Under the pieces are notes generated by a model. It was not told the origin of the DNA and made no database searches. It was given only the letters and a program-made list of their open reading frames with translations. The position numbers and the translations under genes were made by a program. Source: Desulfotignum sp. (GTDB lineage Bacteria > Desulfobacterota > Desulfobacteria > Desulfobacterales > Desulfobacteraceae). Taken from it: a stretch of 40,731 nt of DNA. Location of the stretch: NCBI GenBank assembly GCA_011389555.1, contig JAABUD010000095.1, positions 1 to 40,731 of the forward strand, given 5' to 3'. This document shows, piece by piece, positions 1 through 40,731 of the stretch (position 1 is its first letter; each line of letters begins with the position of its first letter).

Positions 1-618
1 GATGATGTTGTCACACAGGTCATGCTCCCCGGCGGAGATGAAAATCTTGGCCCCGTTGAGGGAATAGGTGCCGTCCGGGTTTTTTTCCGCCGTGGTGGTC
101 AATGCCCCGACGTCAGACCCGGCCTCGGGCTCGGTGAGCAGCATGGTGCCGCCCCAAACGCCTGCAAACATTTTTTTCAGGTACAGCTGTTTCTGGGTCT
201 CGTCCCCGAACGCCTCCACCAGTTTGGCGGCCCCGTGGGTCATGCCGTAATAGAGCATGAAAGCGGAATTGGCCCCCACCATATATTCCAGGGCCGCGGT
301 GCCCACGGTTCTGGGCATGCCCTGGCCCCCCACCTCCGGGTCATCACACATGGCCAGCCATTCGCCTTCACAGAAAAGCCGCCAGGCCCGTTTAAAGGAT
401 TCAGGTACCGTGACCTGCCCGTTTTCAAGGGTGCAGCCCTGTTCGTCTCCCTCCTTGAAGGTGGGCAGGATCTCCTTGATGGCCAGATTTCTGGCTTCGG
501 AAACAATCAGGTCAACGGTTTTTTTATTGAACTCGGCAAAGATATCATGATCCACCTGTCCGATCTGCTCATGGAGAACAAAATCAACGTCTCTGCGGTC
601 AGCAATTAATTGTGCCAT
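1..618 (-). CDS. Acyl-CoA dehydrogenase, N-terminal part (3' end beyond window)
   Basis: A minus-strand frame stays open from an ATG at 618 to the window edge (206 codons). The translation starts MAQLIADRRDVDFVLHEQ and contains DDPEVGGQGMPR, YYGMTHGAAKL, a GGTMLLTEPEAGSDVGAL segment and a LNGAKIFISAGEHD segment. These are the N-terminal and mid-domain landmarks of FAD acyl-CoA dehydrogenases. The wording is closest to the large DmdC/AcdA-like branch, often annotated 3-methylmercaptopropionyl-CoA dehydrogenase-like. Known role of the family: oxidation of an acyl-CoA thioester to the 2-enoyl-CoA with electrons going to ETF. The substrate cannot be told here because the catalytic C-terminal half is outside the window. 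An AGGGAG lies about 10 nt before the ATG. Confidence 0.9.
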   Translation of the reverse strand, partial: MAQLIADRRDVDFVLHEQIGQVDHDIFAEFNKKTVDLIVSEARNLAIKEILPTFKEGDEQGCTLENGQVTVPESFKRAWRLFCEGEWLAMCDDPEVGGQGMPRTVGTAALEYMVGANSAFMLYYGMTHGAAKLVEAFGDETQKQLYLKKMFAGVWGGTMLLTEPEAGSDVGALTTTAEKNPDGTYSLNGAKIFISAGEHDLCDNII

Positions 619-674
619 GTGAACAAGCTCCCTTTTCATGGGTTGGTAAAATCAACCGGTATGTCTGCCTTCTT

Positions 675-703
675 TCATTAGGCAAAAACCAAAGGGTTGT
701 CAA
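675..703 (-). promoter_or_regulatory. Candidate promoter of the acyl-CoA dehydrogenase gene
   Basis: On the minus strand a perfect TTGACA (703-698) is followed 17 nt later by TAATGA (680-675), a weak -10 box. It sits about 57 nt upstream of the acyl-CoA dehydrogenase start. The -35 and the spacing are good; the -10 is poor, so this is tentative. Confidence 0.35.
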
Positions 704-732
704 CGGGAACCGGGAAAAAAAAGATTGATTTA

Positions 733-760
733 TTGACGGATTCATAAGATGGTATACAAT
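733..760 (+). promoter_or_regulatory. Candidate sigma70-type promoter of the MBL-fold gene
   Basis: TTGACG (733-738), a 16-nt spacer and TACAAT (755-760) lie about 60 nt upstream of the MBL-fold gene at 823. No other gene lies between them on this strand. Confidence 0.5.
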
Positions 761-822
761 CATCAAAAAGGTTTGCCGAAGACAGAAGACAGAAAGGCGG
801 ATGGGAAAGACACAGGAGAATC

Positions 823-1662
823 ATGATTGTTAGGTGCTGGGGGTCCAGGGGGTCGATAGCGGTATCGGGCAGGCAGTATGTCACCTATGGCGGGGATACC
901 ACCTGCCTGCAGATCACTGCCGGAACCGGAGAAACGGTCATTGTCGATGCCGGAACCGGCATTCGGCGGCTGGGAAATTTACTTCTGGAAAAAAAAGTCA
1001 CCCGGTATTACATGCTGCTGACCCATTGCCACTGGGATCATCTTCAGGGGTTTCCGTTTTTCAGGCCCCTGCTTTACAGCCGGAATCAGCTGGTCGTCCA
1101 GAACCGGGCGTTTGGCAAACTGACGTCAAAAGATGTTTTAGAGCGGTTGATGTCCCCCCCTTTTTTTCCGATACGGCTTTCGGAGCTGCTGGCGGACATC
1201 CAGTTTGATTCGGGGCTCAACGATTGTTTCAGCATCGGATCTTTGCAGATCGATTCCATTCCCACCAGTCATTCCGCCGGCAGCCTGGGATACCGGTTCC
1301 GGGAAAACGGCAGAACGTTCGTGTTTCTGACGGACAATGAACTGGGATTCGACCATCCCCAAAGCCGGGGGACCGATGCCTATCGCCAGTTTTCACAGAA
1401 TGCGGACGTTTTGTTTCACGATGCGGAATATACAAAAGAGGAGTATCACCGCCGAAAAGGGTGGGGGCATTCCTCTGTTCCCCGGGTACTGGAACTGGCA
1501 TTGAAGGCCGAAGTCGATCAGCTGGGCTTCATTCATCTGAATCAGGACCGCACGGATTCGGAAATGGATGCCATTGTTCGGGAGGGAAACCGTTTTTTTT
1601 CATCCAGAAACAGCCGGACCTGCTGCTACGGCGTACCTAGCGATTTTGAAATTGCCCTCTGA
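823..1662 (+). CDS. MBL-fold metallo-hydrolase
   Basis: 279 residues. The start MIVRCWGSRGSI...YGGDTTC is the typical N-terminus of a widespread family of stand-alone metallo-beta-lactamase-fold hydrolases (PhnP/RNase Z-like side of the superfamily). The metal-binding motif H-x-H-x-D-H is present as THCHWDHLQGF (H68, H70, D72, H73). Later family landmarks are SHSAGSLGYR, FLTDNELG, the LFHDAEYT aspartate loop and GWGHSSVPRVLELA. It should bind two metals and hydrolyse an ester or phosphodiester in the cytoplasm; no signal peptide is visible. AGGAGA lies upstream of ATG 823. The substrate is unknown. The transporter gene downstream starts 28 nt after its stop, so the two may be co-transcribed. 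Confidence 0.85.
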   Translation: MIVRCWGSRGSIAVSGRQYVTYGGDTTCLQITAGTGETVIVDAGTGIRRLGNLLLEKKVTRYYMLLTHCHWDHLQGFPFFRPLLYSRNQLVVQNRAFGKLTSKDVLERLMSPPFFPIRLSELLADIQFDSGLNDCFSIGSLQIDSIPTSHSAGSLGYRFRENGRTFVFLTDNELGFDHPQSRGTDAYRQFSQNADVLFHDAEYTKEEYHRRKGWGHSSVPRVLELALKAEVDQLGFIHLNQDRTDSEMDAIVREGNRFFSSRNSRTCCYGVPSDFEIAL

Positions 1663-1690
1663 AGCAATATCCTCAAACCGGGAAAAGAGG

Positions 1691-3232
1691 GTGCCGCAAA
1701 AACAATGGCAAACAGCGGTCAAGTCATTTTGTCACCCCCGGGTGATCACCATGCTTTTTTTTGGATTTTCCGCCGGGTTCCCCATTTTACTGATTTTTTC
1801 CTCTTTGTCTTTGTGGCTCAGGGAAGCCGGAGTAGAGCGGTCGGCGGTTACCTTTTTCTCCTGGGCCGCGCTGGGATATTCGTTCAAGTTTGTGTGGGCG
1901 CCTCTGGTGGACCAGATGCCCATTCCCTGGCTCACCCGGAAACTGGGGCGCAGACGAAGCTGGATTCTGACCGCCCAGACGGGCATTGCCGGTGCCATTG
2001 TGTGGATGGCATGTACCGATCCGGCCGCCGGCCATCATCCCTTGTTTTTCATGGCCATGGCCGCTGTATTGCTGGGATTTTCTTCCGCCACCCAGGATAT
2101 CGTCATCGATGCCTATCGGATTGAATCCGCGTCTGTGGATCTTCAGGCCATGATGGCCTCGGCGTATATCGGCGGATACCGGATCGGCATGCTCGTGGCC
2201 GGAGCCGGAGCCCTGGTCCTGGCGGAGTGGTTCGGATCCACCAAAGGCGGGTATCGTTTTGAAGCCTGGCAGGCAACCTACCTGATCATGGCCGGGATGA
2301 TGGCGGTGGGGATGATCACGGCCCTGGTGATCGATGAACCGGCATCGGATTACAATCCGGCCGATGCATATGGCTCCGGAACCTATCTGGCCGGTCTGGC
2401 CCTGTTCGGCCTGGCCGCCGCCGCGTTTGGACTGATGTTTTATGCCTCCGGCATATTTCTCCATGATATCGGAATCCAGCTGGGCCAATGGATGAAAAAT
2501 GAGACCCTGGCCGGGTTCATGGTGGAGTGCGTCCGCCTGGGGGCGGGTATCCTGGCCGCAGTTCTGGTGGGCCGGCTGGGTCTTTTTTTCCGTCTGGTCA
2601 ACCGAAAAATGGTGACCGACAGTTATGTGGCACCGGTTCTGGATTTCTTCAGTCGTTACCGGCTGATGCTGGCCTGGCTGATACTGGCTTTGATCGGGTT
2701 GTATCGTATTTCCGATATTGTGTTGGGGGTGATATCCAACGTGTTCTATCAGGATCTGGGATTCACAAAATCGCAGATCGCCAGCGTGGTGAAAACCTTC
2801 GGTCTTTTCATGACCATTGCCGGGGGATTTGCCGGAGGGATCCTGTCCATTCGATACGGGGTGATCCGGATCCTGTTTCTGGGGGCGTTGCTGGCTTCGG
2901 CCACCAACCTGCTGTTCATGGTGCTGGCTTTTTACGGGCACAACCTGTTTCTTCTCTACATGGTGATTGCTGCGGACAATCTGGCGGGCGGGCTTGCTTC
3001 GGCCGCGTTTGTCGCGTTCTTGTCCAGCCTGACCAGCATTCGTTTCACCGCCGTTCAATACGCGGTGTTCAGCTCGTTGATGACCCTGATCCCCAAGCTC
3101 TTCGGCGGGTATTCCGGCACCATGGTGGATGCGATGGGATATCCGGCCTTCTTTTTTATCACCTTTCTGATGGGCCTGCCGGTCTTGATACTGGTGTGGT
3201 ATTGCAGCCGGAATCTGGACGTGACCCAATAA
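1691..3232 (+). CDS. AmpG-like MFS permease
   Basis: Major facilitator superfamily protein of about 513 residues and 12-14 hydrophobic segments. The N-terminal block FFGFSAGFPILLIFSSLSLW followed by LGYSFKFVWAPLVDQMPIP and LGRRRSWIL is diagnostic of the AmpG family. AmpG permeases import anhydro-muropeptides or related sugars across the inner membrane in peptidoglycan recycling; that substrate is inferred from family only. The frame is open further upstream into the MBL gene. I chose GTG 1691 because the family N-terminus begins soon after it, but its purine-rich stretch (AAAAGAGG) abuts the codon, so ATG 1751 or an upstream TTG remain possible. The region around residues 240-320 is longer than in E. 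coli AmpG. Confidence 0.75.
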   Translation: MPQKQWQTAVKSFCHPRVITMLFFGFSAGFPILLIFSSLSLWLREAGVERSAVTFFSWAALGYSFKFVWAPLVDQMPIPWLTRKLGRRRSWILTAQTGIAGAIVWMACTDPAAGHHPLFFMAMAAVLLGFSSATQDIVIDAYRIESASVDLQAMMASAYIGGYRIGMLVAGAGALVLAEWFGSTKGGYRFEAWQATYLIMAGMMAVGMITALVIDEPASDYNPADAYGSGTYLAGLALFGLAAAAFGLMFYASGIFLHDIGIQLGQWMKNETLAGFMVECVRLGAGILAAVLVGRLGLFFRLVNRKMVTDSYVAPVLDFFSRYRLMLAWLILALIGLYRISDIVLGVISNVFYQDLGFTKSQIASVVKTFGLFMTIAGGFAGGILSIRYGVIRILFLGALLASATNLLFMVLAFYGHNLFLLYMVIAADNLAGGLASAAFVAFLSSLTSIRFTAVQYAVFSSLMTLIPKLFGGYSGTMVDAMGYPAFFFITFLMGLPVLILVWYCSRNLDVTQ

Positions 3233-3239
3233 ATAATTG

Positions 3240-3268
3240 TTGACAAAGAAAACCCTTTTTTTTACTTA
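3240..3268 (+). promoter_or_regulatory. Promoter of module A (hdrA1 operon)
   Basis: Perfect -35 TTGACA (3240-3245), 17-nt spacer and TACTTA (3263-3268). It lies 58 nt before the hdrA1 start, directly after the AmpG-like gene stop. A strong GGAGG (3315-3319) is 6 nt before ATG 3326. Confidence 0.65.
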
Positions 3269-3325
3269 GAAGCGGGGAAAGATACATGTACGACTGAGGC
3301 GAAATTTTAAGGTAGGAGGTTTGTG

Positions 3326-6300
3326 ATGACGCAAAAGTTGACATCGAGCAGTGACCTTGTCGGCTCTGTCATGGTTCTGGGTGGTGGAATTGCGGGAATG
3401 CAGTCCGCCATCGATCTGGCCAATTCCGGCTATTATGTCTATCTGGTTGAAAAATCATATGCCATCGGGGGAATGATGGCGCAGCTGGATAAGACCTTTC
3501 CGACCAACGACTGTACCATGTGAGTGATTTCACCCAAACTGGTCGAGGTCGGCCGGCATCTGAATATTGAATTGTTGACGAATACAGAACTTTTGGAACT
3601 GGCGGGGGAGCAGGGGAATTTTACGGCCAGAATCAGGGAAAATCCAAGATATGTAGACATATCCAAATGCACATCCTGTGGCGAATGTACCAAAGTTTGT
3701 CCAGTGGATGTTTCCAGTGAACATAACCAGGGGTTGAATGACCGTAAGGCCATTTTCAAACAATATGAACAAGCCATTCCCGGGGCGTTCGGGATTTCCA
3801 AACGGTCGGTGGCCCCCTGTAAAGCCACCTGCCCGGCCCATGTGTCCATTCAGGGGTTTATCGCCCTGATGCAGCAGGGCAAATATGCGGAAGCGCTGAA
3901 ATTGTTCAAGCAGGAACACCCGTTTCCCGGATCCTGCGGCCGGGTGTGTCACCATCCCTGCGAATCGGAGTGTACCCGGGGGGATGCGGACCAGCCCCTG
4001 GCCATTCAGTACCTGCACCGGTTCCTGTCGGATCTGGATTTTGAACAGGATGCGCCGTGGGTACCGGACATCAAGGAAAAACGGGAAGAGAAAGTCGCCA
4101 TTATCGGTTCCGGCCCTGCCGGGCTGACGGCGGCCTATTACCTGGCCCAGGAAGGTTACCAGGTCACGGTCTATGAAAAACTGCCGGTCAAGGGCGGCAT
4201 GATGGCCGTGGGGATTCCGGAATACCGGCTGCCCAAGGCGGAACTCGACCAGGAGATCGCCGTGATCGAAGCCTTAGGGGTGACGATTGAAACCGGGGTG
4301 GCGTTTGGTACGGATATTACCCTGGACAGCCTGAAAAAAGACGGATTTTCCGCCGTGTTCATGGCTACGGGGCTGCATGGTTCCCGGAGCCTGGGGGTCA
4401 AGGGCGAGGACCTGAAAGGAATTCTCAAGGGTACGCATTTTCTGCGGGATGCCGCTTTGGGAACAGCGGAAAAGCTGACCGGGAAAACCGTTGTCATCGG
4501 CGGCGGGAATGTGGCTGTGGACGTGGCACTCACGGCCCGGCGCCTGGGGTCGGAAGAGGTCACCATGGTATGCCTGGAAAAGCGTGATGAAATGCCGGCC
4601 TGGGATTACGAGATCGAAGAAGCCCTGGAAGAAAAGGTCCACATCGTGAACAGCAAGGGGCCGCTGCGTTTTTATGGCAATGATGACGGGCGGGTGACGG
4701 ATGTCTCTTTCCAGGAATGTACCTCGGTATTTGATGAAAACGGACGGTTCAATCCTCAGTATGATGACTGTCAGCTTACATCGTACGAGGCGGACACCGT
4801 GATTGTGTCCATCGGCCAGATGGGGGAGACCGATTTTGCCCAAGATCAGGGCATTGCATTGACCCCGCCCGGCGGATACGAGGCGGATCCGGTCACGTTG
4901 CAGACCCCTGTTGACTGGGTGTTTGCCGGCGGAGACGCGTTTTATGGTCCCAAATCCGTGGTGGATGCGGTGGCTTCCGGTAAGACGGCTGCGGAAAGTA
5001 TTCACCGGTTCATCAACGGGTTGGACCTGGCCGAAGGCCGGGAAAAATCCTGGGAATATGACAAACCGGAAATCACGGATGTTGCCCACGTCCCGAGAAT
5101 GCAGCCGGAAAAACTGCCGCCGGCCCAGCGGGAAGGCAATTTTAAAGAAGTCACCCAGGCGCTTGCCAAGGAACTCATTGATCAGGAAGCGGCCCGGTGC
5201 CTGTCCTGCGGTATCTGTTCCGAGTGTTACCAGTGCGTGGAGGTCTGCCTGGCAGAGGCTGTGGATCACGATCAGGTGCCGGAGGTCAGGGATGTCAGGG
5301 TGGGATCGGTGATCATGACCACGGGCGCGGACACGTTTGATCCCACGGACCAGGATGACACCTATATGTACAAACGATCCCAAAATGTCATGACCTCTCT
5401 GGAATTCGAGCGGATTCTGTCTGCCGGCGGCCCCACCATGGGGCATCTGGTTCGGCCTTCCGACGGCAGGGAACCGGAAAAGATCGCCTGGCTTCAGTGT
5501 ATCGGTTCCCGGGATACCAACCGGTGCGGCAATGGATATTGCTCGTCGGTGTGCTGCATGTATGCCATCAAGGATGCCATGATCGCCAAAGAGCATTCGG
5601 AAAAAGAGCTGGATACCGCCATATTCAATATGGATATGCGGACATTTGGCAAAGATTATGAAAAATATTATCTCAGGGCCGCAGACCAGGACGGGGTGCG
5701 GTTTGTGAAATCCCGGATCCATTCCGTGGTGGAGGAACCGGGAACCGACAACCTGATTTTGAAATATGTGGATGACCAGGGCCGGATCCAGCAGGAAGTG
5801 TTTGACATGGTGATCCTGTCCGTGGGGCTGACCATCCCCAAAGACAGTGCGGATCTGGCAAAACGCATCGGCGTGGCGCTCAATCCGTACAATTTTGTCA
5901 AGACGGAGACGTTCAACCCTCTGGCAACCAGCCGGCCCGGTGTGTATGTGTCCGGTACGTTCCAGGGACCCAAAGATATCGCATCTTCGGTGACCGAAGC
6001 TTCGGGTGCGGCCTGTGCTGCCGGCCGGCACCTGGCCCCGGCCCGTCACACCCTGACGAAAACCGTGACACTGCCCACGGAACGGGATGTCCTGGGTGAA
6101 GACCCCCGGGTGGGTGTGTTTGTGTGCAAATGCGGGATCAACATCGCCGGGGTGGTCGATGTGGATGATGTGGCGGCATATGTGCAGAATCTGCCCAATG
6201 TGGTGTATACCGGTGAAAATCTGTTCACCTGTTCCCAGGATACCCAGGTGTCCATCAAGGATATCATCGACGAACACCAGCTCAACCGGGTGGTGGTGGC

Positions 6301-7771
6301 CTCCTGTACCCCCAAAACCCATGAAGGGATTTTCATGGATACGCTGGAGGAAGCCGGCCTGAACAAATATCTGTTTGAAATGGCCAATATCCGGAACCAG
6401 GACTCCTGGATGCATTTTCAGGAACCGGACAAGGCCACTGCCAAGGCCAAGGATCTGATCCGCATGGCCGTGGCCCGGGTCAGCACCCTGGGACCGCTGC
6501 ATGACAAAAAGATCACCATCATTGACAAGGCCCTGGTCATCGGCGGGGGCATCGCCGGCATGACTTCGGCAAAGGCTCTGGCAGATCAGGGATTTCACGT
6601 CACGCTGCTGGAGAAAGAAGATACTCTGGGGGGCCTGGGACGGCGACTGCACCATACCATCGAAGGCGATGACATCCAGGCGTTTGTCAAAGAGCTGGCC
6701 GATGCCGTGGAAACCCATGAGCACATCGATGTGCTCAAACAGGCCCTGGTGGTGGAATTCGGAGGGTACAAAGGCAATTTCAACACCGAGGTGCTGGTGG
6801 GGACTGCCATGAAGCAGAAAAAGATCGATCACGGTGTGATGATCGTGGCCACGGGCGGTGGCGAGTACCAGCCCACCGAATATCTGTACAATGACAGCGA
6901 TGCCGTGGTGACCCAGCTGGAACTGGCGGACCGGCTGGCAGACAGCAAACTGGGCAATCCGGACCGGGTGATCATGATCCAGTGCGTGGGATCCAGAAAC
7001 GAGACCAATCCCAACTGTTCCCGGATCTGCTGCCAGAATGCCGTGAAAAACGCCATTGCCATCAAGGAACAAAGCCCGGATACGGATGTGTTTATTCTGT
7101 ATCGGGACATGAGAACCTATTCCATGATGGAGGAGTATTACACCAAAGCCCGGAACATGGGCGTGATCTTTTCCCGGTTCAGTAAAGATGATCCGCCCCG
7201 GGTGGAAAAATCGGCCGGCGGCGGACTCACCGTCACGTTCATGGATCATGTGCTGGGGCAGTATATTGAGGCGGATGCCGATCTGGTGGCGTTGTCCGCC
7301 GGGGTCACGGCTGCGGACACCCGAGAACTGTCCCAGATCATCAAGGCCCAGCGCAATTCGGAAGGGTTTTTCATGGAAGCCCATGTCAAGCTCCGGCCGG
7401 TGGACGGGGGCACGGAAGGGGTGTTCATCTGCGGCACGGCCCACGGGCCCAAGCTGATCACGGAAACCGTGGCCCAGGCCATGGCTGCCGCATCCCGGGC
7501 CGCCACCTATCTGTCCCAGGAGTTTCTGACCCTGTCTGCGGTGGTGGCGGAAGTGGATCAGGATCGATGCGCTTCCTGCCTGGTCTGTGTCCGATCCTGT
7601 CCCTATCATGTGCCGGTAATGGATGAAAGCGGGGTTTCGTACATCGACCCGGCCCTGTGCCAGGGTTGCGGGGTATGTGCATCGGAATGCCCGGCCAAGG
7701 CCATCAAGCTCAACTGGTACGAAGATGACTCATTGCTCAGCAAGGTGGAATCCCTGCTGGAGGAGGTATGA
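3326..7771 (+). CDS. hdrA: Giant HdrA-NfnB-HdrA fusion flavoprotein, selenocysteine-containing (UGA 3521-3523)
   Basis: 1,481 residues when UGA at 3521-3523 is read as Sec66. N-terminal FAD Rossmann fold [16 protein letters not shown] (about 14-30) leads to [18 protein letters not shown]. The paralog at 28246 has NDCSM-C-IISPKLVEAGRH there, so the residue replaces the conserved HdrA cysteine. Next come a CxxCxxCxxxC ferredoxin site (C115-C125) and an embedded NfnB/GltD-type unit (about 160-570; [10 protein letters not shown] near 257 and [13 protein letters not shown] for NAD(P)H). Then a cysteine cluster [13 protein letters not shown] (about 625), a second HdrA part with [10 protein letters not shown] (about 930), another Rossmann fold [10 protein letters not shown] (about 1070) and a C-terminal 2x[4Fe-4S] domain (about 1415-1460). 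Known HdrA role: flavin-based electron bifurcation hub. It is first in operon A, followed 1 nt later by mvhD1. Start chosen at ATG 3326 over GTG 3323 by Shine-Dalgarno spacing. Confidence 0.9.
3521..3556 (+). promoter_or_regulatory. Sec codon UGA and SECIS-like hairpin of hdrA1
   Basis: Fifteen nucleotides after UGA (3521-3523) comes CTGGTCG (3539-3545), loop AGGT (3546-3549), CGGCCGG (3550-3556). This is a 7-bp stem including two G-U pairs. An AGGU apical loop at this distance matches the bacterial SECIS type seen in E. coli fdhF. Confidence 0.75.
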
Positions 7772-7772
7772 C

Positions 7773-8222
7773 ATGACAAAAGAATTTGAACCGGTCATTC
7801 TGGCATTCTGCTGTAATTACTGAGGGTATTCCGCTGCGGACCTGGCAGGTTCCATGAGGCTGAAAATACCGACAAATTTCAGAATTATCCGGGTTCCCTG
7901 TACCGGAAAGGTGGATATCATCCACATTCTGCGCGCTTTTGAAAAAGGGGCCGACGGGGTGTATGTGGTGGGATGCATGGAAGGGGACTGCCATTTCAAC
8001 GAGGGCAATTTCAGAGCGAGAAAACGGGTGGAACAGGCTGCCAAAGTTCTGGAAAAAATCGGAGTCGGCGGAGACCGGGTGAGGATGTACAACCTGTCTT
8101 CCGGTGAAGGCCCCCTGTTTGCCCAGTATTCCACGGAAATGGTCAATCTGATTAAAAAAATGGGGCCCAGTCCCATTAGACTGGCAAAACAAGGCAAGAC
8201 CCAAAAGGCCGATGCTGCCTGA
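7773..8222 (+). CDS. mvhD: MvhD-family FeS subunit, selenocysteine-containing (UGA 7821-7823)
   Basis: 149 residues, starting MTKEFEPVILAFCCNY-U-GYSAADLAGSMRL; the UGA is codon 17. In the MvhD family this motif is CCxxCxYxxADxAG, so Sec replaces the second cysteine of the CNxC pair. Later landmarks RVPCTGKVD, GADGVYVVGCMEGDCHFNEGN and RVRMYNLSSGEG are those of the methyl-viologen-reducing hydrogenase delta subunit. MvhD carries a [2Fe-2S] cluster and passes electrons between HdrA and a partner, here probably MetFV or a dehydrogenase, since no hydrogenase gene is nearby. Sec forms of this subunit are known in methanogens (VhuD). The start lies 1 nt after the hdrA1 stop, with GGAGGAGG inside the end of hdrA1, indicating translational coupling. 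Confidence 0.92.
7821..7862 (+). promoter_or_regulatory. Sec codon UGA and SECIS-like hairpin of mvhD1
   Basis: After UGA (7821-7823) the segment GGACCTGGCAGGTTCC (7838-7853) can fold with GGA/TCC and CC/GG pairs, one bulged U and a UGGCA apical loop. Positions 7838-7862 are identical, 25 of 25 nt, to 32852-32876 after the UGA of mvhD2, while the flanks differ. Confidence 0.65.
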
Positions 8223-8259
8223 ACAAGAACTATTTTAACCGCCTAAGCAAGAGGTGAGC

Positions 8260-8928
8260 ATGATAATAGCAGAGAAAAAACCCATTGAAGAGATTGTCCG
8301 GGAAGTCGAGGCCTATGACCGCATTCTGGTGCTGGGATGCAATGAATGCGTCACGGTCTGTGAGGCCGGGGGTAAAAAAGAGGTGGAGGTCCTGGCATCG
8401 GTGCTTCGAATGAATTTCATGGCCCGGGATCGTGAAAAAACCATAGATGAACGGACCCTGGAGCGTCAGTGCGACCACGAATATCTGGAAGAAATCCGGG
8501 ATGTGGTGGATGAGTATGATGCCATTGTGTCTCTGGCCTGCGGTGTGGGCGTGCAGTTTGCTGCGGAAAAATACATGACCACACCGGTGTTGCCGGGGGT
8601 CAATACGGTTTGTCTGGGCGCCAATGAAGACAGAGGCCTGTGGACGGAACGGTGCCAGGCCTGCGGGACGTGTGTCCTGGCTCGTACCGGTGGCATCTGT
8701 CCGGTGTCCCGGTGTGCCAAACGGGTGCTCAACGGCCCCTGCGGAGGGGCCACCAATGGCAAGTGTGAAATTTCCAAGGATACGGACTGCGCCTGGCAGC
8801 TGATCATCGACCGGTTGAAAGCCCTGGGTACGATGGAAGAGTACGAAAAAGTCGCCCCTGTGAAAGACTGGTCCACTGACCGGGCCGGCGGGCCCAGAAC
8901 CGTAACCAGGGAGGATGTGAAAATATGA
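8260..8928 (+). CDS. metV: MetV, methylene-tetrahydrofolate reductase partner subunit
   Basis: 222 residues. N-terminal MIIAEKKPIEEIVREVE, then VLGCNECVTVCEAGGKKEVE, then a cysteine-rich C-terminal region: CQACGTC, GGICPVSRCAK, LNGPCGGATNGKCEI and KDTDCAW. This is the zinc/FeS-binding MetV domain (annotated MTHFR C-terminal domain) that forms a complex with MetF in acetogens. It probably links MetF flavin chemistry to the HdrA/MvhD electron relay in the cytoplasm. An in-frame GTG at 8254 exists, but ATG 8260 matches the start of the paralog at 33290 and has AAGAGGTGA just upstream. The end overlaps metF1 by 4 nt (ATGA). Confidence 0.9.
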   Translation: MIIAEKKPIEEIVREVEAYDRILVLGCNECVTVCEAGGKKEVEVLASVLRMNFMARDREKTIDERTLERQCDHEYLEEIRDVVDEYDAIVSLACGVGVQFAAEKYMTTPVLPGVNTVCLGANEDRGLWTERCQACGTCVLARTGGICPVSRCAKRVLNGPCGGATNGKCEISKDTDCAWQLIIDRLKALGTMEEYEKVAPVKDWSTDRAGGPRTVTREDVKI

Positions 8929-9857
8929 GCGAATATGTAAGCGACAGCAGACTGGAACGTGTGATGAAGGCAGGACATCTGGGAGTGACGTCTGAATGCG
9001 GACCTCCCCGGGGCAGTGATCCGGAGGGGATCAAGAAAAAAGGACTGCTGATCAAGGATCACGTGGATTCGGTGAATGTCACGGACAACCAGACCGCCAT
9101 GACGCGCATGTCGTCTCTGGCCGCCTGTGTTCATTTGAAGCTGCTGGGGGTCGAACCGGTCTTGCAGATGGTGACCCGGGATCGAAACCGGGTGGCACTG
9201 CAAAGTGATATCCTGGGGGCCGCGTCATTTGATATTCCCAACATGCTGTGTCTGTCCGGAGATCATCAGAGTTTCGGGGACTGTGCCCAGGGGCAGAATG
9301 TGCATGACCTGGATTCCATGCAGCTGGTGCAGACCGTCCGGTATATGCGGGATGAAGGCAAGTTCCTGGGCGGAGACGATATCAAGCGGCCGCCCAGACT
9401 TTTTGTGGGGGCTGCGGCCAATCCGTTTGCCGATCCGTTTGAGATCCGGGTGCCGCGGCTGGCCAAAAAAATTGCGTGCGGTGCGGAATTCATCCAGACC
9501 CAGTGCATCTACAATATCGACAAGTTCAAGGAATGGATGCGAAGGGCCGCGGATCGGGGGTTGACGGAAAAGACCTTTATCATGGCCGGCATGACACCCA
9601 TGAAGTCCGTGGGTATGGCCAAATATATGAAAAACAAGGTGCCGGGCATGGATGTGCCCGATGAAATCATCCAGCGGCTGTCAGGCGTGGAAAAAAAGAA
9701 CCAGGCAAAAGAAGGCATCGACATCTGCGTGGAGCATATTCAGGAACTCAAGGAAGTTCCCGGAATCGCGGGTTTTCATATCATGGCCATCGAATGGGAG
9801 GAAAAAGTGCCGGAAATTGTCGAAAGAAGCGGGCTTTATCCGAGACCGGAAGTTTAG
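8925..9857 (+). CDS. metF: MetF, 5,10-methylenetetrahydrofolate reductase
   Basis: 310 residues of the MTHFR TIM-barrel family. Landmarks: GVTSECGPPRG with the catalytic-type Glu, DSVNVTDNQTAMTRMSS, QMVTRDRNR, MLCLSGDHQSFGD (GD pair at the flavin/folate site), AAANPFADPFE, GAEFIQTQCIYNI and FHIMAIEWEEKVPEI. Reaction: interconversion of methylene-THF and methyl-THF. In a sulfate reducer it can run in the oxidative direction of the Wood-Ljungdahl pathway. Overlaps metV1 by 4 nt, with an AGGGAGG upstream. Last gene of operon A, followed by a terminator. About two-thirds of landmark residues are shared with metF2 at 33984. Confidence 0.93.
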   Translation: MSEYVSDSRLERVMKAGHLGVTSECGPPRGSDPEGIKKKGLLIKDHVDSVNVTDNQTAMTRMSSLAACVHLKLLGVEPVLQMVTRDRNRVALQSDILGAASFDIPNMLCLSGDHQSFGDCAQGQNVHDLDSMQLVQTVRYMRDEGKFLGGDDIKRPPRLFVGAAANPFADPFEIRVPRLAKKIACGAEFIQTQCIYNIDKFKEWMRRAADRGLTEKTFIMAGMTPMKSVGMAKYMKNKVPGMDVPDEIIQRLSGVEKKNQAKEGIDICVEHIQELKEVPGIAGFHIMAIEWEEKVPEIVERSGLYPRPEV

Positions 9858-9888
9858 ACAGACAGGCAACCTTTTGGATTCAATGGAG

Positions 9889-9925
9889 ACCAGGGCCCGG
9901 GGACATATTTCCGGGTCTTGGTTTT
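9889..9925 (+). terminator. Rho-independent terminator of operon A
   Basis: CCAGGGCCCGG (9890-9900) pairs with CCGGGTCTTGG (9911-9921): 11 bp with two G-U pairs, extended by A9889-T9922, loop GGACATATTT, then TTTT. It lies 32 nt after the metF1 stop. Confidence 0.75.
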
Positions 9926-9972
9926 GTGCCTTGGTAATTATGGATGTGTGATTTTCGATATAAGGAGAGGGT

Positions 9973-10290
9973 ATGGCAGTCATTGTTAAATACATTGTTG
10001 TCAGGAACGGAGAGGAAAAAATGACATTTGCGACAAAAAAGGAAGCAGACGCCTATGACAAGATGCTTGATATTGCCGACAATTTGTTTGAATTCCTCGA
10101 CAAGTCAGAAGTGAAGCTGCCGGAAGATCAGATGGAGAAAATTTCCCTGCTTCTGGCCGAGAACAGAGAGGTCGTGATGCCCATCCTGAGGGGCATCAAC
10201 CCCGGAAAACCGGCACCTGCCAAACAGAAAAAATCTTCGGAAAAATCCGGAGACAGCCCGGCCCCGAAACCCAAAACACCCAAAAAATAG
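9973..10290 (+). CDS. yebG: YebG family protein
   Basis: 105 residues. The N-terminal 45 residues (MAVIVKYIVVRNGEEKM, then FATKKEADAYDKMLDIADN) closely match E. coli YebG, a small SOS-induced protein of unknown biochemical role. The C-terminal tail (from about residue 75) is rich in Lys, Pro and Ser (KPAPAKQKKSSEKS) and probably disordered, as the YebG tail is also variable. AAGGAGAGGG lies just before ATG 9973. I could not recognise a LexA box upstream, so SOS control here is unproven. It is transcribed separately from operon A because a terminator intervenes. Confidence 0.88.
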   Translation: MAVIVKYIVVRNGEEKMTFATKKEADAYDKMLDIADNLFEFLDKSEVKLPEDQMEKISLLLAENREVVMPILRGINPGKPAPAKQKKSSEKSGDSPAPKPKTPKK

Positions 10291-10608
10291 CGGTTCATTT
10301 TTTTGAATAGGATGCTTTTGGGTGATAATTTCTTTGTTTTCAGGTGGTTGCGAAGACAATCTTCTTGAATGGACCGCCGGTTTCTACCCGAAAGTTCAAA
10401 ATTATGAACAGATGGGGGTCGATTTTTTGGCAGACATGGAGCAAAATGAATCAAACGGTTGTGCCAGACCGTTGAAAACTGCAGCAGAAGGGGAAGATGA
10501 CAGGAGTTTGTTTTATTTTTAAAAAAATGTGCTGCTTGGCATATGCATTGCATTAGTACTATGGCAACTAACCGCCAATTAGTTTTTTCATCTTTTTTTC
10601 CTTTTCTG
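10291..10608 (+). other. 318-nt region without a supported gene
   Basis: An open frame at 10322-10522 (66 codons) has no family resemblance and no convincing ribosome site, so I do not call it. One hairpin is visible: TCAAACGGT (10451-10459) against ACCGTTGA (10468-10475), 8 bp with a bulged A and loop TGTGCCAG, without a following T-run. The stretch from 10500 to 10608 is AT- and T-rich. A small RNA ending at the terminator at 10609-10638 is possible but unsupported. Confidence 0.4.
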
Positions 10609-10638
10609 AAAAGGCTGCCCCGCAAAGGCAGCCTTTTT
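10609..10638. terminator. Bidirectional rho-independent terminator
   Basis: AAAAGGCTGCC (10609-10619), loop CCGCAAA, GGCAGCCTTTT (10627-10637), one further T at 10638. The 11-bp perfect stem has an A-run on one side and a T-run on the other, so it can stop transcripts in both directions. It touches the stop codon of the minus-strand gene at 10638. Confidence 0.85.
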
Positions 10639-11942
10639 CAGTTTTGATATATCGGACAGGCATCGATTCGGGATTCTATCCGCTGAATGATTTGAGCAAA
10701 TGTACTTGAATGGGGAGAATGGAAGCGATTCCGGAACGTTTCAGCATTCATTTTTTCAGGCAGCTCATCAATGTCGGGCATGAATTGATTCTCATGGGAG
10801 ATATGCTTCATCCGCTGTTGCAGCAACCGGGCATTGACAGGGCCTGAAATGGCAAATTCAGCAATCCGGATGCCGGCTTCGTTTGCACTGATATCCACAA
10901 AGCTGTACCCGGATCCGGTTTGTGCATCTTCCATCTCTTTTGCCATCCCCATGGATCGGGCCAGTTTGCTGGATGACGATACCGTCATGGCGGCTGAGGT
11001 AAGAAAATGCTGAGCCAGATCCTCTCGGCCGTGAAGCGTAAAAACAATATTCGGACGTAATGATGACAATCTGTTCCGGTTATCCGGTGTCAGAAAACCG
11101 GATAAATCCTGATTCGTGACATAAGCGGCCATCACCTGGAGAACGGCTGAATTTTCAGCCACAGGATCTTGAGACAGGGCGGTATTTTCCACAGCCCGCC
11201 GGAACATTGGCTGTAGAATGGAAACCAGGGAGGCTTGTTTCATTTTCAGTAACGATGCCTGTTCAATCAGAAAATTGTGATAGTCGATCAGGCGTTTCTG
11301 ATGAGCAGCAGAAAACAGTTGTTTTTTTGCTTCATCCGTCAGGGTTGCCAGCATCAGAGGATCCCATTGAAACTGCAAAAAGACATGATCATCATTGATG
11401 TCCACTGTCTGAATCTGTTGTAACAGGGAGATGGCGTGGGCATATCGGGGCATGTCCAGGAGCCTGGCATGGACATGGTTTGCCGCCCATCGGGTGACAG
11501 GGGGCGGGATCCGGAGGCGGCCGATCCGTGCCTGCGCAATGTTCAGTTCGCCCGGCCGGGGGCGTATCGCCATGGCCAGGTTGATCCATTTTCCCAGAAA
11601 CATGTCGGGAATCTGGATCGTGGCATACACCACCGCTGTGTCGGGAAGCAGATGGACTTTTGCAGCCACTCTTTTTTCATCAATAAACCGGGCCAGGCCA
11701 TAGCCCATGAGCAGATTCAATTCGTTTTCCGGGATTGTCAAGGATTTCAACGGCATATGATCCGGTTTGTCGGATGTCAGCGGGGCCAGTATCTGTCTGG
11801 CCCGCTGGATATCCGCCGGATCGATCTGCGGGGGGGTCCGGATATGGGGATGTGGATCAACGACCATGATCACCAGGCCTGCCGGAATCAGAAACAGCAG
11901 CACCAGGCCGGTGATCACCAACAGTTTGAAACCGGTTCTCAT
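10638..11942 (-). CDS. Uncharacterised membrane-anchored protein
   Basis: 434 residues. It starts MRTGFKLLVITGLVLLFLIP, a single N-terminal hydrophobic segment (about 5-28) that can be a membrane anchor or uncleaved signal; the rest is soluble and probably periplasmic. Conserved-looking phrases include LTIPENELNLLMGYGLARF, SYSFVDISANEAGIRIAEF-like text near 340-355 (GYSFVDISANEAGIRIAEFA) and GPVNARLLQQRMKHIS. I recognise these as shared with widespread hypothetical proteins but know no function. The start overlaps the stop of the SelW-like gene by 4 nt (ATGA), so the two are translationally coupled. That suggests, but does not show, a link to redox or thiol chemistry. Confidence 0.8.
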   Translation of the reverse strand: MRTGFKLLVITGLVLLFLIPAGLVIMVVDPHPHIRTPPQIDPADIQRARQILAPLTSDKPDHMPLKSLTIPENELNLLMGYGLARFIDEKRVAAKVHLLPDTAVVYATIQIPDMFLGKWINLAMAIRPRPGELNIAQARIGRLRIPPPVTRWAANHVHARLLDMPRYAHAISLLQQIQTVDINDDHVFLQFQWDPLMLATLTDEAKKQLFSAAHQKRLIDYHNFLIEQASLLKMKQASLVSILQPMFRRAVENTALSQDPVAENSAVLQVMAAYVTNQDLSGFLTPDNRNRLSSLRPNIVFTLHGREDLAQHFLTSAAMTVSSSSKLARSMGMAKEMEDAQTGSGYSFVDISANEAGIRIAEFAISGPVNARLLQQRMKHISHENQFMPDIDELPEKMNAETFRNRFHSPHSSTFAQIIQRIESRIDACPIYQN

Positions 11943-12166
11943 GGCAGAATCTGGCGAAGTTGATCGATAATTTCCTGGTTGTCAGGAAATCTTCTGGCCT
12001 GCCGTTTGGAAAAAACAGTGGTTTGGTCGGCGGTAATTTCATAAATACCGTTACTGCCCGGAACCAGTTCCGGAGTGATGTGAAATTCCTTTTCAATGAG
12101 GTCTGCCAGACCGGCAGCTCGTGGTTCATAGTTTCAGACGGAACAATAGGTGATCTTGATTTTCAT
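11939..12166 (-). CDS. SelW/Rdx-family selenoprotein (UGA 12136-12134)
   Basis: 75 residues when the in-frame UGA is read as Sec11: MKIKITYCSV-U-NYEPRAAGL, then ADLIEKEFHITPELVPGSNG, IYEITADQTTVFSKRQ and ARRFPDNQEII. The CxxU redox motif after beta-strand 1, the NYxPRA sequence, the central GSNGIYEI strand and the VFSK...GRFP-like end are the hallmarks of the SelW/SelT/Rdx thioredoxin-like family. These proteins are thought to act in thiol redox chemistry; the client is unknown. GGAGG sits 7 nt before ATG 12166. Conventional calling would give only a spurious out-of-frame reading here. Overlaps the downstream membrane protein by 4 nt. Confidence 0.93.
12103..12136 (-). promoter_or_regulatory. 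Sec codon UGA and SECIS hairpin of the SelW-like gene
   Basis: On the minus strand UGA (12136-12134) is followed after 16 nt by CTGCC (12117-12113), loop GGTCT (12112-12108), GGCAG (12107-12103). The perfect 5-bp stem with loop GGUCU resembles the apical part of the E. coli fdhF SECIS. Confidence 0.8.
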
Positions 12167-12338
12167 GATATCCTCCTTTGTGGGATTGCGCGTGCTTTTT
12201 TTCATGCGGGACAACGTTAAAACATCAGGAATCGGTTGTGATATCGCCTCGATTATAGTAAAGGTAAATAATGTTAATTGCAATGATCGAGAAAGCATTT
12301 AACTTAAGTTGATAATAAATATTTTTAAAGGTGATTCC

Positions 12339-12764
12339 ATGACAGATGTTATTTTTGGTTTCCTGAGCAGTATCGGTTTTACCCATCCGCTTCATCCGGC
12401 GTTTACCCATATTCCCATGGGCATGGTGATTGGCGCAGTGGTCTTTCGCCTGGCCTCTTTTCTGCCTCGAATGAAAATGCTGGCAAAAACCGGATATCAT
12501 TGTGTGATTCTGGCGCTTCTGGGGATCGCTCCTACCATCGTCACCGGATATCTTGACTGGCAGCACCGGTTCGGGGGCGGCTGGGAATTTCTGATTGTTT
12601 TGAAAATGGTACTGGCCGGTGTGTTGACAGTACTGCTGCTGTTGGTCACCATCAAGGATGATCCGGATAATCGCAGAGTTGACCGGCTTACCGGATGGTA
12701 TGTGCTGATGGCCCTGGTGGCCATCGGACTGGGATATTCCGGCGGCGAACTGCAATATGGATAA
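12339..12764 (+). CDS. DUF2231 membrane protein
   Basis: 141 residues with four hydrophobic segments. The N-terminal motif THPLHPAFTHIPMGMVIGAVVF has the two histidines typical of DUF2231 inner-membrane proteins, which are often found near cytochrome and oxidase genes and may bind haem. Start ATG 12339 is preceded by AAAGGTGA; an upstream in-frame start near 12309 lacks such a site. It leads a string of plus-strand genes (DOMON, SCO1, oxidase), suggesting a role in respiratory electron transfer or sensing. Function is inferred from context only. Confidence 0.75.
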   Translation: MTDVIFGFLSSIGFTHPLHPAFTHIPMGMVIGAVVFRLASFLPRMKMLAKTGYHCVILALLGIAPTIVTGYLDWQHRFGGGWEFLIVLKMVLAGVLTVLLLLVTIKDDPDNRRVDRLTGWYVLMALVAIGLGYSGGELQYG

Positions 12765-12830
12765 AACCCGGGACCCGGAGAAATTCAGGGAATTCAAATG
12801 ATGAATGACAACAATACAGGAGAAGTCAAA

Positions 12831-13370
12831 ATGTTTAAAAGAATCGTGTTATTGATGCTGGCCGCAGCCATTCTGGTGCCGGGCAGCCTGTTTGCGGCAG
12901 ACTATGCACACCGCCTGGAAATCAAAGACATGACCGTGTTCTGGACCCTGGACGGGGATCAGCTCCAGATGGAATTGAGCGCCAAAACCACGGGCTGGGT
13001 TTCCATCGGCATCGATCCGGAAGATGCCATGGGCGGGGCGGATATCATTATCGGGGCCGTCAAGAGCGGCAAGGTGAGAATCGAAGACCATTTTGCGGAC
13101 AGAAAACGGGGGCATTCTTCGGATGAAAAACTGGGGGGGACCAATCAGGTCATGGATCCGGCAGGAAATGAAGAAGACGGTGTGACCACCATTTCCTTCA
13201 CCCGTCTGGTGACGGCATCGGAACAATGGGACAAGCCCATCCGCACCGACGGCAAGACAAGGGTCATGTTCGCCTTTGGGACCGGCAGAGATTCCTTTAT
13301 CGCCGGTCACCGGTTCCGGACGGTGTATGACATCGATTTTGTCACAGGTGATGCCGTCAAGGTCAAATGA
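12831..13370 (+). CDS. Exported DOMON-domain protein
   Basis: 179 residues. A signal peptide MFKRIVLLMLAAAILVPGSLFA precedes a domain with strands WTLDGDQLQMELSAKTTGWVSIGI, MGGADIIIGAVKSGKVRIED and DGVTTISFTRLV. These are DOMON-fold signatures (haem- or sugar-binding beta sandwich related to the cytochrome domain of cellobiose dehydrogenase and ethylbenzene dehydrogenase gamma subunit). It is probably periplasmic and may bind haem b. Start ATG 12831 was chosen because it gives a clean signal peptide and has AGGAGA 7 nt upstream; an ATG at 12798 is in frame. The stop overlaps the SCO1 start by 4 nt. Confidence 0.82.
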   Translation: MFKRIVLLMLAAAILVPGSLFAADYAHRLEIKDMTVFWTLDGDQLQMELSAKTTGWVSIGIDPEDAMGGADIIIGAVKSGKVRIEDHFADRKRGHSSDEKLGGTNQVMDPAGNEEDGVTTISFTRLVTASEQWDKPIRTDGKTRVMFAFGTGRDSFIAGHRFRTVYDIDFVTGDAVKVK

Positions 13371-14311
13371 ACGTCCGGAAAAAAACCGCGGATCGGGTCA
13401 TCACAGCGGCGCCGGCCGTTACCGGATGGATCTGCTGCCTGATGTTGATTCTTGCGGTGCCTGTTTTCGGTGAAAAAGGCGGACAGGATCACACCGTCCA
13501 TGACCACGCCGGCCATACGCAGGTGCTTCAGGCAGATCCGAAGCATGACCATGATGCCATGGTCATGGATGTCCGAAATGATACCACCAGTCTGGCGGAT
13601 CAGGTGAAGGTCGAGGAGCGGCCGGGTCAATATATCGATCCGGAGGCCCGGTTCCTGGACGCACGGGGCCGGCCGGTGGCCATCAGGGATATTTTTGACA
13701 AGCCTGTGGTCCTTTTGCCGATCTGGTTTTTCTGTCCTTCGGTATGTACTTTTCTCCAGGCGGATCTGGCAAAGGCGTTGAGCCGGGTGGATCAGCGGCC
13801 CGGAGAGGAATTCAATATCATCACCTTGAGTTTTTCCGATGATGAAGATCCCTCCCATGCCCTGGCGGCCAAAAACAATTATGCCAACCTGATCCAGCGC
13901 GATTTTCCTCTGGACAACTGGTTCTACCTCACCGGGGATGAAAAAAACATCCGGCGGGTCACTGATTCGCTTGGGTATTATTTTGTCAAGAAACGGCCCC
14001 ATGAATATATCCATCCCAACGCCATGGTGGTGCTGGCTGAAGATGGAAAAATCATCCGGTATCTGTATGGTCCCGGATTTCTGCCTTTTGACCTGGGCAT
14101 GGCATTGACAGAGGCCCGGACGGGGGAACCCGGGGTGTCCATCAAGCGGCGGGTGCTGTCTTTCTGCTTTGATTACGATCCGGAAAACAAGACCTATGTG
14201 TTCCGGATGTTCCGCATCACCGGGACGGTGATTCTGGTTCTGCTGGCTGGATTTCTGGTATTCCTGCTAAAATCGGGAAAGAAAACCGGGCCTGGAGGGT
14301 CAGGCGGTTGA
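13367..14311 (+). CDS. SCO1/SenC-family copper chaperone with C-terminal membrane segment
   Basis: 314 residues. After an N-terminal hydrophobic segment (about 18-36) and a His/Asp-rich stretch (DHTVHDHAGHT, KHDHDAMVMD), the thioredoxin-like SCO domain has the copper-binding FCPSVC motif (C123, C127) and the distal histidine in YIHPNAM (H216). A second membrane segment (about 282-303) ends the protein. SCO proteins deliver copper to the CuA site of cytochrome oxidase, which fits the oxidase genes starting 90 nt downstream, whose subunit II has a full CuA motif. The His-rich linker may bind extra copper. ATGA overlap with the DOMON gene. Confidence 0.9.
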   Translation: MNVRKKTADRVITAAPAVTGWICCLMLILAVPVFGEKGGQDHTVHDHAGHTQVLQADPKHDHDAMVMDVRNDTTSLADQVKVEERPGQYIDPEARFLDARGRPVAIRDIFDKPVVLLPIWFFCPSVCTFLQADLAKALSRVDQRPGEEFNIITLSFSDDEDPSHALAAKNNYANLIQRDFPLDNWFYLTGDEKNIRRVTDSLGYYFVKKRPHEYIHPNAMVVLAEDGKIIRYLYGPGFLPFDLGMALTEARTGEPGVSIKRRVLSFCFDYDPENKTYVFRMFRITGTVILVLLAGFLVFLLKSGKKTGPGGSGG

Positions 14312-14401
14312 GACGTGCAGCCATGTCTTCATTGTGATACCATACTGCCAGATCCCATTGAATGATTTCATCAAAGAACATAACCAGCTTGAGAGGCTGT
14401 C

Positions 14402-16048
14402 ATGGAAGCTGTCAAATCATTTTTCCAAACCCCTGAGCCGTCGGCATTCAGCGGTATCCGGTCCTGGCTGATCACCTTTGATCACAAGCGCATTGCACTG
14501 CTGTATCTGTTCTCCATCCTGTTCTGGTTTCTGGTGGCCGTGGCCCTGGGCGGTATGATCCGCCTGGAGCTGCTGACGCCGGGAAAAACCGTTCTGAGCG
14601 CTCAAGGCTACAATTCCGTGTTCACGCTGCATGGTGTGATCATGATTTTCCTGTTCATCATTCCGGCCCTGCCCGCCGTTTTCGGCAATTTTTTTCTGCC
14701 CATCCACATCGGGGCCGGGGATGTGTATTTTCCCAGACTCAATCTGCTGTCCTGGTACCTATACATGGCCGGGGGCATCGTGGCCATTGTGTCCCTGTTT
14801 TCCAACGGGTTTGCCGACACCGGATGGACCTTTTATGTGCCGTTTTCCATCTCCACCAACACCAACGTGTCCACGGCCGTGTTTGCCGCATTTATCCTGG
14901 GGGTTTCCTCCATGCTCACCGGCATCAACTTCATCACCACCATCCACAAGATGCGGGCCAAATCCATGGGGTGGCTTCAACTGCCCCTGTTCACCTGGAG
15001 CCTTTACGCCACGGCCTGGGTCCAGCTTCTGGCCACGCCCGTGGTGTCCATCACCCTGGTGCTGGTGATGATCGAACGGTTTTTTGATGTGGGGCTGTTC
15101 GACCCGGCCCGGGGCGGTGATCCGGTGCTGTATCAACACCTGTTCTGGATGTATTCCCACCCGGCCGTGTATATCATGATCCTGCCGGGCATGGGCGTGA
15201 TTTCCGAGATCATCCCGGTGTTCGCCCGAAAGTCGATCTTCGGGTATAAGGCCATAGTGGCCTCGTCCCTGGCCATCGCCATTGCCGGGTCTCTGGTATG
15301 GGCCCACCACATGTACACCAGCGGTATGAGTGACACTGCCGTGTTCGTGTTTTCTCTGCTCACATTTGTGGTGGCCATACCCTCGGCCATCAAGGTGTTT
15401 TCCTGGGTGGCTACCCTGTACAAAGGGGCCATCGAGATGACCCCGCCCCTTTTTTTGGCTCTGTGCTTTGTATACCTCTTTTCCGTGGGCGGGCTCACCG
15501 GGCTGGTGCTGGGGGCGGCCGGGGCCAATATCCATGTGCATGACACCCATTTTGTGGTGGCCCATTTTCATTTCACCATGTTCGGGGGCACGGGATTTGC
15601 GTTTTTTGCGGCCCTGCACTACTGGTGGCCCAAGATATTCGGGAAGATGTATGATTTCAAAAAAGCCTATATCTCAGCGATTCTTGTCACAGCCGGATTC
15701 ATGCTCCATTATGTCCCCATGTTTGTGCTGGGGCTTCAGGGCATGCCGCGCCGGTATTATGATTACCTGCCCCAGTTTGCCGCCGGCAATTTCTTTGCCG
15801 GATTCGGGGCCCTGTTCATGATTGCCGGTATTATTCTGATGATGGGGAACCTGCTGGTTTCTCTGAAACGGGGACAAACCGCTGCCGCCGATCCCTGGGG
15901 CGGGGTCACCCTGGAGTGGACCATTGCATCGCCGCCGCCCCTGCACAATTTTGAAACAGACCCGGACGTGCCGGATTACCCTTACGATTTTTCAAAGGTG
16001 ACCGCCGCTGAATCCGGTACCCCCATGGACCCGGAGGTGACCGGATGA
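14402..16048 (+). CDS. ctaD: Cytochrome c oxidase subunit I, A2-type haem-copper oxidase
   Basis: 548 residues, 12 membrane segments. Haem and copper ligands are all present: H77 (FTLHGVIM), H253 in YSHPAVY, H302/H303 (WAHHMYTSGM), and H388 and H390 in DTHFVVAHFHF. The glutamate of A1 oxidases (HPEVY) is replaced by Ala and preceded by Tyr-Ser, the YSHPxVY signature of the A2 subfamily, where the Tyr-Ser pair takes the place of the D-channel glutamate. It reduces O2 to water at haem-CuB and pumps protons. First of a tight run with subunits III, IV and II; its stop overlaps subunit III by 4 nt. Confidence 0.96.
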   Translation: MEAVKSFFQTPEPSAFSGIRSWLITFDHKRIALLYLFSILFWFLVAVALGGMIRLELLTPGKTVLSAQGYNSVFTLHGVIMIFLFIIPALPAVFGNFFLPIHIGAGDVYFPRLNLLSWYLYMAGGIVAIVSLFSNGFADTGWTFYVPFSISTNTNVSTAVFAAFILGVSSMLTGINFITTIHKMRAKSMGWLQLPLFTWSLYATAWVQLLATPVVSITLVLVMIERFFDVGLFDPARGGDPVLYQHLFWMYSHPAVYIMILPGMGVISEIIPVFARKSIFGYKAIVASSLAIAIAGSLVWAHHMYTSGMSDTAVFVFSLLTFVVAIPSAIKVFSWVATLYKGAIEMTPPLFLALCFVYLFSVGGLTGLVLGAAGANIHVHDTHFVVAHFHFTMFGGTGFAFFAALHYWWPKIFGKMYDFKKAYISAILVTAGFMLHYVPMFVLGLQGMPRRYYDYLPQFAAGNFFAGFGALFMIAGIILMMGNLLVSLKRGQTAAADPWGGVTLEWTIASPPPLHNFETDPDVPDYPYDFSKVTAAESGTPMDPEVTG

Positions 16049-16635
16049 CCGCAGACCCCACCGGCAAAAAACTGGGTATGTGGCTGTTTCTGTATACTGA
16101 GATCATCCTGTTCGGCGGGCTGTTTGTTCTGTATGCCGTGTATTTTGCCGGATACACGGATGATTTCATTGCCGGCGCCAGAGCGCTGGATCTTTTTTTC
16201 GGGGTGGTGAACACCCTCATCCTCCTGGTGTCCAGTTTTTGCGTGGCCGCCGGTATCACGGCGGTGCAGAAAGCCCACAGCCGCATCGCTCTGGCTGGCC
16301 TGTGGGGGGCATTGGCCTGTGGGGCAGTGTTTCTGGTGAACAAGTATATCGAATGGGGGCACAAATTTGAGCACGGCATCTATCCAGGATCGGATCGGCT
16401 GGTGGACGGCCCGGCCGGGCAGAACCTGTTTTTCGGCCTGTACTTCGTGGTCACCGGACTTCATGGCCTTCATATCGTGATCGGCATGACATTGCTGGGT
16501 GTCAGCCTGGTGCTGGTGAGCCGGGGCAAAATCACTGCCCGGAACAATGCAGTCCTGGACAATTCAGGATTGTACTGGCACCTGGTGGACCTGATCTGGA
16601 TCTTTATTTTTCCTTTGTTTTACCTGGTGGTCTGA
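16045..16635 (+). CDS. ctaE: Cytochrome c oxidase subunit III
   Basis: 196 residues with five hydrophobic segments. Landmarks: LGMWLFLYTEIILFGGLFVLY, IEWGHKFEHGIYPG, FFGLYFVVTGLHGLHIVIGM and the end GLYWHLVDLIWIFIFPLFY. These are the typical subunit III helices, including the conserved TGLHGLHV-like and YWHxVDxVW motifs. It stabilises subunit I and supports proton uptake. It starts inside the subunit I stop codon (ATGA overlap), so translation is coupled. At under 200 residues it is the short five-helix form rather than the seven-helix form. Confidence 0.94.
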   Translation: MTADPTGKKLGMWLFLYTEIILFGGLFVLYAVYFAGYTDDFIAGARALDLFFGVVNTLILLVSSFCVAAGITAVQKAHSRIALAGLWGALACGAVFLVNKYIEWGHKFEHGIYPGSDRLVDGPAGQNLFFGLYFVVTGLHGLHIVIGMTLLGVSLVLVSRGKITARNNAVLDNSGLYWHLVDLIWIFIFPLFYLVV

Positions 16636-16650
16636 TAAAAGGAGTTGTTT

Positions 16651-16932
16651 ATGACATCTGAATCCCATATCGTGGAATACAAAACCCTGGGGCTGACCCT
16701 GGCGGCCCTGGTGGTGATGACCGCCGTGACCGTGGGGGCCGCATCCATCGATCTGGGCTGGGTCAATGTCTGGATCGCCCTGTTCATCGCATCAATCAAG
16801 GCCGGCATCGTGCTGATGGTGTTCATGCACATGCGATTCGAAGGTCCCCTGCTGCGGTGGTCGTTTCTGGCCACCGTGCTGTTTCTGGCCGTCATGATCG
16901 GTTTTATTTTCTGGGATGTGGCGTTCAGGTGA
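16651..16932 (+). CDS. Cytochrome c oxidase subunit IV-type small membrane protein
   Basis: 93 residues, three hydrophobic segments (LTLAALVVMTAVTVGAASI, VNVWIALFIASIKAGIVLMV, LRWSFLATVLFLAVMIGFIF) with the conserved KAGIVLMVFMHMRFE stretch. This pattern belongs to the prokaryotic COX IV family (CtaF/CoxD), a small accessory subunit. AAAAGGAG lies 6 nt before ATG 16651. It sits between subunits III and II, an order seen in A2-type oxidase operons. Confidence 0.9.
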   Translation: MTSESHIVEYKTLGLTLAALVVMTAVTVGAASIDLGWVNVWIALFIASIKAGIVLMVFMHMRFEGPLLRWSFLATVLFLAVMIGFIFWDVAFR

Positions 16933-16941
16933 GGAGGAGGC

Positions 16942-17553
16942 ATGACTGATATCATCAATCCAGTGGCCCTGGTGGACCGGTCCTTTTATTTTATCATCGG
17001 ATTTTCCTTTGTGTTTCTGTTTGCCATCACCCTGGTGATGATCTATTTCGTGGTCCGGTACCGCCGGTCCCGGCACCCGGTGCCCGTGGATATCCGTGGA
17101 AACTGGAAGCTGGAGACCGCCTGGATTTTCATCCCCACGATCATCGCTCTGGCCATGTTCGTGTCCGGGTGGCAGGCCTACACCGGGCTGCGCAACGTGC
17201 CCGAAGGGGCCCTGGAGGTAGCGGTCATTGCCCAGTCCTTTTCCTGGATCTTTATCTATCCCACGGGGAAGGAAACAGAAAACGAACTCCAGGTGCCGGT
17301 GAAAACGCCTGTGAAGCTCAACATCACCTCCATGGATGTGATTCACAGCCTGTATATTCCGGCGTTCCGGGTCAAGGTGGACGCGGTAAAAGGCCTGAAT
17401 ACCTATGCGTGGTTTCTGCCGGAAACCACGGGCGAGTATTTTCTTCAATGTACCGAGTTCTGCGGAGTGGGGCATGCGGACATGACCGGCGTAGTCCGGG
17501 TGGTGTCCCGGGATGCGTTTGATGAATGGGTGGAAGAAGATGACGGATGGTAA
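16942..17553 (+). CDS. ctaC: Cytochrome c oxidase subunit II with CuA site
   Basis: 203 residues. Two membrane segments (about 16-39 and 56-75) are followed by a cupredoxin domain. The binuclear CuA ligands are complete: H135 (VIHSLYIP), then C170, E172, C174, H178 and M181 in CTEFCGVGHADM. There is no fused cytochrome c domain, so an external cytochrome c or other periplasmic donor is needed, and none is encoded in the window. A strong GAGGAGGAGG precedes the ATG, 9 nt after subunit IV. The 3' end overlaps the haem O synthase start by 14 nt. Confidence 0.95.
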   Translation: MTDIINPVALVDRSFYFIIGFSFVFLFAITLVMIYFVVRYRRSRHPVPVDIRGNWKLETAWIFIPTIIALAMFVSGWQAYTGLRNVPEGALEVAVIAQSFSWIFIYPTGKETENELQVPVKTPVKLNITSMDVIHSLYIPAFRVKVDAVKGLNTYAWFLPETTGEYFLQCTEFCGVGHADMTGVVRVVSRDAFDEWVEEDDGW

Positions 17554-18511
17554 CGGGTCGGCCCCGGAGTATATGAGCGGTTCCGGATATGGCTGGCCGT
17601 CCCGAACGGCTGGGTTTCGTCCCGGCACCGGTATCCGTGTGGCAGCCGAGCTGACCAAGGGCCGGCTCACCGGATTTGTGGCGCTGTCCGCCATGTTCGG
17701 TCATATCCTGGCGGCCCCGGTCCCGGGGATCGACACCTTGATCACCGGGACCGGGGTGTGGCTGCTGGCTGCAGGGGCCGCAGGGTTCAATCATATTCAA
17801 GACCGGCAGTATGATCGCTGGTTTGCCAGAACCAGGCACCGGTGTCTTCCCCAGAACCGGGTATCGTTAACAACGGCCGGGTGCCTGGCTTCGGGCCTGA
17901 CAATGTCCGGTCTGGCGGTGCTTGCCTGTGGTCTGGGAACACATCTTCCCTGGATCCTGGGCGTTGTGGCCCTGGTTTGCTACAACGGCCTGTATACCCC
18001 GCTGAAAAAAACAACCCTGTTGGCCATGTGGCCCGGGGTGGCCTGTGGCATGCTGCCACCGGCCATGGGATGGACGGCCGTGCCACCGGCGGTGTGCCAG
18101 GGCACGGGATATCAGCTGTTCGGGGTGATGCTGGTCATGGGCATCTGGCAGGTGCCCCACTTTTTGATTCTGGCCGCCCGACAGCCGGTTCATGATCCCG
18201 GGGCGGACCGGTTTCCCAGCTTTGTCCGCATGTGGACGAAAACGGAACGCTTTCTTCAGATCCTGTTATGGGTCTGCGTCTACAGCCTGGGGATATTATG
18301 GTTTCTTCTCAACGGCGGCATGGTCAATCCGGGTTTTTCAGGGGGCCTGGCTGTGCTGGCCCTGGCCCTGCCCGGTGTCATGGCACTGTGTTATAAAGGC
18401 GGTCTGGCACGCCCCAGCGCCGGTGGATTCACCGTCATCAATCTGTCCATGTTTATTTTCATGGTTCTGGGGATTCTGGACCGGATACTGCCAGTTGTTT
18501 TTCAGCGGTAA
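17540..18511 (+). CDS. ctaB: Haem O synthase-like UbiA prenyltransferase
   Basis: 323 residues with eight to nine hydrophobic segments. Two family motifs are present: NHIQDRQYDRWFARTRHRCLP-like text (about 92-111; N-x3-D-x3-D and RT-x2-R-x-LP, binding farnesyl diphosphate and Mg) and YNGLYTPLKKTTLLA, followed by GMLPPAMGW. Protohaem farnesyltransferase makes haem O from haem B for the oxidase. No haem A synthase is seen in the window, so haem A cannot be assumed. Start ATG 17540 overlaps subunit II; ATG 17573 with GGAG upstream is an alternative. The first Asp motif begins with N-H rather than the usual N-D. Its 3' end overlaps the convergent kinase gene by 53 bp. Confidence 0.85.
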   Translation: MTDGNGSAPEYMSGSGYGWPSRTAGFRPGTGIRVAAELTKGRLTGFVALSAMFGHILAAPVPGIDTLITGTGVWLLAAGAAGFNHIQDRQYDRWFARTRHRCLPQNRVSLTTAGCLASGLTMSGLAVLACGLGTHLPWILGVVALVCYNGLYTPLKKTTLLAMWPGVACGMLPPAMGWTAVPPAVCQGTGYQLFGVMLVMGIWQVPHFLILAARQPVHDPGADRFPSFVRMWTKTERFLQILLWVCVYSLGILWFLLNGGMVNPGFSGGLAVLALALPGVMALCYKGGLARPSAGGFTVINLSMFIFMVLGILDRILPVVFQR

Positions 18512-19532
18512 TAATGGCGGCGATACCGGTGTGGAGATTCTCAATGAGCCGTGTTTCGCCGATTCCCAGCCGAAAGCGGTTGCTGATGTCAAACACGGAT
18601 TTTGTCACGGCGGTTTTTTCGCCTTGTGTTCCCCGGATCTGCAGTCCATGGGCCCATGCCAGTTGATCGATCCGGTCCGGGTGTTTTTCCAGTTCGGGCA
18701 GCCGGATGTGGACACTGGCCCGCATGGCGCTGCCGATATTGGTCGGACAGGCCGTCAGGTATCCCAGGCCGGGGTCTGCCGCAAATTCAAGAAGATCACT
18801 GATATGTGCCAGAACAGACACCATCCGGTTGAACACCCCGGCCAGTGCTCCGGTTTTTTCAAGGCAGATGATGCGTAGCTGATCTTCTTCATTGACCCAG
18901 ACATGAACTGTCTGATCATGGCTGATGAATACCCCGCGGGATGCGGGAAAATCCCGGGTGATGCCCGCGGCGGACTGAAACCGGTCTCCGGGTAAGAACG
19001 CGGTGCCCAGTGACGCCCGGATGCGGATCTGATCAGGGGACAAGTCATCCATGGCATGGAAGCGGCCCTGGAGTGACGCCGGCAAAGACGTGAGGGCCTG
19101 TTGTATCTGTTGTGCCACGGCCTGACGGTTCTGCATCGTGATATGGGGCATGAACGCCTGACCGGACAGGTTTCTGGCCACCCGGATCCGGGTGGAGAGA
19201 ATAAACCGGTTGTCCGGGTCCAGGTCCGGCAGATTCAGAGAATTCAAATTTGAGACATGATGGATCGGACCGGTGATCTCGTGGTATGCCCGGATCACCG
19301 GGTCAAAAATATCTTTGAACAGGGTATAGGTTTGTGCATCTCCGGCATAGATGCCGATATGGGAATCCGGATTGTCCCGGCCGGATCGGATCGCCTGTTC
19401 CAGGGTGAACCCGGTGGCGGTCTTCAGCCTGGACAAACGGTCATACACAGACGCGGTTAAAAATCGATGGGCCAGGGAAACCGCATTTTCAGGAAAAATC
19501 GCTGAAGCTGAATGAGAAGGGTCAGCTGTCAT
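18459..19532 (-). CDS. Arginine/phosphagen kinase
   Basis: 357 residues, the usual length of arginine kinases. The N-terminal helical domain has GFTLEQAIRSG and the substrate loop NPDSHIGIYAGDAQTYTLF. The catalytic domain has LSTRIRVARNLSG, WVNEEDQLRII (guanidino-binding Glu), CPTNIGSAMRASVHIRLP with reactive C262, and GTQGEKT...FDISNRFRLG. Because the N-terminal phosphagen-kinase domain is present, this is not the protein-arginine kinase McsB. Reaction: ATP + L-arginine (or another guanidine) to phosphagen + ADP, an energy buffer. Such kinases are rare in bacteria but known in Desulfotalea and relatives. Start ATG 19532 overlaps the upstream small gene by 11 nt. Confidence 0.93.
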   Translation of the reverse strand: MTADPSHSASAIFPENAVSLAHRFLTASVYDRLSRLKTATGFTLEQAIRSGRDNPDSHIGIYAGDAQTYTLFKDIFDPVIRAYHEITGPIHHVSNLNSLNLPDLDPDNRFILSTRIRVARNLSGQAFMPHITMQNRQAVAQQIQQALTSLPASLQGRFHAMDDLSPDQIRIRASLGTAFLPGDRFQSAAGITRDFPASRGVFISHDQTVHVWVNEEDQLRIICLEKTGALAGVFNRMVSVLAHISDLLEFAADPGLGYLTACPTNIGSAMRASVHIRLPELEKHPDRIDQLAWAHGLQIRGTQGEKTAVTKSVFDISNRFRLGIGETRLIENLHTGIAAIITAEKQLAVSGPESPEP

Positions 19533-19707
19533 AACCTGACGACTGGGAAGAGATGCCCCGGGCCAGGGCGGTCTGGATAATGTCCAAAATTGCGCAATCG
19601 TCATGGCACCCGGGCAGATTTTTCTGGTGCTCACAGGTCAGACAGGGGCTGCGGGTCAGGTATCCGATTTCAAAATCGAACCGATCTCTGTTGGTGTGTG
19701 TTTTCAT
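19522..19707 (-). CDS. Small cysteine-rich protein coupled to phosphagen kinase
   Basis: 61 residues: MKTHTNRDRFDFEIGYLTRS, then PCLTCEHQKNLPGCHDDCAI and LDIIQTALARGISSQSS. The cluster C-x2-C-x8-C-x3-C could hold a zinc or FeS site. I do not recognise the family. Its end overlaps the kinase start by 11 nt, so it is probably co-translated; similar Cys-rich leaders precede mcsB in Firmicutes (mcsA), but that likeness may be superficial. An upstream ATG at 19731 is in frame but lies at or before the predicted transcript start, so I prefer 19707. Confidence 0.65.
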   Translation of the reverse strand: MKTHTNRDRFDFEIGYLTRSPCLTCEHQKNLPGCHDDCAILDIIQTALARGISSQSSGYDS

Positions 19708-19739
19708 GGCATTTTTTCTCTGTTCATTCACGGTAGCTG

Positions 19740-19769
19740 ACTATACCAGAGATGGCGCGGTACCGTCAA
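19740..19769 (-). promoter_or_regulatory. Promoter of the phosphagen kinase operon
   Basis: Minus strand: TTGACG (19769-19764), 18-nt spacer, TATAGT (19745-19740). Transcription would start near 19733, about 26 nt before ATG 19707. Confidence 0.6.
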
Positions 19770-19958
19770 TACGACCAGAAAAATTTAGAATGGTCTTTTG
19801 TCTTGTCAGACGGATCAACACATGATAAGGGAATCATCATCATCCATCATCAAGGTGGTGAAAATCACTGCGTCTTTAGTATGCAACCCAATTGCCGGGT
19901 CATCAGGACAGTGTCAACGCCGGATCATGACCGGGCATCATATGACGGAGGTGTTATC

Positions 19959-20507
19959 ATGGGAAAAAAAGTACTGGTGCCGGTGGCACAGGGAATCGAA
20001 GAAATGGAAGCCATTACCATTATCGACGTGCTTCGGCGGGCCGGGGCTGATGTGGTGGTGGCATCCGTGGATGATCTGACCATCAAGGCGGCCCGGGGGA
20101 TTGAATTCAAAGCCGATTGTTTGATCAAAGACTGCCGGGAACCGAATTTTGACCTGATCGTGCTGCCCGGCGGTATTCCGGGTGCCGAGAATCTGAAAAA
20201 TTCAAAAGAGCTGGCAGAACTGCTCCAAAAACAGGCTGCACAGAAAAAATTATATGGGGCCATCTGTGCGTCTCCCGCAGTGGTGCTTCATACGCTGGGT
20301 CTGGTTACGCCCGGGGCCGTGACCTGCCATCCGGGATTTGCCGACCGGATTGAGGGGGGGACGGTTCAAGACCGGAATGTGGTCATTGACGGGCTCTGCA
20401 TCACCAGCAAAGGAGCGGGCACGGTACTGGAATTCGCTTTGACGCTGGTCGATCAGTTGTTCGATGACAAGGTTCTGGCGGATGTCAAGGGGGGGCTGGC
20501 CCTTTAA
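19959..20507 (+). CDS. DJ-1/PfpI family protein
   Basis: 182 residues. MGKKVLVPVAQGIEEMEAIT, the D-x-IVLPGGIPGAENL stretch and the nucleophile elbow AICASPAVVL (C103) are typical of the DJ-1/YajL/ThiJ branch, as is the end SKGAGTVLEFALTLVD. Members act as chaperone-like or glyoxalase/deglycase enzymes and respond to oxidative stress; the exact activity is disputed in the literature and not decidable here. The glutamate preceding the active site (EEMEAIT) is conserved. GGAGGT lies 6 nt before ATG 19959. The next gene starts 33 nt downstream, so an operon is likely. Confidence 0.9.
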   Translation: MGKKVLVPVAQGIEEMEAITIIDVLRRAGADVVVASVDDLTIKAARGIEFKADCLIKDCREPNFDLIVLPGGIPGAENLKNSKELAELLQKQAAQKKLYGAICASPAVVLHTLGLVTPGAVTCHPGFADRIEGGTVQDRNVVIDGLCITSKGAGTVLEFALTLVDQLFDDKVLADVKGGLAL

Positions 20508-20540
20508 GCTGTCTTTTCAGCAAGGTGGCGGGTGGTGCCG

Positions 20541-21026
20541 ATGATCGAAAAACAGCGACAGCGTGCCTTGCAGATCTCCCTGGGGCTGGGCATGCTGGTG
20601 ATTGTCATACTGGTGGAAGTGCTGGCGATTTCTCCGGCCGGCATCTACTCCTATACCACAAACGGTTACCGGAATTTTAAGATTGATGCGACCAGGCAGC
20701 GTGTCCTGGCGGAAATCAACCAGGTGCCTGCCATCCGGACCCTGATCACCTGCCATCCGGATTCTGAAACCACGCTGACGACCCGGCGTCATTTTACCCA
20801 TACATCGGAAATGGATGCCGCCGATGTATGGATCGCCCGATACCGCAATCATAACAAGGTCATTTTTTTGTTTCAAGATCGGACACTTTCCCGGGTACTG
20901 CTGCTGAAAACCCGTTTCAGCCGTCAGATATCCTCCTCTTTGTTTGATACCTGCCGTTTGGACCTGCTTGAAGACATCGACCTGTATCTGGAAAATCAGA
21001 CCGCCCACCCGGTTTTTTATCATTGA
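20541..21026 (+). CDS. Uncharacterised single-pass membrane protein
   Basis: 161 residues. One hydrophobic segment (about 12-35, ISLGLGMLVIVILVEVLAIS) is followed by a soluble part, probably extracytoplasmic, with no domain I recognise. Start is uncertain: GTG 20532 or 20535 sits closer to the AAGGTGG than ATG 20541. It follows the DJ-1 gene by a short gap and is likely co-transcribed. Confidence 0.65.
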   Translation: MIEKQRQRALQISLGLGMLVIVILVEVLAISPAGIYSYTTNGYRNFKIDATRQRVLAEINQVPAIRTLITCHPDSETTLTTRRHFTHTSEMDAADVWIARYRNHNKVIFLFQDRTLSRVLLLKTRFSRQISSSLFDTCRLDLLEDIDLYLENQTAHPVFYH

Positions 21027-21133
21027 AAAACGGGCATTGAATGTTCCAGAGGGTTGCTGTATATTTACGTTTTGAAAAAAATTACAACATATGGGACCGC
21101 TGTTGACAGGTCTGAAATTGTCAGGAAACACAC

Positions 21134-22171
21134 ATGAAACAGATAGATGATATACAATCGGCACGGATCGGAGTTGTGGGGGCCGGTTCCTGGGGAACCG
21201 CACTTGCCAAACTGCTGGCTGAAAAAGGATTTGATCTTGATTTCTGGGTATTCGAACCCGAAGTGAAAGAACAGATTGACACGCTGCGGGAAAACCGGGT
21301 CTTTCTGCCGGGTTTTTCACTTCCCGATTCGATCCGTCCCTCCAATGATATTGAAACCGTGGTCAAAGACAAAGATCTGGTGCTGGTGGTCGTTCCTTCC
21401 CACTGCATGCGGTCCGTGGCCTTGCAGATGAAACCGTTCATCGGCCGGGATGCCGTGGTGGTCAGTGCGTCCAAAGGGATTGAAAACAAGACGCACCTGA
21501 CCATGACCGGTATTCTGGAAGAAATTCTGGGTTTTCTGTCACCGGAAAACCTGGCAGTGCTGTCCGGTCCCAGTTTTGCCAAGGAAGTGGCTTCCCGGAT
21601 TCCCACGGTGGTGGCGGCCGCATCTGTGAACGACCCGGTGGCCCGGTTTGTTCAGGCCGTGTTCGCCTGTCCCACCTTCCGGGTGTATGTCAACCACGAT
21701 CCTGTCGGTACCCAGATCGGCGGTGCCATGAAAAATGTGCTGGCCATTGCTGCAGGCATCTGTGATGGCATGAACATGGGCCTGAACCCCAGGGCAGCCC
21801 TGATCACCCGGGGGCTGACGGAAATGAACCGCCTGGGCACCCGCCTGGGGGCGGATCCGCTGACCCTGTCCGGTCTGGCCGGGGTCGGGGACCTGCTGCT
21901 CACCTGCACCGGGGCGTTGAGCCGCAATTACACGGTGGGGGTCCAGATCGGCCAGGGCAAAAAACTGGATGACATCATCTCGGAAATGCGCATGGTGGCC
22001 GAAGGGGTGAAAACCACCCGGTCGGTGTACAATCTGTCCAGAAAACTGGGCGTGGATCTGCCCATCTGCAACGAAGTCTATTATGTGTTGTTTGAGAATT
22101 ATCCTTTGGAAGCAACCATACAGCGCCTGATGAACCGCTCTTTAAAGCATGAGCTGGACGGGGTGTTGTAA
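21134..22171 (+). CDS. gpsA: Glycerol-3-phosphate dehydrogenase [NAD(P)+]
   Basis: 345 residues. The N-terminal dinucleotide fold IGVVGAGSWGTALAKLLA, then VVPSHCMRSV, SASKGIE, VLSGPSFAKEVA, the catalytic-domain IGGAMKNVLAIAAGICDG with the catalytic Lys, GLAGVGDLLLTCTGALSRNY and EGVKTT are all classic GpsA signatures. It reduces dihydroxyacetone phosphate to sn-glycerol 3-phosphate for phospholipid synthesis in the cytoplasm. The family usually runs 330-340 residues; the extra ten here are N-terminal. TCAGGAAA precedes ATG 21134. The next gene starts 17 nt downstream. Confidence 0.96.
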   Translation: MKQIDDIQSARIGVVGAGSWGTALAKLLAEKGFDLDFWVFEPEVKEQIDTLRENRVFLPGFSLPDSIRPSNDIETVVKDKDLVLVVVPSHCMRSVALQMKPFIGRDAVVVSASKGIENKTHLTMTGILEEILGFLSPENLAVLSGPSFAKEVASRIPTVVAAASVNDPVARFVQAVFACPTFRVYVNHDPVGTQIGGAMKNVLAIAAGICDGMNMGLNPRAALITRGLTEMNRLGTRLGADPLTLSGLAGVGDLLLTCTGALSRNYTVGVQIGQGKKLDDIISEMRMVAEGVKTTRSVYNLSRKLGVDLPICNEVYYVLFENYPLEATIQRLMNRSLKHELDGVL

Positions 22172-22188
22172 AATCAGGGGGCGTTCGA

Positions 22189-22392
22189 ATGCCTTACGTG
22201 AACATTAAAATTACCAGGGAAGGGGCCACAAAAGAACAGAAAGCCGAGCTCATCGATGGTGTGACCCGGCTGCTCAAAGAAGTGCTGGGAAAAAATCCAG
22301 CCACCACCTTTGTGACCATCGAAGAGGTGGATACGGACAATTGGGGGATCGGCGGCATCCCGGTCACTGAACTGCGCAGGCAGCAAAAATAG
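22189..22392 (+). CDS. 4-oxalocrotonate tautomerase family protein
   Basis: 67 residues, the normal size of single-domain 4-OT enzymes. It starts MPYVNIKITREG, so removal of Met exposes the catalytic N-terminal proline. KEQKAELIDGVTRLLKEVLGK and TFVTIEEVDTDNWGIGG follow the family pattern, including the usual NWGxGG turn. A keto-enol tautomerase; the physiological substrate is not evident. It lies 17 nt after gpsA with GGGGG upstream, so likely in the same transcript. Confidence 0.88.
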   Translation: MPYVNIKITREGATKEQKAELIDGVTRLLKEVLGKNPATTFVTIEEVDTDNWGIGGIPVTELRRQQK

Positions 22393-22466
22393 CGGTTTTT
22401 TCATGTCTCATTGGGAGCGTCCGGCGTTTTTTTCCCACAAACCATAAGGAAACAGATACAACACCC

Positions 22467-23003
22467 ATGATTCGATCTTTTAAAGGCAAAACACCCCGCA
22501 TCGCGCCATCCGCTTATGTGGACGACACGGCCGTGCTGATCGGAGATGTCGAAATCGGCGAGGAATCCAGTGTGTGGCCCGGGGCCGTGATCCGGGCCGA
22601 CCTGGGGAAAATCACCATCGGCAGACAAAGCATTGTGGAAGACAACTGCGTGATCCATGCGGGTGCCCCGGAGGGCAGAGACGGGGATGTCATCATCGGG
22701 GACCGGGTGGTCATCGGCCACGGGGCGATTCTCAACTGCCGGTCCATCGGTAATTTTGTGCTCATCGGCATGAACGCCACCCTGCTCCATGAAGCCTGCA
22801 TCGGTGATTTCTGTCTTATCGGTGCTGCGGCCCTGGTGGGTGCCGGCAAAATCATTCCGGATTATTCTTTGGTTTTCGGTACCCCCGGTCAGATCAAGGG
22901 CCGACCATCCGAAGAGCAGCTCTGGTGGGCCAAAAGCGCGTATGAAGAATACAAGCCTTTAATCGAGGAATATAAAAAAACGCAGAACCATCACTTGCTC
23001 TGA
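22467..23003 (+). CDS. Gamma-class carbonic anhydrase-like protein
   Basis: 178 residues, left-handed beta-helix of hexapeptide repeats (VLIGDVEIGEESSVWPGAVI, IRADLGKITIGRQSIVEDNC). Ligand positions: H64 in CVIHAG and H85 in IGHGAIL. The third zinc ligand of YrdA/PaaY-like proteins, in GHGAILHGC, is Asn90 here (GHGAILNC). H108 in ATLLHEA is nearby in sequence. Members hydrate CO2 or act as acyltransferase-like or metal-binding proteins. With one ligand changed, carbonic anhydrase activity is uncertain. Its end overlaps the minus-strand small gene by 13 bp. Confidence 0.88.
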   Translation: MIRSFKGKTPRIAPSAYVDDTAVLIGDVEIGEESSVWPGAVIRADLGKITIGRQSIVEDNCVIHAGAPEGRDGDVIIGDRVVIGHGAILNCRSIGNFVLIGMNATLLHEACIGDFCLIGAAALVGAGKIIPDYSLVFGTPGQIKGRPSEEQLWWAKSAYEEYKPLIEEYKKTQNHHLL

Positions 23004-23176
23004 GCGGTTTTCAGATCCGCCAGCTGTTTCATCAGGGCATCATATTCATCTTCATACGCCAGAAGTTCCATCATCACCGGTGGTTTGACCGAATGAGCCG
23101 GCAGCCGGGCGTTGGTTTCCCTGATTCGTATATCCAGCTCCGCCAGTCGTTTTTTGATTTCTTTTTCGGTATTCAA
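22991..23176 (-). CDS. Small coiled-coil hypothetical protein
   Basis: 61 residues: MNTEKEIKKRLAELDIRIRE, a Pro-rich turn ARLPAHSVKPPVM, then MELLAYEDEYDALMKQLADL. The two halves look like amphipathic helices forming a hairpin. No known domain. AGGAGA lies about 10 nt before ATG 23176. Convergent with, and overlapping by 13 bp, the carbonic anhydrase-like gene. Confidence 0.65.
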   Translation of the reverse strand: MNTEKEIKKRLAELDIRIRETNARLPAHSVKPPVMMELLAYEDEYDALMKQLADLKTAQSK

Positions 23177-23240
23177 GGGGGTATCTCCTGTCGCATCCGT
23201 TTATTTTTGATACGATGATATCATAAAACGTGTTGAAAGT

Positions 23241-23276
23241 GTCGATATTGACAAATGGAGTTCCGGTCGATATTGT
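23241..23276 (+). promoter_or_regulatory. Promoter of the histidine kinase gene with a 10-bp direct repeat
   Basis: Perfect TTGACA (23248-23253), 17-nt spacer, TATTGT (23271-23276). GTCGATATTG occurs at 23241-23250 and again at 23266-23275, start-to-start 25 bp, overlapping the -35 and the -10 respectively. Repeats placed like this suggest an operator. The kinase ATG at 23319 is preceded by AAGGAGAA. Confidence 0.65.
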
Positions 23277-23318
23277 AAAATTTTTCGCAATTCTTCAAAA
23301 AATACAAGGAGAATCAAT

Positions 23319-25136
23319 ATGAGTGATCACACCCCTCGTCTGCTGGATGCACTGGATGCTTTTGAAGACGGTATCTATATCGTAAGCGAAGATTTTACAG
23401 TGGAGTATATGAACCGGTTCATGAAAGATCTGTTCGGGGACGGGGTGGGTAAAAAATGCCACAAGGTGCTGCTCAATTATGAGAAACCCTGTGACTGGTG
23501 TAATTACCGGGAGATTTTCGATAAATATGAAACCCGTCATTCTGAAATTTATCTGGAATCGGTGAAAAAAAACTTTCTCCTGTCTGAAATTCCCGTGACC
23601 AACCGGGACGGCACCCGGTCCAAGCTGTCCATCTATCGGGACATCTCCCGGCGCAAGGAGCAGGCCGCCCGGCTGAAATCCTCCAAAGAAAGTTATCAGC
23701 GCCTGTTTACCCATGCAGGGTGCGGGGTGTTCATTTCCAGTAAGCAGGGACGGTTTCTGGATGTGAATCCGGAATTGCTCAAAATTCTGGGGTATCAGGA
23801 CAAGGAGGAATTTTTGTCTCTGGACCTGGCCCATGATGTATATCTGAAGCCGGCGGACCGGGAAAAATATCAGCGGATTATCGAGAAAAAAGGCCGGGTG
23901 GTGGATTACGAGCTTCAGTGGCGGCGCCGGGACGGCCATATCATCGATATTATGCTGACCTCCCATGTCCGGTATGGCACCGATGGTGAGGTGTCGGGGT
24001 ACGAAGGGATTGTGGTGGATGTCACCGAACGCAAAAAAAGTGAGAACAAAATCCGGGAGGCCCATGACTTTCTGGATAACATCATCTCCTGCTCCCCCAA
24101 TGCCATCATGGCCATGGACATGACCGGCCGGATCATGTTGTGGAACCGGGGGGCGGAAACCCTGTTCGGACTGTCCGCTGATGAGGTGGTGGACCGGATG
24201 ACGGTTCAGCAGATCTATTCCAGAAAGGTGGCAGCGGAAGTGACCCGGATGATGCGGGACACGGAATATGGCGGGGTGGGGGGGCTGGCCTCTTATCCCC
24301 TGACCTTTGAACGCCGGGACGGGGTGAAGATAGAGGGCAACCTGTCCGCTTCGCTGATTTATGATGAAAATGGGAAGGAAACCGCCACCGTGGCCCTGTT
24401 CGTGGACCTGACCGAACGGCTGAAAACCGAACGCCAGCTGTCCGAAGCCCGGCAGCACCTGCTCCAGTCGGAAAAACTGGCCGCCATGGGCCGGCTCACC
24501 TCCCAGGTCGCCCATGAACTGAACAACCCGCTGTTCGGGATCATGAACACCCTGGAGCTGCTGAAGACCGAAATTCCGCCCTCCAACAAGCGGCGCCGGC
24601 TTCTGGATATGTCACTGTCTGAAACCGTCCGCCTGGCGGACATGCTCAAAAAGATGCTCTCCTTTTCCAAGCCGGATGAAACCGAGCGGGCAAAGCTGGA
24701 CATCAACACCGTGATCGATGAGCTCATGGTGCTCTACGACAAACGGTTCCGGGAAAATTCGATCAAGGTCAAACTGGATCTGGCACCGGATCCGGGCCGG
24801 ATCATGGCCTCCCGGGATCAGCTGCGCCAGATGTTCATCAATCTGTTTTCCAACGCCATGTATGCCATGCCCGATGGCGGAACCCTGACCCTTTCCACCC
24901 GGCGCAACGGCAACATGGTCCACATCGTCGTGGAAGACACCGGCACCGGCATCGAGTCCAAGCACCTGGAAAAGGTGTTTGATTCTTTTTTCACCACCAA
25001 GACCGACAGTGTCAAGGGAGTGGGGCTGGGACTTTCGGTCTGCTACGGATTTGTCAAGGACCACGACGGTGATATCACCGTGGAATCTCAATACGGCGAA
25101 TGGACCCGGTTCACCATCAAACTGCCGCTGGCGTAA
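23319..25136 (+). CDS. Cytosolic PAS-domain sensor histidine kinase
   Basis: 605 residues with no membrane segment. Three PAS-like domains: about 1-110 (with CHKVLL...KPCDWCNYREIF, a cysteine-bearing PAS seen in many deltaproteobacterial kinases), about 125-245 and about 250-370. Then a dimerisation helix AAMGRLTSQVAHELNNPLFG with phospho-accepting H399, and a HATPase domain with N (FINLFSNAMYAMP), DTGTGIE and GVGLGLSVCYGF boxes. The cysteines of PAS1 could sense redox state or bind a cofactor. A receiver-domain regulator follows at 25379, at the head of operon B. I infer that this kinase controls it, though the two genes have separate promoters. Confidence 0.93.
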   Translation: MSDHTPRLLDALDAFEDGIYIVSEDFTVEYMNRFMKDLFGDGVGKKCHKVLLNYEKPCDWCNYREIFDKYETRHSEIYLESVKKNFLLSEIPVTNRDGTRSKLSIYRDISRRKEQAARLKSSKESYQRLFTHAGCGVFISSKQGRFLDVNPELLKILGYQDKEEFLSLDLAHDVYLKPADREKYQRIIEKKGRVVDYELQWRRRDGHIIDIMLTSHVRYGTDGEVSGYEGIVVDVTERKKSENKIREAHDFLDNIISCSPNAIMAMDMTGRIMLWNRGAETLFGLSADEVVDRMTVQQIYSRKVAAEVTRMMRDTEYGGVGGLASYPLTFERRDGVKIEGNLSASLIYDENGKETATVALFVDLTERLKTERQLSEARQHLLQSEKLAAMGRLTSQVAHELNNPLFGIMNTLELLKTEIPPSNKRRRLLDMSLSETVRLADMLKKMLSFSKPDETERAKLDINTVIDELMVLYDKRFRENSIKVKLDLAPDPGRIMASRDQLRQMFINLFSNAMYAMPDGGTLTLSTRRNGNMVHIVVEDTGTGIESKHLEKVFDSFFTTKTDSVKGVGLGLSVCYGFVKDHDGDITVESQYGEWTRFTIKLPLA

Positions 25137-25156
25137 CAGGCATTTCTGTGTCGTTT

Positions 25157-25182
25157 GCTGCCCGTTATATGTAACGGGCAGC
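25157..25182. terminator. Strong hairpin after the kinase gene, possible terminator
   Basis: GCTGCCCGTTA (25157-25167), loop TATG, TAACGGGCAGC (25172-25182): perfect 11-bp stem starting 20 nt after the kinase stop. No T-run follows directly, so intrinsic termination is uncertain; it may protect the 3' end. Confidence 0.5.
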
Positions 25183-25378
25183 CTGTAAAAATTCTGCTTT
25201 GTCCCTTCTATATTATACTTCGTGATCTTCGTATCCTTTGTGGTAAAAAAACAAGCACGCGTTGTAACGAACAGATAGTATAGTTATTTTATTTATTTTA
25301 TCTATTATTTTTTCTTGACAGACAGTATTTTATATAATAAACATAAAAACTATAAACCATCAATGCAAAGGAGGCATT
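25183..25378 (+). promoter_or_regulatory. AT-rich upstream region of operon B
   Basis: This stretch is much more AT-rich than its surroundings, especially 25258-25360 with long A/T runs. TTGACA occurs at 25315-25320 and TATAAT at 25333-25338, but their spacing (12 nt) is too short to pair; TTGACA with 25338-25343 (TAAACA, 17-nt spacer) is one alternative. A promoter is very likely here, its exact boxes unclear. AAGGAGG lies before ATG 25379. Confidence 0.5.
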
Positions 25379-25951
25379 ATGGAAGACACATTGACTGTAT
25401 TCACGGCCAGCAAGTACTGCAATGTTTCGTCTAAAACCATTATCAACTGGGTGGAGGCCGGTCATATCAAGGCGTACCGGACCGTGGGCGGCCATCGCCG
25501 CATCAAGAAGTCCGACCTGGAAACCTTTATGCGCAATCAGGGAATTCCCATCCCGGAGGAAAAGGTGGGGGGGGCCCGGAAAAAGATCCTGGTGGTGGAT
25601 GACGACATGATCATTGTGGAATCCATTGTCCAGGCCCTGGAGGAGGATGAATTCGACTATGAGGTGATCTCGGCTTCCGACGGGTTTGAGGCAGGGCTTC
25701 AGGTCAACCATTTCAAGCCGGACCTGCTGATCCTGGATATCATGATGCCCGACATCAAAGGATATGAGGTCTGCAAGAAAATCAAGGACAACGAGGAGAC
25801 AGCACACACGAAAATCATTGTCCTGTCGGCGTATCTGGACGACGAAAAATTCGCCCGGATGAAAAAACATGGTGCGGATGTTTGTTTTTCCAAGCCCTTG
25901 CCCCTGCACCAGCTCAAGGAAGAAGTCGCAAAACTGCTTGGACTTAAATAA
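25379..25951 (+). CDS. Response regulator: N-terminal excisionase-type HTH plus receiver domain
   Basis: 190 residues. Residues 1-55 form a MerR/BldC-like helix-turn-helix (TASKYCNVSSKTIINWVEAG, then AYRTVGGHRRIKKSDLETF). Residues 69-188 are a receiver: VVDDD acidic pocket, phospho-acceptor D120 in LLILDIMMPD, IVLSAYLD and CFSKPLPL with the conserved Lys. The order is reversed from most regulators, which have the receiver first. It likely binds DNA upstream of this operon and is phosphorylated by the PAS kinase next door. The MetF-like gene starts 14 nt after its stop, so the regulator is transcribed with the enzymes and could autoregulate. Confidence 0.92.
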   Translation: MEDTLTVFTASKYCNVSSKTIINWVEAGHIKAYRTVGGHRRIKKSDLETFMRNQGIPIPEEKVGGARKKILVVDDDMIIVESIVQALEEDEFDYEVISASDGFEAGLQVNHFKPDLLILDIMMPDIKGYEVCKKIKDNEETAHTKIIVLSAYLDDEKFARMKKHGADVCFSKPLPLHQLKEEVAKLLGLK

Positions 25952-25965
25952 CAAGGAGGCAGATC

Positions 25966-26844
25966 ATGAATTTAAAAGAATCTTTGGAAAAAAAGAGATT
26001 TGTCGTGACTTCTGAAGTTCAGGCCCCTCTTGGCGATGATGAACCTGAAGCACTGGTGCAGAGCCTGAGCAAGGTCCGGGGGCGGGTGGATGGCGTGTCC
26101 GTGTCCGACGTGGAACTCGAAGGCGTGGTGGGGGACAGCGTGCAGACCTGTGACCTGCTGCTGAAAAACCGGTTCAATGCCATCTACCAGACCACCACCA
26201 GAGACAAGAACCGGTATCAGCTCCAGAAAGATCTGACCTCGGCCCACGAGGTGGGAGTGGATAATCTGCTGGTGTTCACCGAGGACTACCGGATTTCCGG
26301 GGACAGTCTTCAGGAAACCATGTTTTTTCATGTGGATTCGGGCAAGCTGGGATCGGTTCTGGATCACCTGCGCCAGGGGGTATCCATCGAGGGCAACGAC
26401 CTGGGTAAAAATCTGGAATTCACCCTGGGATCGGGTGTGGAAACCCCCTGGGGAAAACAGATGCCCAAGCGGGGAATGGAGGAGATGGAGGATATGCTCA
26501 ATGTGGGGGCCGGCTATTTTCTCACCACCCCGATCTTTGACGTGGATCAGTTTGAAAAGTTCATGAAACAGGTGCAGCCGTTCCGGGTGCCGGTGATCGC
26601 CGAGGTGATGATCCTGCGGACTGCGGGCATGGGAAAATTTCTGAACCGCCATTTCAAATCCGGGCTGGTTCCCGAGTGGGTGATCCAGAAACTGTTGACC
26701 TCACCGGACAAAACAAAAGCCAGCATCGAACTGTTTGCCGATACGGTCAAAAGCCTCAAAGATATCTGCCAGGGAGTGCACATCATCACCATCGGCGGAG
26801 AGGACAAGCTGGCCCAGTACCTGAATGCGGCCAAACTCCGGTGA
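25966..26844 (+). CDS. Divergent MetF-like (MTHFR superfamily) protein
   Basis: 292 residues. FVVTSEVQAPLGDDEPEAL keeps the N-terminal catalytic-type Glu (E17), and TTRDKNRYQLQKDL matches the TRDRNR block of MetF1/MetF2. But the MLCLSGDHQ flavin/folate block is replaced by LLVFTEDYRISGDS, and the C-terminal MAIEWEEKVPEI motif is absent. Thus it is a third MTHFR-fold paralog, more distant than metF1 and metF2. It could be a methylene-THF reductase with altered cofactor, or a structural or other folate-binding subunit. AAGGAGG precedes ATG 25966. It is second in operon B, next to hdrCB. Confidence 0.8.
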   Translation: MNLKESLEKKRFVVTSEVQAPLGDDEPEALVQSLSKVRGRVDGVSVSDVELEGVVGDSVQTCDLLLKNRFNAIYQTTTRDKNRYQLQKDLTSAHEVGVDNLLVFTEDYRISGDSLQETMFFHVDSGKLGSVLDHLRQGVSIEGNDLGKNLEFTLGSGVETPWGKQMPKRGMEEMEDMLNVGAGYFLTTPIFDVDQFEKFMKQVQPFRVPVIAEVMILRTAGMGKFLNRHFKSGLVPEWVIQKLLTSPDKTKASIELFADTVKSLKDICQGVHIITIGGEDKLAQYLNAAKLR

Positions 26845-26906
26845 AATATGCCCGGGTGATATATGATCAGGTGACATAAGCCACAACCAAACACAGGGGG
26901 GCCACC

Positions 26907-28193
26907 ATGGCAGAGGCAATCAAGATCGACACCCTTGATGGTGAACTCAAGGAAGCGGTGCTGGACAAGGTGCCGGATGCAAATTTTGATCTGTGCCTGA
27001 CCTGCGGCACCTGCACCGGCGGGTGTCCGGCATCGGAGCAGTTCGGCATGGATCCCAGAAAACTGATCCGCATGCTCAATTTCGGCATGGATGAAGAGAT
27101 CATGAAATCGGACTGGAAATGGGTATGTTCCATGTGCGGCCGGTGCCAGCTGGCCTGTCCCATGAACATCAATATTCCCAAACTGATTTACAACATCCGG
27201 GCAAGGGTGGCCCGGGAAAAGCGTCCCAAAGGCATTTTAGGCTCCTGCGACCAGCATATCCGCACCGGGTCGGCCATGGGTGCGGCCAAAGAGGATTTTC
27301 GATTCACGGTTCTGGACGTGGCCGAGGAGATCCGGGAAGACCATCCCGGATTTGAAGACCTGGAAGTGACCGTGGACCGGGTCGGCGCCCACATGGTGCT
27401 CAATCAGAACTCCAGAGAGCCGGTCACCGAGCCCGAGGAGATGGGGCCCCTGTGGAAAATCCTGCACACGGTCGGGGCGGACTGGACGTATCCATCAGTC
27501 ATGTGGGCCGGTGAAAACTATTGCTTGTTCCTGGCCGACGACGAGGGATGGCGTTACATTATCGAGGAGTTTGTCCTGCATGTGGATAACAACCTCAAAA
27601 GTCCCCTGGTGGTCAATACGGAGTGAGGTCACTCCTATTTTGCAATCCTGGAGGGATTGCGTAAGTACAAGATACCCCACAAGTTTGAACTGATCACCAT
27701 TATCGAGCTGTACGCTCAATGGATCAGAGAAGGCAAACTAAAGGTGAATTCAGACTGGAACAAGGAGATCGGTGCGAAATTCACGATACAGGATCCCTGC
27801 AACATCGCCCGGAAAAGCGGGTCCAACAAGATCGTGGATGATCTTCGGTTTGTGGTGAAAACCGTGGTGGGCGAAGAGAATTTCATCGATACCGTGCCCA
27901 GCCGCATGAACAATTACTGCTGCGGCGGCGGGGGCGGTGCCCTGCAGGCGGGTTTTCCGGACCAGCGGCGGGCCTACGGCAAAATCAAGTTCAACCAGAT
28001 CATGGCCACAAAAGCGGACTACGTGATCGCCCCCTGCCACAACTGCCACGGCCAGATCGAGGATATCGGCCACCATTACGGCGGCAATTATCACGTGGTC
28101 CATCTGTGGACCATCATCTGCCTGGCCATGGGGGTTTTGGCGGATACTGAACGCACTTATCTCGGCCCGGATCTGGCCGACGTGGGGCTTTGA
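26907..28193 (+). CDS. HdrC-HdrB-type fusion, selenocysteine-containing (UGA 27624-27626)
   Basis: 428 residues with UGA read as Sec240. HdrC-like part: two [4Fe-4S] motifs, C30-C33-C36-C40 (CLTCGTCTGGC) and C74-C77-C80-C84 (CSMCGRCQLAC). HdrB/HdrD-like part: VVNTE-U-GHSYFAILEG, where family members have ECGHAY, then a full CCG motif with C298 (DPCNIARKSG), C338-C339 (NYCCGGGGG) and C377-C380 (APCHNCHG). CCG cysteines hold the noncubane [4Fe-4S] clusters that reduce heterodisulfides in HdrB. Here Sec replaces the first CCG cysteine of the first domain. Likely the electron-accepting or disulfide-handling subunit for HdrA2. GGGGGG upstream of ATG 26907. Confidence 0.92.
27624..27660 (+). promoter_or_regulatory. 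Sec codon UGA and SECIS hairpin of hdrCB
   Basis: UGA at 27624-27626; after 15 nt GCAATCC (27642-27648), loop TGGAG, GGATTGC (27654-27660). Seven perfect base pairs with GG in a 5-nt loop: the cleanest stem of the five. Confidence 0.82.
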
Positions 28194-28231
28194 CCCCAAG
28201 GGGGACTCAATGCCCCAAGTGGGACTCAATG
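28194..28231 (+). repeat. 19-bp tandem duplication in the hdrCB-hdrA2 gap
   Basis: CCCCAAGGGGGACTCAATG (28194-28212) is followed at once by CCCCAAGTGGGACTCAATG (28213-28231); one base differs. Each unit ends in ATG. It begins directly after the hdrCB stop; the true hdrA2 ribosome site AAGGAGGG follows at 28233-28240. Confidence 0.9.
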
Positions 28232-28245
28232 CAAGGAGGGATGAC

Positions 28246-31200
28246 ATGACCGAAATAGAAAAAGGATCGGTAATGGTGGTCGGAGCCGGTATCGCCGGTA
28301 TCCAGGCGTCCCTGGATCTGGCGGATTCCGGGCACCTGGTCTATCTGGTGGATAAAAATACCGCCATCGGCGGTACCATGGCCCAGCTGGACAAAACTTT
28401 TCCCACCAATGACTGCTCCATGTGCATCATTTCCCCCAAACTGGTGGAAGCCGGGCGCCATCTCAACGTGGAGCTGATGACCATGAGCGGCATCGAATCC
28501 GTGGAAGGGGAGGCCGGCAGTTTTTCCGTGACCCTGAAGGAAAATGCCCGGTATATTGATATGGACAAATGCACGGCCTGCGGCGAATGCGGCAAGGTGT
28601 GCCCGGTGACCCTGCCCAACCGGTTCGACGAAAATCTGGGAGAGCGTAAAGCCGCGTTCAAACTCTATCCCCAGGCCATGCCCTCGGCATGGGCCATTGA
28701 AAAAACCGACACGGCTCCCTGCCGCCTCACCTGTCCGGCCGGGCTCAATGTGCAGGGGTATGTGCAGATGGTCAAGCAGGGGAATTATCAACAAGCCCTG
28801 GAGATCATCATGGAACAGCTGCCTCTGCCGGGCGTGCTGGGCCGGATCTGCCCCCATGAATGTGAGGATGCCTGTCGCCGGTGTCAGGTGGAGGCCCCGG
28901 TGGCCATCCGGGATCTCAAGCGACTGGCCGCGGATCAGTACGATCCCAGGCAGATCGAGATCCCCTGTGATCCGAAAATCGGAAAAAAAGCGGCCATCAT
29001 CGGTTCCGGCCCGGCCGGGCTGTCCTGTGGGTTTCATCTGGCGAAAAAAGGGGTGGATGCCGTGATTTTCGAGGCCCTGCCCAAACCCGGCGGCATGCTC
29101 CGGGTGGGGATTCCGGACCACCGGCTTCCGCCTTCTGTGCTGGACAAAGATATCGAGGTGATCACCAACCTAGGCGTGCTGATCCACTGCAATCAGCGAC
29201 TGGGGGACGATGTCACCGTGGACAGCCTGGTGGCCGAAGGATTCGATGCCGTGTTTCTGGCCCTGGGCGCTCACAAAGGACTGTCCTTGGGCATACCCGG
29301 CGAAGATCTCGCCGGCGTGCGCCAGGGCGTTGATTTCCTGCGGGAACTCAACCTCACCGGTGAAACCGGGGTGGGGAAACACGTAGGTATCATCGGCGGG
29401 GGCAATGTGGCCATTGATGTGGCCAGATCCGCGGTGCGCCTGGGGGCAAAAACCGTCACCATCCTATACCGGCGGACCCGAAAGGAGATGCCGGCCTGGG
29501 AAGAGGAGATCTGCGCCGCAGAAGACGAGGGCGTGGCCATCACCTACCTGGCTGCCCCCCAGATGGTCCTGGAAAAAGACGGCCGGGTGGCGGGTCTGCG
29601 GGGGATCCGAATGGAGCTCGGCGAACCCGATTCCTCGGGCCGGCGCCGGCCCGTGCCGGTTCCGGAAAGTGAATTCGATCTTCCCATCGACCAGCTCATC
29701 TGTGCCATCGGCCAGCAGCCCGACATCTCGGTGCTCGAAGATCTGGCGGATGTGACGATCTCCCGGTGGAACACCACCGAGGTGAACCCGGTCACCCTGG
29801 CAACGGACCGGCCCGGCGTGTTTGCCGGCGGGGACCTGCAGACCGGGCCGGGCGTGGCCATCGGTGCGGTGGCCGCCGGCATGGAAGCGGCGGAATCGAT
29901 CTTCCGCTATCTTTCCGGCGAAGATATGGCGGATGGCCGGGATGTGCCGATGATTGACGAACCGGTATACCGCCCGGTGGATCCGGATATGCCGCCTGAA
30001 ACCCGGTACCGGATGCCGGAGCTGCCTTTTGAAAAGCGGGTCGGCAATTTCGACGAGGTGGAACTCGGGTATGACCCGGCCGACGGGCAGAAAGAAGCAG
30101 CCCGGTGTTTGAACTGCGGATACTGCTCCGAGTGCATGCAGTGCGTGGATGCCTGTCTGGCCGATGCCGTGGATCATTTCATGGTGCCAAAAACCCGCAC
30201 CGTTCAGGTGGGAGCCATTATTCTGGCCCCGGGATTCACCCCGTTCGAACCCAAAGCGATGGTCACCTATTGCTACGGCCACAGTCCCAATGTGATGACC
30301 TCCCTGGAATTTGAACGGATCCTGTCCGCTTCAGGCCCGTTTGCCGGGCACCTGGTGCGGCCGTCGGACCAGGAGGAGCCGAAAAAGATTGCCTGGCTCC
30401 AGTGCGTGGGCTCCAGAGACATCAACAAGGGGGATCATGCCTATTGTTCCGGGGTGTGCTGCATGTACGCCTCCAAACAGGCGGTGATCGCCAAAGAGCA
30501 TGCCGGTGAAAACCTGGACTGCGCTATTTTCTTTATGGATATGCGTACCCACGGCAAGGAGTTTGACAAATACCAGATGCGGGCCGAAGACGATGCCGGG
30601 GTGCGGTATGTGAGATCCCGCATCCATTCGGTGTTCCCGGAGCCCGGGGACCGGTACCGGCTGGTGTATGCCACCGAGGCCGGGAACCTGGCCGAAGAAA
30701 TTTTCGACATGGTGGTGTTGTCCATCGGACTGGCACCCAACACAGAGGCAAAAGAGCTGGCCGGCAGGCTGGGCATCGACCTGAACCGGCACGGGTTTGC
30801 CGCCACAACCGACCTGGTGCCTGTGGAAACCTCCCGGGACGGCATCTACGTGTGCGGCACCTTTCAGGAACCCAAGGATATCCCGTCTTCGATCATGGAA
30901 GCCTCGGCCGCGGCGGCCACCGCATCCATGGCCATGGCCGGCGACCGCTGGACCCTGACCCGCACCCGGGAACTGCCGCCGGAAATCGATGTGGCCGGAG
31001 CCGCCCCCCGCATCGGGGTGTTTGTGTGCAACTGCGGCATCAACATCGGCGGGGTGGCGGATGTGCCGGCGGTGCGCGATTACGCAAAAACCCTGCCTTA
31101 TGTGGTGCATGTGGAAGACAACCTGTTCACCTGTTCCCAGGATGCCCAGGACCACATGAAGCAGGTGATCGTGGAAAACGACATCAACCGGGTGGTGGTG

Positions 31201-32730
31201 GCGTCCTGCTCACCCAGAACCCACGAGCCCCTGTTCCAGGAGACCATCCGGGATGCCGGGCTCAACAAATACCTGTTCGAGATGGCCAACATCCGGGACC
31301 AGAACACCTGGGTGCACATGAGTCAGCCGGAAAAAGCCACGGCAAAGGCCAGGGACCTGGTGCGAATGGCCGTGGCCAAGGCCGCGTTCGTGGAACCGCT
31401 GCACCAGGTGAGCCTGCCCATCAAAAAATCCCTGCTCGTGCTGGGCGGGGGTGTGGCCGGTATGGAAGCGGCCCGCATGGCATCGGCCCAGGGCGTGGCC
31501 GTGCACCTGGTGGAACAGACCGGGGTGCTGGGCGGGATCGCAAGGCAACTGAACTTCACCTGGCAGGGAGAGCCGGTCGCCCCGTATCTGGAAACCCTGG
31601 TGGAAGCGGTCCGAAAAGACCCGGGCATCACTGTGCACCTGGCCACCCGGGTGGCCCGCACCACCGGTTCCAAAGGTAATTTCACCACCACCCTGGCACC
31701 TGCAGACAAAGCAGGCCAAGACGGCCCGGAAAGCTCTGGCGGTGACATTGTCATCGAGCACGGGGCCGCGGTCATTGCCACCGGCGGCAGGGAATTTCAG
31801 CCCGATGAGTATCTGTACAAAGACCATCCGGATGTGCTCACCCACCTGGACATGGATGCGGCGTTCCGGGAAAACGACCCCCGCATTGAAAAAGGGCGCT
31901 CTTTTGCGTTCATCCAGTGCGTGGGCTCCAGAAACGAAGCCCATCCCTTCTGCTCCAGGGTGTGCTGCACCCACAGCCTCAAGTCCGCCATCTCCCTGAA
32001 AAAAATGGACCGCCGCAAACGGGTGTTCGTGATCTTTCGGGATATCCGCTCTTACGGCTTCAGGGAAGATCTGTACCAGCAGGCCCGGGATCTGGGGGTG
32101 CTGTTCATCCGGTACGATCTGGAACGTATGCCCGAACTGGAAAAGGACAGTCAGGGAAGCCTGAGACTTTCCGTGTTCGACCCGGTGCTCCAGATGCCCG
32201 TGACCATTGTCCCGGATCTGGTGGTGCTGGCTTCCGGCGTAGTGCCCGGCGACAACAAAGCCCTGTTTGAAAAATTCAAGGTGCCGGTGAACAGCGACGG
32301 ATTCCTGGTGGAAGCCCATGCCAAGCTGCGGCCCGTGGATTTTGCTTCGGACGGCCTGTTCGTGGCCGGACTGGCCCATTATCCCAAACCCCTGGAAGAA
32401 AGCATTGCCCAGGCAAGGGCGGCCGTGTCCCGGGCCATGACCATCCTGTCAAAGGATGCCCTCATGGTGGGGGGGATTGTGGCATCAGTGGAAAAGGAAA
32501 AATGCGCGGTGTGCCTCACCTGTGTGCGCACCTGCCCCTATGGCATCCCTTTTATCCACGAAGAGGGATACGCGCAGATCGAGCCGTTCGAGTGCCACGG
32601 ATGCGGTGCCTGTGTGGCGGAATGCCCGGGCAAGGCCATCACGTTGAATCATTTCACGGACCGGCAGCTCATCGCCAAAACCGATGCCCTGTTTGAAACC
32701 CATCCGGAAATCGAGGAGGCGGTATCATGA
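28246..32730 (+). CDS. hdrA: Giant HdrA-NfnB-HdrA fusion flavoprotein, cysteine form
   Basis: 1,494 residues, same architecture as the module A protein. N-terminal VVGAGIAGIQASLDLA and NDCSM-C60-IISPKLVEAGRH (Cys where hdrA1 has Sec). Ferredoxin site C109-C119 (CTACGECGKVC). Embedded NfnB/GltD unit with [12 protein letters not shown] (about 249), VGIIGGGNVAIDVA and VFAGGDLQTGPG. Cysteine cluster CLNCGYCSECMQC (about 621), VCNCGINIGG (about 925), second Rossmann fold LVLGGGVAGM (about 1063), and C-terminal 2x[4Fe-4S] (about 1420-1466). Proposed hub splitting electrons between NAD(P)H, ferredoxin, HdrCB and MetFV. Start ATG 28246 has AAGGAGGG 5 nt upstream; an in-frame ATG at 28210 lies in the tandem repeat. 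The end overlaps a possible mvhD2 start by 4 nt. Confidence 0.95.
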   Translation: MTEIEKGSVMVVGAGIAGIQASLDLADSGHLVYLVDKNTAIGGTMAQLDKTFPTNDCSMCIISPKLVEAGRHLNVELMTMSGIESVEGEAGSFSVTLKENARYIDMDKCTACGECGKVCPVTLPNRFDENLGERKAAFKLYPQAMPSAWAIEKTDTAPCRLTCPAGLNVQGYVQMVKQGNYQQALEIIMEQLPLPGVLGRICPHECEDACRRCQVEAPVAIRDLKRLAADQYDPRQIEIPCDPKIGKKAAIIGSGPAGLSCGFHLAKKGVDAVIFEALPKPGGMLRVGIPDHRLPPSVLDKDIEVITNLGVLIHCNQRLGDDVTVDSLVAEGFDAVFLALGAHKGLSLGIPGEDLAGVRQGVDFLRELNLTGETGVGKHVGIIGGGNVAIDVARSAVRLGAKTVTILYRRTRKEMPAWEEEICAAEDEGVAITYLAAPQMVLEKDGRVAGLRGIRMELGEPDSSGRRRPVPVPESEFDLPIDQLICAIGQQPDISVLEDLADVTISRWNTTEVNPVTLATDRPGVFAGGDLQTGPGVAIGAVAAGMEAAESIFRYLSGEDMADGRDVPMIDEPVYRPVDPDMPPETRYRMPELPFEKRVGNFDEVELGYDPADGQKEAARCLNCGYCSECMQCVDACLADAVDHFMVPKTRTVQVGAIILAPGFTPFEPKAMVTYCYGHSPNVMTSLEFERILSASGPFAGHLVRPSDQEEPKKIAWLQCVGSRDINKGDHAYCSGVCCMYASKQAVIAKEHAGENLDCAIFFMDMRTHGKEFDKYQMRAEDDAGVRYVRSRIHSVFPEPGDRYRLVYATEAGNLAEEIFDMVVLSIGLAPNTEAKELAGRLGIDLNRHGFAATTDLVPVETSRDGIYVCGTFQEPKDIPSSIMEASAAAATASMAMAGDRWTLTRTRELPPEIDVAGAAPRIGVFVCNCGINIGGVADVPAVRDYAKTLPYVVHVEDNLFTCSQDAQDHMKQVIVENDINRVVVASCSPRTHEPLFQETIRDAGLNKYLFEMANIRDQNTWVHMSQPEKATAKARDLVRMAVAKAAFVEPLHQVSLPIKKSLLVLGGGVAGMEAARMASAQGVAVHLVEQTGVLGGIARQLNFTWQGEPVAPYLETLVEAVRKDPGITVHLATRVARTTGSKGNFTTTLAPADKAGQDGPESSGGDIVIEHGAAVIATGGREFQPDEYLYKDHPDVLTHLDMDAAFRENDPRIEKGRSFAFIQCVGSRNEAHPFCSRVCCTHSLKSAISLKKMDRRKRVFVIFRDIRSYGFREDLYQQARDLGVLFIRYDLERMPELEKDSQGSLRLSVFDPVLQMPVTIVPDLVVLASGVVPGDNKALFEKFKVPVNSDGFLVEAHAKLRPVDFASDGLFVAGLAHYPKPLEESIAQARAAVSRAMTILSKDALMVGGIVASVEKEKCAVCLTCVRTCPYGIPFIHEEGYAQIEPFECHGCGACVAECPGKAITLNHFTDRQLIAKTDALFETHPEIEEAVS

Positions 32731-32783
32731 AAACAGACCAGCAAGCCGCCGGCAACACCAGCCATGAGCGGGAAAGGAGTGCC

Positions 32784-33197
32784 ATGAACAGCCAGATGTT
32801 TGAACCCAGGATCGTTGCATTCTGCTGCCAGTACTGAGCGTACGCCGCAGGGGACCTGGCAGGTTCCATGAGGCTGTCTTATCCGGCGGATGTCAAGATC
32901 ATCCAGGTGCCGTGCACCGGCCGGGTGGATATGATTCATCTGCTCACCGCCCTGGAGGACGGGGCGGACGGCGTGTACGTGGCCGGCTGCCTGGAAGGGG
33001 AATGCCATTACCTGGAAGGCAATTACAAGGCCCGCCGCAAGGTGGAATCCGTGAAAAAAACATTGACCGAACTGGGCATCGAACCGGAGCGGGTGACCAT
33101 GTACAACCTGTCCTCGGCCCAGGGTGCCCGGTTCGCCGAGATCGCCAACGACATGGTGCAAAAGATCAAAGACCTGGGCCCCACCCCGGTCCGTTAA
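32784..33197 (+). CDS. mvhD: MvhD-family FeS subunit, selenocysteine-containing (UGA 32835-32837)
   Basis: 137 residues from ATG 32784: MNSQMFEPRIVAFCCQY-U-AYAAGDLAGSMRL, with UGA as codon 18. Later VPCTGRVDMIHLLTALEDGA, AGCLEGECHYLEGNYKARRK and MYNLSSAQGARFAEIA match MvhD. Sec stands at the same place as in mvhD1. Two starts are credible: ATG 32727, inside the hdrA2 stop with GGAGG upstream, adding 19 polar residues; or ATG 32784 with AAAGGAG. I prefer 32784 because it matches the paralog N-terminus. Role: [2Fe-2S] electron transfer between HdrA2 and MetFV. A large palindrome lies between this gene and metV2. Confidence 0.9.
32835..32876 (+). promoter_or_regulatory. Sec codon UGA and SECIS-like hairpin of mvhD2
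   Basis: Same fold as in mvhD1: GGACCTGGCAGGTTCC at 32852-32867, 14 nt after UGA 32835-32837. Positions 32852-32876 are identical to 7838-7862. Confidence 0.65.
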
Positions 33198-33203
33198 CAA
33201 AAT

Positions 33204-33265
33204 GGGGTCAGGCCTTGCATTATTGACTTTTATCTCCAAAAGTCAATAATGCAAGGCCTGACCCC
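33204..33265. repeat. 62-bp perfect palindrome (REP/MITE-like), 28-bp arms
   Basis: The left arm 33204-33231 begins GGGGTCAGGCCTTGCATTAT and the right arm 33238-33265 is its exact reverse complement; loop ATCTCC (33232-33237). The terminal GGGGTCAG is shared with the palindrome at 34923. Repeats beginning GGGGTCAGG(C/T)CTTGCA are, to my knowledge, common in genomes carrying REP-associated (Y1/RAYT) transposases; no such transposase lies in the window. It sits in the 92-nt gap between mvhD2 and metV2, inside the operon. Confidence 0.92.
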
Positions 33266-33289
33266 GAAACCCGAAAAGGGAGGGTAAAA

Positions 33290-33967
33290 ATGATAGTTGC
33301 AGATCGCAAGTCTCTGGATGAAATACTGGGGATGGTGGCAGACAAGGACAAGATCCTCATCCTCGGGTGCAAGGGATGTGTGACGGTGTGTAATGTGGGC
33401 GGGCTCAAGGAGGCCGAAGTACTGGCCTCCTCCCTGAGGATCGCCCGCAAGAAACAGGGGTGCCCGGCCGAGGTGGAACACCAGGTTCTGGAGCGTCAGT
33501 GCGACAATGAATATGTGGCCCAGCTGGCGGACAGCGTTGCCGACTACCAGGCCGTGGTGTCCATGGCCTGCGGCGTGGGCCCCCAGTTCCTGTCGGAAAT
33601 GTATCCGGACCAGGTATTTTTCCCGGCCGTGAACACCACTTTTTTCGGCGGCGCGGTCCAGCACGGGGTGTGGGAGGAACGCTGCGCCGGGTGCGGAGCC
33701 TGCGGCATCCACCTGTTCGGGGGGCTGTGCCCTATTGCCCGGTGTGCCAAAAGCCTGCTCCACGGACCCTGTGGCGGATCTTCCAACGGCATCTGCGAGG
33801 TGCACAAGGATACGGCCTGCATCTGGGATGCCATTGTGAAAAAGAAGATGGAAACCGGACACCTGGAGGATCTTTTGGCGGTCAAGCCGCTCAAGGACTG
33901 GCGCACGGCCAGAGACGGCGGCCCCCGGCGCAGCATCAGAGAAGAACTGGTCAAGGGAAACATATAA
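33290..33967 (+). CDS. metV: MetV, methylene-tetrahydrofolate reductase partner subunit
   Basis: 225 residues. MIVADRKSLDEILGMVAD, ILGCKGCVTVCNVGGLKEAE, ERQCDNEY, then the cysteine-rich end CAGCGAC, GGLCPIARCAK, LHGPCGGSSNGICEV and KDTACIW. Nearly every cysteine of metV1 is conserved, so the two are functional paralogs. Role as for metV1: metal/FeS partner of MetF connecting to MvhD/HdrA. GGGAGGG lies upstream of ATG 33290, 24 nt after the palindrome. metF2 follows 16 nt downstream. Confidence 0.92.
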   Translation: MIVADRKSLDEILGMVADKDKILILGCKGCVTVCNVGGLKEAEVLASSLRIARKKQGCPAEVEHQVLERQCDNEYVAQLADSVADYQAVVSMACGVGPQFLSEMYPDQVFFPAVNTTFFGGAVQHGVWEERCAGCGACGIHLFGGLCPIARCAKSLLHGPCGGSSNGICEVHKDTACIWDAIVKKKMETGHLEDLLAVKPLKDWRTARDGGPRRSIREELVKGNI

Positions 33968-33983
33968 TAAGGAGACACATGCC

Positions 33984-34910
33984 ATGACAGCAACCAAATC
34001 AGGCAGCAATCTTGAAAAGGTCCTGACCGCCGGTCATTTTGCCTTTACCGGGGAATGCGGGCCTCCCAAAGGCGCCAATGCAAACCATCTTAAAGAAAAG
34101 TTCGCGTATCTCAAAGGCAACGTGGACTGTGTCAACATGACCGACAACCAGACCGCGGTGGTACGCATGTCTTCCCTGGCCGGGTCGGCCCTGATGGTGG
34201 CAGAGGGCCTGGAACCCAATTATCAGATGGTGTGCCGGGACAGAAACCGCCTGGCCATGATGTCCGACATCCTGGGGGCGTATGCCTTGGGCGTGCGTAA
34301 CATGCTGTGCCTGTCCGGGGACCACCAGAGTTTCGGCAATCACCCGGAAGCCAAAAACGTGCATGACATCGATTCCATGCAGCTCATCGCCCTGGTGAAA
34401 CAGATGCGGGACCAGGGGAAATTTCTGAACGGCGAAGAGATCGACGTGCCCCCGAAAATGTTTATCGGCGCGGCCTGCAATCCCTTTGCCGATCCCTATG
34501 AGTTCCGGGTCCACCGCCTGGCCACCAAAATTGCGGCCGGTGCGGATTTCGTCCAGACCCAGTGCATTTTCAACATGGACAAATTCCGGGATTTCATGAA
34601 ACAGGTGGTGGATATGGGCCTGCATGAACGCGGTTATATCCTGGCCGGGGTCACGCCCATGAAAAATGCGGGCATGGCCAATTTCATGTCCAAATATGTG
34701 CCCGGCATGGATATTCCCGAGTCTCTGATCAAGCGTCTCAAAGGCGTGGACAAACGGGATCAGGCCGAAGAAGGCATCAAAATCGCTTTGGAACAGATCG
34801 AAGAATTCAAACAGATGGATGGGGTGGCCGGCGTCCACCTCATGGCCATTGAATGGGAGCACAAAGTTCCTGAAATCGCCGAACGCGCCGGAGTCCTCCC
34901 CCGGCCGTAA
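33984..34910 (+). CDS. metF: MetF, 5,10-methylenetetrahydrofolate reductase
   Basis: 308 residues. FTGECGPPKGANANHLKEK, CVNMTDNQTAVVRMSS, QMVCRDRNR, MLCLSGDHQSFGN, GAACNPFADPYEFR, GADFVQTQCIFNM and VHLMAIEWEHKVPEI follow metF1 block by block. Interconverts methylene-THF and methyl-THF. Last gene of operon B. Start ATG 33984 has AAGGAG upstream; ATG 33979 runs straight into a stop. A short palindrome follows the stop. Confidence 0.94.
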   Translation: MTATKSGSNLEKVLTAGHFAFTGECGPPKGANANHLKEKFAYLKGNVDCVNMTDNQTAVVRMSSLAGSALMVAEGLEPNYQMVCRDRNRLAMMSDILGAYALGVRNMLCLSGDHQSFGNHPEAKNVHDIDSMQLIALVKQMRDQGKFLNGEEIDVPPKMFIGAACNPFADPYEFRVHRLATKIAAGADFVQTQCIFNMDKFRDFMKQVVDMGLHERGYILAGVTPMKNAGMANFMSKYVPGMDIPESLIKRLKGVDKRDQAEEGIKIALEQIEEFKQMDGVAGVHLMAIEWEHKVPEIAERAGVLPRP

Positions 34911-34922
34911 ATCCTTCCCCCC

Positions 34923-34948
34923 GGGGTCAGAACTTATCTTCTGACCCC
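34923..34948. repeat. Perfect 10-bp-arm palindrome after operon B
   Basis: GGGGTCAGAA (34923-34932), loop CTTATC, TTCTGACCCC (34939-34948). It shares the terminal GGGGTCAG with the large palindrome at 33204. No T-run follows, so it may be a short REP-like unit that also acts as a 3'-end hairpin of metF2. Confidence 0.8.
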
Positions 34949-35078
34949 GACAATTTATCTCTTTCAACCCCATTTGGAATATGGTATTGATAAAAGTTTT
35001 AAATGCATTGCTGTAAAGAGTGACAGCTGTTGCGGCATGGGGATAACAGGCAAGGATGCCTTGACATAAGAGGGGACA

Positions 35079-36758
35079 ATGGAAGAGACGATCAACAGAG
35101 GCCATTTTATCGAGACCATTATCCGTCAGGATGTGGCAAACAACAAAAACGACGGCCGGGTGGCCACCCGGTTTCCGCCGGAACCCAACGGGTACCTGCA
35201 CATCGGCCATGCCAAATCCATCTGCCTGAACTTTAACATGGCAGAAAAATTTTCCGGTTTTTGCAATCTGCGGTTTGATGATTCCAATCCGGCCAAAGAA
35301 AAACAGATCTATATCGATTCCATTGAATCCACGGTGCACTGGCTGGGGTTTGATTATGGCAACGCACTGTTTGCCTCAGATTATTTTGATCCGTTGTATG
35401 CCTTTGCCGAAGAACTCATTGAAAAAGACCTGGCCTATGTGTGCAGCCTGCCGGCCGAAGAGATCCGATCCTACCGGGGCACCCTGACCGAGCCGGGGAA
35501 AAACAGCCCGTTCCGGGACCGGTCCGCTGCCGAAAACCTGGACCTGTTCCGGCGCATGAAACAAGGCGAGTTTGAAGAGGGAACCCACACCCTGCGGGCA
35601 AAAATCGATATGGCTTCCCCCAACATCAACCTGCGGGATCCTGTGATCTATCGCATCAAAAAAGCCCCCCATCCCAGAACCGGGGACAAGTGGTGCATCT
35701 ATCCCATGTATGATTTCACCCACTGTGTATCCGATGCCCTGGAAGGCATCACCCATTCGTTGTGCAGCCTGGAGTTCGAGGATCACCGGCCGTTGTACGA
35801 CTGGTTTCTGGACAATCTGTCCGTGCCCTGCCATCCCCAGCAGATCGAATTCGCCCGCATGAACATCAACTTTACCGTGCTGTCCAAACGCAAGCTCCAG
35901 CTGCTGGTGGACCAGGGCCATGTGGCAGGCTGGGACGATCCCCGCCTTCCCACCCTGGAAGGCATGCGGCGCCGGGGCTACACACCTTCGGCCATACGGA
36001 ATTTCTGCGACATTATCGGCGTGTCCAAAAAGGAAAGCCGCATCGATATCGGCCTGCTGGAGTCCTGTCTCAGGGACGACCTCAATGAAAATGCGCCACG
36101 GGCCATGGGGGTGCTGCGGCCGTTGAAGGTACTCATCGAGAACTATCCGGCGGATAAAACCGAAACCCTGACATCCATGGTCCATCCCCAGAAACCGGAA
36201 TTGGGTACCCGGGAAATCACGTTTTCCAGAGAGATCTATGTGGAGCAGGATGATTTCATGGAAGATCCGCCCAGAAAATTTTTCCGGCTGGGGCCGGGCA
36301 GAGAGGTAAGGCTGCGCAGTGCGTATCTGGTGACCTGCAAAGAGGTGGTCAAAGATGACCAGGGAAATGTCACATCCCTGATCTGTACCTATGATCCGGA
36401 AACCAGAGGCGGCAACGCCCCGGACGGCCGCAAGGTCAAAGGCACTATCCACTGGGTGGATGCCGGCAACTGCGTGTCCGCCCAGGTTCGGCTGTATGAC
36501 CGGCTGTTCATGGATGAGGATCCGGAAAAAGGGGGGCGGGATTTTACACAGAACCTGAATTCCGCTTCCCTGGAGACGTTGATGGACTGCAAGCTGGAAA
36601 ACAATCTTTCCCATGCCCGGCCGGAACAGGTGTTCCAGTTCGAACGTCTGGGATATTTCTGCCTGGATGCCAGAGACAGCACGGATGGGGCACCGGTGTT
36701 CAACCGCACCGTGACCCTGCGGGATACCTGGGCCAGAGTAACGGGAAAAAAACGATAA
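35079..36758 (+). CDS. glnS: Glutaminyl-tRNA synthetase
   Basis: 559 residues, the normal length. Class I signatures: PPEPNGYLHIGHAKSICLNF (HIGH) and VLSKRKL (KMSKS-type). GlnRS-specific text includes NLRFDDSNPAKE, YDFTHCVSDALEGITHSLCS, GWDDPRLPTLEGMRRRGYTP and the beta-barrel anticodon-binding domain ending in FERLGYFCLDARDS. It charges tRNA-Gln with glutamine. AGAGGGGAC upstream of ATG 35079. The mttB gene follows closely, so the two may share a transcript. Confidence 0.97.
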   Translation: MEETINRGHFIETIIRQDVANNKNDGRVATRFPPEPNGYLHIGHAKSICLNFNMAEKFSGFCNLRFDDSNPAKEKQIYIDSIESTVHWLGFDYGNALFASDYFDPLYAFAEELIEKDLAYVCSLPAEEIRSYRGTLTEPGKNSPFRDRSAAENLDLFRRMKQGEFEEGTHTLRAKIDMASPNINLRDPVIYRIKKAPHPRTGDKWCIYPMYDFTHCVSDALEGITHSLCSLEFEDHRPLYDWFLDNLSVPCHPQQIEFARMNINFTVLSKRKLQLLVDQGHVAGWDDPRLPTLEGMRRRGYTPSAIRNFCDIIGVSKKESRIDIGLLESCLRDDLNENAPRAMGVLRPLKVLIENYPADKTETLTSMVHPQKPELGTREITFSREIYVEQDDFMEDPPRKFFRLGPGREVRLRSAYLVTCKEVVKDDQGNVTSLICTYDPETRGGNAPDGRKVKGTIHWVDAGNCVSAQVRLYDRLFMDEDPEKGGRDFTQNLNSASLETLMDCKLENNLSHARPEQVFQFERLGYFCLDARDSTDGAPVFNRTVTLRDTWARVTGKKR

Positions 36759-36795
36759 TGAATGACACCATATGACAACGGTGGGGAGGCAGATG

Positions 36796-38244
36796 ATGAT
36801 CGACCGGATGCAGCGGCTCTCTTTTCAGGACCTGACCCGGATCCACGACGCATCCATGAATATTTTGAAAACCACGGGCATCGATTTCAATCACGAACGC
36901 ATTGCCGGGCTGTTCAAGACCAATGGGTTTGACACCCACGGCACCCGGGTCTATTTCAAAGAAACCGATATCTACAACGCCCTTTCCACCACGGTGCCGT
37001 CGTTTACGCTCCATGCCAGAAACCCGGCGAAAAACGTGACCATCGGCGGCCCGGACGGGTTCGTGTTCATCCCCACGGGCGGGCCCACCTGTATCGCCGG
37101 CACGGACGGCACCCAGCGGCCGGCCACAATGGCGGATTTTACGGCCTGCTGCAAACTGGTCCAGACCTCGGACCAGGTGGATATGGGCGGGTATCTGATG
37201 GTCCAGCCCACGGATCTGCCCGGGAACACGGCCAATCTGGACATGATGCTGGCCTACATGACCCTGTGCGACAAACCGGTTTTCGGGGCCTCCGGCAGCG
37301 GCCAGGAAGCGGCCGATGCCCTGGAGATGGCCGCCATTCTTTTCGGGGGCCGGGAGAAAATGCTGGATATGCCCGTGGTGGCGGCCGTGGCCAATACCCT
37401 GTCCCCGCTGCGGTTTTCAAAGGAAGAGGGGGATGTGATCCTGCAGATGGCGGGCTGGCGACAGCCCGTGGTGATCTCCAACATGATCCTGGCCGGTATC
37501 AGCGGACCGGTTTCCCTGCCGGAACTGCTGGTCCTGGAAAACGCGGAAGTCCTGGCCGGCGTGGTGCTCACCCAGCTGGTGAGCCCGGGTACCCCGGTTT
37601 TGTATGGATCTTCTTCCGCCCCCATTGACATGCGTACCATGGTGTCAGCCGTGGGGACGTCCGAAGCGGTGAAGATCGCCAGTGCCACGGCCCAGATGGC
37701 GGGGTTCTACAACCTGCCCTGCCGGGCCGGGGGCGGTCTTACCGACGCTCATCTGCCCGATGCCCAGGCCCTGGCCGAAGGCACCCTCATGCTCTCCACG
37801 GTGGTGCGCAACGGGGCCCATTTCATCTATCATGCCTGCGGCCAGATGGGGTCCTATATCTCCATGGGGTATGAAAAATGGCTCCTGGACGAGGAGATCT
37901 GCCGCATGGTCAGAAACATCCTCACCCCGATGATCCCGGCCGGCGAAACCATTGACACGGACCTGGTGAACCAGGTGGGCATCGGTGGCCAGTACCTGAC
38001 TCACCCGTCCACGTTCCAGAAGTTCCGGAACCTGTCCGCCTCCAGGCTGTTCAACCGCAAGGATTACAACCGGTGGCACAAGAGCGGGGCCCGGCGGGTG
38101 GAGGACCATGCGTATGATACCTTAGGGCCCCGGCTGGAAAGTTATGAAAAACCGCCCATCGATCCGGACATCGAGGATGCCCTGACCGCCTATGTGGCCG
38201 CCAGGAAATTCAATACCCAGCCTGCGGCCAACCTGTTGAACTGA
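36796..38244 (+). CDS. MttB-family (non-pyrrolysine) corrinoid methyltransferase
   Basis: 482 residues without an in-frame TAG, so unlike archaeal MttB it has no pyrrolysine. Landmarks: IHDASMNILKTTGIDF, FIPTGGPTCIAGTDG, DMGGYLMVQPTD, GGGLTDAHLPDAQA, GAHFIYHACGQMGSYISMG and GGQYLTHPSTFQKF. Non-Pyl members such as MtgB demethylate quaternary amines (glycine betaine, proline betaine, carnitine) and load the methyl group onto a corrinoid protein. No corrinoid protein is seen in the window, so the substrate is open. Start chosen at ATG 36796 (GGAGG 6 nt upstream); ATG 36793 and ATG 36772 are in frame. Confidence 0.9.
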   Translation: MIDRMQRLSFQDLTRIHDASMNILKTTGIDFNHERIAGLFKTNGFDTHGTRVYFKETDIYNALSTTVPSFTLHARNPAKNVTIGGPDGFVFIPTGGPTCIAGTDGTQRPATMADFTACCKLVQTSDQVDMGGYLMVQPTDLPGNTANLDMMLAYMTLCDKPVFGASGSGQEAADALEMAAILFGGREKMLDMPVVAAVANTLSPLRFSKEEGDVILQMAGWRQPVVISNMILAGISGPVSLPELLVLENAEVLAGVVLTQLVSPGTPVLYGSSSAPIDMRTMVSAVGTSEAVKIASATAQMAGFYNLPCRAGGGLTDAHLPDAQALAEGTLMLSTVVRNGAHFIYHACGQMGSYISMGYEKWLLDEEICRMVRNILTPMIPAGETIDTDLVNQVGIGGQYLTHPSTFQKFRNLSASRLFNRKDYNRWHKSGARRVEDHAYDTLGPRLESYEKPPIDPDIEDALTAYVAARKFNTQPAANLLN

Positions 38245-38323
38245 CTCCGGTGGGCATCCCCCGTCCCTTGACGGAACCGGCCCCCACATCCTGAACCGCC
38301 GCTTGAACCGCCAGAATTCGCTG

Positions 38324-39757
38324 TCAGGCAAACCGCCAGGTGGTACCGGCAGCCCCGTCCTCCAAAATGATGTTCATCGCCTGGAGCTGATCCCGGATCT
38401 CGTCGGCCCGGGCAAAGTTTCTGTCTTTTCTGGCCTGGGCCCGCTCCACGATCAATGCCTCCACCTGTTCCGGTGTCACGGCCATCTGTGCCATGCCCTT
38501 GTCCTTTTTGGCGGCAAACCAGGCAGATGGCGTTTCCTGGAAGATCCCCAGAATCGCGGCAATGGCGGCCATGTCTGTCCGGAACTGTGTCATCTCGGCC
38601 CGGGCTTCATCATCGGGCTGATCAGCTGCCTGGTCCAGGGCCTTGTTGCCTTTTTTCACGGTTTCAAAAATGGCGGCCATGGCTTTGGCTGAGTTGAAAT
38701 CATCGTTCATGGCATCGGTGAATGCCTGCCACAAAAGGCCTTGCTCTTTGTTTTCAGCCTGAATCCCCAGGTTTTCCAGCCGTTCCAGGAACCCGTAGAT
38801 CCGGTCCAGCCCCATACTTACCTCGTGCATGGACTGCTCACTGTAATCGATGGGACTGCGGTAGTGCTTGGACAGCAGAAACATCCGGATCACCTCCGGC
38901 GAATACCGTTCCAGCACATCCTTGATCATGGTGAAATTGCCCAGGGATTTGGACATCTTCTCGTTGTTGATGTCCACAAACCCGTTGTGTATCCAGTATT
39001 TCACAAACTGCTTTCCGAACAGGGCCTCGCTCTGGGCGATCTCGTTTTCATGGTGGGGAAAGATCAGGTCCTTGCCCCCGCCATGGATGTCAAATCCTTC
39101 CCCCAGATATTCATGGCCCATGGCCGAGCACTCGATATGCCAGCCGGGCCGGCCGTTGCCCCAGGGGCTTTCCCAGTAAGGTTCGCCTGGTTTGGCCGGT
39201 TTCCACAGGGTAAAATCCAGCGGATTCTTCTTTTTCTCCTCCACGGCAATGCGTGATCCGGCCCGCATGTCTTCCGGGTTTCTGCCGGACAGCTTGCCGT
39301 ATCCCTCAAATGCATCAATGGAGAAATACACATTCCCATCATCTGCGGCATAAGCGTTGCCCTTGACAATGAGTTTTTCCACAAATTGGATGATATGCGT
39401 GATATGCTCGGTGGCCTTGGGTTCCATGGTGGGTCGCAGCACATTCAGGGCATCCATCTCGTTGTGGAATTCATGGATATATTTTTCCGTGATGGCAGTA
39501 CACGCTTCCCCGGTTTCATTGGATTTTTTGATGATCTTGTCATCCACATCCGTGAAATTGCGCACATAGGTGACGGCATACCCGATGCGGGTCAGCCACC
39601 GGAAGATCATGTCAAACACCACCACGGACCTGGCATGGCCGATGTGGCTGGTGTCATAGACCGTGGGGCCGCACACGTACATTTTGACCGTGTCTTTTTC
39701 AATGGGGACAAAGGGTTCTTTCTTACCGCTGAGGGTGTTGTATATTTTCAAGCGCAT
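38324..39757 (-). CDS. cysS: Cysteinyl-tRNA synthetase
   Basis: 477 residues. MRLKIYNTLSGKKEPFVPIE, MYVCGPTVYDTSHIGHARS (zinc Cys and HIGH), FTDVDDKII, GGKDLIFPHHENEIAQSEA and EKMSKSLGNF (KMSKS) are all present, with the C-terminal helical tRNA-binding part. It charges tRNA-Cys. Start ATG 39757 is chosen: it lies 1 nt past the ispF stop with AGGGA upstream, and an in-frame ATG at 39796 would overlap ispF by 38 nt. The gap to the convergent mttB gene is 79 nt; it holds a small CCGTC-CCTT-GACGG hairpin (38261-38274) without a T-run. Confidence 0.97.
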   Translation of the reverse strand: MRLKIYNTLSGKKEPFVPIEKDTVKMYVCGPTVYDTSHIGHARSVVVFDMIFRWLTRIGYAVTYVRNFTDVDDKIIKKSNETGEACTAITEKYIHEFHNEMDALNVLRPTMEPKATEHITHIIQFVEKLIVKGNAYAADDGNVYFSIDAFEGYGKLSGRNPEDMRAGSRIAVEEKKKNPLDFTLWKPAKPGEPYWESPWGNGRPGWHIECSAMGHEYLGEGFDIHGGGKDLIFPHHENEIAQSEALFGKQFVKYWIHNGFVDINNEKMSKSLGNFTMIKDVLERYSPEVIRMFLLSKHYRSPIDYSEQSMHEVSMGLDRIYGFLERLENLGIQAENKEQGLLWQAFTDAMNDDFNSAKAMAAIFETVKKGNKALDQAADQPDDEARAEMTQFRTDMAAIAAILGIFQETPSAWFAAKKDKGMAQMAVTPEQVEALIVERAQARKDRNFARADEIRDQLQAMNIILEDGAAGTTWRFA

Positions 39758-39758
39758 A

Positions 39759-40283
39759 TCATGTTTCCCTGATGTTTGGGTTGCGGCGGTTGGCAATCAA
39801 TACAACGGCCTGGGCTGCGATGCCCTCTTTTCTGCCGATAAATCCCAGGTGCTCGGTGGTGGTGGCTTTCACGTTCACACACCCCGTTGACACCTCCAGG
39901 GATTCAGCCATGCTGGCGGCCATTTCCTGTTTTTTCGGTCCCAGTTTCGGGACCTGGGCAAACACGGTGCAGTCCAGGTTGATGATCCTGTAACCGGCCT
40001 GGTCAAGCTTCCGGGCACAGGCGGCCAGCAGAATCCGGGAATCGATGTCCTTGTATTTCGGATCCGTATCCGGAAACAGATCCCCGATATCCCCCATGCC
40101 GGCCGCGCCCAGGATGGCATCGCACACGGCATGGATCAGGACATCTGCATCCGAATGCCCGGCCAGGCCCATGTCATGGTCGATGATCACCCCGCCCAGG
40201 ATCAGGTCCCGTCCCGGAGCAAATCCATGCACATCCGTGCCCATGCCGATCCTGATATCCGAAGTGTCCATGTATGTCACCAT
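39759..40283 (-). CDS. ispF: 2-C-methyl-D-erythritol 2,4-cyclodiphosphate synthase
   Basis: 174 residues. IGMGTDVHGFAPGRDLILGG with the metal ligands Asp and His of DVH, LAGHSDADVLIHAVCDAILG, DIGDLFPDTDPKYKDIDS and VNVKATTTEHLGFIGRKEGI are the IspF signatures. It cyclises CDP-ME 2-phosphate in the MEP isoprenoid pathway. It is first of the ispF-cysS pair. AAAAAGG precedes ATG 40283; M5 at 40271 is an alternative. IspD, often fused or adjacent, is not present. Confidence 0.97.
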   Translation of the reverse strand: MVTYMDTSDIRIGMGTDVHGFAPGRDLILGGVIIDHDMGLAGHSDADVLIHAVCDAILGAAGMGDIGDLFPDTDPKYKDIDSRILLAACARKLDQAGYRIINLDCTVFAQVPKLGPKKQEMAASMAESLEVSTGCVNVKATTTEHLGFIGRKEGIAAQAVVLIANRRNPNIRET

Positions 40284-40403
40284 ATGCCTTTTTCTTGTTT
40301 GTGCAATTGTAAAATTGCTAAAATATCATATTCTCCGGCGGTTTAAAATATAAAACACCATGGATTGACCGAAATTCAAACAGGCGAAACCGAAGATAAG
40401 ATG

Positions 40404-40431
40404 TTGACAAACCATTGTGCGAAAATATATA
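40404..40431 (+). promoter_or_regulatory. Promoter of the UroD-family gene
   Basis: Perfect TTGACA (40404-40409), 16-nt spacer, TATATA (40426-40431), about 86 nt before the GTG start at 40517, in the divergent gap with ispF. Confidence 0.6.
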
Positions 40432-40516
40432 CCGGTTTTAGAACGGTGCTCGAAAAATGAATTTCATATACTGCATGCGTTCCCGTATCCGTGCAGACCA
40501 TAAGGAGCAGCGAATC

Positions 40517-40731
40517 GTGAATGGCAGACAACGCATCATCACCGCCCTTGAAAACAGACAGCCTGACAGTGTGCCCCTGTATATCCACGGCATAAACGAG
40601 GCCCCCATCATCGGCATCGGCAGACACCTCACTGAAGGGCTGCCTGAACCCAAAGATTTCAGGCTCATGAACGACCATGACAAACTCAAGCTGGTGGACA
40701 CCCTTTTCATGATCCATGAACACTATGGTGT
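40517..40731 (+). CDS. Uroporphyrinogen decarboxylase-family protein, N-terminus only
   Basis: 71 residues up to the window edge. (M)NGRQRIITALENRQPDSVPL is the standard opening of the UroD superfamily, which includes HemE and the corrinoid methyltransferases MtaA, MtbA and CmuA. The following YIHGINEAPIIGIGRHLTEG is not the HemE substrate loop (no PVWxMRQAGR), which favours a methyltransferase-type member. GTG 40517 has AAGGAG 9 nt upstream and matches the family start; ATG 40458 is in frame upstream but less likely. Runs off the right edge, so function is open. Confidence 0.75.
   Translation, partial: MNGRQRIITALENRQPDSVPLYIHGINEAPIIGIGRHLTEGLPEPKDFRLMNDHDKLKLVDTLFMIHEHYG

Follow-up and report, generated by a model that had tools for sequence, protein, structure and literature searches.

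The question raised by this locus, which comes from a marine sulfate reducer, is whether two HdrA chains with an embedded NfnB/GltD reductase, each followed by MvhD, MetV and MetF, make up an undescribed system, as an earlier note on this DNA had proposed. From the window (the whole stretch analyzed, 40,731 nt), related loci and published work taken together, we consider it likely that they are isoforms, two in number, of an enzyme already known, the Hdr-type (type IV) methylene-tetrahydrofolate reductase; in both operons metV and metF share one unit with hdrA and mvhD, one of the features by which this type is recognized. The answer bears on two matters in the energetics of anaerobes: how the cost of oxidizing methyl-THF is covered, and which second carrier an Hdr-type reductase uses.

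Table 1 Features of the two operons, with predicted selenocysteine (Sec) sites.
Product	Position	Strand	Details	Basis
HdrL1	3326..7771	+	1,481 aa; HdrA carrying an NfnB/GltD insertion (about residues 160–640); predicted Sec at residue 66 (TGA 3521)	domains, PDB alignment
MvhD1/FlpD	7773..8222	+	predicted Sec at residue 17 (TGA 7821, CCNYUGYSAAD)	ORF, domain match
MetV1	8254..8928	+	DUF5981 / MTHFR C-terminal family; alternative start ATG 8260	domain match
MetF1	8925..9857	+	MTHFR	domain match
MetF3	25966..26844	+	MTHFR family, without its own MetV; Thr in place of the Gln183 equivalent	domain match, alignment
HdrCB	26907..28193	+	HdrD-like HdrC-HdrB fusion; predicted Sec at residue 240 (TGA 27624, NTEUGHSYFA)	domain match
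HdrL2	28210..32730	+	1,506 aa from first ATG; HdrA with inserted NfnB/GltD module; Cys72 in place of Sec	domains
MvhD2/FlpD	32784..33197	+	predicted Sec (TGA 32835, CCQYUAYAAGD)	ORF, domain match
MetV2	33290..33967	+		domain match
MetF2	33984..34910	+	MTHFR	domain match

In both HdrL chains, Pfam and NCBIfam matches to HdrA flank an NfnB/GltD module composed of Fer4_20 and Pyr_redox_2, and NF009410 scores 525 and 531 bits on the two chains (cut-off 516). When HdrL1 is aligned by phmmer to the HdrA of PDB entry 5odc, residues 16–159 and 631–854 correspond to HdrA 147–290 and 293–514; as these two segments abut on HdrA, the module is placed at about HdrA residue 291. Further along the chain, HdrL1 925–1103 matches HdrA 2–180 and HdrL1 1299–1479 matches HdrA 467–651. 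These matches bear out an NfnB module with HdrA on both sides, although the order of parts first proposed needs amending: what had been called the HdrA N-part is a TrxR-like half, and the true HdrA N-terminal domain lies in the second half. Loss of the NAD(P)H and FAD residues in the NfnB part, an objection that the earlier note had foreseen, is not observed: across an alignment of 16 HdrL, the glycine-rich motifs for both cofactors are complete and do not vary. For HdrL2, a start at ATG 28246, which is preceded by AAGGAGG and gives 1,494 aa, is more likely than the first ATG. The HdrL architecture is found in dozens of genomes and is therefore not a product of chance.

The HdrA/NfnB fusion is already known, as HdrL of Desulfobacterium autotrophicum and as the HdrA of the Moorella MetVF complex, so that the claim of novelty falls. 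The name HdrL goes back to 2009, when the protein and its MvhD were described in Db. autotrophicum HRM2; there, in the available part of PMC2702500, a fusion of HdrA and glutamate synthase is followed by MvhD, just as the HdrA/GltD fusion precedes mvhD here, and Sec occurs in two of three HdrL, in MvhD and in HdrD4. That text differs in proposing roles in NADH oxidation and sulfite reduction, and within it HdrL is not tied to metVF. In ANME-1, the accessible portion of PMC9012536 describes an NfnB-like insertion of ~500 aa in the ferredoxin domain of HdrA9–11 and speculates on a link to NADPH and MetF, although the genes are not clustered with MetF in the ANME-1 genomes covered there. The earlier note had also held that Moorella lacks an embedded NfnB. 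According to the part of PMC9430772 available, however, the Moorella thermoacetica MetVF-HdrBCA-MvhD complex has an HdrA of 1,487 aa with GltD inside an extra TrxR-like domain, a plan present in both chains here; its second HdrA half is without the inserted ferredoxin domain, and its MvhD, MetV and MetF also lie in one unit. The embedded NfnB is common to the Moorella enzyme and to HdrL proteins in records of many phyla. HdrB and HdrC are separate in Moorella (same source), whereas they are fused in operon 2 and no HdrB or HdrC gene lies beside operon 1 within the window. Sec, predicted here, goes unmentioned in that part of PMC9430772.

As the earlier note stated, MvhD, MetV and MetF all lie downstream of each HdrL. 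MetF1 retains the equivalents of Glu28, Asp120 and Gln183; a phmmer search of MetV1 against solved structures gave no match. Operon 2 begins with MetF3 and the HdrC-HdrB fusion, and MetF3 adjoins hdrD-hdrL2 in relatives too. A survey of fused HdrL genes with at least 3 kb downstream placed MetV and MetF downstream in 49 of 61 relative loci that we chose and in 20 of 48 from the named set, and the gene order HdrL-MvhD-MetV-MetF recurs across phyla. Physical contact has been reported for the Sporomusa ovata MetVF-HdrCBA-MvhD proteins, where the available text of PMC9430772 describes pull-downs in which MetV and MetF bind HdrA, a result that runs counter to a separation of HdrA from MetFV, the other objection foreseen in the earlier note. 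That system shares the double HdrA, MvhD, MetV and MetF with this locus, but its 101 kDa HdrA is without GltD, which brings it nearer to a third HdrA-MvhD-MetV-MetF operon in the genome studied here, which has neither GltD nor selenocysteine. A TAG flagged in this third HdrA proved to be its terminal stop and does not encode pyrrolysine.

Both the recurring gene order and the pull-downs argue against an alternative that we regard as unlikely, namely that HdrL serves general NAD(P)H-ferredoxin-thiol traffic (to DsrC, for example) and that MetVF is merely co-transcribed, reducing methylene-THF with free ferredoxin. Clostridium ljungdahlii MetFV does run on reduced ferredoxin without Hdr, and in Db. 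autotrophicum HdrL1 is followed by dsrABC and tied to sulfite reduction (PMC2702500, in the part available). The alternative also draws on the loci in which MetVF is missing downstream, which number 28 among the 48 of the named set and 12 among the 61 relative loci, although four of the 28 have MetVF just upstream.

The first interpretation is thus supported in part: the best reading is still a single machine that links the methylene-/methyl-THF couple with NAD(P)H plus one more carrier, for which ferredoxin, named in the earlier note, is a candidate. On this isoform reading, MetF seated on the Fe-S protein MetV would interconvert methyl-THF and methylene-THF, with electrons passing between MetVF and the HdrL chain. 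The two HdrA halves of HdrL may form an internal pseudo-dimer, half a comprising a TrxR-like FAD domain with an inserted ferredoxin domain and the Cys197 equivalent, and half b carrying, besides another TrxR-like domain, the N-terminal domain of HdrA and the ferredoxins of its C terminus. NAD(P)H would exchange electrons with the chain at the embedded GltD module, which would be of the NADH type in HdrL1 and of the NADPH type in HdrL2. The Glu/Lys signature typical of bifurcating flavins is preserved in half a, so that endergonic electron transfer from methyl-THF to NAD(P)+ could be paid for by a second acceptor of higher potential. This signature is present in all 25 operon-1 and all 21 operon-2 loci of the same family. 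Half b retains Lys409, but Glu356 is replaced by Ala in HdrL1 and by Asp in HdrL2; the Glu356/Lys409 pair is therefore confined to half a, in contrast to Moorella, where both flavin domains carry the Glu (PMC9430772, available part). A single conserved E/K pair is also the state in Sporomusa. In operon 2 the second acceptor may be HdrCB, which would resemble HmcF, TmcB or DsrK and possibly face DsrC or the membrane; in a profile search it falls below the cut-offs of all three families. For Moorella, the accessible part of PMC13040438 states that the second acceptor is not ferredoxin, and it reports that NADH-driven methylene-THF reduction by the complex was not observed. Both directions would be expected in an autotrophic, completely oxidizing sulfate reducer, and CdhC of acetyl-CoA synthase is found in the genome. 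For this organism, we infer complex formation, direction, second acceptor and bifurcation.

The two chains differ in their nucleotide-binding motif, which suggests that HdrL1 takes NADH and HdrL2 NADPH. Within the family, the NADH-like LE motif occurs in 24 of 25 operon-1 loci and in 0 of 21 operon-2 loci, all 21 of which have the NADPH-like RR motif instead. The YRRT of HdrL2 is the motif of NADPH-dependent NfnL, and RR is also the state in the other nearest solved relatives shown. Conversely, a fused HdrL-MvhD-MetV-MetF in Moorella stamsii has CLE, and the HdrA of its congener oxidizes NADH (PMC9430772, available part). These observations weigh against the somewhat unlikely alternative that both chains use nucleotides alike and the LE/RR difference is neutral. 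That alternative gains from the brevity of the one motif from which specificity is read, and from loci outside the family, where RR stands beside MetF1-type genes (L070, L072, L110, L141, L152) and LE beside MetF2-type genes (L083, L109, L138, L140, L143). A general rule pairing LE with MetF1 and RR with MetF2 accordingly fails beyond the family.

An in-frame UGA must be read through in HdrL1, MvhD1, HdrCB and MvhD2, and under the standard code the HdrL1 reading frame closes after 65 codons. This closure would suit decay or a frameshift, as would the ordinary single-sequence folds 3′ of the UGAs (z −0.65, 0.01, −2.23 and −0.82; only HdrCB unusual), but we give that explanation hardly any credence. 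All four UGAs occupy the position of a conserved Cys, that of HdrL1 aligning with Cys72 of HdrL2 and Cys197 of HdrA. Furthermore, the UGA is retained in every same-family locus examined (25/25 HdrL1, 19/19 MvhD1, 20/20 MvhD2) and in 35/35 HdrCB homolog matches that span the site with at least 53% identity, a number in which repeat contigs account for four; on this conservation we reject a pseudogene reading. The genome holds SelA, SelB and tRNA-Sec, and the same Sec proteins are described in Db. autotrophicum (PMC2702500, available part). Judged from these sequences, HdrL1, both MvhD and HdrCB apparently carry Sec instead of Cys, and the Sec may act as a cluster ligand. Structural SECIS support is clear for HdrCB only, where the 3′ hairpin gives z −9.2 (0/200 column shuffles). 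The values are z −2.9 (3/200) for HdrL1, against z −2.0 (14/200) for the Cys control HdrL2, and z −1.6 (12/200) and −0.8 (38/200) for MvhD2 and MvhD1. A scan of the window with Rfam at gathering score returned no match, and hence nothing for SECIS.

Comparison of trees indicates that GltD modules have passed between HdrA cores many times, as the motif changes 17 times on the HdrA core tree but 5 times on that of the module. A third HdrL, present in three genomes from two genera, has the module and MetVF of operon 1 with a different core and MvhD, which again argues against mere co-transcription of MetVF; at L074, by contrast, the module was exchanged and MetVF left behind. In a set of 68 complete operons, the distances for MetV and for MetF correlate more strongly with the C-terminal HdrA core (r 0.84 and 0.75) than with the module (0.68 and 0.58). 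In partial Mantel tests, which are lenient on related sequences, the module retains a weaker link given the core to MetV (partial r 0.30, 0/999 permutations) and to MetF (0.15, 3/999), and none to MvhD (−0.07, 942/999). A general rule that the module travels with MetVF is unsupported, given the closer tie to the core and the L074 counterexample. We tentatively propose, while leaning slightly the other way, that HdrL is a modular bifurcation scaffold in which GltD would be an NAD(P)H cassette swapped between HdrA cores at fixed borders, sometimes with MetVF. One cell would then hold NADH-linked, NADPH-linked and nucleotide-free reductases, and the Sec of one HdrA half would ligate the [4Fe-4S] cluster of the other. 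In this genome family an NADH-type and an NADPH-type version stand side by side, joined in the present genome at least by one that lacks GltD; together with the natural swaps, they offer a testable comparison. A plasmid search with the module returned 187 records, all below 60% identity.

In both HdrL chains of the window, HdrL1 of operon 1 and HdrL2 of operon 2, a GltD/NfnB module is flanked by HdrA sequence, and each chain is followed by MvhD and then by MetV and MetF. The earlier note had described two HdrA chains with embedded NfnB, each with MvhD and MetFV, and these were found where it had placed them. HdrL2 probably starts at 28246, which is preceded by a good ribosome site. Aligned to HdrA of crystal-structure sequence 5odc, HdrL1 residues 16–159 match HdrA 147–290 and residues 631–854 match HdrA 293–514, which places an insertion of about 470 residues near HdrA residue 291. 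Further along the same chain is a second HdrA copy (925–1103 = HdrA 2–180; 1299–1479 = HdrA 467–651). The first copy, half a, lacks the HdrA N-terminal domain; the second, half b, has it. Missing from half b are the inserted ferredoxin domain and, in the HdrL alignment, the Cys197 equivalent. This is consistent with the 'complementary loss' described for other double HdrA proteins, Moorella included (PMC9012536, excerpt). The G+C content over 28001–32000 (hdrL2) is 0.61, against 0.49–0.59 in the remaining 2-kb windows, and between mvhD2 and metV2 lies a perfect 28-nt inverted repeat with a 6-nt loop (33204–33265) that resembles a REP-type or mobile hairpin.

Positions of the principal features
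Feature	Position	Strand	Remarks
HdrL1	3326-7771		HdrA on both sides of GltD/NfnB module by domain-family scores
HdrL2	28210-32730		HdrA on both sides of GltD/NfnB module by domain-family scores
In-frame UGA, MvhD1	7821		Cys-rich motif
In-frame UGA, MvhD2	32835		Cys-rich motif
In-frame UGA, HdrC-HdrB fusion (HdrCB)	27624		TECG motif
MetF3	25966-26844		MTHFR-family gene preceding hdrD-hdrL2; no metV of its own
Third operon	G000:C239, locus L124 2850-8920	minus	MetF-like gene ahead, double HdrA, MvhD, MetV, MetF

Full-length HdrA-GltD fusions are common in near genomes (59 searched, with that of the window counted). The fusion is not in every family member; for G019, G027, G029 and G032, as examples, no fused match was among those listed. 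Of 148 genomes drawn from the phylum (own counted), at least 60 have a match that begins no later than query residue 160 and ends no earlier than 1150, a lower bound counted by eye with three candidates scored per genome. Gene neighbours were compared in two sets. The 80 loci picked from the near-genome search, two of them from the window's own genome, hold 73 fused HdrL, 61 with at least 3 kb downstream, and these are followed by MvhD in 60/61 and by MetV and MetF in 49/61. The second set, the best 80 of 479 confirmed loci, from named records, holds 71, of which 48 have 3 kb downstream (MvhD 46/48; MetV and MetF 20/48); at least seven share contigs with the first set and were counted for gene neighbours and left out of the motif comparison. 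Four of the 28 without downstream MetVF have MetV-MetF just upstream (L180, L183, L196 and L201, from Spirochaetes, an uncultured bacterium, Atribacteria and Clostridiales). In the fetched family operon-2 loci, the order MetF3, hdrD-hdrL2-mvhD2-metV2-metF2 is repeated up to contig ends.

The plan itself has precedents. In Db. autotrophicum the name HdrL was given to a fusion of heterodisulfide reductase and glutamate synthase that goes with MvhD, the same plan as in HdrL1 and HdrL2 (PMC2702500, excerpt). In the MetVF complex of Moorella thermoacetica, HdrA (162.8 kDa) has a GltD domain in an extra TrxR-like domain, as in the window's HdrL, with three FAD sites and one NAD(P)H site (PMC9430772, excerpt), and the earlier note was therefore wrong to contrast the window with a Moorella lacking an embedded NfnB. 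With the HdrL fusion and the Moorella plan in print, its suggestion of an undescribed system is not supported. HdrL-MvhD-MetV-MetF also stand in a row in Moorella stamsii (L187), and metF-HdrABC clusters are reported in Seep-SRB1g (Murali et al., PMC10553843, excerpt). In the literature searched, we found no description of Sec-bearing HdrL-MvhD-MetVF pairs of Desulfobacterota, of their NADH/NADPH split, or of swapping of the GltD module. The Hdr-type methylene-THF reductase is encoded here in duplicate, as a new, selenium-rich variant.

Read in the standard code, chain 1 stops after 65 codons, at a UGA (3521) that aligns with Cys72 of HdrL2 and Cys197 of HdrA. The window's genome encodes SelB (335 bits), tRNA-Sec (76.9 bits) and SelA (593 bits), each above its own cut-off. 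Family loci were sorted between the two operon types from their context and identity; among them, HdrL had Sec in 25/25 operon-1 and Cys in 21/21 operon-2 loci, and MvhD had Sec in all complete operons (19/19 and 20/20). The HdrCB UGA is present in 35/35 matches of at least 53% identity covering the site, four being repeat contigs; a further nine, none above 38% identity, comprise one with TECG and eight without a motif match. Support for a hairpin 3' of the UGA is strong for HdrCB, moderate for HdrL1 and weak for both MvhDs (Cys control, z −2.0). Selenocysteine is already reported in HdrA, HdrL, MvhD and HdrD of Db. autotrophicum (PMC2702500, excerpt) and is thus not itself new. Cys197 of one HdrA copy is a ligand of the N-terminal cluster in the other (PMC9012536, excerpt); by analogy, Sec66 would ligate that of the other half within HdrL1. 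One HdrL1 orthologue (L114, G010) has two additional in-frame UGA near its C-terminus, and its mvhD, metV and metF matches are split or weak, through decay, strain mixture or assembly error.

Half a retains Glu356 and Lys409 in 46/46 family loci; half b keeps Lys409, with Ala, Ser, Gly or Thr at position 356 in HdrL1 and Asp in family HdrL2. Under the rule given in PMC9430772 (excerpt), bifurcation is predicted for half a alone. The same paper puts methyl-THF oxidation at an E0' of about −200 mV, endergonic by 23 kJ/mol with NAD+ and by 48 with ferredoxin. We propose that the flavin in half a could split the electrons, one stream going to NAD(P)+ via the GltD module and one to an acceptor of higher potential. 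HdrCB of operon 2, whose best family scores (HmcF, TmcB, DsrK) all fall below cut-off, could hand electrons towards DsrC or the membrane. In the reductive direction the flow would be reversed. Desulfotignum phosphitoxidans grows autotrophically and forms acetate from CO2 by way of the Wood-Ljungdahl pathway (PMC4046663, excerpt), and CdhC was found in the window's genome.

Where the second beta strand of the NAD(P) domain ends, the sequence is VCLEKR in HdrL1 and LYRRTR in HdrL2; YRRT or YRRS occurs in NfnL of Thermotoga and Pyrococcus and in the other solved relatives whose alignments were viewed. Moorella HdrA oxidises NADH (PMC9430772, excerpt), and its congener Moorella stamsii has CLES. 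In the family, LE is found in 24/25 HdrL1 and 0/21 HdrL2, and RR in 1/25 and 21/21. From general Rossmann-fold rules, and by analogy with NADPH-using Nfn enzymes and Moorella HdrA, we infer that LE chains are NADH-type and RR chains NADPH-type. Outside the family, in a comparison set limited to matches that reach query residue 1230 or beyond, the split by operon type breaks down: RR adjoins MetF1-type genes at L070, L072, L110, L141 and L152 and LE adjoins MetF2-type genes at L083, L109, L138, L140 and L143. At L149 and L185, IDPFS takes the place of LE/RR, which may mean a third cofactor type or lost NAD(P)H binding.

The point most worth following is module exchange. Three genomes hold a third HdrL operon whose GltD module resembles that of their own operon 1 within an HdrA core that is unlike it on both sides; G009 and G011, nearly alike and of one genus, count as one case, and G021 is from a different genus of the same family. 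Compared with operon 1, the third copy in G021 is 90–100% identical in module DNA (residue 170 to ~640) and 50–73% outside, with MetV at 95.0%, MetF at 98.9% and MvhD at 67.0%. The G011 values are 70–90% inside, 51–77% outside, and 81.2%, 90.2% and 64.6% for the same partners, and G009 resembles them. Sharing thus took in two separate tracts, the module and MetVF, and left out the core and MvhD that lie between. Across 133 HdrL, LE/RR changes state 17 times on the core tree and 5 times on the module tree, and Sec/Cys 4 and 13 times (one FastTree run each, without shuffled control, motif columns excluded from the module tree). In G028, an operon-1 core holds a module nearest another HdrL of the same genome, and MetVF was not exchanged. 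Taken together, the shared tracts, the change counts and G028 indicate that the GltD module is an exchangeable cassette; its linkage to MetVF shows up in some exchanges and is weak across the set as a whole.

The double HdrA of the third operon in the window's own genome has neither GltD nor Sec (NNCDLC), its MvhD is all-Cys, and no in-frame UGA was seen in the operon. Judged by motif, one cell would thus own NADH-type, NADPH-type and GltD-less versions. Glu28, Asp120 and Gln183 we take to be functional residues of MetF; among sequences covering these sites, MetF3 keeps the first two and not Gln183, which is Thr in its orthologues (Asn in L099), so that MetF3 may be a paralogue that is modified or serves for docking. 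In some other loci, hdrL1 is preceded by a MetF-like gene distinct from MetF3. This presumed strict anaerobe has, between its two operons, a cytochrome c oxidase cluster (12798–18511; DOMON, SCO1, COX1, COX3, COX2) that also encodes, by sequence, a putative UbiA-like protein. After operon 2 and a putative glnS-like gene, an MttB-family methyltransferase without in-frame amber codon (36772–38244) could supply the same pathway with methyl groups.
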